Assembly (NCBI GenBank): GCA_002633275.1
Contig: NWBO01000076.1
Span: 1 to 40,898, forward strand
Reading direction: 5' to 3'
Origin: Bacteroidales bacterium Phil12
GTDB taxonomy: Bacteria > Bacteroidota > Bacteroidia > Bacteroidales > P3
DNA length: 40,898 bases
Below the pieces are notes generated by a model. The model did no database searches. It saw only the letters and a program-made list of their open reading frames with translations, and was not told where the DNA came from. Of this stretch, positions 1 to 40,898 are shown in pieces (positions within the stretch are counted from its first letter, which is position 1; every line of letters begins with the position of its first letter). Both the position numbers and the translations under genes were made by a program.

Positions 1-42
1 CACTAATTTTGTAATGTTAAACACTAATTTTGTAATAACACT
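1..42. repeat. 21-bp intergenic repeat array (two units, cut by window edge)
   Basis: Two consecutive 21-nt units share the core CACTAATTTTGTAAT, the first running into TGTTAAA before the second begins. The units match the TGTTTAACACTAAT-type repeat found at seven other intergenic places in this window. The array may extend to the left of the window. It lies downstream of the terminator of the TPR gene, so it is outside any recognisable transcription unit here. Confidence 0.7.
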
Positions 43-121
43 TATAAATAATATATCATTTTATTAAATTCGACTCTCCTATATATTCAATGTATATATT
101 TCCCATAATCAAAATAAATAA

Positions 122-149
122 CCGTCCGAAAAATAAAATCTTCGGACGG
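122..149 (-). terminator. Intrinsic terminator after the TPR gene
   Basis: Perfect 9-bp arms CCGTCCGAA and TTCGGACGG enclose a 10-nt loop. On the minus strand the stem lies about 60 nt beyond the stop of the TPR gene and is followed by T-rich sequence, so it probably ends the 3360-213 transcription unit. Confidence 0.75.
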
Positions 150-212
150 CTTGTTTATCTGATTATATAAAATCCTCAATTGTTGCAATACAAGAATTAT
201 GTGGCAAGTACA

Positions 213-500
213 TCACGGATTGTATAATGTTTTATCGTAAAAATTCAAAATATCAATACAGATGCGGCGCATAGTCGTAGCAGGATTTTTAGGGTTTATG
301 TCTATGGCAGTCGTGTAACTGTTTATGGCATCTTGCCATTGCTCTTGCTTTTTGTATATATTGCCTTTGAGATACCATGCCATATCATCGTCTTTATGCG
401 TTTGAAGAAAACTATCAACAAGTTCCATAGCCTTACCATAATCCTCCTGTTCCGTCAAAGACCTGACATCATTCAATATATATTCATTATTTGCTTCCAT
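213..500 (-). CDS. Small tetratricopeptide-repeat protein
   Basis: A 95-residue protein with one clear TPR unit: residues about 40-70 contain the AWYLKGNIYKKQEQWQDAINSY pattern in pieces (W-LG-Y..A...Y..A), followed by a PKNPA turn. A preceding helix pair (residues about 10-35) looks like a degenerate second TPR. There is no signal peptide, so it is probably a cytoplasmic protein-protein adaptor. The C-terminal end (ILNFYDKTLYNP) resembles the ends of short TPR proteins common in Bacteroidales, so the short length seems natural rather than truncated. It starts 40 nt after the stop of the type IX-secreted protein gene and may be co-transcribed with it. The partner is unknown. Confidence 0.75.
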   Translation of the reverse strand: MEANNEYILNDVRSLTEQEDYGKAMELVDSFLQTHKDDDMAWYLKGNIYKKQEQWQDAINSYTTAIDINPKNPATTMRRICIDILNFYDKTLYNP

Positions 501-540
501 TCCAATATTCTTTTTTTACTATTCAGCACTCAATTGCACA

Positions 541-3360
541 TTAATTATATATCATAAATGTACCCGCCTTTTGCATCAAACGATCAGGCGAATCCGAATG
601 ATGATATGTAGCATACCAAGTATAAACGCCTGACTGCACAACCTCTCCTTTATATGTACAATCCCAAGCCTGCGTTATGTCATCTGTTTCAAACACTAAC
701 GTTCCCCAACGATTAAAGATTTTCAAATTAAAGTCATAAATATTATCCACAACAACCTTGAACTGTCTGTTATCGTCTATATTTGAATGTATGTAAATAC
801 CTGTCGGAGCCCAAATATGATGTTCGCGAACAACGGATATAGGCGTCGTTATCGAATCAACACAACCATATCCCGTTATACCTGTCAAAGTTACATAATA
901 AGTAAGTACGGTATCTTCCACTTCAAAAGTGTGTCTGAAATTCTTATCCGTTGAAGTAGCGCCATCGCTTATCGTCCAAATCCTATCCACAATGCCCGTC
1001 GTTTTATCATTGAACACAACAACAGGAGTCAGTTCGTCTATATAATCAGGTGTCATTGTCATAACAGGTATAGGTTTCTTTTCAACATATACCGTCATTG
1101 AAGCCGAGGATTCGCAATGCAATTCCGGATTGCTATATGCCGTTACCGTGTATTTCGTTGTTGCCTCAGGAGAAACGGTGTATTCTGGCAAATTTCCTTG
1201 ATTGACTGACGCGTCGTTTGAAGACCAAATATATCCTTCTGCTTCACCGATAACACCGACTTTTGCCATTTCCTGCTCACATATCTTTGCATCTTCATAA
1301 CACTCTACGACAGGTATAGGATATACATTGACAGTAGCCGATTTGGTCGTTGCACAAGCAGCGACGTCAGTCGTTACCGTTACGACATATTCTGTTGTTT
1401 GGTCTGGTTTAACCTCAATGGTCTTTGTAGTCTCGGCTGTTCCCCAAGTATATGAGGTTTCTCCTGCATCATGCTCCGCAGTTAGTTTTGTAGAATTGCC
1501 ATTACAAATATCTTTCGTTCCCGTTATATCAACCACAGGGTATTTTACAACAGTTATCTGCGATTCGTCCGTTGCACTACAATTTCTGTTGTCCGTAAGT
1601 TTCAAAGTAAGCGTTCCTGTTGTTGCAGGCTTAAAATCTGCCGTCATCGAAGAACTTACCGGATTGCCGCCAAAAGTCCACAGATATGTATTGGTCTCTA
1701 CTAATTCGTTCAAAGCCTCAGTATATATAACATTCTTACCATCACAAACTGCGGTATCCTCGCCTATACTTACATTTACTTTTCTATTGACTATCCAACA
1801 AGAGTCATATCTCTGACAAAGGGTGTCATTAGTGTTACCGTTCTTAAAGTTGATTACATGAAATTTGTAAAACACTTTTTCAACATCGGGGTCTTGCGGA
1901 ACGGTAGCAGTACCATTAAGGATTTGCTGTGCTGCAAGGCTCGTCGGCTCAACAAAATGATATTCATCGCCACCTGTAAATCTAAAAGTAACTCTATCTC
2001 CTGCACAAATGGTATCATACATCGAAAGAGAGTCCGCATTCATGGCAACCGTACCTGCATTATCGGCACTATTGTGTGAAATAGTCAAAGAAGGAACATT
2101 CAAAGGGTGAATCAAAATAGAGTCCCAAACATCAAACTCCAAGCCGTCCTCTTGACGAGTAACATTCATCTTGCAATAATACCAAGTATCGCCTTCGTCT
2201 TCACTCGGATTGGCAATAACCTGATTATTGCTGTTCGGCGTCAATTGCTGCATCTCATCTTTTTTTGCACCTTCGGTATTTTTCTTGTACCAAGTGTAAT
2301 AGTAAGATAATTCTCCGACAGGTTTTATACGCCACGCCTCATTGGTTGCTTCCCAAACGGTGTTATTGTAAGATTGAGTTTTTGGCGTACCTCCATTAGG
2401 TGCATATTGATTATTGGTAATGGCAAGCGATTCCGTTGCATCTATATTCTGAATACCCAAAATTGCGTTAGAGCCATTTGTTGAAGTTTTTGCAGGTTTT
2501 CTTTTCAAATAAAACTCTATAACGTTTGTTGTTTCATACAAAACAATCATAGAAGAAATATTGGACGTATCAGCATTGCCATAATTACCGAAAGAAGGTA
2601 TATCATAAAAGGTAAGAATACACATACGACAAGGATATTCACCTGAGAACTTGATATACATCCCTTGATTCCCGGATGCATTACCATAATGAATATCAAA
2701 CCAAGGCCCGTTTATGGAATTAAACGTAGGATTCTTATAACTTCCCCACATATCTCTATTATCTGGTAATGGTTGTGAAGTACTATAAGGACAATACAAA
2801 TAACTTCCCGCAGAAGGAGGAGCATAAAGATTAATACCTTGCTGTTGTGCATACGCAAGCATGGGACTACTGCTGTTAAACATATGAAGACCGCCATTGG
2901 AATTAGGCATTACCGTGGAGTAAGACTCATCGTAAAAGAAAAATTTGAAGCCCGGTGTATCCGAATCCGGATTAGGCGGAAAATAGTAATCAAAGTTAAA
3001 TAGCGCTCCCCAACAGTCATCAACAGGTAAATTCAACTTTTCTCCTAAATTGTTATTTGTAGGATTGAATGCAATAGGTGGATCGTATGCTATTTTCTCG
3101 TAAGTATAATATCCATTGTCAGGGTCGGGATAACCCGGTGCAAAACCTATGGGCAAAAGTATTCTCGATGCAGTATCGCAAGTAAGCGTTATACCATCTG
3201 TACGCTGCGCAGCCGAAAATACTACGGTATCTTCTCCAATTAATTCTTGAATTTCAATATTGGCACAACCCTGAGCCGCATTCTGTGCAAATACATTTGT
3301 GGAAACGCAACAAAATATTGCCAACGACAAAACGACAAATAAATTCTTCAAGTTATACAT
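541..3360 (-). CDS. Type IX-secreted PKD/Ig-like surface protein with gliding-motility-type C-terminal domain
   Basis: A 939-residue secreted protein. It has a signal peptide (residues 1-25, hydrophobic stretch then NVFAQ). Residues about 200-350 form a large extracellular region, and several Ig/PKD-like modules with WTFGG or W-S-type turns run from about 350 to 840. The last roughly 90 residues (IWAPTGIY ... FNRWGTLVFET ... W.C.YKGE...GVYTWYATY) match the gliding-motility-associated C-terminal domain used as a type B sorting signal by the type IX secretion system. The protein is therefore predicted to cross the outer membrane through that system and be attached or released at the surface. 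Similar proteins are adhesins or matrix components; the ligand cannot be read from the sequence. Expression may be controlled by a palindrome in its promoter. Confidence 0.85.
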   Translation of the reverse strand: MYNLKNLFVVLSLAIFCCVSTNVFAQNAAQGCANIEIQELIGEDTVVFSAAQRTDGITLTCDTASRILLPIGFAPGYPDPDNGYYTYEKIAYDPPIAFNPTNNNLGEKLNLPVDDCWGALFNFDYYFPPNPDSDTPGFKFFFYDESYSTVMPNSNGGLHMFNSSSPMLAYAQQQGINLYAPPSAGSYLYCPYSTSQPLPDNRDMWGSYKNPTFNSINGPWFDIHYGNASGNQGMYIKFSGEYPCRMCILTFYDIPSFGNYGNADTSNISSMIVLYETTNVIEFYLKRKPAKTSTNGSNAILGIQNIDATESLAITNNQYAPNGGTPKTQSYNNTVWEATNEAWRIKPVGELSYYYTWYKKNTEGAKKDEMQQLTPNSNNQVIANPSEDEGDTWYYCKMNVTRQEDGLEFDVWDSILIHPLNVPSLTISHNSADNAGTVAMNADSLSMYDTICAGDRVTFRFTGGDEYHFVEPTSLAAQQILNGTATVPQDPDVEKVFYKFHVINFKNGNTNDTLCQRYDSCWIVNRKVNVSIGEDTAVCDGKNVIYTEALNELVETNTYLWTFGGNPVSSSMTADFKPATTGTLTLKLTDNRNCSATDESQITVVKYPVVDITGTKDICNGNSTKLTAEHDAGETSYTWGTAETTKTIEVKPDQTTEYVVTVTTDVAACATTKSATVNVYPIPVVECYEDAKICEQEMAKVGVIGEAEGYIWSSNDASVNQGNLPEYTVSPEATTKYTVTAYSNPELHCESSASMTVYVEKKPIPVMTMTPDYIDELTPVVVFNDKTTGIVDRIWTISDGATSTDKNFRHTFEVEDTVLTYYVTLTGITGYGCVDSITTPISVVREHHIWAPTGIYIHSNIDDNRQFKVVVDNIYDFNLKIFNRWGTLVFETDDITQAWDCTYKGEVVQSGVYTWYATYHHSDSPDRLMQKAGTFMIYN

Positions 3361-3403
3361 ACTAATGATGTGTGTTTATCTTAATAACTAAATTCCTATT
3401 ACT

Positions 3404-3436
3404 CAAATGATAAAAATATCATGTATTTTTATCAAA
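3404..3436 (-). promoter_or_regulatory. Promoter-like site with a palindromic operator in its spacer
   Basis: Reading the minus strand, TTTG (3433-3436) is followed after 20 nt by TATCATTTG (3404-3412). This resembles the Bacteroidetes TTTG/TAnnTTTG promoter with one extra base in the -7 element. A perfect inverted repeat, GATAAAAATA / TATTTTTATC with a 5-nt centre (3409-3433), fills the spacer. That position would let a bound dimer block or remodel the promoter. The start codon of the type IX-secreted protein gene is about 45 nt downstream. Confidence 0.5.
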
Positions 3437-3461
3437 ATAGTGTCCCCAATTATTTTCCCAA

Positions 3462-3503
3462 TGTTTAACACCAATAAATTAATGTTTAACATTAAAAATG
3501 CAA
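3462..3503. repeat. 21-bp intergenic repeat array (two units)
   Basis: Two units of 21 nt, starting TGTTTAACACC and TGTTTAACATT. The junction forms the near-perfect palindrome TTAATGTTTAACATTAA (3479-3495; 8-bp arms around one base). The array sits about 25 nt upstream of the minus-strand promoter of the type IX-secreted protein gene and about 175 nt before the rpmG promoter. Confidence 0.75.
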
Positions 3504-3590
3504 ATTTAAGAACTTTTCAGCAAAAAGACACTCTTTTTATATTTTTTTTGCAAAACAAGTACTTTTTTAGAGAATAAATCGTTGGGATAA

Positions 3591-3622
3591 TACGCAATAA
3601 AAATGCGTAAAATAGTTACGCA
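3591..3622. other. Overlapping inverted repeats (TACGCA / TGCGTA / TTACGCA)
   Basis: TACGCA (3591-3596), TGCGTAA (3604-3610) and TTACGCA (3616-3622) allow the middle copy to pair with either side. They lie upstream of the rpmG promoter, so they are more likely a protein-binding region than a leader switch. The rest of the 3361-3734 gap holds the minus-strand promoter, one repeat array and A/T-rich sequence. Confidence 0.35.
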
Positions 3623-3678
3623 AAACAAAAGCGATTGCAAGGCAAAGCGATAAAAACATTAAAAAAGATAAAAAAAAT

Positions 3679-3710
3679 TTTGTCAGTTCAAATAAATGGC
3701 GTAATTTTGC
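3679..3710 (+). promoter_or_regulatory. Housekeeping promoter of rpmG-DUF4295-ftsY
   Basis: TTTG (3679-3682), a 19-nt spacer and TAATTTTGC (3702-3710) match the Bacteroidetes primary sigma factor consensus exactly. Transcription would begin about 3716-3718, leaving a leader of fewer than 20 nt before the rpmG ATG. Confidence 0.8.
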
Positions 3711-3734
3711 AAACTCAAAAAAATTGTTACAACG

Positions 3735-3923
3735 ATGGCAAAGAAACAGAAAGACGTTAGAGTACAGGTTATATTGGAATGTACAGAGCAGAAAAATTCG
3801 GGAGTTGCTGGAATTTCACGTTATGTTACAACAAAATCAAAAAAGAATACTCCTGAAAGATTGGAATTAAAGAAATACAACCCTTATTTGAAAAAAGTAA
3901 CGGTTCATAAGGAAATTAAATAA
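3735..3923 (+). CDS. rpmG: 50S ribosomal protein L33
   Basis: A 62-residue protein with the bL33 pattern: MAKK start, [32 protein letters not shown] in pieces, and a VTVHKEIK tail. Only one cysteine (in LECTE) is present, so this is the zinc-free (C-minus) form. It is a structural component of the large ribosomal subunit near the tRNA exit site. In Bacteroidetes rpmG is usually preceded by rpmB (L28). Here no L28 gene is seen upstream and rpmG has its own promoter, so L28 must be encoded elsewhere. The DUF4295 gene follows 15 nt later. Confidence 0.95.
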
Positions 3924-3938
3924 TAAGGAGATTAGAAA

Positions 3939-4097
3939 ATGGCAAAGAAAGTAGTTGCAACATTGAAGACTAAGGACGGTGCAAGTTTTGCAAAAGTTAT
4001 CAGAACTGTACGTTCAAAGAAAACCGGAGCATATATCTTCACGGAAGAATTAATGCCCGCAGACCAAGTTAAGGAAGCATTAGCAAAGAAAAAGTAA
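3939..4097 (+). CDS. DUF4295 small basic protein
   Basis: The start is an ATG preceded by the ribosome-binding-like AAGGAG of 3925-3930. The product is 52 residues: it begins MAKKVVATLKTKDG, continues with KVIRTVRSKKTGAY and ends KEALAKKK. It is a lysine-rich protein of the DUF4295 family, which in Bacteroidetes sits almost invariably between rpmG and ftsY. Size, charge and neighbours suggest a ribosome-associated protein; this is inference, as the function is not established to my knowledge. It is 15 nt after rpmG and about 90 nt before ftsY, probably in one transcript. Confidence 0.9.
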   Translation: MAKKVVATLKTKDGASFAKVIRTVRSKKTGAYIFTEELMPADQVKEALAKKK

Positions 4098-4188
4098 CTT
4101 AACAATAGCATTATTTCAAAAAAAAATAATCGGTAGTTGGTTCTTCTAAAAATAGGAATCAATTACCTTTTTTGTATAAAAAGAATTT

Positions 4189-5163
4189 ATGGGAATTTTT
4201 TCATTTCTAAAAAAAAGCGATAAACAAACCTTGAATCAGGGTTTGCAGAAAACGAAAGAGAGTGTTTTTAGTAAAATTTCCAAAGCACTAATCGGAAAAT
4301 CCACTATTGACGATGATGTTTTGGATAATTTAGAGGAAATTCTCATTGGTGCTGACGTCGGCGTGGATACCACTCTGAAAATAATAGACAGAATACAGCA
4401 AAGAGTGGCGAAAGACAAATACATTTCAACAAATGAATTGAACACCTTGCTTAAAGAAGAGATTTCATCTTTGATGCAAGAAAACGTTATAGGTAACGAG
4501 CCTTTGGATTTTTCGTTCCCAAAGGGAGATGTACCGTACGTTATCTTGGTTGTTGGTGTTAATGGCGTTGGTAAAACGACAACAATCGGCAAATTGGCTT
4601 ATCAATTCAAACAGGCAGGCAAGAAAGTTGTTTTAGGTGCAGCAGATACTTTTCGTGCGGCAGCTATCGACCAATTAAACATTTGGGCTCAAAGAACAGA
4701 TACTGAAATAATCGCTCAACAAATGGGTTCAGATCCTGCAAGCGTTGCTTACGACACATTAAAGAGTGCATTGAGCAAAAAAGCCGATGTTGTGATCATA
4801 GATACGGCAGGACGATTGCACAACAAAATCGGTCTTATGAACGAACTGAGCAAGATAAAAAAAGTTATGCAGAAATTAGTCCCTACCGCTCCCAATGAAG
4901 TGTTATTGGTCTTAGATGCTTCAACGGGACAGAATGCTATTGAGCAAGCAAAACAATTTACTCAGGCAACGGAGGTTTCGGCATTGGCTTTGACGAAATT
5001 GGACGGCACAGCAAAAGGTGGTGTGGTTATCGGAATAAGCGATATGTTCAAAATTCCGGTCAGGTATATCGGTCTTGGCGAACAGATGCAAGATTTACAG
5101 ATTTTCAACAGAGAGGCTTTTGTTGAGACTTTGTTTGAAAACACAAGTATTGCAGAAAAATAA
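4189..5163 (+). CDS. ftsY: Signal recognition particle receptor FtsY
   Basis: A 324-residue SRP GTPase that docks ribosome-nascent chain-SRP complexes at the inner membrane for co-translational insertion. The helical N domain covers residues 1-100. The G domain shows the P-loop GVNGVGKT (123-130), the DTFRAAA motif that follows, DTAGR (about 205) and TKLD (about 268), and ends with GLGEQMQDL. The long acidic A domain of enteric FtsY is absent, as usual in Bacteroidetes; the amphipathic start MGIFSFLKK probably supplies membrane contact. It is the last gene of the rpmG operon. No stem-loop terminator is seen; a 21-bp repeat array begins 23 nt after the stop. Confidence 0.97.
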   Translation: MGIFSFLKKSDKQTLNQGLQKTKESVFSKISKALIGKSTIDDDVLDNLEEILIGADVGVDTTLKIIDRIQQRVAKDKYISTNELNTLLKEEISSLMQENVIGNEPLDFSFPKGDVPYVILVVGVNGVGKTTTIGKLAYQFKQAGKKVVLGAADTFRAAAIDQLNIWAQRTDTEIIAQQMGSDPASVAYDTLKSALSKKADVVIIDTAGRLHNKIGLMNELSKIKKVMQKLVPTAPNEVLLVLDASTGQNAIEQAKQFTQATEVSALALTKLDGTAKGGVVIGISDMFKIPVRYIGLGEQMQDLQIFNREAFVETLFENTSIAEK

Positions 5164-5186
5164 TTTTGCAATAAAGCAATTTACGG

Positions 5187-5291
5187 TGTTTAACACTAAT
5201 TTTTTAGTATGAGTAACTAATTTACCAATGTGAGACACTAAAAAAACAATGACACACTTCAAAAAAACACACATCAAACACAAGAAAACGG
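5187..5291. repeat. 21-bp intergenic repeat array (about five degenerate units)
   Basis: The clearest units begin at 5187 (TGTTTAACACTAATTTTTTA), 5210, 5229 (TGTGAGACACTAAAAAAAC), 5250 and 5271. The first two are 23 and 19 nt long (42 together) and the rest are 21. The last two are strongly diverged. The array fills most of the 240-nt gap between ftsY and the outer-membrane barrel gene, and no other promoter-like element was recognised there. Confidence 0.6.
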
Positions 5292-5403
5292 AATAAATAA
5301 GCGATTTTTTCGTTTATAGACATAAAAAAAACAACAACAAAATAAAAAAACAACAATTTTTGAAAACGACTAATAGAGTAACTAATAAAAAACAGTAATA
5401 GAA

Positions 5404-6156
5404 ATGAAAAAAATTTTAGTTGCAATAGCAGCAGTCGTTTGTGCCTTAAACTTGAATGCACAAAACCAACAAGGATGCAAAAATCAGCAAAATTGTCAAA
5501 ATGACAGCACCAAAACAAATTGTTGTATGACAAGTTCGCATCACTTTACTATGTCGTTGGGTTATGGTTTCTCACTAAGTGGCGACCACGATAATCTACT
5601 ACAAAACTACAATACTGTCGAAAACCACAATTCAAAGATGCGACACGGTATTGATTATCGTTTGGATTATGAATACAACTTCCACAAAAATTTCGCCGCA
5701 GGTGTCGTTTTCAACATGTATAACGCTTTCGATTCGTATTATGAGGGAGACAAGATGTTAGGTTCTTCTTCTGACGATCGTTGGATTTTCTTTGTCGGAC
5801 CGTCATTCATGGCTCATACCAATGTTATCAGCGAACGTTATGTGTTCTTTGCAAAAGCCACAGCGGGACTTATGAATTTCCGTAACGTTCAGCGTTGTTT
5901 GGTTAATTCAACAGATTTACTGGGTAATCCTTCTCAAAGTATGGTTGGCACGACTTACAAACGCTATACATTCGGTTATGGACTTAGTGCAGGAGCAAGT
6001 TACATTTTCAATAAATATTTGTCTTTGGATTGCTCGATAGGTTATATGGGCGGTAGCGTTAGCAAAGTTAAAGCCAATGATAAAACTTTTGAATTGGACG
6101 AAAACGAAGATTTATCAAGACTTAACATAAACGTTGGCATTAAAATCAAATTGTAA
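5404..6156 (+). CDS. Outer-membrane beta-barrel protein with cysteine-rich N-terminus
   Basis: A 250-residue protein. A signal peptide (residues 1-19, ending NLNAQ) is followed by a short Gln/Asn/Cys-rich linker with four cysteines (about residues 24-42, spaced C-x5-C and ending CC). Alternating-residue strands then begin at HHFTMSLGYGFSLSG and end with LNINVGIKIKL, a C-terminal beta-signal-like strand. Length and strand pattern suggest a small barrel of about eight strands. Barrels of this type usually act as structural or small-molecule proteins; no substrate is evident. The cysteine-rich linker would face the periplasm and could bind metal or form disulfides (inference). The gene stands alone between two unusual non-coding elements. 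Confidence 0.7.
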   Translation: MKKILVAIAAVVCALNLNAQNQQGCKNQQNCQNDSTKTNCCMTSSHHFTMSLGYGFSLSGDHDNLLQNYNTVENHNSKMRHGIDYRLDYEYNFHKNFAAGVVFNMYNAFDSYYEGDKMLGSSSDDRWIFFVGPSFMAHTNVISERYVFFAKATAGLMNFRNVQRCLVNSTDLLGNPSQSMVGTTYKRYTFGYGLSAGASYIFNKYLSLDCSIGYMGGSVSKVKANDKTFELDENEDLSRLNINVGIKIKL

Positions 6157-6165
6157 AAACAACAC

Positions 6166-6268
6166 AACCATTTACCAAGGGGTCTTGATTTCGCTTTTTA
6201 TGGCTTTGATAAAAGGCATATCAAAGTAACGATTTTCGTTTTAAGAAAAGACACTTTGGTAAATGGTT
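6166..6268. repeat. 103-nt nested inverted repeat before rimO
   Basis: Perfect 13-bp outer arms AACCATTTACCAA (6166-6178) and TTGGTAAATGGTT (6256-6268) enclose a second pair, GTCTT (6182-6186) with AAGAC (6248-6252). Near the centre is an 8-bp hairpin, CTTTGATA (6204-6211) / TATCAAAG (6219-6226). As RNA it could fold into a long stem with internal loops. It ends 17 nt before the rimO start codon. It may be a structured leader, a miniature inverted-repeat element or the processed 3' end of the barrel mRNA. No T-tract follows the outer arm. Confidence 0.65.
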
Positions 6269-6285
6269 AAACAAATGATATAGGT

Positions 6286-7659
6286 TTGAAAAAAACAATC
6301 AAAATAAATTTTGTAAGTCTTGGCTGTTCAAAAAACACTGTGGATAGCGAAACACTTGCAGGCAGATTGTCAAAAGAAGGTTTTTCGGTAGAATTTAATA
6401 TGGAAAGACCTTCTTTTGATTTCGTTGTCATCAACACTTGCGGCTTTATCGACAAGGCAAAAGAAGAGAGCATCAACACCATTTTGGAATTTGTTCAGTT
6501 GCGAGAGGAGCTGATAAAGAAGAAAAAGAAAGGATTTAAGATAATAGTTTATGGATGCCTTGCTCAAAGATACCAAGACGAGTTGAAAAAATCCATAAAA
6601 GAAGTAGATTTTCTTACAGGTATAATGTCCGATGACAAGATATTTGATTTTATTTTGAAAAACTCTCCAAAGCCTACCTCAACTATCCAAAACAAAGACC
6701 TCTCAACAGAAACCACAAAACCTATAACCGAACAAATTTACAGGCGACAATTATCCACTGTCAAACATTATGCTTACCTAAAAATTTCGGAAGGTTGCGA
6801 TCGCCGTTGTGCTTTTTGCGCCATTCCGCTGATTAAAGGCAAACATATCTCCCGCCCTATCGAAGACATAGTTGCAGAAGCCCAAGCACTGATTAAACAA
6901 GGCGTGAAAGAACTTATACTTATCGCCCAAGACACATCATATTACGGATTGGATTTGTATAAAAAACGTATGCTGCCAGAACTTCTCAAAGAACTGATAA
7001 AAACAAATATTCATTGGATAAGACTTCAATACTCCTACCCTAACCAATTCCCTGTCGAGGTATTGGATTTGATGCAAAAGAGCAGTAAAATCTGCCATTA
7101 CCTGGATATGCCCCTTCAACATATCAATAATAGAGTTTTGGAGGCGATGAACAGAAATATCACCTCATCGGAAATCATTTCCTTGATTGATAAAATACGT
7201 TCAAAGGTTAAAGACATCGCTTTTCGTACAACACTTATCGTTGGTTTTCCAAGCGAAACGAAGGAGGAATTTAATGAATTGAGCGATTTTGTAAGCAAGA
7301 TTAAATTTGACAGAATGGGTGCTTTTACTTATTCTAAGGAAGAGGGTACTAAGGCCGGCGAGATGAAAGACAGCGTTACTCCAAAGGAAAAACAAAGACG
7401 TTTGGACGTTTTAACGGATATTCAACAGGAAATATCTTTTACTCTTAACCAACAAAAAATAGGTAAGACTTTTGAGACCATTATCGATAGAACCGAAGGC
7501 GAGTATTTTATCGGCAGAACACAATATGATTCGCCCGAAGTGGATAACGAAGTTTTGATTGCAATCAAAGACTTTCCCAACACAAAAATAGGAGAATTTT
7601 ACAATGTTCTTATTAATGACGCCACCGAATTTGATTTGTATGGTGAGGTCGTTGGGTAA
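6286..7659 (+). CDS. rimO: Ribosomal protein S12 methylthiotransferase RimO
   Basis: A 457-residue radical-SAM enzyme that adds a methylthio group to an aspartate of ribosomal protein S12. The N-terminal MTTase domain carries the auxiliary-cluster cysteines (SLGCSKN Cys14, NTCGF Cys52, YGCLAQR Cys91). The radical-SAM motif CDRRCAFC places Cys171, Cys175 and Cys178. A TRAM domain closes the protein (about 390-457, with the usual DLYGE ending), and NKVD-like S12-type features distinguish it from MiaB. The reading frame begins with TTG at 6286 preceded by ATAGG; there is no in-frame ATG near the conserved N-terminus. The nested inverted repeat directly upstream may influence its translation. Confidence 0.93.
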   Translation: MKKTIKINFVSLGCSKNTVDSETLAGRLSKEGFSVEFNMERPSFDFVVINTCGFIDKAKEESINTILEFVQLREELIKKKKKGFKIIVYGCLAQRYQDELKKSIKEVDFLTGIMSDDKIFDFILKNSPKPTSTIQNKDLSTETTKPITEQIYRRQLSTVKHYAYLKISEGCDRRCAFCAIPLIKGKHISRPIEDIVAEAQALIKQGVKELILIAQDTSYYGLDLYKKRMLPELLKELIKTNIHWIRLQYSYPNQFPVEVLDLMQKSSKICHYLDMPLQHINNRVLEAMNRNITSSEIISLIDKIRSKVKDIAFRTTLIVGFPSETKEEFNELSDFVSKIKFDRMGAFTYSKEEGTKAGEMKDSVTPKEKQRRLDVLTDIQQEISFTLNQQKIGKTFETIIDRTEGEYFIGRTQYDSPEVDNEVLIAIKDFPNTKIGEFYNVLINDATEFDLYGEVVG

Positions 7660-7708
7660 ATTTTTAGCATATTTTTGATAATTATTAATATATAGGTGTA
7701 AAAAGTGT

Positions 7709-7750
7709 TGTTTTTGCCATTCACTACATGGATATTAAATAGCAAAAACA
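7709..7750. other. Stem-loop downstream of rimO
   Basis: TGTTTTTGC (7709-7717) pairs with GCAAAAACA (7742-7750), and CCAT/ATGG (7717-7720 / 7728-7731) can form an inner stem. It lies 50 nt after the rimO stop and could act as a weak terminator, though no clean U-tract follows. The 7660-8287 gap otherwise holds a repeat array (7775-7858), A/T-rich sequence without gene evidence, and the nrdD control region. Confidence 0.35.
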
Positions 7751-7774
7751 TATTAATAAAAAGCGTTTTACTTA

Positions 7775-7858
7775 TATTTAACACCAATAAAATAATGTTT
7801 AACACTAATCCACTAATGTTAAACATTAATTTTTTTATTTCACATATTATTTTTTGCT
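7775..7858. repeat. 21-bp intergenic repeat array with conserved end motif
   Basis: Three exact 21-nt units (7775-7795, 7796-7816, 7817-7837) begin TATTTAACACC, TGTTTAACACT and TGTTAAACATT. They are followed without a gap by TTTCACATATTATTTTTTGC (from 7838). The last unit plus this end motif matches the complement of 28853-28894 at 36 of 42 positions by eye, so the array has a defined boundary that is shared with a second locus. Confidence 0.8.
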
Positions 7859-8112
7859 CAAATGAAAGTCGCAACATTAAACTGCAAAAGAAAATTGTCG
7901 TCATACGACTTTTAAGATTTTGGTGATTATTTCATCGGATTTTGTGAAATTGAATAAAAATTCGCTCGCCATTTATAAAATTTTCAGAACACATAAAATT
8001 CATATCTAAACACCTGATAGCAATTAAATTTTGCTTCAAAACAGAAGAAAACCACAAGATTTTTTTCGTTTGGCATATTTTTTTATTTTTCAAAAAAAGT
8101 ACTCTTCAAAAC

Positions 8113-8153
8113 CGTTGTTTTATCAACGCTTAATGCAGTTATCAACAATTGAT
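8113..8153. promoter_or_regulatory. Paired inverted repeats / DnaA-like boxes before nrdD
   Basis: TTATCAACG (8120-8128) and TTATCAACA (8139-8147) are direct copies 19 nt apart. Each also lies in a small inverted repeat: CGTTG-6 nt-CAACG (8113-8128) and ATCAA-CAA-TTGAT (8141-8153). They differ from the DnaA box TTATCCACA by one or two bases. Position about 50-90 nt upstream of the -7 element suggests an operator for nrdDG; the binding protein is not known. Confidence 0.35.
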
Positions 8154-8200
8154 GTTAAAAAGTTTTGAAAGGAAAACGGACGTATCTGATTTTTTGTCTG

Positions 8201-8209
8201 TACCTTTGC
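8201..8209 (+). promoter_or_regulatory. nrdD promoter (-7 element)
   Basis: TACCTTTGC matches the Bacteroidetes TAnnTTTGC -7 element. No good TTTG is present 19-21 nt upstream, so the promoter may depend on an activator. The leader of about 70 nt begins with a small hairpin, GGGAA (8224-8228) / TTCCC (8238-8242). Confidence 0.6.
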
Positions 8210-8287
8210 TAAACGAAACCAAAGGGAAGAGAGATTTTTCCCGATATAGAAAATAATAAAGCATAAACAACATAGGTTTAATAGGAT

Positions 8288-10465
8288 ATGAACACTGTAC
8301 ATATTACGAAAAGAGATGGAAAACAAGAAGTATTTTCCATAGACAAAATAAAAAATGCAATAAGAAAAGCGTTCCTTGCAACAGGTGGCTATGCAACCGA
8401 AAGTGATTTAACGGAAATTCTTTCAAGAGTAAATATCAAGGACGGAATGACCGTTGAAGAAATTCAAAATCAAGTAGAGGTCGCTTTGATGGCTGAAAAG
8501 TATTATGCAGTAGCTAAATCCTATATGCTGTATCGTCAAAGACACCAAGAAGATCGTGAGACGACAAGCAAAGTAAAGTTCCTTTTGAATTATTGTGCTG
8601 CCGAAAATGCAGCGACAGGCTCAAAGTTCGATGCCAATGCTAACGTTGAATCAAAGAATATTGCAACCCTTATCGGGGAATTACCAAAACAAAACTTTAT
8701 TCGTTTAAATCGTCGTTTGCTTACCGACCGCTTGAAAGAGATGTATGGCAAGGATTTTTCCGATAGATACCTTTACTTGTTGGAAAATCACTTTATTTAT
8801 AAGAATGATGAAACATCTTTGGCTAATTATTGTGCCTCTATAACGATGTATCCTTGGCTGCTTAACGGAACAATGTCGATAGGTGGCAACAGTAAAGCCC
8901 CGACGAATTTGAAGAGTTTCTGCGGCGGTTTCATCAATATGGTGTTTATGGTTTCTTCTATGCTGTCCGGTGCTTGCGCCACTCCTGAATTTCTTATGTA
9001 TATGAACTATTTTATACAAAAGGAATACGGCGAGGATTATTATAATCACGCAAACGATGTGGTTGATTTATCTTCAAAGAAGCGTACTTTGGACAAGGTT
9101 ATCTGCGATTGTTTCGAGCAAATCGTTTATTCAATTAACCAACCGACGGGAGCAAGAAACTTCCAAGCCGTATTCTGGAATGTCGCGTACTACGACAAGC
9201 CTTATTTCGAGAGTTTGTTTGGCGAATTTGTATTTCCTGATGGTTCTAAGCCTCATTGGGAAAGTTTATGTTGGTTGCAGAAACGTTTTATGAAATGGTT
9301 CAACAAAGAACGAACACGTACCGTTCTTACATTCCCTGTTGAAACTATGGCTTTGTTAAGCGACGGAGATGATTTCAAAGACAAGGATATGGCGGACTTC
9401 ACTGCCGAGATGTATGCCGAAGGTCATTCGTTTTTCACATACGTTTCGGATAACGCAGACTCTCTTTCGTCTTGCTGTCGTTTGAGAAACGAAATCCAAG
9501 ACAACGGTTTCTCTTACACTTTGGGTGCAGGCGGTGTTTCAACTGGCTCAAAGAGTGTTTTGACAATAAACCTAAACCGTTGTATTCAATATGCCGTCAA
9601 ACAGAACATACCATACGTTCAATACGTTGAAGGTATCGTTGATTTGATGCACAAAGTTCAAACCGGCTACAACGAAAACCTAAAAATGCTTTACAATAAC
9701 GGAATGCTTCCTTTATTTACGGCAGGTTACATCAATTTATCTCGTCAATACCTTACAATAGGCGTTAATGGAATGGTTGAAGCCGCACAATTCCTTGGCA
9801 TAAAAATCAACGACAATCCTGAATACGAAAAATTCGTGGCAGATATATTGGGTACGGTTGAGAAACTAAACAAAAAGTATCGCACAAAAGAATTGATGTT
9901 CAACTGTGAAATGATTCCTGCCGAGAATGTAGGCGTAAAGCACGCTAAATGGGATAAAGAAGACGGCTACCAAACATTCCGCGATTGCTACAACTCATAT
10001 TTTTATATCGTAGAAGACGATTCTTTGAACGTATTTGATAAAATTCGTCTGCACGGCAAACGTTATATTGAGCATTTGACGGGCGGTAGTGCGTTGCACT
10101 TGAATTTGGAAGAGCATCTTTCACAGGCACAATACAGACAAATATTGAAAGTAGCTGCAAAAGAAGGTTGCAATTACTTTACATTCAACATTCCAAACAC
10201 AATATGTAATGATTGCGGACACATAGATAAACGTTACTTAAAGGAGTGTCCTGAGTGTGGCAGCAAGAATGTTGATTATTTGACGCGTATAATAGGTTAT
10301 ATGAAACGTGTAAGCAATTTCTCTGTTGCTCGTCAAAAAGAGGCAGCCGACCGTTATTATATAAATGTAAATAAAAACGAGAAACTTTTACAAGAGCCGT
10401 TGCCAACTCGTCATATAGAGTTTTCTAAGGAACAAGAAAAAGCCATTTCCGACACTTTGGCTTAA
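8288..10465 (+). CDS. nrdD: Anaerobic ribonucleoside-triphosphate reductase (class III)
   Basis: A 725-residue glycyl-radical enzyme that reduces ribonucleotides to deoxyribonucleotides without oxygen. The N-terminal ATP-cone (residues about 1-95, VHITKRDGKQEVFSIDKIKNAI in part) is the allosteric domain. The barrel follows, with the SSCCRLRNE segment. Near the C-terminus a zinc site CNDCG ... CPECG precedes the glycyl-radical loop RIIGYMKRVSNFS, in which Gly670 would carry the radical. The size is typical of Bacteroidetes NrdD. The activase gene nrdG starts 27 nt later, so the two form an operon. Its presence marks the organism as able to grow anaerobically. Confidence 0.96.
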   Translation: MNTVHITKRDGKQEVFSIDKIKNAIRKAFLATGGYATESDLTEILSRVNIKDGMTVEEIQNQVEVALMAEKYYAVAKSYMLYRQRHQEDRETTSKVKFLLNYCAAENAATGSKFDANANVESKNIATLIGELPKQNFIRLNRRLLTDRLKEMYGKDFSDRYLYLLENHFIYKNDETSLANYCASITMYPWLLNGTMSIGGNSKAPTNLKSFCGGFINMVFMVSSMLSGACATPEFLMYMNYFIQKEYGEDYYNHANDVVDLSSKKRTLDKVICDCFEQIVYSINQPTGARNFQAVFWNVAYYDKPYFESLFGEFVFPDGSKPHWESLCWLQKRFMKWFNKERTRTVLTFPVETMALLSDGDDFKDKDMADFTAEMYAEGHSFFTYVSDNADSLSSCCRLRNEIQDNGFSYTLGAGGVSTGSKSVLTINLNRCIQYAVKQNIPYVQYVEGIVDLMHKVQTGYNENLKMLYNNGMLPLFTAGYINLSRQYLTIGVNGMVEAAQFLGIKINDNPEYEKFVADILGTVEKLNKKYRTKELMFNCEMIPAENVGVKHAKWDKEDGYQTFRDCYNSYFYIVEDDSLNVFDKIRLHGKRYIEHLTGGSALHLNLEEHLSQAQYRQILKVAAKEGCNYFTFNIPNTICNDCGHIDKRYLKECPECGSKNVDYLTRIIGYMKRVSNFSVARQKEAADRYYINVNKNEKLLQEPLPTRHIEFSKEQEKAISDTLA

Positions 10466-10492
10466 AATATAACGACTGAAAGAAGTATTAAG

Positions 10493-10957
10493 ATGTTAAA
10501 ATATTTCAATTACGATATTGTCTTTCAGGAAGTCCCTAACGAAGTTACGTTGGCTGTAAATTTTTCCCTTTGTCCCAATCATTGTCGCGGTTGTCATTCT
10601 ACGTGGCTTTGGCAGGACAAAGGGGAAATTTTTGATGTCCATACTTTGGAAAGTCTCATTAAGATGTATCACGGCAACTTTACCTGCTTCGCTTTTATGG
10701 GCGGCGACAACGACCCGCAAGCCATCAACGACCTTGCCCACCATATCAAACAGAATTTCCCCGACATCAAAACCGCTTGGTATAGCGGCAAAGAAAACAT
10801 CGACCCCCATATCAATATTTCCAACTTCGACTATATCAAGATAGGCCCTTACAAAGAAGAGTGCGGCTCCCTAAAAGACAAAAACACCAATCAAAAATTT
10901 TACAAATTTTCTGTTGACGGCAAAGAAGATATTACATATTTATTTCAAAAGAAGTAA
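10493..10957 (+). CDS. nrdG: Anaerobic ribonucleotide reductase activating protein
   Basis: A 154-residue radical-SAM activase. The cluster motif CPNHCRGC gives Cys27, Cys31 and Cys34, followed by HSTWLW and the AFMGGDND glycine-rich SAM-binding stretch. It uses S-adenosylmethionine and a [4Fe-4S] cluster to generate the glycyl radical on NrdD, encoded just upstream. The short length is normal for NrdG. A small palindrome CTTCGCGAAG follows the stop, and a strong terminator lies about 75 nt downstream. Confidence 0.95.
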   Translation: MLKYFNYDIVFQEVPNEVTLAVNFSLCPNHCRGCHSTWLWQDKGEIFDVHTLESLIKMYHGNFTCFAFMGGDNDPQAINDLAHHIKQNFPDIKTAWYSGKENIDPHINISNFDYIKIGPYKEECGSLKDKNTNQKFYKFSVDGKEDITYLFQKK

Positions 10958-11033
10958 TCTTTATACTTCGCGAAGCGGCGATTTTATTTATATAACACTC
11001 CCACAAAATAAAAAGACATTCGCAAACAAAATA

Positions 11034-11068
11034 AAATGGGCAGGAAAATTTAATCTTCCTGCCCATTT
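11034..11068. terminator. Bidirectional terminator between nrdG and a convergent gene
   Basis: A 13-bp perfect stem, AAATGGGCAGGAA (11034-11046) and TTCCTGCCCATTT (11056-11068), with T-rich sequence on both sides. It serves nrdDG on the plus strand and the secreted-protein gene ending at 11081 on the minus strand. Confidence 0.85.
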
Positions 11069-11080
11069 GTTTATTATTTA

Positions 11081-11647
11081 TTATAAATCGCCCTCATATT
11101 CCGTTCTGTTGTTCGTATTTTCATAATACAGATACAAATAATCCATAAATCCGTCCTTTAATGCAATCCTTACAATCGTTCCGTCCTTTGCCTCAAACAC
11201 TGCTTTGGGCGTTTCTTGTGAAGAAAGCGGTTCGCTGCTATAACCAACCGTTGCCTGTCCGTCGGAATCAACCGACACTTTCTCTTTATAACCAATCTTC
11301 TGTCCAGACACATACATATATTTTCCGCCATTCGAGAACCAATCATACAAAGCATTATACTTGTCCTCAATATTCCAAAAGGTTTTGTAATATTGTACTT
11401 TAATTCCCCACACTTTATCGTTTTGACTTTTAATCCAAAGTTTAACCTTTCGTCCATTAAATTCTCCGTCCAAACAATCTTTATGACAATTGTAATCAAA
11501 GCCTTTGGATTGCAATTGTTCAATCATCTCGGTTTTAGTTCCGTCGATTGGCACACCCATAAACTTCGGTGTTGAGCAAAGATTTTGAGCATTTATCGAA
11601 AGTACAACCACAACGCTCATAATAATGATACTGAAAACCCTTTTCAT
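11081..11647 (-). CDS. Secreted protein of unknown function
   Basis: A 188-residue protein. The signal peptide (residues 1-20, ending SINAQ) is followed by PKFMGVPIDGTKTEMIEQLQ and a beta-rich domain with several Trp/Tyr residues and three cysteines (Cys24, and two at about 54-58 in NCHKDC). The FMGIPIDG-type opening occurs in short exported proteins of gut Bacteroidales; I do not recognise a named family or function. The start is supported by a consensus -7 element about 60 nt upstream. It is monocistronic, ending at the shared terminator with nrdG. Confidence 0.65.
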   Translation of the reverse strand: MKRVFSIIIMSVVVVLSINAQNLCSTPKFMGVPIDGTKTEMIEQLQSKGFDYNCHKDCLDGEFNGRKVKLWIKSQNDKVWGIKVQYYKTFWNIEDKYNALYDWFSNGGKYMYVSGQKIGYKEKVSVDSDGQATVGYSSEPLSSQETPKAVFEAKDGTIVRIALKDGFMDYLYLYYENTNNRTEYEGDL

Positions 11648-11705
11648 CTGTTTATTGTCGTTTAATTGTTATTAATTTCTTTTCTTCTTGTACTTGCTTG
11701 GCATT

Positions 11706-11714
11706 GCAAAAGTA
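11706..11714 (-). promoter_or_regulatory. Promoter -7 element of the secreted-protein gene
   Basis: On the minus strand TACTTTTGC matches the Bacteroidetes -7 consensus; no clear TTTG is seen at the usual distance. It falls between the two minus-strand genes, so the downstream gene (11647-11081) is probably transcribed independently. Confidence 0.6.
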
Positions 11715-11762
11715 AAAATATTTCGTCTAACTCACGTTATAATAAGTAAAGAAATTAAAGAT

Positions 11763-12398
11763 TTATTTGCTTTTCAAGGTGTAGGAAACAAGAGCGGAGA
11801 TGTAAAAAACTTCTTGATATGTATTGGAGAAAAAGTATTTATCGACATAGTTCGCCCTGCCGTAATTAAATTCAAAGCCCACAGCAATATTGCAGCCCAA
11901 CTCATAACGATAGGTAGCCTCTATGCCGTAAAACAATTTGCCGTTGATAGTTTTTGTTCTGTCTTCCTTGCCAAATATTACCCTGTTTCTGTCTTTTTGA
12001 AAAAGCAAATTACCAAAACATAAAGACAATCTAATCATATTACGCTCGCTTTTGCTAAGAAAATTGTAGCCCAAAGCAAGTTGAATCAAGTTGGTGTTCT
12101 CTTGATAAGAGGCAACAAAATCGCCGGTAAAGTCCGTTTCGGTCGCATATGAAAGGTTGGTAAGTTTTAGTTTGGCGAAATACTTGTTGTTTAAACCGCT
12201 CTCAATAGCAAAAGACAACGACAAAGGAAAATTATCGGGAGTTTCGGTAATAGTGCCGAAATAAGTGTCGGGATGCCTACTAAATCCTATATTTAATTGA
12301 CAACCTACACTGTATTTTGGTACTCTTTGAGCATAAACGTAAGGTATAGAAAGCAGACAAAGAAAGAATAATATGTTTTTTATTGATTTTATCGACAT
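11763..12398 (-). CDS. Outer-membrane beta-barrel protein
   Basis: A 211-residue protein with a signal peptide (residues 1-23, LLSIPYVYAQ). The mature part is a run of amphipathic strands (YSVGCQLNIGFS, LSLSFAIESGL, LIQLALGYNFLS, MIRLSLCFGNLLF, YGIEATYRYELGCNIAVGFEFNYG) ending in VFYISALVSYTLKSK. That pattern fits a small barrel in the outer membrane. No catalytic motif is visible, so a structural or binding role is the most that can be said. It lies after the terminator of the inositol cluster and has no strong consensus promoter; a TATAAT-like sequence occurs near 12423. Confidence 0.65.
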   Translation of the reverse strand: MSIKSIKNILFFLCLLSIPYVYAQRVPKYSVGCQLNIGFSRHPDTYFGTITETPDNFPLSLSFAIESGLNNKYFAKLKLTNLSYATETDFTGDFVASYQENTNLIQLALGYNFLSKSERNMIRLSLCFGNLLFQKDRNRVIFGKEDRTKTINGKLFYGIEATYRYELGCNIAVGFEFNYGRANYVDKYFFSNTYQEVFYISALVSYTLKSK

Positions 12399-12459
12399 AT
12401 AGCAACACTAAGAGAACAGAATTATAGGACTTTTATTGTTTTTATCCCGAAGAAAACAA

Positions 12460-12495
12460 AAAGAGAGCCTTTCTTTTATCAGAAAAGCCCTCTTT
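12460..12495 (-). terminator. Terminator at the end of the inositol-lipid cluster
   Basis: On the minus strand AAAGAG, an inner TTTTCT/AGAAA pairing and CTCTTT form a stem-loop followed by TTTTTG, about 20 nt after the inositol-phosphate synthase stop. The stem is imperfect, but position and T-tract make a terminator likely. Confidence 0.65.
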
Positions 12496-12515
12496 CATTT
12501 AAGTTATTTAACGTT

Positions 12516-13673
12516 TTATTTCTTTTGTCTGTTGGCTTGCGGTCTTGTTAAGTCCGTCAATTGTCTTTTTGCCAACATCTCGCATTCGTACTGAGCGTCC
12601 TCAAAAGTCATTGGGAAAGGAGGAGTTTTTTGAGTAAAGGCACTTGCTCCGTGCAATGAACCCGTGATACCCAATTCTCTTGCAACTTTCAAATAACGGA
12701 TAGCATCGATAACAACTCCGGCAGAGTTTGGAGAATCTATAACCGACATACGGGCATCGAATGTTACAGGACTGCCGCCAAAACCTTCCAATTCCAAATG
12801 GAATGTTGCTATTTTGTTATCCTTATAATAAGAGATGTATTCAGACGGACCGGCGTGTAAGAATGAATCATCGGTTGGAATGTTTCTTATGTCGTTTTGG
12901 CAACGGATAACATTCTCTTTGGAAATTTTCTTACTCTTCAAACGACTTTGATTAACCATATTCATAAAGTCCGTATTACCGCCGCAGTTTTGTTGTATAT
13001 GGCATTTTACTTTATGACCGCGGGCGAAAGCCAATTCTTGCAACATTTGTGAAAGGATACTTGCACCGAATTGAGATTTCATATCATCGCCAATCAAAGG
13101 AAGTCCTGCATCGATAAACTTCTGTTCCCAAACAGGGTCGGAAGCAATAAAGACAGGAATACAATTCAAGAATGCAACGTGAGCATCGATAGCGCATTGT
13201 GCATAAAACTTAACGCCTTCCTCACTACCTACCGGCAAATAATCAATTAAAATGTCGGCTTTGGTATCTTTAAGAACCTTAACGATATCAACAGGCTCGT
13301 GTTCGGTATCGACAACAAAAGTCGTATCCTTCGGATATTTTTCATAATCAAGCATATGTTCGGAAACGCCGTCCAACAAAGGAGCCTTCTGAACGATTAC
13401 ATTGCTTTTTGGAAACTTTTGCGGATCGATGATGTTTATTGTACAGTTTGGCTTAGCATATATAGCCTCATCCAAAGTCTTACCAACTTTTCTTGCGTCA
13501 ATATCAAAAGCAGCAACAACTTCTATATCCTGAGCGGTGTAACCGCCTATGTTTGCTGCCATCATTCCCTCAGGAGCGTTTTGATTAGCAGGGTTGCCGT
13601 AATATTCCAATCCCTGTATTAAAGCAGATGCACAATTGCCTATACCTGCTATCGCAATTCTAATCTTTTCCAT
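12516..13673 (-). CDS. ino1: myo-Inositol-1(3)-phosphate synthase
   Basis: A 385-residue NAD-dependent enzyme converting glucose 6-phosphate to inositol phosphate, the first step of inositol synthesis. The Rossmann motif GIGNCAS is at 10-16. The conserved core GDDMKSQFGAS is at 195-205, followed by QNCGGNTDF. The LEGFGGSPVTFDARMSVIDSPNSAG region in the last third is the usual family end. The length fits the compact bacterial form. The gene closes a minus-strand cluster with a CDP-alcohol phosphatidyltransferase, so the inositol phosphate is most likely used for inositol lipids. A gap of 84 nt separates it from the HAD gene, so it could also have its own promoter. Confidence 0.93.
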   Translation of the reverse strand: MEKIRIAIAGIGNCASALIQGLEYYGNPANQNAPEGMMAANIGGYTAQDIEVVAAFDIDARKVGKTLDEAIYAKPNCTINIIDPQKFPKSNVIVQKAPLLDGVSEHMLDYEKYPKDTTFVVDTEHEPVDIVKVLKDTKADILIDYLPVGSEEGVKFYAQCAIDAHVAFLNCIPVFIASDPVWEQKFIDAGLPLIGDDMKSQFGASILSQMLQELAFARGHKVKCHIQQNCGGNTDFMNMVNQSRLKSKKISKENVIRCQNDIRNIPTDDSFLHAGPSEYISYYKDNKIATFHLELEGFGGSPVTFDARMSVIDSPNSAGVVIDAIRYLKVARELGITGSLHGASAFTQKTPPFPMTFEDAQYECEMLAKRQLTDLTRPQANRQKK

Positions 13674-13757
13674 TTTAATTCAAAAAAATCTATATATTTT
13701 ACTTTTATGTTAATATTCAAAAAAAATAGTTACATATTGCATAAAACAATGCGACCC

Positions 13758-14459
13758 TTACTGCAAAAAGTGTTCCACTTGCATTATATCTGTAATAATC
13801 ACATCGGCAAACGGAGTGTTTGTCGGATTGTCTTTCCAGCCTTGACCTTTCAGCCAAATGGTGGAACAACCAAGTTGTTTGGTAGGCATAATGTCTTTCT
13901 TGTAAGAATCGCCTACAACAGTTGTGTTTTCAGCCTTACTTTGCAAACGCTCCAAAGCATAACTCCAAAGCCTTTTGTCAGGTTTTGAAATACCAACAAC
14001 TGCACTCTCGACAACATCATCAAAACAGTCTTTGATACCGAAATCCCTCAAAACCTCATCTAAATTACCATAAAAATTGGAAACCATACCTATATTATAA
14101 TCCTTTGACAAGCATTCAAGCATAGGTTTTACGTTCGCAGTATTTTGCTTTGCAAACAAATAACACGAATTGGAGATTTGCTCAACATGGCGTTGGTCTT
14201 CGCTTATTATATTGTTGTTTTGAAGAAAATCATATTGAAAAGCGACCTTTACAAGTAAGGTATCAAGGAAATTATCCATAGATTCGATATTACGTGTTGC
14301 CGCTATCTGTCTTTCTCCATACACATAGGCATCACGCATCTGATTATCTGTCAAAAAGCTGTTGTATTTCAAGTGTTCTTCGGCAAATATATGATACCAA
14401 TGTATGCCGTTGGTATCGAGAGTTGCCCCATAGTCAAATATTACCGTCTTTTCTTTCAT
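13758..14459 (-). CDS. HAD-superfamily protein lacking the usual second aspartate
   Basis: A 233-residue HAD protein. Motif I reads FDYGATLD: Asp9 is the expected nucleophile, but the residue two positions on, normally the acid/base Asp, is Gly11. Motif II is SN at 127-128, motif III Lys159 (SKPDKRLW) and motif IV GDSYKKD (183-189). A helical cap occupies about 18-110. The gene is 6 nt from the upstream flippase-like gene and precedes inositol-phosphate synthase. The obvious candidate role is removing the phosphate from phosphatidylinositol phosphate. The Gly substitution argues for caution: it may use another acid/base or act differently. Confidence 0.75.
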   Translation of the reverse strand: MKEKTVIFDYGATLDTNGIHWYHIFAEEHLKYNSFLTDNQMRDAYVYGERQIAATRNIESMDNFLDTLLVKVAFQYDFLQNNNIISEDQRHVEQISNSCYLFAKQNTANVKPMLECLSKDYNIGMVSNFYGNLDEVLRDFGIKDCFDDVVESAVVGISKPDKRLWSYALERLQSKAENTTVVGDSYKKDIMPTKQLGCSTIWLKGQGWKDNPTNTPFADVIITDIMQVEHFLQ

Positions 14460-14465
14460 ATATAG

Positions 14466-15476
14466 TTAGTCGTTTCTGCCAAAACGTTTTATTTTTATCA
14501 TTATAATTCCAATAATTATCCAAGCCAATTCAGTTATCCTTGTTACCATACCAACAAAGACGCCCATACTTGCCGTAAGTCCTATGCTGTTTAACGCAAA
14601 GGTCAATCCCCCTTCTCGAATGCCTACCTGCATAGGAAAAACAAAAACAATATTGGCAATTAAGGACGTTTCGGTGTTGATTATGATAGAATCAATCATA
14701 TCTATCCCAACTCCAACAGCACGCAAAATTACTAAAATTTCCAAACATGAGAAAATCCTTGACAATGTTTCGTAAAACAATGCCTTATAAAATTCTTTTC
14801 GATGTAGGTTGAATAAATCCGTAAATTGTTTGTCCGTATCCGATAATGTCTGTTGAAATTCTTTTGTCATTTTCTTTTTTACAAAACGTTTCAACAGTGG
14901 AACACGACATAAAAACTTGAAAAAACCTACAATAATACCTTTCTTGTATGCTTTGATAATGTATATTATCGCAATTATGCTGATACCGATGAATACCAAC
15001 GAAGCAACGAAGACAAATCTCGGTGTTCTGTCGTATGCAAAAAATATCAAAAGCAGAAAACCTATTATCCAAAACACGAAATGCGAAAGAATATGCATCA
15101 TTGCGTAATTAAGCACGCTTGAAGTCGCTCTTTTCGTTCCCAAATCCTCCTTCATGGCCATTATTCTGTAAGGCTCGCCGCCCAATGCCATAACGGGAGT
15201 TATATAATTTATCGCATAGCCGCTTATCGTCAAACGGAACATTCGTAACCACGACACTTTTTTCTTTTCTTCCGGTGTCAGGTACGATAATGTCCGCCAC
15301 GACATAGTATTCAACGGATAAACCAATAGCCGCGTGGCAACGATAAGGAATATCCAAAATCCGACTTTTTTAAGATTTTCGACAAGGACACTCCAACCCA
15401 AATTGTAAAGCATTATCACTATTATAATAATACCCACAACGAAAAAGAACATACCATATTTGTTTTTCTTGTCCAT
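14466..15476 (-). CDS. Flippase-like integral membrane protein (LPG-synthase TM / UPF0104 family)
   Basis: A 336-residue protein with about eight membrane helices (for example residues 8-27, 38-56, 120-145, 150-172 and 285-330). It has the family features LLVYPLNTMSWRTL, an internal amphipathic PLLKRFVKKKM stretch, and a C-terminal VFPMQVGIREGGL motif. Relatives include the membrane half of the lysyl-phosphatidylglycerol synthase MprF and glycolipid flippase-like proteins. Next to the phosphatidyltransferase it probably moves or positions an inositol lipid in the inner membrane (inference). It begins 18 nt after the phosphatidyltransferase gene. Confidence 0.8.
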   Translation of the reverse strand: MDKKNKYGMFFFVVGIIIIVIMLYNLGWSVLVENLKKVGFWIFLIVATRLLVYPLNTMSWRTLSYLTPEEKKKVSWLRMFRLTISGYAINYITPVMALGGEPYRIMAMKEDLGTKRATSSVLNYAMMHILSHFVFWIIGFLLLIFFAYDRTPRFVFVASLVFIGISIIAIIYIIKAYKKGIIVGFFKFLCRVPLLKRFVKKKMTKEFQQTLSDTDKQFTDLFNLHRKEFYKALFYETLSRIFSCLEILVILRAVGVGIDMIDSIIINTETSLIANIVFVFPMQVGIREGGLTFALNSIGLTASMGVFVGMVTRITELAWIIIGIIMIKIKRFGRND

Positions 15477-15494
15477 AGTCGAAAATTCCTTTGT

Positions 15495-16457
15495 TTATAT
15501 ATTGGTTTTAACGCCGTCTTTTAACTGTTTATCGAATGCACCAAATAATTTTTCCTCTTTTAACACTAAAAAAATAAGTACTGCATTCATTACAATAATG
15601 TCAAACAAAAAATAAAGCCAAACCATATCGATAAAAAGAGTGAAAAACAAAAACATTACCCTTGTATTGAATTGCAATATATTTGTTAAAGGCATATATT
15701 TCTTGTTTTTCTGTCTTATATCCTCAAACAATGTCGCCGATAGTTGATTTCTATCCAATGAAGTCAATGTAATCCAAAAAGATTGGAATTTAGGAGAGAA
15801 AAACTCCTGTGTTTTAGTGTATCTGTAATAAAACCACAAGGATATTTTGTCGATAGGATTTTGCTTGAAACTTGTACGTTTGTAATCTTCTTTAAGTTTA
15901 GCACTTGTATCGTGTTCGCTACCCGAATTTCCCTTTGCAAAATACAGATGAATATTACGATAATAGTCTGCCATACCTGCTGCCAAAATATGAGAAGCAC
16001 CTGCAAGAGAAGCAATAATCCACATAAGCAATGTTGAGTTGCCTTGCTCTACGATTGTCAGACGCAAAACCAACGCAAGATAAATGATAAAAAACCAAAC
16101 ATCACCTGCCAAACCGTCAAGCAATCTACCCAAACGAGTTTTGTTACCTGTAAGCCTTGCCAATTGTCCGTCTGCCGAATCAAAAGTATTTGCAAGAGTT
16201 AAAAGCGCCATACCAATGATATTAAGTTTCAAATCATCGTAAAAAAACAACCAACCTCCCAATGCACCGATAAATATACTCGCAATGGTAATCATATTAG
16301 GTGTGATGTGCAATGGTATTGCACATTTTGCCCAAAAGAAACCTATCGGACGGTTGAAATGAATGTCCCACCACTCTTCGGTGTCGGAAGATTTCAATGA
16401 ATTTGCAAAAGTTATTTCTTTCTTTTGCTGATTGTCGTAATTTGATTCGCTATTCAT
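15495..16457 (-). CDS. CDP-alcohol phosphatidyltransferase, probable phosphatidylinositol-phosphate synthase
   Basis: A 320-residue membrane enzyme. The family signature is present: Asp93, Asp96-Gly97, Ala100-Arg101, Gly110 and Asp114. The final aspartate, expected at 118, is Gly118, with Asp119 directly after. Hydrophobic helices cover about 53-72, 78-95, 119-140 and 255-300. A long soluble stretch (about 175-250) is not typical of the small members. Beside inositol-phosphate synthase, the likely reaction is CDP-diacylglycerol plus inositol phosphate to phosphatidylinositol phosphate. An alternative is a CDP-inositol-dependent transferase like the di-inositol-phosphate synthases, since a nucleotidyltransferase gene lies 19 nt upstream. 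Confidence 0.85.
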   Translation of the reverse strand: MNSESNYDNQQKKEITFANSLKSSDTEEWWDIHFNRPIGFFWAKCAIPLHITPNMITIASIFIGALGGWLFFYDDLKLNIIGMALLTLANTFDSADGQLARLTGNKTRLGRLLDGLAGDVWFFIIYLALVLRLTIVEQGNSTLLMWIIASLAGASHILAAGMADYYRNIHLYFAKGNSGSEHDTSAKLKEDYKRTSFKQNPIDKISLWFYYRYTKTQEFFSPKFQSFWITLTSLDRNQLSATLFEDIRQKNKKYMPLTNILQFNTRVMFLFFTLFIDMVWLYFLFDIIVMNAVLIFLVLKEEKLFGAFDKQLKDGVKTNI

Positions 16458-16476
16458 TACCTTTACCGTAATTAAT

Positions 16477-18024
16477 TTATTTTGTTAATTCAATCATAAA
16501 TCGTTCCACAATATTTTTTGCAGCAGCATCTTTACAAGAAGAAAAAGACGGAAAATCATTCATATCAATAATATAAAAATTACCGTCTTTATCTATTGCA
16601 ACATCGCCTCCGTAAATATCCAAATCCAAACACAATGCCGCTTTTCTGCTCATTGAAACAAATTTCTTTTCATCAAAAACTATACGCTCGGTTGCTTTAT
16701 TTATTTCGTTGTTGAACTTATCTTTTTCAGGGTAGTAATAAAAGAAAAAATCCGTGTCGCTTATGCCGTAAAATTTAACTATATCGCCTTCGATGTTTTC
16801 GGATATGACGGCAGTTTGAATACCTCTTGACAAATAGTTTTGCAGCACTGCATAAATTTCATCGATACTTTTAACTTTGCTTACATCTATCTGTTCTATG
16901 GTTTGAAAATCGCCTCTTTTAACCCATACTTCTCGATTTTTCAACCAATCCATGCTCTCCAAATCCTTACTATTACAATCCACGACAGCTGTCTTTGGAA
17001 TATTTATTTCGTTTTGTCGCAAAATTTCTATCTGTGTCTCTCTATAACAATTCATACAAGAGAGCGTTGAATTGATTACTACACTACCCTTTTTCTCCCA
17101 CTGATTCAATTTTTCAATAACTTGTGGATTTCTTGCCATAGAAATAACATAGGGATAGTATTCTTTATCCAAGTTTATTTGTGTTTCTTCCTTGCAATCT
17201 ACACAGAAGCCTTGCTCACTCAACAAATCCTTAACGCAATTGATAATCTGAGAGTCTTTATTCTGTGAATTGGGCGAGTATTCCTTGTATCGCTCAATGC
17301 AAAGCACACGGGTAGAAAATGTTTTAAGCAATGCTCCCGCTTTTTGTATGTCTTCCAAATGGTCAATATCTATAACCTTGCTAAATGTAAAGGATTTGAC
17401 ATTCAAATGAGCCTCAATAAGCGAGCGTTGATAGTTTCGCATACGGCTTATTCCCTTATTGATGCAGTCATCAGCCTTGTCTATCGCTTTTTTTCTTAAA
17501 CAATAAACGCCTGCCGACACTCTGTCTATCATTCCTCTATCGGAAATATTGTTATCAGCAAAAGCCAATACATCATCATTATCGTTGGTATCCACATACA
17601 ATGGTTTCTCATCGTCAATATACTTCGTTGTCGCCATTAAAGCGTCAAGAGTTTTGTGAGTTTTGAAAAACGAGATGTACTCAGAGAAATCCTTTTCGTT
17701 AAAAATGGTATCGACCGTTGTTAAACAGCATTCTTCAAAATCGTTATTATTGATAATATTCAAAAAACTATGCAACGACGAAGGAGTACTCTTCACAATA
17801 AGATTAATCCTTACGCCCCAATCATTACCATACAAATAATTTTTCAGTTCATCGCTTTGCTCGTTGATGATTATGGATATTGTTTTGGCATCATTGGCTT
17901 TGAAAATACGAATCAAGCGTTCTATCAAAAATTCTCCATTAACCTTAACCAAAGGTTTAACACTCTGAAAACCTTCCTGCCTTAATCTGCTTCCCTCTCC
18001 CGCTGCTATTATTGCGTAATTCAT
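16477..18024 (-). CDS. Nucleotidyltransferase / ATP-grasp fusion protein
   Basis: A 515-residue two-part protein. Residues 1 to about 240 are a sugar-nucleotidyltransferase-type domain with AAGEGSRL (7-14) and KPLVKVNG (23-30), followed by the TTVDTIF metal-binding region. Residues about 250-515 look like an ATP-grasp ligase: a pre-domain (SMARNPQVIEKLNQWEKKG), the lysine strand VWVKRGD and the metal-ligand end DVAIDKDGNFYIIDMND, with Asp474, Asp487 and Asn489. The first half could make an NDP-activated inositol or other polyol. The second could form an amide or ester bond using ATP. Both are inferences from fold and neighbours. It starts 10 nt after the DUF5686 gene. Confidence 0.75.
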   Translation of the reverse strand: MNYAIIAAGEGSRLRQEGFQSVKPLVKVNGEFLIERLIRIFKANDAKTISIIINEQSDELKNYLYGNDWGVRINLIVKSTPSSLHSFLNIINNNDFEECCLTTVDTIFNEKDFSEYISFFKTHKTLDALMATTKYIDDEKPLYVDTNDNDDVLAFADNNISDRGMIDRVSAGVYCLRKKAIDKADDCINKGISRMRNYQRSLIEAHLNVKSFTFSKVIDIDHLEDIQKAGALLKTFSTRVLCIERYKEYSPNSQNKDSQIINCVKDLLSEQGFCVDCKEETQINLDKEYYPYVISMARNPQVIEKLNQWEKKGSVVINSTLSCMNCYRETQIEILRQNEINIPKTAVVDCNSKDLESMDWLKNREVWVKRGDFQTIEQIDVSKVKSIDEIYAVLQNYLSRGIQTAVISENIEGDIVKFYGISDTDFFFYYYPEKDKFNNEINKATERIVFDEKKFVSMSRKAALCLDLDIYGGDVAIDKDGNFYIIDMNDFPSFSSCKDAAAKNIVERFMIELTK

Positions 18025-18034
18025 ATCTGTTTTC

Positions 18035-20623
18035 TTAAAAAGTAAAGTTAGCCTTAAATCTGATACCCCACTTCGGAGCGTTAGGATTGTCCAAATAAGT
18101 AAATCTCCTAACGTAATCTATACGGAGCACCTTAAAAATATTATCTATACCGATATTCGCTTCAATATATGGTTTCTCTTCCAAATGAAATGTTCTGTAT
18201 TCGCCGCTACTGTTCTTTGAAAAATCAATAAGGTTATTGTACTCCGTCGGGGTATTCATATCACTCAATCCTCCCCAAATGGCCTTGACTGCAAAGACTT
18301 CCCTTAATTTTAATCTCTTGATAAGCGGAATACGATTGAAGATAAATCCGTTGAAATTGTAGTTCAAAATAAATTGTGCATAATAATCGCTCACAAATTC
18401 AAAATAATTCATAAGGTTAAACGATTCGTCTTGATAAGCCCAGTTTTGGTTGGCTTGATGAACGAATAGCAAAGGATATGCAGCCGACCCGAACACCTTA
18501 CCCGCTTGCAAGGTTATATCCGCAAAACCAAAATTCAAAAGGAAGAAACGTTTCTGTAATGTGGCTTGAAGTTTATGGAACTCGTAATCCGCTCCAAAGA
18601 TATTGGCTCCATATGTGTAGTTAAGCGTCCATATAGGCACAGTGGAGTTCATCGACATACGATATTTTTGACTTTGATAAAATGTTTCGTTCTTTGCATA
18701 GCGTAACTCAACGTTAAAAGTGGAAACCGTCAAAGGATTATCTTTATTATACTCTACCACATAATGTTCGCCATATCCCGGTGTGCTGTTTTTTGCCATA
18801 CCGTGAAAAGTACCCTTCAAGTTTGCAAGCGGCTCTATGGTCATTCTCTCAAATTTAAGTTTCGCTGAAAGTTGAGACATCGTCTCATACCAATATTCGG
18901 CATAAATTCTTTTGTTCAATGTCATCATATCTATGTCTCCACGATTGAAAGACAAAAACAATCTGTCGTAAGTACCCATCAAAAAATTCTGTCCAGGTAT
19001 TACCGTATTACATTCATATCCCACCGTCAATAGATTAACCGGAAACTCCCATTGATGATATAATTTATCGGCGAAGTTATACATCACTTCGGCGTTATAC
19101 TTAAAGGTTTTGTCCCCAGTTCCGTATGCTATAAAACCATTCAAAAACCAATGCTTGTTAAAATTCATATTGGTCTTACCTCCCAATCGCAATCGCATTC
19201 CTTCAACGCTGTTCCACGAAAGAGTATTCTCAACCGGGCCGTAATCGATATATCCCAAATCCACATATCCCGAAACAAAAGCCATAAACGTATTCATCAA
19301 CACCTTATACGCCGTTATGGAATTTAATTCTGTCGGTATGTCGTATATATTCGATTCGTTTTGCGTTAGCGGAGAAATTCTGTTTTCTTTCCACCAAAAA
19401 GCCGAGCGTTTATTGAATCCTTCAACCCTTTGTGTTACGTCGTTATTGTTATAGAATTTGTCGGGCATGGCGTTACCAAACTCGTAGTTGCCGTAAAACG
19501 TTTCTTTTTTGCTGTGCATCTTTACTCCATAGATGGAACCTTCCATTAAGGTCTTGTTTTCTGTCAGGCAAAGCTGGTCTCCGATACGCGTGTATTCCTG
19601 ATTGATTGAAAAATTTTCCACGAAATTGACGCTTGTTTTCTTCGGAAAATCCAAAAAGATTTTCTTAACGGCATACGAACTATCTTTTATAACCCACAGT
19701 TTGCCACTAAAACCAATATCCCTCATATTGGCAGGATTGAAAGCAAGCACGATGCAACTGTCCCCCTTATATTCCACTGTGTCGGTAAGGAAAAACTGAT
19801 AAAAACGTGTGGCAAAAGGAGCCAAAGGAGAAATCAAATCATTACTTACCACCCTTATGCTGTTGTCATACACATTAACGTCGCCGAAAACATCTTGAAG
19901 CATAAAATCAATACTCTGCTGCTCGATGAATTTGCTTATCGTAACGTCTTTTTGTCCGAGAAGCATGGTTTTGTGGCAGGCAGGATTTTTCCGGTAATGC
20001 TCTTCATAAAGATTTTCCATTAAATAGACAGGCATATACTTCTTGCCCGAGACCTCCGATATTTGAATATTGTCAAATAAGAAGCCCAACTTTTTGAAGC
20101 CTTTCTTATAACGCAGCGAATCATTGATATCCAAAAGCGATATTTCGGTTTTCTCGTGTTTTTTGTATTGATAATAATCCTGAGAAGTGATATTGTTTTC
20201 CTTTTTATGGGCTTGAACGTTTTCCATTAACTGAACGGCAGGATTGTTTTTTCGGTTGTATTTTTCTTTTTTGGCAACCACTTTGGCTTCTTGCAACGTA
20301 ACAACTTCGGGCATCATTTCCACGGTTATGTTTTGTGTTGTATGAGGTTTGACCTTCTTATACACCGTTTTGTAGCCTACAAACTGAAAAATTACAGTAT
20401 CGAAATTTTGAGCTGCTTTTAGAGAAAATTTGCCCTGTTCATCTGTTATCGTGCCAATGAATACAGAAGATTTGGTGTTTGTGGTTACATTGACAAAGGG
20501 TATAACTTCCCCCGTCTTGCCGTCTCGAACCAATCCATTGACAACAGTACTCTGGGCGTTAGTCGTACCAACCGACAAAACAACCATTATAAAAATCAGT
20601 CCTATATACCTTACAATTTTCAT
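18035..20623 (-). CDS. DUF5686 outer-membrane protein with carboxypeptidase-regulatory-like domain
   Basis: About 862 residues from the ATG at 20623. An upstream in-frame GTG at 20638 would add MCFGD and is less likely because the signal peptide (MKIVRYIGLIFIMVVLS...TNAQ) begins at the ATG. A carboxypeptidase-D regulatory-like domain follows (about 25-110, VVNGLVRDGKTGEVIPFVNV). The rest is the DUF5686 region, ending in long beta-barrel strands and a terminal GIRFKANFTF. Members are predicted outer-membrane proteins of unknown function in Bacteroidetes. It is the first gene of the cluster, 10 nt before the nucleotidyltransferase gene. A linked envelope-lipid role is possible but unproven. Confidence 0.85.
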   Translation of the reverse strand: MKIVRYIGLIFIMVVLSVGTTNAQSTVVNGLVRDGKTGEVIPFVNVTTNTKSSVFIGTITDEQGKFSLKAAQNFDTVIFQFVGYKTVYKKVKPHTTQNITVEMMPEVVTLQEAKVVAKKEKYNRKNNPAVQLMENVQAHKKENNITSQDYYQYKKHEKTEISLLDINDSLRYKKGFKKLGFLFDNIQISEVSGKKYMPVYLMENLYEEHYRKNPACHKTMLLGQKDVTISKFIEQQSIDFMLQDVFGDVNVYDNSIRVVSNDLISPLAPFATRFYQFFLTDTVEYKGDSCIVLAFNPANMRDIGFSGKLWVIKDSSYAVKKIFLDFPKKTSVNFVENFSINQEYTRIGDQLCLTENKTLMEGSIYGVKMHSKKETFYGNYEFGNAMPDKFYNNNDVTQRVEGFNKRSAFWWKENRISPLTQNESNIYDIPTELNSITAYKVLMNTFMAFVSGYVDLGYIDYGPVENTLSWNSVEGMRLRLGGKTNMNFNKHWFLNGFIAYGTGDKTFKYNAEVMYNFADKLYHQWEFPVNLLTVGYECNTVIPGQNFLMGTYDRLFLSFNRGDIDMMTLNKRIYAEYWYETMSQLSAKLKFERMTIEPLANLKGTFHGMAKNSTPGYGEHYVVEYNKDNPLTVSTFNVELRYAKNETFYQSQKYRMSMNSTVPIWTLNYTYGANIFGADYEFHKLQATLQKRFFLLNFGFADITLQAGKVFGSAAYPLLFVHQANQNWAYQDESFNLMNYFEFVSDYYAQFILNYNFNGFIFNRIPLIKRLKLREVFAVKAIWGGLSDMNTPTEYNNLIDFSKNSSGEYRTFHLEEKPYIEANIGIDNIFKVLRIDYVRRFTYLDNPNAPKWGIRFKANFTF

Positions 20624-20789
20624 ATCACCAAAACACACTTTTCGTGAAATAAATAAAACGTTTTTATTTGCAATATATTATAATTTTTCAAGGTTTTTGC
20701 AAAAATTTTTCAACCTTATCGGCATAATACAACAATAATACCAAAAAATCGTACTTAGAAACTTTTTTATCTTTTTACATATAATTTTT

Positions 20790-20874
20790 TGTTTAACATT
20801 TACGCAAAAAATAATCTCTCACATCAGTAAATTAATCTCTCATATTATTTTATTAATCACTCACACTATTTTTA
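20790..20874. repeat. 21-bp intergenic repeat array (four units, second variant)
   Basis: A diverged TGTTTAACATT unit (20790-20811) is followed by three exact 21-nt units at 20812, 20833 and 20854. These begin TAATCTCTCACATCAGTAAA, TAATCTCTCATATTATTTTA and TAATCACTCACACTATTTTT. This variant keeps TAAT...ACAC/TTA but swaps the palindromic 5' half for CTCTC or CACTC. It fills the gap between the DUF5686 promoter region and a terminator; nothing else gene-like is seen in 20639-21015. Confidence 0.75.
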
Positions 20875-20940
20875 CGAATACTGCAACCATTTCGTTAGCG
20901 TTTGTTTGTTGAAAAACATTTTCGTAAATCATCACACAAA

Positions 20941-20972
20941 AAAAGGACGCCAAGTTTTTGAAACGTCCTTTT
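20941..20972. terminator. Terminator downstream of the M6-propeptide gene
   Basis: AAAAGGACG (20941-20949) pairs with CGTCCTTTT (20964-20972). On the minus strand the stem is followed by TTTTTTTG, about 45 nt after the stop of the 21417-21016 gene. A complete terminator here argues that the short gene is a finished unit, not a random fragment. Confidence 0.8.
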
Positions 20973-21015
20973 GTTTTAATATAATCCAATAAAAATTTTT
21001 ACCTATTACGATTTG

Positions 21016-21417
21016 CTATTGTTTCATCGCAGGGGCTTTCAACGGTCTTTGATACCGCTTTTGCATCTGTTTTACTTGCTGTTCGGAATAAAACAATTTA
21101 GGAGAAATTTGCGACAAAAAATTGTTTTCCTCTTCGTCTCTTTCTTCTTTATTGCTTGCCATAATTCCCGAAGGTATAAGAGAGCCGTTCTCATCTATGC
21201 AGGCATATTCCAAAACACCATCTTCCCCGCTAAGAAGTGTGTAACCGTCCAAAGTTTCCGCCCAACTCATACGCTCATCGCCCTTGATATAAAAGGTTAA
21301 AGTCTTACCATTGGGCTGTTTGATTGTCTTGGGACGCGGATCTGCCGGAACGGCAAACAAATCGCTCAACAAAAAAATCGCAAATATCGATATAACAAAA
21401 AATCTCTTCATCTTCAT
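21016..21417 (-). CDS. Stand-alone M6-peptidase propeptide-like secreted protein
   Basis: A 133-residue protein. The signal peptide (1-22, FLLSDLFA) is followed by VPADPRPKTIKQPNGKTLTF and MSWAETLDGYTLL, which resemble the propeptide that opens large secreted M6 metalloproteases. It stops at RPLKAPAMKQ, about where the protease domain would begin, and no HExxH domain follows in any frame before the terminator. It may be an intact free propeptide, such as a protease inhibitor or chaperone acting in trans, or a decayed gene that kept its first exon-like part. The terminator just downstream favours an intact unit. Confidence 0.6.
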   Translation of the reverse strand: MKMKRFFVISIFAIFLLSDLFAVPADPRPKTIKQPNGKTLTFYIKGDERMSWAETLDGYTLLSGEDGVLEYACIDENGSLIPSGIMASNKEERDEEENNFLSQISPKLFYSEQQVKQMQKRYQRPLKAPAMKQ

Positions 21418-21486
21418 TCAAAATTTTCTCATATCCTTACAAAACATATACCATTACCGGTAGCAGAGATATGGCAATGCAAAATT

Positions 21487-22593
21487 TTAATCCACAAACC
21501 TATTCTCCCAATAAGGGAAATGATCGGCAAGTTCGCCAGAAAAATAAAAATCAAAGCCGATAACACCAAAGGTATATACTTTGTCTCCCACAGTTATGTG
21601 CGAACCACCACATTGAGGGTCGGCACTCGGATTTGAAGCGGCAAAACCAACATTAAACAATGTGAAAAGAATATCCGGTCTGTTGGAAATATCAAAACCT
21701 GCCCTCTTCCACTGGTTTCTTGTTTGATGAATAATACAACCTGTGTAAATGTATGAATAAGTATGGTCTTGATAATTCACCAAACGCTTGATACGAATGG
21801 AGTCATTGACAGCACCGTTATAATCTAAGATATGCTCATATTTTTCTCCCATATAAAAAGGAGAAGTCTTGTCTTTCAAATGGTCTTCAACCATACGAGC
21901 CGTAAAATCTTTGATACCATTAACGCCAAAAGAGAACTGACTCTGCACGCTTAACACTTTGACCGGACCAAGATACTTTTTGAACATCTCACGTTTGGAA
22001 TTAAACAAACGAATCTGCTCTCCGACCAAACAACCTACTATCATACGAGGCTCGACACCCGTAATCCTTGCCGCTTTATTGATAGCAGCACTGTCTTTTA
22101 TGATAGAAGCTTTCAAGGCTTGCCATTCTATGGTATTCATCCACTCGATAGCGTTTTTGTTATTGTCTTTGACTGACGCCGAACCATAAACGCTATTGCC
22201 TTTTGCCACAAGATTTTTGTAGTTTTCGTCATTTTGCAGATACATCTCGCAAGCACGAATCATTTGTGTAACCTGCTTGTCGTTTTTGGAATTCCTAAGT
22301 CCGTCGATAATCAATTTGGCATTGTGAGGATAAAGTTTGCCAAGAGTTAATAGTTTAACGTAATTTTCGGTGTTAAACACCGCGGTACTGTCTTGTGAGA
22401 CTATTTTAGAGTCTTCACTAATCGAGGCAAGATAACGATTGTTTTTATCCACAAGTCCCCTGTTATTCGTCAGCCCGAGTTCATACACCGCCCAAGCACC
22501 AAACACACCCAAACCGAATAGTGCAAAGCCATAAACAAAAACCTTTCTTATTATTCTTACAGGCTTTTTGTCAAAAAATTCTTTCAAGTTCAT
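21487..22593 (-). CDS. Membrane-anchored lysozyme-like protein of unknown function
   Basis: A 368-residue protein with one N-terminal membrane helix (about 17-36), so most of it lies in the periplasm. Residues about 165-240 (AARITGVEPRMIVGCLVGEQIRLF in pieces, then SFGVNGIKDFTARMVE) recall the lytic-transglycosylase/lysozyme fold, with Glu192 as a candidate catalytic acid. The C-terminal part (RNQWKRAGFDISNRPDILFTLFNVG) also resembles muramidase-like families. The match is by pattern only, and I do not recognise a named family with certainty. It follows truB by 24 nt in the ftsX/uppP cluster, which fits a cell-wall role. Confidence 0.5.
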   Translation of the reverse strand: MNLKEFFDKKPVRIIRKVFVYGFALFGLGVFGAWAVYELGLTNNRGLVDKNNRYLASISEDSKIVSQDSTAVFNTENYVKLLTLGKLYPHNAKLIIDGLRNSKNDKQVTQMIRACEMYLQNDENYKNLVAKGNSVYGSASVKDNNKNAIEWMNTIEWQALKASIIKDSAAINKAARITGVEPRMIVGCLVGEQIRLFNSKREMFKKYLGPVKVLSVQSQFSFGVNGIKDFTARMVEDHLKDKTSPFYMGEKYEHILDYNGAVNDSIRIKRLVNYQDHTYSYIYTGCIIHQTRNQWKRAGFDISNRPDILFTLFNVGFAASNPSADPQCGGSHITVGDKVYTFGVIGFDFYFSGELADHFPYWENRFVD

Positions 22594-22617
22594 TTTCTTA
22601 AATATGTTTTTTGAGAA

Positions 22618-23325
22618 TTATTCTTCTGTCTTGTATTCAGATTTTAATATTTCTTCACTTAAAGCATCAGGCGACAATGCATCGCTTACATTATACTCTC
22701 CTATGGATTCCCTTCTAAGCGAAGAAAGATATGCTCCCGAATTCAACCTGTCTCCGAAATCTCTTGCGATACTTCTGATGTATGTTCCCTTTGAACACTT
22801 TATGCGGAAAAACACCTCCGGAAATTCTATCTTTGTTATATCAAATTCATAGATATTTACTCTCTTGGTTGTTATCTCCACATCCTTATCCTGCCTTGCA
22901 TAAGAAAACAATCTCTTGCCACCAATCTTCAACGCAGAATATACAGGCGGCACTTGATCCTGCTCTCCCAAGAAAGACTTTGCTGTATCCGATATAAGGT
23001 TTTCTGTAATGTGGTCAGTAGGATATGTTTGGTCTTCCTCGTGTTCCATATCAAAACTCTTAGTTGTCGCTCCCAAATGAAAAGACCCCGTATAAACTTT
23101 ATCCAATGCTTGAAAGCTCTCAATTTGTTTAGTCCATTTTCCAAGACAAACAATCAACAATCCACTCGCCAACGGATCCAATGTTCCGGCGTGTCCAATC
23201 TTGAACTTCTTTTCACCAGTAAGTTTTCTTATAGATGATTTAAGTTTTTTAACCACTTGAAAAGATGTCCAAGTGTAAGGTTTATCCACAAGAAAATATT
23301 GACCTTGTTTTATATCTATAATCAT
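22618..23325 (-). CDS. truB: tRNA pseudouridine(55) synthase TruB
   Basis: A 235-residue enzyme that makes pseudouridine at position 55 of the T-loop of tRNAs. The motif KIGHAGTLDPLASGLL places the catalytic Asp50. VDKPYTWTSFQVV opens the fold, and the YSALKIGGKRLFSYAR and KCSKGTYIRSIARDFG motifs follow. The C-terminal PUA domain is absent, as in many Bacteroidetes TruB proteins. It starts 6 nt after uppP; the uppP-truB pair is a common Bacteroidetes arrangement. Confidence 0.95.
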   Translation of the reverse strand: MIIDIKQGQYFLVDKPYTWTSFQVVKKLKSSIRKLTGEKKFKIGHAGTLDPLASGLLIVCLGKWTKQIESFQALDKVYTGSFHLGATTKSFDMEHEEDQTYPTDHITENLISDTAKSFLGEQDQVPPVYSALKIGGKRLFSYARQDKDVEITTKRVNIYEFDITKIEFPEVFFRIKCSKGTYIRSIARDFGDRLNSGAYLSSLRRESIGEYNVSDALSPDALSEEILKSEYKTEE

Positions 23326-23331
23326 TGCCGA

Positions 23332-24189
23332 TTAATCTACGATAGACAAACTAACCCCGCTTAACATCAAAATAATGATAACACCTCCCACTATTATCCT
23401 GTAATATCCGAAAGCCTTAAATCCATATTTGGTCAAAAAAGAAACAAATCCCTTTATGGCTATTATCGCAACAACGAATGCCACGACACAACCCAAAATC
23501 AAAAGGAATATATTGCCCGTTGTAGCCCATGATTTGTCTTCCATCACAAACAGTTCCAAAAGATCCAATCCCGTTGCGGCTGCCATGGTAGGTACTGCCA
23601 AAAAGAAAGAGAACTCTGCCGCTGCCTTTCGGGTAAGTTTCTGCGACATTCCACCCACAATCGTTGCCATACTCCTCGATACTCCGGGAATCATTGCAAT
23701 ACACTGAAACAAACCTATACGAAAGGCTCTTTTTTCGGTTAAAGCCGTTTTCTCGCTGCCTTTGTTGAATATTTTATCGCAAAACAACATAAAAATACCT
23801 CCCACAACCAACATAACGGCAACAACATCCACTCTTTCCAAAAACGTATCTATCAATCCGCTCTTCTTTCCCAACAAACCGATGACGGCAGCAGGAATAA
23901 AGGCTACCAACAATTTCCAATAGAAGTCCCATTTGTGAATAAATTTCTTAAACGGCGTTGCGTTTTCAGGTGCAGGCGTGTGATTGAGTCTGAAAAATCT
24001 TTTCCAATACACACAAACAACCGAAAGAATGGCTGCAAACTGTATTATGATTGTAAAAGCCTTAACGAAATCATCGCTTTTCACTCCCATTATACCTTGT
24101 GCCAAAATCATATGTCCTGTCGAAGAAACAGGCAAGAACTCGGTCAATCCCTCAACTATCGCAATTATTATTGTCTGAATTGTATTCAT
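23332..24189 (-). CDS. uppP: Undecaprenyl-diphosphatase UppP (BacA)
   Basis: A 285-residue inner-membrane enzyme that dephosphorylates undecaprenyl diphosphate to recycle the lipid carrier for peptidoglycan and polysaccharide synthesis. The first catalytic motif [14 protein letters not shown] is at about 14-27. The second, [10 protein letters not shown], is near residue 168. About eight membrane helices fill the rest. It lies after DUF3098, across a gap that contains a 21-bp repeat array, and 6 nt before truB. Confidence 0.96.
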
Positions 24190-24278
24190 CGTTGCTTGAA
24201 AACTATAATTCTAATTGTTTTTTATTATTTATTTTCCTCTTTCCGATATCACTATTTCAATCAAACAAACCAATTTAT

Positions 24279-24341
24279 TAATCACTCACATCAGTAAATT
24301 AATATTAATGATTAATAAATTAGTATTTAACACTAATAAAT
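24279..24341. repeat. 21-bp intergenic repeat array (three exact units)
   Basis: Units at 24279, 24300 and 24321 are exactly 21 nt: TAATCACTCACATCAGTAAA, TAATATTAATGATTAATAAA and TAGTATTTAACACTAATAAA, each followed by T. It combines the CACTC variant and the TTTAACACTAA variant in one array, which shows they belong to one family. It lies between DUF3098 and uppP, which are otherwise expected to be in one operon. Confidence 0.8.
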
Positions 24342-24366
24342 TGTTTTCTTATGATATTTTCACGGA

Positions 24367-24630
24367 TTATTCTTGCGAATCTTGTTTACCTTTTTTCATT
24401 ATGGCATACACCTCAACACATAAGCCGCCAACTATCAAAATAGGTGCGACAATCAATCTGCGGGCATTGAATAATGAATAATTGAAAACGTCAGGGTCTT
24501 TGCTTCCCCCGCCAATCAACAAAACATACCCCAAAACCAACAACACCACTCCGATTATCATCAAAATGTAATTCTCTTTGGTAAAAGCAAACTGAAACTG
24601 AGGTTTTGTATTCTTGGATTTACTTTCCAT
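24367..24630 (-). CDS. DUF3098 small membrane protein
   Basis: An 87-residue protein with two membrane helices (about 21-43 and 60-79) separated by a GGGSKDPDVFNYSLFNARRL segment typical of DUF3098. The N-terminus is polar, with FAFTKENYILM leading into the first helix. The function is unknown; its constant position between ftsX and uppP in Bacteroidetes suggests an envelope or division role. It starts 9 nt after ftsX. Confidence 0.88.
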   Translation of the reverse strand: MESKSKNTKPQFQFAFTKENYILMIIGVVLLVLGYVLLIGGGSKDPDVFNYSLFNARRLIVAPILIVGGLCVEVYAIMKKGKQDSQE

Positions 24631-24639
24631 AATCAGGAT

Positions 24640-25521
24640 TTAATTATATAGTTTGTAATTCTTTAAGTTCATATTTCTCATTACCGCAATGGACGAAAAC
24701 AACAGCGAAAGCAATACTCCCAAAATTATTATCGCAACAGCGGCAAGTATATAAAAATACGTAAATTGTGAAAAATCCACTTCGTTAAGTTTATTGGCAA
24801 TAAGAATCATCAATATTGCCGCAAAAACATCTGCAAGCACTCCGCCGATAAAACCCAAACACATTCCTTTGACTATAAACGGACGGCGAATATACGAAGC
24901 CTTCGCCCCGACCAATTGCATACTGCGAATAAGCAGTTTCTTTGAGCGAATGGTCATATTTATTGCGTGATTTATAAGAGTAATGGAGATTATAAGCAGT
25001 GCAATGATGATTATAACACCGAACGCACTGAAATTGTAATAAGCCGTGTTTATATCGTTTATTAAATCGTCTCTGTAATCCACACTATCCACAACAGGCT
25101 TACTTTCCAATGTTGTTATGAATGCTTTGATTTGTTTGACGGTAAAGTTCTCCGCTTTAAGATTTACTTGAATCGATGCCTGGTATGGATTAAAGCCGTC
25201 CAAAGCATCTAAATGCCCTTCGCCCATAACCTTATTCATCATCTTTGCCGCATCGTCTGGCGATATGTATGTTGCGTTTTTTATCAGGGCATTGGACTTT
25301 AATTCCTGTGTTAATGTTTTGCCGTCTTCAAGGCTTGCATCGTCAGTCATATATACCGTAAAAGAAACCTCCTCTTTCACTTGTGAAGATAAATTCCATA
25401 GATGAAATGACAGCAAAATCATACTTGCCACCATAAACAAGACAAGCGATATACTCAAAATCGTTGAAAAATCCGCCGTTAAAAGTCCTTGCTTGTTTTT
25501 ATATTGTTTTTTGTCTTTCAT
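24640..25521 (-). CDS. ftsX: Cell-division ABC-type permease FtsX
   Basis: A 293-residue membrane protein. Four helices (about 22-45, 168-190, 218-242 and 255-278) flank a large periplasmic loop (about 50-165, VSFTVYMTDDASLEDG...), the standard FtsX layout. With the ATPase FtsE it controls peptidoglycan hydrolases at the division site. FtsE is not encoded in this window. A promoter lies just upstream, between it and the aspartate kinase gene, and DUF3098 follows after 9 nt. Confidence 0.92.
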   Translation of the reverse strand: MKDKKQYKNKQGLLTADFSTILSISLVLFMVASMILLSFHLWNLSSQVKEEVSFTVYMTDDASLEDGKTLTQELKSNALIKNATYISPDDAAKMMNKVMGEGHLDALDGFNPYQASIQVNLKAENFTVKQIKAFITTLESKPVVDSVDYRDDLINDINTAYYNFSAFGVIIIIALLIISITLINHAINMTIRSKKLLIRSMQLVGAKASYIRRPFIVKGMCLGFIGGVLADVFAAILMILIANKLNEVDFSQFTYFYILAAVAIIILGVLLSLLFSSIAVMRNMNLKNYKLYN

Positions 25522-25560
25522 TGCCTTGTTATTTTACAAAGATACGTGCATAAAGATTTT

Positions 25561-25592
25561 GCAAAAGTACAATTTTCTTGTCAAACTGCAAT
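25561..25592 (-). promoter_or_regulatory. ftsX promoter
   Basis: On the minus strand ATTG (25589-25592), a 19-nt spacer and TACTTTTGC (25561-25569) match the Bacteroidetes promoter. A second -7-like TATCTTTG (25537-25544) closer to ftsX may be an alternative start site. Confidence 0.65.
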
Positions 25593-25599
25593 AAAATTT

Positions 25600-26895
25600 T
25601 TAAGATTTCGCAAGTTTATCATCTATATTCAGTAGATATTGAGCCGTAATCCTACTCTTTTGTTCTATAAGCACACTATGGTTTCCTATCGTGCTATGAA
25701 TGGCATCCGAGGTGTAATGTCGTATCGTTACCAACTGCAATCCCTCATTGTAACGGACTATAAAATCCTGCTCCAAGTCTTTTAGCAATTGCGGCAATAT
25801 GTTTCTGTTTTCTTCAAAGCAGACAGAAAAACTTATTGCCGAATTTTGCATAAGACTTACCTTTATCTTGTGTTTTGCAAGTATTGAAAATATTTCCGAT
25901 AAGCAACTCTCGGTTGCAAAAGACAAGTCCTTCGGCATTATGGAAAGCAATATCTGATTGTCTTTGAATATATAATTCGGCACTATCGGTTTAACGCTTT
26001 CGCTTTGGCATATAACCGTTCCTTTTTCCATTGGATTGAGGAATGATTTGATGTATAAAGGAATTTTTTTGTTTTCAAGCGGTTTTATTGTCTTTGGGTG
26101 TATGATTGATGCCCCATAATAACTTAACTCCACCGCTTCGGTGTATGGCATCGACACTATTTGAACCGTTTTTTCCACTCTCTTAGGGTCGGCGTTGAGC
26201 AATCCCGATACGTCCTTCCATACAGTCATGCTTTTGGCTTGCAGACAATGAGAAAGTATGGCTGCCGAATAATCAGAACCCTCTCGTCCCAATGTCGTTG
26301 CAAGGTTTTCTTTCGTTCCGCCAACAAACCCTTGTGTTATCACCAAGTCTTGCTTTTCCAACAACGGCAACAGTTTTTCTTCCACCATGTTTTGAGTGTC
26401 CTGCCACATAACATTGGCATCACGATAATTGTTATCCGTTTTGATTATTTGGTAAGAAAACAGCAAGGTATTGTCAATTCCAATCTGATTAAGGTAATAC
26501 GACACTATTGTTGTGGAAACCTTTTCGCCATACGAAACAATACTGTCGTAAAGAAAGTTATAATCCGACGAAGGTATGATTTGGATTTTTTGTTTTAAGT
26601 CTTCAAAAATCTCTTTAATGATATGCGTTATCTCTTCTCTTGCTTTTGTGTTTTCAAACAAGTCGTTGATTATGCCGATATGGTATTCCAACAATTCTTC
26701 GTATTGCTCAACGAAAAACACTCTATCGTTAAACCATTTATTAACTATATTTTCGAGTTTATTTGTTGTCTTACCCATTGCAGAGATTACAACCACTCTT
26801 TTTTTGCGTTCCAACAACAAAATTTTCTCCACATTCTTTATGGCTTTTGCACTATTGACACTTGCCCCGCCAAACTTCTCAACAAAAATATCCAT
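25600..26895 (-). CDS. lysC: Aspartate kinase
   Basis: A 431-residue enzyme that phosphorylates aspartate, the first step to lysine, threonine, methionine and diaminopimelate. The N-terminal motif VEKFGGASV, the TTLGREGSDYSAA nucleotide site and the KDVSGLLNADPK stretch define the kinase domain. ACT-type regulatory sequence covers about 295-420. The open frame reaches back to 27021, but the ATG at 26895 (MDIFVEKFGG) fits the family. A promoter at 26916-26946 lies inside the longer version, so the shorter start is chosen. No homoserine dehydrogenase domain is attached, so it is a monofunctional kinase. Confidence 0.92.
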   Translation of the reverse strand: MDIFVEKFGGASVNSAKAIKNVEKILLLERKKRVVVISAMGKTTNKLENIVNKWFNDRVFFVEQYEELLEYHIGIINDLFENTKAREEITHIIKEIFEDLKQKIQIIPSSDYNFLYDSIVSYGEKVSTTIVSYYLNQIGIDNTLLFSYQIIKTDNNYRDANVMWQDTQNMVEEKLLPLLEKQDLVITQGFVGGTKENLATTLGREGSDYSAAILSHCLQAKSMTVWKDVSGLLNADPKRVEKTVQIVSMPYTEAVELSYYGASIIHPKTIKPLENKKIPLYIKSFLNPMEKGTVICQSESVKPIVPNYIFKDNQILLSIMPKDLSFATESCLSEIFSILAKHKIKVSLMQNSAISFSVCFEENRNILPQLLKDLEQDFIVRYNEGLQLVTIRHYTSDAIHSTIGNHSVLIEQKSRITAQYLLNIDDKLAKS

Positions 26896-26915
26896 AATAC
26901 GTTTTTTTTGACGTA

Positions 26916-26946
26916 CAAAAGTAAAGAAAAAATCCATACCGACAAC
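26916..26946 (-). promoter_or_regulatory. Aspartate kinase promoter
   Basis: On the minus strand GTTG (26943-26946), a 19-nt spacer and TACTTTTG (26916-26923) fit the Bacteroidetes consensus. Transcription would start about 15 nt before the ATG at 26895, which rules out the upstream in-frame start. Confidence 0.75.
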
Positions 26947-27102
26947 CTTTTTAACTGTCATCAAAGAAAAAAATTCATAACTTTTTTTTCTCTTCGGCGT
27001 AAAAGCGAGATGTTTCAACAATCATTTTATTATATTTTTCGACATAAAAATAATAAATACCAAATTCGTTCGTTATAAATTCTCAAATAAAGTTATCCGA
27101 AT

Positions 27103-28158
27103 ATGAAATTATCGCAGTTTAGATACGATTTACCGAAAGAGAGTATTGAACTCACACCCGCAAAACAAAGAGATGAATGCCGTTTGATGGTTGTCCATAG
27201 AAAAGACGGCAATATCGAACACAAGATGTTCAAAGATATTATCAATTATTTCGATGAAGGCGATTTGTTCGTTATGAACGACACAAAAGTCTTTCCTGCG
27301 AGATTGATAGGTACAAAGGAAAAGACTAACGCCCGTATAGAAGTTTTCTTACTTCGTGAAATCAATCCTAACACACGTCTTTGGGATATATTAGTTGAGC
27401 CTGCAAGAAAAATAAGGATTGGCAACAAACTTTATTTTGGCGAAAACAATGAATTGGTTGCCGAAGTCATCGACAACACAACGTCAAGAGGAAGAACATT
27501 ACGTTTTTTGTTTGACGGAACCAATGAAGAATTTCACAAGGTATTGAAATCTCTTGGCACAACGCCGCTTCCGACCGATATTTTACAATTTCGTCCTCTT
27601 AACGATGAAGATGCCACAAGATACCAGACCATATTCGCTCAACACGAAGGTGCTGTGGTTGCTCCTGCAACAGGATTCCATTTCACAAGAGAACTTCTTA
27701 AAAGAATGGAAATAAAAGGTATCGATACCGCATATCTTACCCTTCACGCAGGATTAGGTAATTTCCGCCCTATTGAAGTTGAGGATTTGACAAAACATAA
27801 AAACGATAGCGAGGAAATGATTATCACCGAACAGACCGTCGAGAAAATCAATTCCGCAAAAGCCAACAAACACAAAATTTGTGCAATAGGAACGACAACA
27901 GTCAAAGCCCTTGAAACGGCTGCCACAATAGACGGTAAAATCAAACAATTCGACGGCTGGACAAGTAAATTCATTTTCCCTGAATATAATTTCCAAGTGC
28001 CTGATGCAATGGTTTGTCAGTTTAATCGTCCTTTGTCGCCGATGTTGATTATGGCTTGCACTTTCGGAGGTTATGAACTTATAATGCATGCATATCATGA
28101 GGCGTTGAGTGAGGGATATAAATTCCTGACTTACGGAGACGCAATGTTGATTATCTAA
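27103..28158 (+). CDS. queA: tRNA S-adenosylmethionine ribosyltransferase-isomerase QueA
   Basis: A 351-residue enzyme that transfers and isomerises the ribosyl group of S-adenosylmethionine to preQ1 in tRNA, giving epoxyqueuosine. Family motifs are LSQFRYDLPKESIE at the start, FVMNDTKVFPARL, the APATGFHFT segment, YLTLHAGLGNFRP and the closing HAYHEALSEGYKFLTYGDAMLI. The size is normal. It is read divergently from aspartate kinase across about 200 nt and leads into ispD, 21 nt downstream. Confidence 0.96.
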   Translation: MKLSQFRYDLPKESIELTPAKQRDECRLMVVHRKDGNIEHKMFKDIINYFDEGDLFVMNDTKVFPARLIGTKEKTNARIEVFLLREINPNTRLWDILVEPARKIRIGNKLYFGENNELVAEVIDNTTSRGRTLRFLFDGTNEEFHKVLKSLGTTPLPTDILQFRPLNDEDATRYQTIFAQHEGAVVAPATGFHFTRELLKRMEIKGIDTAYLTLHAGLGNFRPIEVEDLTKHKNDSEEMIITEQTVEKINSAKANKHKICAIGTTTVKALETAATIDGKIKQFDGWTSKFIFPEYNFQVPDAMVCQFNRPLSPMLIMACTFGGYELIMHAYHEALSEGYKFLTYGDAMLII

Positions 28159-28179
28159 TCGGATAATCCGTTTGATGTT

Positions 28180-28854
28180 ATGAAAAAATACGTTATAATT
28201 TTGGCTTGCGGTTTAGGTGCAAGAATGCAATGTCCGACACCGAAACAATACATAGAACTTAACGGTAAGCCGATAGTTTTTCATACCATTGAAAGGATTT
28301 GGAATTTTGACCATACATATAATATTATAGTTGTTATCAATAAAGAGCATACCGATTTATTCAATCATCTGAAAAATCGGTATGCTTTAAGTGTTCCTTT
28401 CTCGTTGGTATTCGGCGGAAGAGAGAGATTTTATTCTGTCAAAAATGCGTTGGACACCATAACCGATGAGCATTCTTTGGTCGCCATTCATGACGGCGTT
28501 CGCCCTGTTGTAGAGAAACAAATGTTTGAGCAAGGTTTCTGTGTTGCGGCAACTCTCGGCAATGCAATATGTGCCATAAAAGCCACAGACAGCATACGTT
28601 TAGGAAACGAACATACAAATGAAAGCATAGACAGAAGCAAAGTGTTTTTGGTACAGACACCGCAAATTTTCAAAACATCTGTAATCAAAAAAGCTTACTC
28701 ACAACCATTTCAACCGACATTTACCGACGATGCCTCCGTTGCTCAAAACATCGGCGAGAATATAAATATCATTGAGGGAAGCAAGACCAATATAAAAATA
28801 ACATATACTCCTGATTTGGCAATCGCACAACATTTTTTGAACAATACACAATAG
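28180..28854 (+). CDS. ispD: 2-C-methyl-D-erythritol 4-phosphate cytidylyltransferase
   Basis: A 224-residue cytidylyltransferase of the MEP isoprenoid pathway, making CDP-methylerythritol from CTP and MEP. The nucleotide motif ILACGLGARMQCPTPKQY (residues 7-24) has Cys10 where many homologues have Ala or Gly. HDGVRPVV and TDDASVAQNIGENINIIEGSKTNIKIT follow. It is 21 nt after queA and likely co-transcribed. It supplies isoprenoids that end up in undecaprenyl phosphate (UppP) and the menaquinone side chain (MenA). Confidence 0.93.
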   Translation: MKKYVIILACGLGARMQCPTPKQYIELNGKPIVFHTIERIWNFDHTYNIIVVINKEHTDLFNHLKNRYALSVPFSLVFGGRERFYSVKNALDTITDEHSLVAIHDGVRPVVEKQMFEQGFCVAATLGNAICAIKATDSIRLGNEHTNESIDRSKVFLVQTPQIFKTSVIKKAYSQPFQPTFTDDASVAQNIGENINIIEGSKTNIKITYTPDLAIAQHFLNNTQ

Positions 28855-28945
28855 CAAAAAATAATATGGGAAACTATAAAATTAGTATTTAACACTAATA
28901 AATTAATGTTTAACATTAGTAAATTAGTATTAAACATCAGTAAAT
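28853..28945. repeat. 21-bp intergenic repeat array with conserved end motif
   Basis: Three exact units (28883-28903, 28904-28924, 28925-28945) begin TAGTATTTAACACTAATAAA, TAATGTTTAACATTAGTAAA and TAGTATTAAACATCAGTAAA. On the left, the complement of 28853-28873 reads TTTCCCATATTATTTTTTGC, matching the end of the 7775-7858 array at 20 of 21 positions by eye. It overlaps the last codon of ispD by 2 nt and leaves about 65 nt of plain AT-rich sequence before the kinase/RapZ gene. Confidence 0.85.
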
Positions 28946-29012
28946 CCTTTGGACACATAACATTTATAAAGAGTCCCAATTTATTTTTAACACTGCACAA
29001 AATAATTGCAAT

Positions 29013-30404
29013 ATGGAAAAAGAAATTATCGATTTGTTTGAAAAGACTTTTAACGAGAGTATTGAAAGCATTGAAAAAGTATCTGCGTCGGGCAGCAACA
29101 GAAAATATTTTCGTCTGATTTCAAAAAATCATCGGTGCATCGGTGCATACAACGAGGACTGCAAAGAAAACAAGGCTTTTATTTCATACGCAAAACAACT
29201 TAAAGCCAATGGTATCAACGTTCCCGACATCTACGCTGAGGATTTGAGCCGTAACGTTTATTTGCAGCAGGATTTGGGAAACGAAACCTTGTTCGATTTC
29301 CTCAAAACCCACAGCCTTGAACAGACAATGCCTTATTATATCAAGGTTATGGAACAAATAGCAAAAATTCAGACCATAAAAAACTTCGATTACTCACACG
29401 CTTATCCCGCAAAGACTTTTGACAAACAAAGTATGATGTGGGATTGCAATTATTTCAAATATTATTTTCTTAAATTCTTTGACATACAATTCGATGAGCG
29501 TCTTTTAGAGGAGGATTTCAATCGTCTGACGGATTATTTGCTATCTTGTGAAAACGATTATTTTATTTATCGTGATTTTATTCCGAGAAACATTATGATT
29601 TGCGATAATGAGTTGTATTTCATCGATTTTCAAGGCGGTAGAAAAGGTAGCCTGTATTATGATTTAGCTTCCTTTCTCTTCAATTCCAAAACGGATTTGG
29701 ACAACATCACAAGAGAAAAACTCTTTAATATATACCTTGATAACGTTTCCCAATACACGAACATTGATAAGGCTGAAAGCAGGAATTATTTGTTTGCTTA
29801 CGTTTATCTTCGCCTTATTCAGAATATGGGAGCGTATGGTTTTCGTGGTGTTTTCGAGAAAAAAAAGGATTTTATTAAGAGTATCCCTTTTGCGTTGAAG
29901 AATTTGGATTTTCTTGTGGGCAATGTTGATTTGGATATTGATATCGAGCATTTGAAGAATTGTTTTTACCAAATCCTTAACAGCAAAAAAATCCAAGATA
30001 CCATAAATCAAAACAAACTGACGATAACCGTGCAAAGTTTTTCTTACAAAAAAGGTTATCCTTGCGATATTTCGGGCAATGGCGGTGGTTTTGTGTTCGA
30101 TTGCAGAGCCTTACCCAATCCGGGAAGAGAGCAGAGATTTAAGCAAATGACGGGGTTGGACAAACAAGTCAAGCAATATTTGGAAGCATATCCGCAAACG
30201 AAAGCTTTCTTTGACAATGCGATGAATTTAATCAATATGAGCATTGAAAATTATTTGGAAAGAAATTTTTCGCATCTAAGCGTCAGTTTCGGTTGTACCG
30301 GCGGACAGCACCGAAGTGTTTATTTTGCTCAAAAGTGTGCCGACACATTATCGCAAAATCCTGATTTGAATGTTATTATACATCATATAGAACAAAATAT
30401 TTAA
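29013..30404 (+). CDS. Aminoglycoside-phosphotransferase-type kinase fused to a RapZ C-terminal-like domain
   Basis: A 463-residue two-domain protein. Residues 1 to about 320 are a phosphotransferase-fold kinase with YRDFIPRN (Asp188, Asn193) and IDFQ (Asp205) as the catalytic and metal motifs, most like sugar kinases of the AmgK type. Residues about 330-463 match the C-terminal domain of RapZ: SFSYKKGYP, CRALPNPGRE, TGLDK and SFGCTGGQHRS (about 425-435). In gamma-proteobacteria RapZ controls amino-sugar synthesis by sensing a metabolite and binding a small RNA. Here the RapZ ATPase half is replaced by a kinase, suggesting linkage of amino-sugar phosphorylation to sensing (inference). No MurU-like gene follows. 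Confidence 0.85.
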   Translation: MEKEIIDLFEKTFNESIESIEKVSASGSNRKYFRLISKNHRCIGAYNEDCKENKAFISYAKQLKANGINVPDIYAEDLSRNVYLQQDLGNETLFDFLKTHSLEQTMPYYIKVMEQIAKIQTIKNFDYSHAYPAKTFDKQSMMWDCNYFKYYFLKFFDIQFDERLLEEDFNRLTDYLLSCENDYFIYRDFIPRNIMICDNELYFIDFQGGRKGSLYYDLASFLFNSKTDLDNITREKLFNIYLDNVSQYTNIDKAESRNYLFAYVYLRLIQNMGAYGFRGVFEKKKDFIKSIPFALKNLDFLVGNVDLDIDIEHLKNCFYQILNSKKIQDTINQNKLTITVQSFSYKKGYPCDISGNGGGFVFDCRALPNPGREQRFKQMTGLDKQVKQYLEAYPQTKAFFDNAMNLINMSIENYLERNFSHLSVSFGCTGGQHRSVYFAQKCADTLSQNPDLNVIIHHIEQNI

Positions 30405-30421
30405 TTTTTTTCATTTTATTT

Positions 30422-30454
30422 TTTGTGCATATCATCAAAATATCCTAAATTTGC
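30422..30454 (+). promoter_or_regulatory. Promoter of the pilin-like / DUF3822 / rsmD operon
   Basis: TTTG (30422-30425), a 20-nt spacer and TAAATTTGC (30446-30454) are a full Bacteroidetes consensus. It lies within the longest open frame of the next gene, which supports the start at 30555 and a leader of about 95 nt. Confidence 0.8.
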
Positions 30455-30554
30455 AAAATCAAAAATTCGAGTCTGCCTAACAATATCAGACAAGAGAGAA
30501 ATAGTATTAAACAACAAGGAAATAAAGTTAAACAACAAAAAAATAATCATAGCG

Positions 30555-31202
30555 ATGAAAAAACCAGTTAAAATAACTCTGTTATTAGTCGGCGTATTGG
30601 CTGTACTTGCTTTGGCAGTGGCTTTGTTCAACAGTATCATGACTCCTGTAAAATTTCAAGAAGAGTACAACGCACGTTCAACCGAAGTTATCAATAAACT
30701 AAAAGATATTCGTACTTTGCAAGAGCAGTACAAGAACACTAACAACGCTTATTGCAACAATATCGATTCTTTGATTGATTTTGCATTCAACGGCAGCGCT
30801 TTACTTGTTCAAAAATTCGGTACTGTTCCCGACAATATGACTGAGGCTGAGGCTTTGAAACAAGGTATATTGAAAAGAGATACAACTAAGGTTAATCCTC
30901 TTGAAAAACTATCGGCAGAAGGCAAATTATTGACTCCGAAAGACAAAATAAAAGATTTGAAATTTATCCCTTATTCTGACGGAAAAATATTTGAGATGCA
31001 AGCCGGTACTTTAAGCAAGGGCGGTATAGACGTTGCAGTCTTTGAAGCAAAAGCCCCTATTGAATCTTACACCAAAGGTATGGACGAGCAGACTGTTACC
31101 AACCGCAAAGCAGAACTTGAAAAGATGAATAACGGTGCGGGTTATGCCGGCTGGAAAGTAGGTTCTATGGACGAGGCTGTTACTGACGGTAACTTCGAAT
31201 AA
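30555..31202 (+). CDS. Membrane-anchored pilin-like protein of unknown function
   Basis: About 215 residues from the ATG at 30555; a longer frame from 30423 is excluded by the promoter inside it. A single N-terminal membrane helix (about 6-28, ITLLLVGVLAVLALAVALF) leads to KLKDIRTLQEQYKNTNNAYCNNIDSLIDF, which resembles the early helix and first turn of type IV pilin-like proteins. The closing GWKVGSMDEAVTDGNFE is a conserved-looking tail. It probably lies in the periplasm. DUF3822 and rsmD follow in the same direction. The function is not known. Confidence 0.65.
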   Translation: MKKPVKITLLLVGVLAVLALAVALFNSIMTPVKFQEEYNARSTEVINKLKDIRTLQEQYKNTNNAYCNNIDSLIDFAFNGSALLVQKFGTVPDNMTEAEALKQGILKRDTTKVNPLEKLSAEGKLLTPKDKIKDLKFIPYSDGKIFEMQAGTLSKGGIDVAVFEAKAPIESYTKGMDEQTVTNRKAELEKMNNGAGYAGWKVGSMDEAVTDGNFE

Positions 31203-31223
31203 TCATTCAAAAAAACATTTTGC

Positions 31224-32054
31224 ATGAATACTTTCAGATTAGAGTCTTTTACACAATCAGACAATCAAATAGTAACAAATGAATCAAATTTATCCATTTG
31301 CCCAACGGCAAATGGGTTTATTTTTGCAATAATCGACAGAAATTTCAGACTGAACGCTTTGGGCGAATTTGTCGTGGATTTGACAGGCAGTATGACCCAG
31401 ACTATGACCAATCTGAAAGCATGCTTTTCTTCGATAGGCGTTCATATCTTTAATTTCAAACATATAAGGATTGTATGTCCGAGCGAAAGAAATACTTGGA
31501 TTCCGTTCAAGTTGTATGACAACACTAAAGACAGAGAATACCTTAGAACAGTCGCTCCTATATACTCCAACGATAAATTAATATCCAATGTGTCGCAGAA
31601 GATGAACGCTGTCGAGATTTTCGCTTATTCTCTTCAATTGTACAGTGCCATGAAAATCCTTATACCAAAGGCACATTTCGTTTCTCCTTCGTTTGTTTTG
31701 GGAGAATATGCTTTTGACGTAAGTTCCTTTATGCAAAATACTCTTATATTGAACAAACGCTCGGTAATGGATTTCGTGGTTTTCAAAGGCAATACCTTCA
31801 CCCTTGCAAATTCATTCGACTACAAGACTGCCGACGATTTGATTTACTTTATACTATTCACTTTGCAGCAGTTGAACATCAACACGGCGGAAGTTAATAT
31901 GTTGCTTACAGGCGATGATTACACGAGTGAGGAAATACACTTGCTTAAACGTTATGTAAAGCACGTATCTTACGCCAACCCATTGGAAAACGTCTGCATA
32001 TCGTCCGAATTTGACGGAATCAATTTACAGAAATACTTTTTATTACTCGCTTAA
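31224..32054 (+). CDS. DUF3822 family protein
   Basis: A 276-residue protein of the Bacteroidetes DUF3822 family, with no signal peptide or membrane helix. Conserved-looking parts are the LSICPTANGFIFAIID opening, NKRSVMDFVVFKGNTFTLANSF in the middle and LLTGDDYTSEEI towards the end. The strand/helix pattern suggests an actin-like/ASKHA ATPase fold (inference). It is regularly found directly before rsmD, as here (27 nt gap). The role is unknown. Confidence 0.85.
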   Translation: MNTFRLESFTQSDNQIVTNESNLSICPTANGFIFAIIDRNFRLNALGEFVVDLTGSMTQTMTNLKACFSSIGVHIFNFKHIRIVCPSERNTWIPFKLYDNTKDREYLRTVAPIYSNDKLISNVSQKMNAVEIFAYSLQLYSAMKILIPKAHFVSPSFVLGEYAFDVSSFMQNTLILNKRSVMDFVVFKGNTFTLANSFDYKTADDLIYFILFTLQQLNINTAEVNMLLTGDDYTSEEIHLLKRYVKHVSYANPLENVCISSEFDGINLQKYFLLLA

Positions 32055-32081
32055 ACAACTTAACATCTTACATCACAATCA

Positions 32082-32669
32082 ATGAGAATAGTTGCAGGAA
32101 CATTGAAAGGCAGGCGATTGAATCCTCCTATAAATTTACCCGTCAGACCTACGACGGATTTTGCTAAGGAAAGTCTTTTCAATATTCTTCGTAACCGAAT
32201 AGATTTTGAGAACTCCAACGCATTGGATTTATTCTGCGGAACAGGTAATATATCTTTCGAATTTGTATCTCGCGGCATCAAGAGCATAACAAGTGTGGAT
32301 ATAAATCAGAAGTGTATAACATTTATTCATCAGACCAAAGAAAAGTTCAAGGTCGATAACATCTATCCGTTGAAAAGTGATGTCTTTGTTTATTTAGGTC
32401 GAAGCAAGATGCAGTTTGATGTTGTCTTTGCCGACCCGCCTTACGATATGGAAAAATTTGACCTGGTCGCCGAATTGGTGTTAAAGAGTTTTATCGCTCC
32501 TGACGGCTGGTTTATATTAGAACACCCAAAAGAACATTGCTACGACACTTACCCTTGGTTTGTTGAACAACGCCATTACGGTAAAGTCAATTTCTCTTTC
32601 TTTCATCGTCCGTTAGAAGAAAATTCTTCGCCGGAAACTGATTTACAAAACAAAACGACAGAAGAATAA
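32082..32669 (+). CDS. rsmD: 16S rRNA (guanine-966-N2) methyltransferase RsmD
   Basis: A 195-residue S-adenosylmethionine-dependent enzyme that methylates G966 of 16S rRNA. MRIVAGTLKGRRL opens the protein. ALDLFCGTGNISFE is the cofactor-binding loop, and FADPPYDM is the DPPY catalytic motif of N-methylating enzymes. The length is typical. It is the end of the operon with DUF3822; EamA follows after 47 nt without a visible terminator. Confidence 0.95.
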   Translation: MRIVAGTLKGRRLNPPINLPVRPTTDFAKESLFNILRNRIDFENSNALDLFCGTGNISFEFVSRGIKSITSVDINQKCITFIHQTKEKFKVDNIYPLKSDVFVYLGRSKMQFDVVFADPPYDMEKFDLVAELVLKSFIAPDGWFILEHPKEHCYDTYPWFVEQRHYGKVNFSFFHRPLEENSSPETDLQNKTTEE

Positions 32670-32716
32670 TCGAACACGTTATTGCCCCCTCTCGACGCAC
32701 TTATTTTTCTTATGCA

Positions 32717-33664
32717 ATGCAGATAAACGAAACAACAAAAGGTCATATAGTAATTCTTCTTACCAATATCATCTTCGGTATAAACACCCCATTTGCAAAA
32801 GACGCTCTCAATGTTGTAGGTCCGAACATTTTAAGCACATTTAGATTTGCCGGCTGTGCCGTATTGTTTTGGCTTGCGTCCTTTGTATTCAAAACACCCA
32901 AGACTGACAAAAAAGATATTTTTCTGCTTTGCGTTGCTTCTTTGTTCGGAATTGTTTTCAACTTGTTTGCATTCATTCTCGGACTTAGTAACACCACGCC
33001 GACCAATGCTTCGATAATTGTCAGTATGACCCCTATCTTTACCATGATTATGGCAGCCATATTCCTCAAAGAACCTTTGACTCTCAAAAAAATCATAGGT
33101 GTTGTATGCGGATTGTCGGGTGCTTTGATTTTGATATTCACCAAAAGCGTAACAAGTGGCGTTATTGTCAAAAACAATGGCTTAGGCATTGCCCTTTGTT
33201 TAATCAGCGGCATCTCATACGCATTGTACCTGACGCTGTTTAGAGATTTAATACGCCGCAATCATCCCATAAACATTATGAAATGGATGTTTTTGGCTTC
33301 CACCATAGTCGTTTTACCCGTAACTTGGAGCGATATTTTTTCGTTCGATTACAGCATTCTGACAACCAAAACATGCTTGGAGATGTGTTACGTCGTTCTT
33401 ATGGCAACATTCCTTAACTACTTATTCATACCAATCGCTCAAACACGCTTACGCCCCACTACTCTTTCGATGTACAACTACATTCAGCCTGTTGTAACGA
33501 CAATCATATCGATAATAATCCTTATGGACGTGCTTACTATCTACAAAATCATCGCTGCAATCCTTATCTTCTCTGGCGTTTATATCGTAACCACTTCCAA
33601 ATCCCGAAAACAAGTCGTAGATATTCAAAAAGCCTCCTCAACCCTTAAAGACCTGACCAAATAA
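32717..33664 (+). CDS. EamA / DMT-family transporter
   Basis: A 315-residue inner-membrane protein with about ten helices arranged as two EamA repeats. The first runs to about 145 (NIIFGINTPFAKDAL...FLKEPLTLKKIIGVVCGL). The second spans about 160-300 and ends VLTIYKIIAAILIFSGVYIV. The family exports metabolites or amino acids; the substrate cannot be read from the sequence. Confidence 0.88.
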   Translation: MQINETTKGHIVILLTNIIFGINTPFAKDALNVVGPNILSTFRFAGCAVLFWLASFVFKTPKTDKKDIFLLCVASLFGIVFNLFAFILGLSNTTPTNASIIVSMTPIFTMIMAAIFLKEPLTLKKIIGVVCGLSGALILIFTKSVTSGVIVKNNGLGIALCLISGISYALYLTLFRDLIRRNHPINIMKWMFLASTIVVLPVTWSDIFSFDYSILTTKTCLEMCYVVLMATFLNYLFIPIAQTRLRPTTLSMYNYIQPVVTTIISIIILMDVLTIYKIIAAILIFSGVYIVTTSKSRKQVVDIQKASSTLKDLTK

Positions 33665-33755
33665 CTTGCGACAAATGGGCATAACAACAATGTTTTGATA
33701 ATAGCAATACGAAAATTTTAAGCAACCCAAAAACCTAGAAATCTTTAATCCTAAA

Positions 33756-34841
33756 ATGAAATTATTATTCTTCACAATTCCGCTTCTTGCACTTGTTTAT
33801 GTGATGTTTAGAATTTATAACCTTCTGCCTGCATTCAAAACGCTTGGCGTTGTTCTCAGTCTCGGACTGTTGGCAGGTATGGTTTTGATGATAGTTTTCG
33901 GTATGGAGAAACTCCCAATGAAGCTTGCACAGATAATCTACCAAACCACCACATCATGGCTGTTTATTTTGCTTTATCTTTTTATGATATTCCTGCTTAT
34001 GGACGCTTTGCGATTACTGCATATAATTCCCAAAGAATTGCTATTTGACTCGTGGAAAGGTACGTTAATTATAACGGCTATAATTGTCGCGATTTTCGTG
34101 TATGGCAACATTCATTACCATGATAAAAAACGAGTGGAGGTAAATATTAAGAGCGATAAGGTTACCCAGCCTACAAAAATCGTTATGATCAGCGATTTGC
34201 ATCTTGGCTACCACAATCAACGTAAGACCCTCGCCAAATGGGTGGATATGATAAACAAAGAAAATCCCGATATTGTCCTTATTGCGGGTGATATTATCGA
34301 TTTTACGACCAACCCACTCTTTGAGCAACGCTCTTACGAGGAATTTCATAGAGTTAAAGCCCCGATTTATGCATGTCTTGGCAATCACGAATATATTGCC
34401 CGCACAAACAAGACGACGGAGTTTTTTGACAAAGCTCATATAAATTTGTTGATAGACACCTGTGCCGAATTCCAAAATCTTTTAATCGTCGGCAGAAACG
34501 ACCGTACGGCAAAGAACAGAAAAAAACTCGATAAACTGATTAACGCTAACGATACCTCCCGATTTATTATCCTTCTTGACCACCAGCCATACGATTTGCA
34601 GCAGGCACAAAACGCAAAAGTGGATTTCCAATTCTCGGGTCATACCCATCGCGGACAGGTCTTTCCCATCAATCTTATAACCGATGCCATCTACGAAAAA
34701 TCGCATGGAGAATACCATAAAGGCTCGACGACTTACTATATTTCTTCGGGGCTTGGCATCTGGGGCGGCAAGTTCCGTATCGGCTCTCAAAGCGAATACG
34801 CCGTCTTAACGATAAACAACAGAGTGGCTCTGCCTAAATAA
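33756..34841 (+). CDS. Membrane-anchored metallophosphoesterase
   Basis: A 361-residue protein. Four membrane helices cover residues about 1-122. The calcineurin-like phosphoesterase domain follows, with MISDLHLGYH (from about 146), IAGDIIDF, CLGNHEY, LLDHQPY and GHTHRGQ, which together supply the two-metal site. Relatives such as YkuE/YaeI act on lipid A precursors or other phosphorylated lipids. The membrane anchor fits such a role, but the substrate is not known. The gene overlaps the convergent menA by 8 nt. Confidence 0.88.
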   Translation: MKLLFFTIPLLALVYVMFRIYNLLPAFKTLGVVLSLGLLAGMVLMIVFGMEKLPMKLAQIIYQTTTSWLFILLYLFMIFLLMDALRLLHIIPKELLFDSWKGTLIITAIIVAIFVYGNIHYHDKKRVEVNIKSDKVTQPTKIVMISDLHLGYHNQRKTLAKWVDMINKENPDIVLIAGDIIDFTTNPLFEQRSYEEFHRVKAPIYACLGNHEYIARTNKTTEFFDKAHINLLIDTCAEFQNLLIVGRNDRTAKNRKKLDKLINANDTSRFIILLDHQPYDLQQAQNAKVDFQFSGHTHRGQVFPINLITDAIYEKSHGEYHKGSTTYYISSGLGIWGGKFRIGSQSEYAVLTINNRVALPK

Positions 34842-35778
34842 AGACTTCGAGGGCGAGTAAGATGACGAATAAAAGGTTTAATTGTCCGCTTTTGAAAAGC
34901 AGTTGATTGTAAGTATCGCCTTGTGCAACCGTGATTTTTTGGTATATAACGAAGAAAGGAACAAATAACATGTTGGTAAAAGACAACCCGAAAGCATAAA
35001 ACGATAAAGACAACACCAAAAGGCTGTATATCAACAGCAAACTCTCGCCGAACTTCTTGCCGAACCTTACCGGTATTGTTTTTTTGTTTGCGGCTTTGTC
35101 ATCCTCCATATCCCGCAAATTGTTTATCATCAGTACCATCATCGAAATCATTCCGCATATGGCACCCACACAAAATGTCGATTTATTTGCCGAAGCGGTA
35201 TTGTGCCAAAGCCCGGAAGTATCCGTCATCATGGTACAATCCACCAAATATTTCGTTCCCAAGACCGCAAAAACGCCGTAATACAGAAAACAAAACACGT
35301 CCGCAATGCCAAGATAAGAAAGCGAATGCGGTGTCGCGGTATACAACCACGCAAAAACCATTGCACTTATTCCGATAAGGACGATAGGCAAGCCGCCCAC
35401 GACAATCAACAACGCCCCTGTCAATATCGCAACGCCAAGAGTGATATATATCGCCTTTTTCATCTGCAAAGGCGTTACCAATCCCTCAGCTAACGCACGC
35501 TTAAAACCCACTCTACCTTTTTTGTCGCTGCCTTTCTTAAAATCATAATAATCATTGATAAGATTGCTTAAAACCTGCAAACTCAAAGCCGACAAAAGCG
35601 TTACGACAAAGACAATAACGGTTGTCCCTCCGATATGTTCAACATCTTTGTTCTCAAATAATAACAGCCCTGCTGCAATCACAGGACAAATGGATGCGAA
35701 AAGTGTTTTGGGACGTATTATCTGCCACCAAAGTCTTAAATTGCCCGAAGGGGCTGATGAATTTATCGTCTGTGTCAT
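34834..35778 (-). CDS. menA: 1,4-Dihydroxy-2-naphthoate polyprenyltransferase
   Basis: A 314-residue UbiA-family inner-membrane enzyme that attaches the isoprenoid tail to dihydroxynaphthoate, giving demethylmenaquinone. The first aspartate motif is NLINDYYDFKKGSD, and the second (NNLRDMEDDKAANKKT) is near residue 216. About nine membrane helices are visible. It follows the methyltransferase gene by 42 nt, so the last two steps of menaquinone synthesis are co-transcribed. Confidence 0.95.
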   Translation of the reverse strand: MTQTINSSAPSGNLRLWWQIIRPKTLFASICPVIAAGLLLFENKDVEHIGGTTVIVFVVTLLSALSLQVLSNLINDYYDFKKGSDKKGRVGFKRALAEGLVTPLQMKKAIYITLGVAILTGALLIVVGGLPIVLIGISAMVFAWLYTATPHSLSYLGIADVFCFLYYGVFAVLGTKYLVDCTMMTDTSGLWHNTASANKSTFCVGAICGMISMMVLMINNLRDMEDDKAANKKTIPVRFGKKFGESLLLIYSLLVLSLSFYAFGLSFTNMLFVPFFVIYQKITVAQGDTYNQLLFKSGQLNLLFVILLALEVFI

Positions 35779-35820
35779 CGTGTGCTTATATTTTGAAATG
35801 GGTATGGATTAAAAAAATGT

Positions 35821-36615
35821 TTATTTCTTATATGCCGTGTAAATGGATGCTATACCGAATGTCAGGTTTTCACATTGGCAATTTTCAAAGCCTATGTCTT
35901 GAAGATATTTAATAAAAGCAGTCTCTTTTGGGAACTCTTTAACGCTTTTCATAAGGTATTTGTAGGCACTGTTGTCTTTGGATATGATTTTGCCGACAAA
36001 TGGCAGGATATAAGTGAAATATATGTTGTAGCCAAAGCGTATAAAGATGTTTTTAGGATATGTAAATTCAAGTATAACCACCTGACCTTTTGGCTTTAAG
36101 ACACGATTCATTTCACTTAGTCCAAGATTGAGATTACTGAAATTTCTGACTCCGAAAGCACATGTAACCACATCGAAGGTATTATCCTCAAAGGAGAGAT
36201 GTTCCACGTTTTCTTGTTTAAGCGCTACCGTTGTCTTGGTGTTAAGTCCGGTATCAATCAAAAACTTATCAATCTTTTGTTTTGCTTTTTTAAGCATCTG
36301 TCCGCTAAGGTCTATACCGGTAAAAGCGATATTTTGACATATGATTTTTTTGTTTTTATATGACTTAATCATCTGCAAGGTCAAATCGCCTGTACCTGCC
36401 GCCACGTCCAAAATTTTCAGTTTTACGTTTTTTTCATCAATACTTAGGGCGTTATGGTTGTAACATTTAAGTTTTTTGACGGTTTTTTTTCGCCATCCTT
36501 TATCGATATTAAGGGTGAGCAGGTGGTTCAAAAAATCGTAATGTTCGGCTATTCTGTCGAAAAGAGAGCCTATTGTTTTTTTATTTTCCTTTACCGAGAG
36601 TTCGTTTGTCATCAT
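35821..36615 (-). CDS. ubiE: Demethylmenaquinone methyltransferase (MenG/UbiE)
   Basis: A 264-residue S-adenosylmethionine-dependent methyltransferase that converts demethylmenaquinone to menaquinone. It opens with SLFDRIAEHYDFLNHLLTLNIDKGWRKK. The ILDVAAGTGDLTLQM loop binds the cofactor, and the central VTCAFGVRNFSNLNLGLSEMNRVLKPKGQVVILEF matches the family. Two adjacent ATG codons could serve as start; the first is used here. menA lies downstream in the same operon. Confidence 0.95.
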   Translation of the reverse strand: MMTNELSVKENKKTIGSLFDRIAEHYDFLNHLLTLNIDKGWRKKTVKKLKCYNHNALSIDEKNVKLKILDVAAGTGDLTLQMIKSYKNKKIICQNIAFTGIDLSGQMLKKAKQKIDKFLIDTGLNTKTTVALKQENVEHLSFEDNTFDVVTCAFGVRNFSNLNLGLSEMNRVLKPKGQVVILEFTYPKNIFIRFGYNIYFTYILPFVGKIISKDNSAYKYLMKSVKEFPKETAFIKYLQDIGFENCQCENLTFGIASIYTAYKK

Positions 36616-36634
36616 TTGCTTGTTTTAAGAACCT

Positions 36635-36643
36635 GCAAAGTTA
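36635..36643 (-). promoter_or_regulatory. ubiE-menA promoter (-7 element)
   Basis: On the minus strand TAACTTTGC matches the -7 consensus; a CTTG about 22 nt upstream is a weaker -33 element. The leader is only about 15 nt. Confidence 0.65.
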
Positions 36644-36712
36644 CGCAATATTACTTTTCTATACACAAGATTTTTCCGATAAGCTTAAATATATTCGCGT
36701 AAAACAATAAAA

Positions 36713-36741
36713 AAGACAGCCCAAACAAAATGAACTGCCTT
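36713..36741 (-). terminator. Terminator after tRNA-Leu
   Basis: On the minus strand AAGGCAG (36735-36741) pairs with CTGTCTT (36713-36719), including one G-U pair, followed by TTTT. It lies 8 nt after tRNA-Leu and ends the tRNA transcript. Confidence 0.7.
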
Positions 36742-36749
36742 GAAATTCG

Positions 36750-36834
36750 TACTCCGGATGGGACTTGAACCCATAAGAGCGCATTGCTCACGGGATTTTA
36801 AGTCCCGCGTGTCTACCAATTCCACCACCAGAGC
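36750..36834 (-). tRNA. tRNA-Leu (anticodon UAA)
   Basis: An 85-nt class II tRNA. The acceptor GCTCTGG pairs with CCGGAGT (two G-U pairs), the anticodon loop CTTAAAA gives TAA, a long variable arm (TGAGCAATGCGCTC) is present, and the T-stem ATGGG/CCCAT encloses TTCAAGT. CCA is not encoded. It follows tRNA-Gly by 71 nt in the same direction and probably comes from the same transcript. Confidence 0.95.
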
Positions 36835-36905
36835 AACCTTATTTTCTCTTGTACTCTCTATCGTGTCTTTTGAAAGACCTACTTTGCTATTTGACACAAA
36901 AAAAG

Positions 36906-36978
36906 AGCGGGAAACGGGACTCGGACCCGCGACCTCAACCTTGGCAAGGTTGCGCTCTACCAACTGAGCTATTCCCGC
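36906..36978 (-). tRNA. tRNA-Gly (anticodon GCC)
   Basis: A 73-nt tRNA with acceptor GCGGGAA/TTCCCGC, D-loop AGCTCAGTTGGTAGAGC, anticodon loop TTGCCAA and T-loop GTCCGAGTCCC. CCA is not encoded. A consensus promoter begins 14 nt upstream, so transcription starts only a few nucleotides before the mature 5' end. Confidence 0.97.
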
Positions 36979-36991
36979 TTGATTTGACTTT

Positions 36992-37024
36992 GCAAAAGTA
37001 CAACCTTTTTTGATACTGACCAAA
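36992..37024 (-). promoter_or_regulatory. tRNA-Gly / tRNA-Leu promoter
   Basis: On the minus strand TTTG (37021-37024), a 20-nt spacer and TACTTTTGC (36992-37000) match the consensus exactly. The -33 element starts only 6 nt after the mutS stop codon. Confidence 0.85.
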
Positions 37025-37029
37025 TTTTT

Positions 37030-39666
37030 TTACACTTTTTTGAGTATTTTTTTTATTTTATTTAATTCATTCAACGCTTGAATAGGTGTAAGATTATCTA
37101 TATCAATGTTTAATAAATCTTCCTTAATTTGTAATAAAATTGGATCTTCAAGTTGAATAAAACTCGTCTGAAAGTCATTTTTTGCCGTTTTTTGAGCATA
37201 TTTTTCCTCTTTTAACTGCTTTTTTCGCAAATTTTCTGCTTCGTCAATGCCTAATTGTAACGTATCCGAACGATTTTCTTCCAAAGACGAGAGTATATCA
37301 TCTGCTGTTTTAAGCACTTCTTTTGGTATTCCCGATAATTTAGCAACGTGCAAACCGAAACTTTTACTTGACCCTCCCTTTGCAATAGTTCGCAAAAAAA
37401 TCACTTTACTACCCAATTCCTTTACCTCAATATGATAATTCTTTATCCTATCGAAATGTTTTTCCATTGCAATCAGTTCGTGATAGTGCGTTGCAAACAA
37501 AACTTTCGCCTTATTTTTGTTATCATGCAAGTACGAAGCAATCGCCCACGCTATACTTACTCCGTCATATGTCGAAGTACCTCGACCAATCTCATCTAAA
37601 AGCACAAGGCTATGTGGCGATAGATTATTCAAAATCGATGAGGTTTCATTCATCTCCACCATAAACGTACTCTCTCCCGATGCTATATTGTCCGATGCCC
37701 CGACACGAGTGAAAATCTTATCAACCACCCCTATCTCTGCCCTCTTTGCCGGCACATAACTACCAATCTGTGCCAAGATAACTATCAACGCCGTCTGTCT
37801 TAGATATGCACTCTTACCCGACATATTAGGTCCTGTGATGACAACTATCTGCTGCGTTGTACTATCTAAATACACATCGTTGGCAATATACTGCGTACCC
37901 ACAGGCAGCATCTTCTCAATAACAGGATGTCTTGCCTTTGAAATATGCAGTACATCGGTTTCAAGAATTTGAGGTTTGGTATAATTATCTTCTATTGCCT
38001 TGATAGCAAAAGATAGTAAGCAATCCAAAGTCGCAATACTCTGTGCCGTTTGTTGCAAAGACGAAAGATAAGGTATAATCTTAGCCAAAACGTCATAATA
38101 CAACGAGGTCTCCAATTGCGAGATGTTTTCCTGGGCGGATAATATCTTTGTCTCAATATCTTTAAGTTCGGGTGTTATATATCGTTCGCAATTTGCAAGT
38201 GTTTGTTTCCTTTGCCAAGTATCAGGTACTTTGTCTTTATTCATATTGGTTACTTCCAAATAATAACCAAAGATATTGTTGAACCCTACTTTCAAATTGT
38301 TTATACCTGTCGCCTGTGATTGCTCTACACGAATATTCTCCAAGACCTCTTGCGAATTGAAAGCGATGTTACGATATTCGTCCAACTCTTCATTAAAGCC
38401 TTCTTTTATTGCATTACCCTTGCTTATATTGTTAGGTGCCTGCTCGTTTATAGTGGATAAGATAAATTGTTTAAGACTTGTAAAATCCCCAATCTTTGGC
38501 AATTTGTCGCTACCCTCAAAAGTCTGCAAAACCTCATCCAATTCGGCAATATCGTCCAATATCAACGCAAAACGATACAACTCATTTGGCTGTATTCTTC
38601 TAAAAGAAATTCTGCCTATAAGTCGTTCCATATCGCCGATACTTTCAATAAGTTCTTTTATTCGTTCTCGCTGCTCATCATTATATATAAACAACGTTAC
38701 TATGTTTTGTCGTTTTTCTATCCTTGATTTGTCTTTTAACGGCATTATCAACCAACGCTTCAACAATCTTGCTCCCATAGGACTTTGAGTTCGATTGATA
38801 ACATTATATAGTGTCGCCTTTTCGCCAGAATTGGACGAAACAAGTTCAAGGTTTCTTATCGTAAAATTATCCAACCAAACATAGTTGCTGTTATCTATTC
38901 GAGAAATATTGCATATATGCGAAAGGTAGTTATGATTGGTATCTTTTATGTAATATATAGCCGCTCCCGAAGCAATAACGGCAAGCGGCATATCGTCTAT
39001 ACCAAAACCTTTCAAGCCGTTAATTCCGAAAACATCGCTAAGTATATCTTTGGCAAAAGTATCCGTAAAAACCCAATCGTCGTAAGTCTTGGTCAAAATG
39101 TTTTGAGTAAAAATCGTCTCCAACTCCCTTTCGTATTGTCGTTGTAAGACAATCTCTTTAACCGAAAAGTCTTTTAACAATTTATTTATATCATCCTTTT
39201 CGCCCTCACTAACCAAAAACTCACCCGTTGTTATATCAATAAAAGCAACGCCATACCTATCCTTATGCTTATGTATGGCACAAAGATAATTGTTTTGGGA
39301 ACTATCCACCGCATTGTCGTAAGAAATTCCCGGCGTTAGGATTTCGGTAACATCTCGTTTGACTATACCTTTGGCAAACTTCGGGTCTTCGACCTGATCA
39401 CAGATTGCGACCCTTTTGCCTGCTTTCAAAAATTTGGGCAAATATGTCTCCAAAGCGTGATGAGGGAAACCCGCCAATCTATCCTGACCACCTCCCGAAC
39501 GCTTGGTTAAAACTATACCCAATATCTTTGAAGTCTCTTGTGCATCATCACCAAAGGTCTCATAAAAATCCCCCACACGATACAAAAGAATACAGTCTGG
39601 ATATTTTGCCTTAAATTCGGCATATTGTTTCATTAACGGAGTTAGTCCGTCATTACTTTTTGCCAT
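37030..39666 (-). CDS. mutS: DNA mismatch repair protein MutS
   Basis: An 878-residue MutS1 protein that binds mismatches and recruits MutL. The mismatch-reading FYE is at 34-36. Connector, lever and clamp domains follow. The ATPase carries GPNMSGKSA (about residue 620), the DEIGRGTSTYDG Walker-B segment and FATHYHELI. Ser in place of the second P-loop Gly is usual in Bacteroidetes. The end helix-turn-helix (NLTPIQALNELNKIKKIL) is present. It starts 9 nt after manA and is probably co-transcribed with it. Confidence 0.97.
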   Translation of the reverse strand: MAKSNDGLTPLMKQYAEFKAKYPDCILLYRVGDFYETFGDDAQETSKILGIVLTKRSGGGQDRLAGFPHHALETYLPKFLKAGKRVAICDQVEDPKFAKGIVKRDVTEILTPGISYDNAVDSSQNNYLCAIHKHKDRYGVAFIDITTGEFLVSEGEKDDINKLLKDFSVKEIVLQRQYERELETIFTQNILTKTYDDWVFTDTFAKDILSDVFGINGLKGFGIDDMPLAVIASGAAIYYIKDTNHNYLSHICNISRIDNSNYVWLDNFTIRNLELVSSNSGEKATLYNVINRTQSPMGARLLKRWLIMPLKDKSRIEKRQNIVTLFIYNDEQRERIKELIESIGDMERLIGRISFRRIQPNELYRFALILDDIAELDEVLQTFEGSDKLPKIGDFTSLKQFILSTINEQAPNNISKGNAIKEGFNEELDEYRNIAFNSQEVLENIRVEQSQATGINNLKVGFNNIFGYYLEVTNMNKDKVPDTWQRKQTLANCERYITPELKDIETKILSAQENISQLETSLYYDVLAKIIPYLSSLQQTAQSIATLDCLLSFAIKAIEDNYTKPQILETDVLHISKARHPVIEKMLPVGTQYIANDVYLDSTTQQIVVITGPNMSGKSAYLRQTALIVILAQIGSYVPAKRAEIGVVDKIFTRVGASDNIASGESTFMVEMNETSSILNNLSPHSLVLLDEIGRGTSTYDGVSIAWAIASYLHDNKNKAKVLFATHYHELIAMEKHFDRIKNYHIEVKELGSKVIFLRTIAKGGSSKSFGLHVAKLSGIPKEVLKTADDILSSLEENRSDTLQLGIDEAENLRKKQLKEEKYAQKTAKNDFQTSFIQLEDPILLQIKEDLLNIDIDNLTPIQALNELNKIKKILKKV

Positions 39667-39675
39667 ATCGAGTTG

Positions 39676-40668
39676 TTATAATGTGGTTATTTCCAATATT
39701 TCCATCATAGGCGTAGGCTCTATCAATACATCTTTGGCTATGGCAGGAATCATAATTATCTCTCCTGCTTTCAAAGGTATTCGCTCTTTCATACAGTTGA
39801 TAAATCCGCCGCCAGCAACACAGAAATACAAATAAAACGTATCCGAATTTTCCAAATTCTTTCTTAATCCGGTTGTCAAAGGTATAAGATTGGTAACAAA
39901 ATACGGACTTTCCACCATATTGGTTGTTTCATTCAAATGATAATGGTAATGACATTTTGCCGTTCCTTCTTGTGCGGACAAATCCATAACCTTTAAGCCT
40001 TGCTCCAAGTGTAGTTCCCGGGCTTCGCCCTTTTCATTCTTTCTGTTCCAATCATATATACGAAAAGTGGCATCGGACGATTGCTGAATTTCTGCAAGCA
40101 AAACACCCTTACCTATCGCATGCACCGTTCCTGCCGGTATGTAATACAAATCGCCTTGCTTTGCCTCATCTACGTGAAGTACGGATTCTATGGTATTATT
40201 TCTTGTTCTGTTGATTATATCTGCTTTGGTTTCCTTCTGATTAAACCCGCAATAGATTTTTGCTCCTTCATCGGCTTGCAAAACATACCACATCTCGGTT
40301 TTACCATTCTGCATATCATTAGCCCAAGCATATTCGTCATCGGGATGTACCTGCACCGAAAGATTATCGGCAGCATCTATGATTTTTATCAGCAACGGAA
40401 AATCCTCACCGAATTTGTCGAAATTGTCCTCTCCCACCAATTCATCGGCATACATCTCCAACACTTCTTTCAATGTACATTCTGCCAGAAAACCATTCTC
40501 CACAACCGTTTCCTGCCCTTCCACAGCACTCAACACCCACAACTCGCCCAAACGCTCCAACGGTGAATAATCGACACCAATCAAATCTCTTACCTTGTTA
40601 CCGCCCCAAATCTTATCTTTGAACAAGGGCATAAATTTTAACGGATATAATGTTTTTTCTTCTTCCAT
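39676..40668 (-). CDS. manA: Mannose-6-phosphate isomerase, class I
   Basis: A 330-residue zinc-dependent isomerase that interconverts fructose 6-phosphate and mannose 6-phosphate, feeding glycan synthesis. VQVHPDDEYAW and KTEMWYVL contribute zinc ligands (residues about 100-135), and GTVHAIGKGVLLAEIQQSSDATFRIYDWNR forms the active-site end. A C-terminal cupin-like strand set (PLKAGEIIMIPAI) closes the fold. It leads the manA-mutS pair and has its own -7 element. Confidence 0.93.
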   Translation of the reverse strand: MEEEKTLYPLKFMPLFKDKIWGGNKVRDLIGVDYSPLERLGELWVLSAVEGQETVVENGFLAECTLKEVLEMYADELVGEDNFDKFGEDFPLLIKIIDAADNLSVQVHPDDEYAWANDMQNGKTEMWYVLQADEGAKIYCGFNQKETKADIINRTRNNTIESVLHVDEAKQGDLYYIPAGTVHAIGKGVLLAEIQQSSDATFRIYDWNRKNEKGEARELHLEQGLKVMDLSAQEGTAKCHYHYHLNETTNMVESPYFVTNLIPLTTGLRKNLENSDTFYLYFCVAGGGFINCMKERIPLKAGEIIMIPAIAKDVLIEPTPMMEILEITTL

Positions 40669-40723
40669 TCTTATGTATTTTTTATTTATCCATCACTTCA
40701 AAATAACTATCAAAAAACATTTT

Positions 40724-40732
40724 GCAAATTTA
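40724..40732 (-). promoter_or_regulatory. manA-mutS promoter (-7 element)
   Basis: On the minus strand TAAATTTGC matches the -7 consensus. No good TTTG is found 19-21 nt upstream; the nearest is about 33 nt away. The leader is about 45 nt. Confidence 0.6.
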
Positions 40733-40802
40733 CGAATATTCTCATTTATCTAAAAATATTTTTTTCAAAACCCTGTTTTTAATTCTCTTAACGAGGTAAA
40801 AT

Positions 40803-40865
40803 TTTTCTCTCACACTATTTCACTAATCACTCACACTAATAAAATGAATATAAACGCTAAAAAAA
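40803..40865. repeat. 21-bp intergenic repeat array (three units)
   Basis: Units of 21 nt start at 40803 (TTTTCTCTCACACTATTTCA), 40824 (TAATCACTCACACTAATAAA) and 40845 (TGAATATAAACGCTAAAAAA). The first two are the CACTC variant; the third is diverged. The array lies about 70 nt upstream of the manA -7 element and close to the window end. Confidence 0.7.
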
Positions 40866-40898
40866 TTTTGTCCGATATATAATCACGAAAACGAAAAG

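Follow-up and report, generated by a model that had tools for sequence, protein, structure and literature searches.

The window, a stretch of 40,898 nt of the rumen bacterium Bacteroidales bacterium Phil12, carries short arrays of near-palindromic units that recur at a 21-bp period. Sequence reading and profile scoring find the units at all eight loci first noted there, and six of these have two or three sites, each scoring 8 bits or more, at a spacing of exactly 21 bp; of the other two, the locus at 1-42 begins with a unit truncated by the contig end, followed by a single strong site (17.7 bits, centre 19), and the locus at 40803-40865 has two sites 21 bp apart that score 7.7 and 15.9 bits. 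The boundaries first proposed were slightly generous: at 20790, by reading, the first GTTTAACA does not keep the phase of the array, and units fade past 5242 and past 7830.

Taken from the left, the contig-start array (1-49) comprises a unit tail at 1-7, a strong unit at 8-28 and a weak unit at 29-49, and lies beyond the 3' end of a minus-strand gene (213-500). A two-unit array at 3455-3496 (centres 3466 and 3487) sits between divergent genes at 541-3360 (minus strand) and 3735-3923 (plus strand), and the three-unit array at 5180-5242 (centres 5191, 5212 and 5233), from which degenerate units run on to about 5291, lies between an SRP54-type GTPase gene (4189-5163) and a gene at 5404-6156. Three units at 7768-7830 (centres 7779, 7800 and 7821) separate the gene at 6286-7659, which we take to be rimO, from an NRDD gene (8288-10465). 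The three units at 20808-20870 have CTCTCAC, CTCTCAT and CACTCAC cores (centres 20819, 20840 and 20861) and lie between two minus-strand genes (18035-20623 and 21016-21417), and those at 24275-24337, of mixed core types (centres 24286, 24307 and 24328), lie upstream of a minus-strand BacA-family gene (23332-24189). A further three-unit array (28879-28941; centres 28890, 28911 and 28932) stands between the IspD gene (28180-28854) and a gene at 29013-30404. We also find a ninth, degenerate array at 30498-30539 (9.1 and 6.5 bits, 21 bp apart), which is likewise a 21-bp row in TRF and lies just upstream of the gene at 30555-31202. The last array, two units at 40799-40840 with CTCTCAC and CACTCAC cores (centres 40810 and 40831), lies beyond the start of a minus-strand gene (39676-40668) and 58 bp from the contig end.

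Abundance, phase and placement across the genome

The arrays belong to a genome-wide family, as the first-pass annotation had proposed: 193 arrays of a 17-19 bp dyad (TTARTGTTWAACAYTAA) occur in 1.18 Mb of the 2.96-Mb genome, or 16 per 100 kb, when sites up to 70 bp apart are merged and arrays closer than that are counted once. By extrapolation, the total would be about 485 arrays per genome. They comprise two to eight diverged palindromic units, most often three, and 218 of 250 close unit pairs are locked at 21 bp, a distance equal to two helical turns of DNA. At a threshold of 8 bits, 448 sites were found in 780,898 bp, compared with 42 in a second-order Markov resample of C158 and C53 (740,000 bp) and 89 with the profile read backwards (780,898 bp); at 16 bits, the counts were 225, 1 and 0, respectively. 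Among weak pairs, in which both units score at least 2 bits, 485 lie at a lag of 21 and 0-10 at each of the seven other lags tried between 15 and 25. The profile was gathered from both strands, which partly favours its symmetry, and since it had been iterated on C76, C158 and C53, we recounted with a frozen profile on two replicate contigs (C151 and C149; 397,226 bp), where 222 sites formed 63 arrays and 111 of 122 close pairs stood at 21 bp. A two-unit pattern allowing up to three mismatches matched 13 times in the whole genome and never in a backwards control; match counts from some scans, which scored up to 150 candidates per genome, are to be read as at least the values given. A chance origin of the units is excluded, and on the genome contigs scanned their frequency is not that expected from AT content, their presence is not equal inside genes and their spacing is not free.

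Enrichment between genes was likewise borne out, with 155 of the 193 arrays intergenic, though 36 lie within genes called by a home-made hexamer caller. Arrays occupy 65 of 250 co-directional, 18 of 65 divergent and 19 of 60 convergent intergenic regions, with no bias towards any class, and stand closer to gene ends than to gene starts (medians of 64 and 130 bp in co-directional regions). They are also spaced apart. Across all 193 arrays, two neighbour pairs lie within 1 kb, against 19.5 expected (none of 3,000 draws was as low), and for intergenic arrays alone the count is two against 7.6 expected (pooled P 0.012). In-gene arrays are found where intergenic arrays are distant: for 19 of them the closest intergenic array is a median of 5,798 bp away, where 2,079 bp would be expected (P 0.0002), a remoteness that is borderline in the replicate contigs alone (n = 5, P 0.051). 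Placement is not strictly regular, with gaps of 45, 35 and 30 kb, two of which fall where the genes have orthologs elsewhere in the genus, and the coefficient of variation of intergenic array spacing does not differ from the null on C158 or C53 (P 0.18 and 0.89); the assembly consists of 174 unordered contigs. The over-dispersed placement, the in-gene arrays and the species-specific unit sequences described below lay beyond the view of the first-pass annotation.

Unit structure and change between species

Within the unit, specific positions (T8 and A16, G9/C15, and Y17) are kept, and the two strongest positions vary least (2 of 190). When eight dyad pairs were compared across 395 units, strong Watson-Crick covariation was confined to the innermost pair (z 7.6), the rest ranging from z -3.3 to +2.6. 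The absence of covariation at most dyad pairs indicates that the two half-sites are largely free to vary separately, which fits a dimer site and is in keeping with the dimer-like dyads first proposed, and it argues against a hairpin. The CACTC or CTCTC form, initially set apart as a second form, instead counts among several half-site variants found in the same arrays as the commonest form. Units are barely more alike within arrays (0.64) than between them (0.595), junctions are AT-rich, and the signal in outer units is weak (5.6 bits across 21 columns in 246 units), without defined ends in this genome (G000). Copying of some arrays has taken place, with one 88-bp stretch present twice at 98.9% identity in unlike flanks, and this would also fit a mobile element.

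A sister species at 95% identity allows the units to be followed as they change. Array bases change at about the rate of other intergenic bases, and 17% of changes damage the motif, compared with 52% expected; 120 substitutions in 39 indel-free arrays alter the score by a mean of +0.14 against -2.83 expected (standard deviation of the mean 0.27), and in the reverse direction of the comparison by -0.59 against -2.98. Within aligned blocks, 40 of 40 and 40 of 41 arrays are common to both species, the single unshared array being a 21-bp difference, with no empty site among the 40 and 41 arrays. With G000 as the reference, four arrays carry indels, and in three of them the difference from the sister is 20 or 21 bp; together with the strict 21-bp lock, this upholds the initial suggestion that spacing matters. 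By this pattern of substitution, selection is shown to keep the motif rather than the exact sequence between sister species.

Beyond the sister species, intergenic arrays of 21- or 22-bp period occur in eight of the nine other genus members sampled (a set without G002, G009 and G011), at 4 to 33 per 100 kb, and order-level outgroups gave one array in 114 kb. Unit sequences differ among genus members, other species use a 22-bp period or G+C-containing cores, and in some relatives the units are not clearly palindromic: the best self-correlation of the unit consensus is 0.38 to 0.57 for the 21-bp units of G012, G013, G007 and G016, and 0.73 to 0.92 for those of G001 and L247 and for the 22-bp sets. 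Core strings derived from G001 are no clean marker (per 100 kb, 3.3, 0 and 0 in G000 against 9.4, 1.1 and 0 in G001). Sharing of array positions with other members of the genus is weak (odds ratio 2.3, P 0.014; 17 of 82 gene ends against 38 of 372). The comparison is confounded by intergenic length, uses alignments not extended at the 3' end and drops any ortholog that lies no more than 450 bp from the edge of a locus. By eye, G013 has five 22-bp CATATG arrays that appear to be near-identical copies, and inverted flanks surround arrays in G008, G006 and G013; in one ortholog pair, G001 is without most of the array-coded stretch. Arrays of like design written in other letters point to an unrecognised, possibly fast-changing DNA-binding system.

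Candidate binders and competing explanations

ParB/parS systems have palindromic chromosomal sites, with the consensus TGTTNCACGTGNAACA, that are bound by a spreading dimer, and Noc is a ParB paralog. The arrays resemble these systems in offering palindromic chromosomal sites, here for a predicted dimer, and differ in that G000 has one ParB_N match (E <= 1e-5) and a separate parS-like site in an orthologous gene. No match to TGTTNCACGTGNAACA with up to one mismatch occurs in G000, and hence no array unit matches it; the parS-like site lies in the same gene in G000, G005, G007 and G004, so that G000 and its sister share it with two other genus members. G005 also has one ParB_N match, and the ParB HTH region looks conserved by eye. 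We therefore reject ParB and Noc as binders, and the partition-type site among the users first proposed is not supported; a simple curved-DNA element fares no better, and a nucleoid-type protein stands as a likely user. Noc of Bacillus subtilis is described as having about 70 sites that are largely missing from the terminus (PMC4331003). Noc and SlmA of E. coli resemble the present case in their palindromic, chromosome-scattered sites, higher-order protein complexes and chromosome-scale role, as presented in these sources (PMC4331003; PMC4117426; PMC7468209), and the arrays, known here from their sequence, are likewise palindromic sites dispersed outside local regulatory logic. Unlike the roughly 70 Noc sites, they number about 16 per 100 kb, are phased and species-specific in sequence, and have a binder that is predicted.

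A rather unlikely explanation, in our estimation, is that the arrays are small non-autonomous mobile elements, each about 100 bp long with three to five of the 21-bp units; a transposase or recombinase that binds the units would have spread them, and their spacing would arise from target immunity and insertion preference. The duplicated 88-bp stretch, the arrays inside genes, the G001 ortholog without most of its array-coded stretch and the five CATATG arrays of G013 would all suit such elements, as would the over-dispersion, which is also compatible with target immunity. There is precedent in the order: the BrickBuilt MITE of Porphyromonas gingivalis ATCC 33277 is reported in 19 copies with one tandemly repeated 23-nt sequence and a leader and tail carrying IS5-like terminal inverted repeats, 4 of the 19 having both intact, and tandem direct repeats of 22, 23 and 41 nt are also reported in that species (PMC4596501). 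These repeats, as reported, share with ours a Bacteroidales host, intergenic location, tandem units of similar length and species specificity (PMC4596501), but here there would be hundreds of arrays (extrapolated), with diverged palindromic units in place of the near-identical tandem units of a MITE, weakly conserved outer units and selection at the level of the motif, and a BrickBuilt-type MITE fits them poorly. The near-complete sharing of arrays between sisters speaks against recent movement there, substitution that keeps the motif yet runs at about the full intergenic rate would be unexpected of dead copies, and units are hardly more alike within an array than between arrays. Of the two transposase families scanned, Y1 transposase is absent from ten genomes with arrays (G016 and nine from the genus). 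DDE_Tnp_1 matches five times in G000 and once each in G005 and G007 but is absent from the array-bearing G001, G012, G013 and G016, and was rejected as a general driver. A viral source was also rejected: IMG/VR viral contigs held no exact match to the two-unit pattern, a weak negative because the pattern matched only 27 of 277 array loci.

The arrays could also be operators of an ordinary global transcription regulator that controls neighbouring genes, and their palindromic, operator-like units, intergenic position and retention between sister species agree with this; we nonetheless regard it as improbable, since convergent regions, which have no gene start, hold arrays no less often than divergent regions do, gene ends are closer to arrays than gene starts are, and over-dispersion and the remoteness of in-gene arrays are left without a reason. 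Structured-RNA or DNA-hairpin repeats (REP/BIME type, terminators or attenuators) seem very improbable. REPs are described as more than 100 extragenic palindromes per genome, species-specific and with a suggested role in chromosome organisation (PMC2817692), and near-palindromic units in more than 100 copies and a covarying innermost pair recall them, but most of the dyad is without covariation, which rules against a hairpin model, and divergent regions, which have no gene 3' end, are occupied as often as convergent ones. A REP-RAYT system was rejected on the same absence of covariation and on the lack of a Y1 transposase gene (no PF01797 match in either G000 or G005, E <= 0.001), the symmetric unit leaves the alternating orientation of BIMEs undefinable, and Rfam covariance models at the gathering threshold match two tRNAs in the window and nothing at the arrays. 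Equally slight are the chances of intrinsically curved or flexible phased AT-rich DNA without a specific protein: a period of two helical turns and AT-rich junctions would suit it, but specific positions are kept, the strongest two changing least, and in other species the period is 22 bp or the cores contain G+C.

The explanation that we favour, at about even chances, is that the arrays are cooperative binding platforms for a predicted homodimeric, sequence-specific, chromosome-wide DNA-binding protein with a specificity that shifts from species to species. Two half-sites make up the dyad of each unit, and the arrays are spaced apart independently of gene direction; each unit would bind one dimer, and adjacent dimers would lie on one helix face and bind cooperatively. 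The roughly 485 arrays may then act chromosome-wide, for example in nucleoid anchoring, looping or segregation, as Noc and SlmA sites do, and switching of neighbouring genes would not be their role. Arrays of the same period on other unit sequences in relatives suggest that either the protein itself or its specificity changes from one species to another, with the arrays following. We more tentatively propose a genus-level chromosome-marking system of phase-locked arrays, in which the recognised sequence is replaced and the period kept through putative co-evolution of binder and site under conflict or drive, like centromere turnover in eukaryotes; such arrays could serve as a centromere distributed over the chromosome, a scaffold for the nucleoid or a mark of self against non-self. 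Among the open-licence papers searched, screened mostly by title and abstract opening and with subscription journals mostly absent, none describes this array family. If our reading is correct, a group of rumen bacteria would organise or mark its chromosome with hundreds of phased arrays whose code changes while the spacing persists, representing an unrecognised chromosome-wide DNA-binding system and a bacterial case of rapid binder-site co-evolution. Searches by sequence motif would miss such systems, as their common signal would be the 21- or 22-bp period and not the letters.

Unit profile, phase and half-sites

A unit profile grown from the window's units across 780,898 bp of the genome (contigs C76, C158 and C53), with sites taken from both strands, is nearly symmetric, AAA-TTA(R)TG-TT-W-AA-CA(Y)TAA-T, with its dyad at position 12 and T8 and A16 almost invariant; counting palindromic sites on both strands contributes to this symmetry, and, read on one strand, the window's 20 units give the consensus AAATTAATnTTTAACACTAAT. 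In its 19-column symmetrised form the profile has an information content of 17.3 bits. With a threshold of 8 bits, we find 448 sites in this sample, against 42 in a Markov resample built from C158 and C53 (740,000 bp) and 89 with the profile run backwards; at 16 bits or more, the corresponding figures are 225, 1 and 0. The first-pass annotation had proposed a 21-bp phase, and this is borne out: among 250 pairs of neighbours no more than 130 bp apart, the separation is exactly 21 bp in 218 and exactly 42 bp in 25, and weak sites pair up 485 times at lag 21 against 0 to 10 times at each of seven other lags tested. With the profile frozen, two unseen contigs (C151 and C149, 397,226 bp) yielded 222 sites in 63 arrays, and 21 bp separates the members of 111 of 122 pairs. 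The commonest span is exactly three units (87/130 arrays in the first sample, 36/63 in the replicate); outer units flanking the arrays are far weaker yet above background (5.6 bits, 246 units), and those one step further out score 2.2 bits.

Watson-Crick covariation across the dyad (395 units) is strong at the innermost pair only (z 7.6; −3.3 to +2.6 at the remaining seven), and the two halves of the unit vary largely independently of each other. Half-site variants include AACACTAA, AACATCAG, GTGATTAA, GACACTAA and CACACTAA; the "second form" of the unit described earlier is no distinct form and is one such variant, found in the same arrays as the first. Since units are scarcely more alike within an array (0.64 adjacent, 0.65 non-adjacent) than between arrays (0.595), the arrays are not fresh minisatellites.

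A profile scan of the window confirmed as real all eight intergenic loci at which 21-bp units around a palindrome had been noted, and added a ninth, degenerate array at 30498-30539. The window is the entire contig C76 of a 2.96-Mb genome in 174 contigs; it starts within an array (1-49), another (40799-40840) ends 58 bp before its end, and the arrays may have caused the assembly to break there. The large protein encoded at 541-3360 (minus strand) contains a PKD domain as well as a CHU_C type IX secretion signal.

Placement along the chromosome

The intergenic preference also suspected at first reading holds for the first three contigs, where 103 of 130 arrays are intergenic and coding calls cover 87 to 90% of the DNA. 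Among intergenic regions of at least 60 bp, 102 hold an assigned array, one each, and region class matters little (co-directional 65/250, divergent 18/65, convergent 19/60). Five contigs hold 193 arrays (155 intergenic, 36 in called genes, 2 unassigned), a density of 16 per 100 kb, and extrapolation from them suggests about 485 in the whole genome.

Arrays keep apart from one another. Against a null in which intergenic regions were redrawn by length and genes by size, the 193 arrays form 2 neighbour pairs closer than 1 kb where 19.5 are expected (0 of 3,000 draws so low); intergenic arrays alone give 2 against 7.6 (P 0.012), and their avoidance has faded at 3 kb (35 pairs, 42.3 expected; P 0.065). 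The spread of intergenic-array spacings showed nothing unusual on C158 or C53, each taken alone. For the 19 arrays situated well within genes longer than 500 bp, the median distance to the closest intergenic array is 5,798 bp, where 2,079 bp would be expected (P 0.0002). The first sample gave 5,772 against 2,103 bp (n = 14), and the replicate contigs, ahead of which the prediction was fixed, gave a borderline result in the same direction (6,760 against 2,454 bp, n = 5, P 0.051). When 16 array-bearing genes were translated, many arrays proved to be read in frame as heptads (KLVLNIS is an example), frequently within stretches that resemble linkers; in one ortholog pair, most of the array-coded stretch is missing from the protein of G001, another member of the genus. 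Placement does not follow a ruler strictly: there are gaps of 45 kb (with two weak 21-bp pairs), 35 kb (three) and 30 kb (none). The first of these (C53 312,862-358,242) has no strong array, and several of its genes have orthologs in G001 and G012.

Retention in the sister species and replacement across the genus

The closest relative is G005 (isolate RUG093; RimO 96% identical, aligned DNA 95.4% identical); a rumen origin of our genome is likely, as several relatives are named as rumen MAGs. Over 306,750 aligned bp, all 40 arrays have a G005 counterpart and 40 of 41 do in reverse, the sole exception being a 21-bp difference. Indels, seen from our genome, occur in four arrays (21, 20, 21 and 3-4 bp). 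The 39 indel-free arrays carry 120 substitutions (5.2%); a separate count put divergence at 6.0% for units and 5.7% for the intergenic DNA beyond arrays. The mean effect of substitutions on motif score is +0.14, against −2.83 expected if neutral (sd of mean 0.27; maximum in 5,000 neutral simulations −1.87), and −0.59 against −2.98 in the reverse direction. Damaging substitutions (worse than −3 bits) make up 17% against 52% expected (reverse, 22% against 53%), and of the 190 cells in columns 8 and 16, 2 changed. Substitutions thus spare the motif score: letters drift inside the motif's limits and recognition does not. Conversion between arrays could contribute to this retention; two arrays share 98.9% identity along 88 bp in unlike flanks, so copying or conversion does occur. 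The in-gene array at C158 66289-66372 and its G005 counterpart (locus L098) differ by one in unit number, and some units are replaced, in a protein about 94% identical between the two species, which suggests inter-array conversion there.

The unit profile matches at least 123 times in our genome, at least 122 in G005 and at least once in G001, with no match among the candidates scored in 38 other genomes. A letter-independent search for self-similarity at lag 21 or 22 uncovers arrays with different letters in other genus members: G001 (27 arrays, 23 intergenic, in 180 kb), G013 (17, 16; 100 kb), G012 (14, 10; 96 kb), G007 (12, 10; 60 kb), G004 (10, 9; 124 kb), G010 (5, 5; 120 kb), G006 (3, 3; 15 kb) and G008 (5, 4; 15 kb), with intergenic enrichment at P ≤0.0012 in all eight, and G003 (3, 2; 32 kb; P 0.055). 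Other genera of the family gave G016 (7, 5; 40 kb; P 0.0001), G015 (3, 2; 40 kb) and G024 (3, 1; 20 kb), neither significant, and 2 arrays, both intergenic, jointly in 80 kb of G014, G018, G021 and G023. L247 (RUG11829) has 4, 2 intergenic, in 18 kb (not significant). Other lags between 15 and 30 average 0 to 0.93 arrays per lag in these samples, and six stretches of order-level outgroups (114 kb) hold one array. Around 80 NrdD loci (1.40 Mb), lag 21 is commonest (27, against 0 at lag 20, 1 at lag 24 and 12 at lag 18), coding repeats included.

Consensus units are AAAWTAATMnGSCnKWTTART in G001, which shares our genome's outer frame around a different core, one with CTTTGTTTTA in G007, AAWTATTTCTTYRTTYTATT in G012 and AAAAAMATAKGTTTTTT (22 bp) in G013. 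Palindromy ranges from 0.73 to 0.92 in the 22-bp sets and, among 21-bp units, in those of G001 and L247; the 21-bp units of G012, G013, G007 and G016 reach 0.38 to 0.57, and the dyad is therefore not demonstrated in every species. Array positions are only weakly shared across the genus (17/82 array-bearing gene ends, against 38/372 others).

Five 22-bp CATATG arrays of G013 (L138 10284-10457; L139 1007-1162 and 9374-9519; L140 10022-10173 and 16485-16630) look by eye like near-identical, MITE-like copies, alike in the order of their units and in their TTCAGAAAA-like flanks; in its other arrays the core changes from array to array and an AAAA...TTTT frame is often kept. Arrays of different genera (G007, loci L127, L151 and L152; G016, L162; and L183) have a CTTTGTTTTA-type unit in common, and this unit may represent an earlier state of the motif. 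Three-unit, 22-bp palindromic arrays occur in Bacteroides sp. GM023 (L236 19911-19997) and Parabacteroides sp. 52 (L246 3144-3232), cultivable genera that offer possible experimental models.

Candidate mechanisms and known systems

A dyad of largely independent half-sites, strict phase, a kept motif and gene-neutral, over-dispersed placement are established. We propose that one protein dimer would occupy each unit, that dimers would bind cooperatively, side by side along one helical face, and that the arrays would serve a role at chromosome scale. Operators of a local regulator are not expected to be distributed in this way, as convergent regions carry arrays as often as divergent ones. Mobile elements would account for the copying of arrays and, via target immunity, for their over-dispersion, but not for the upkeep of the motif after fixation. 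A REP-RAYT system is rejected because Y1 transposases are missing from the ten array-bearing genomes searched; DDE_Tnp_1 is present in our genome, G005 and G007 and absent from four array-bearing genomes (G001, G012, G013 and G016). ParB is an unlikely binder, given a single ParB_N match in each of the two sister species, a similar HTH region and a separate parS-like site. That site, TGGCCCACGTGAAACA, lies in one same gene of both (C109:65010-65025; G005 C13:36638-36653), where G007 and G004 have TGGTCCACGTGAAACA; the genus's site sits within a conserved gene and departs from the canonical sequence, of which no copy with one mismatch or fewer was found in our genome, G001, G005 or G013.

The arrays would work like the sites of Noc (PMC4331003) and SlmA. 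In form they are like BrickBuilt, a MITE of P. gingivalis with 23-nt tandem units in 19 copies, and the further 22-, 23- and 41-nt tandem repeats reported in that species (PMC4596501); on the defining features examined, the arrays do not fully match either class. A full-text search of open-licence literature found no description of the array family, which we file among dispersed chromosomal binding-site systems. As a genome-wide feature the arrays are real, strong and surprising; they are probably selected protein-binding sites, and the chances that they act at chromosome scale appear evenly balanced. What may turn out to be new in kind is the swapping of the unit species by species with the period held constant.
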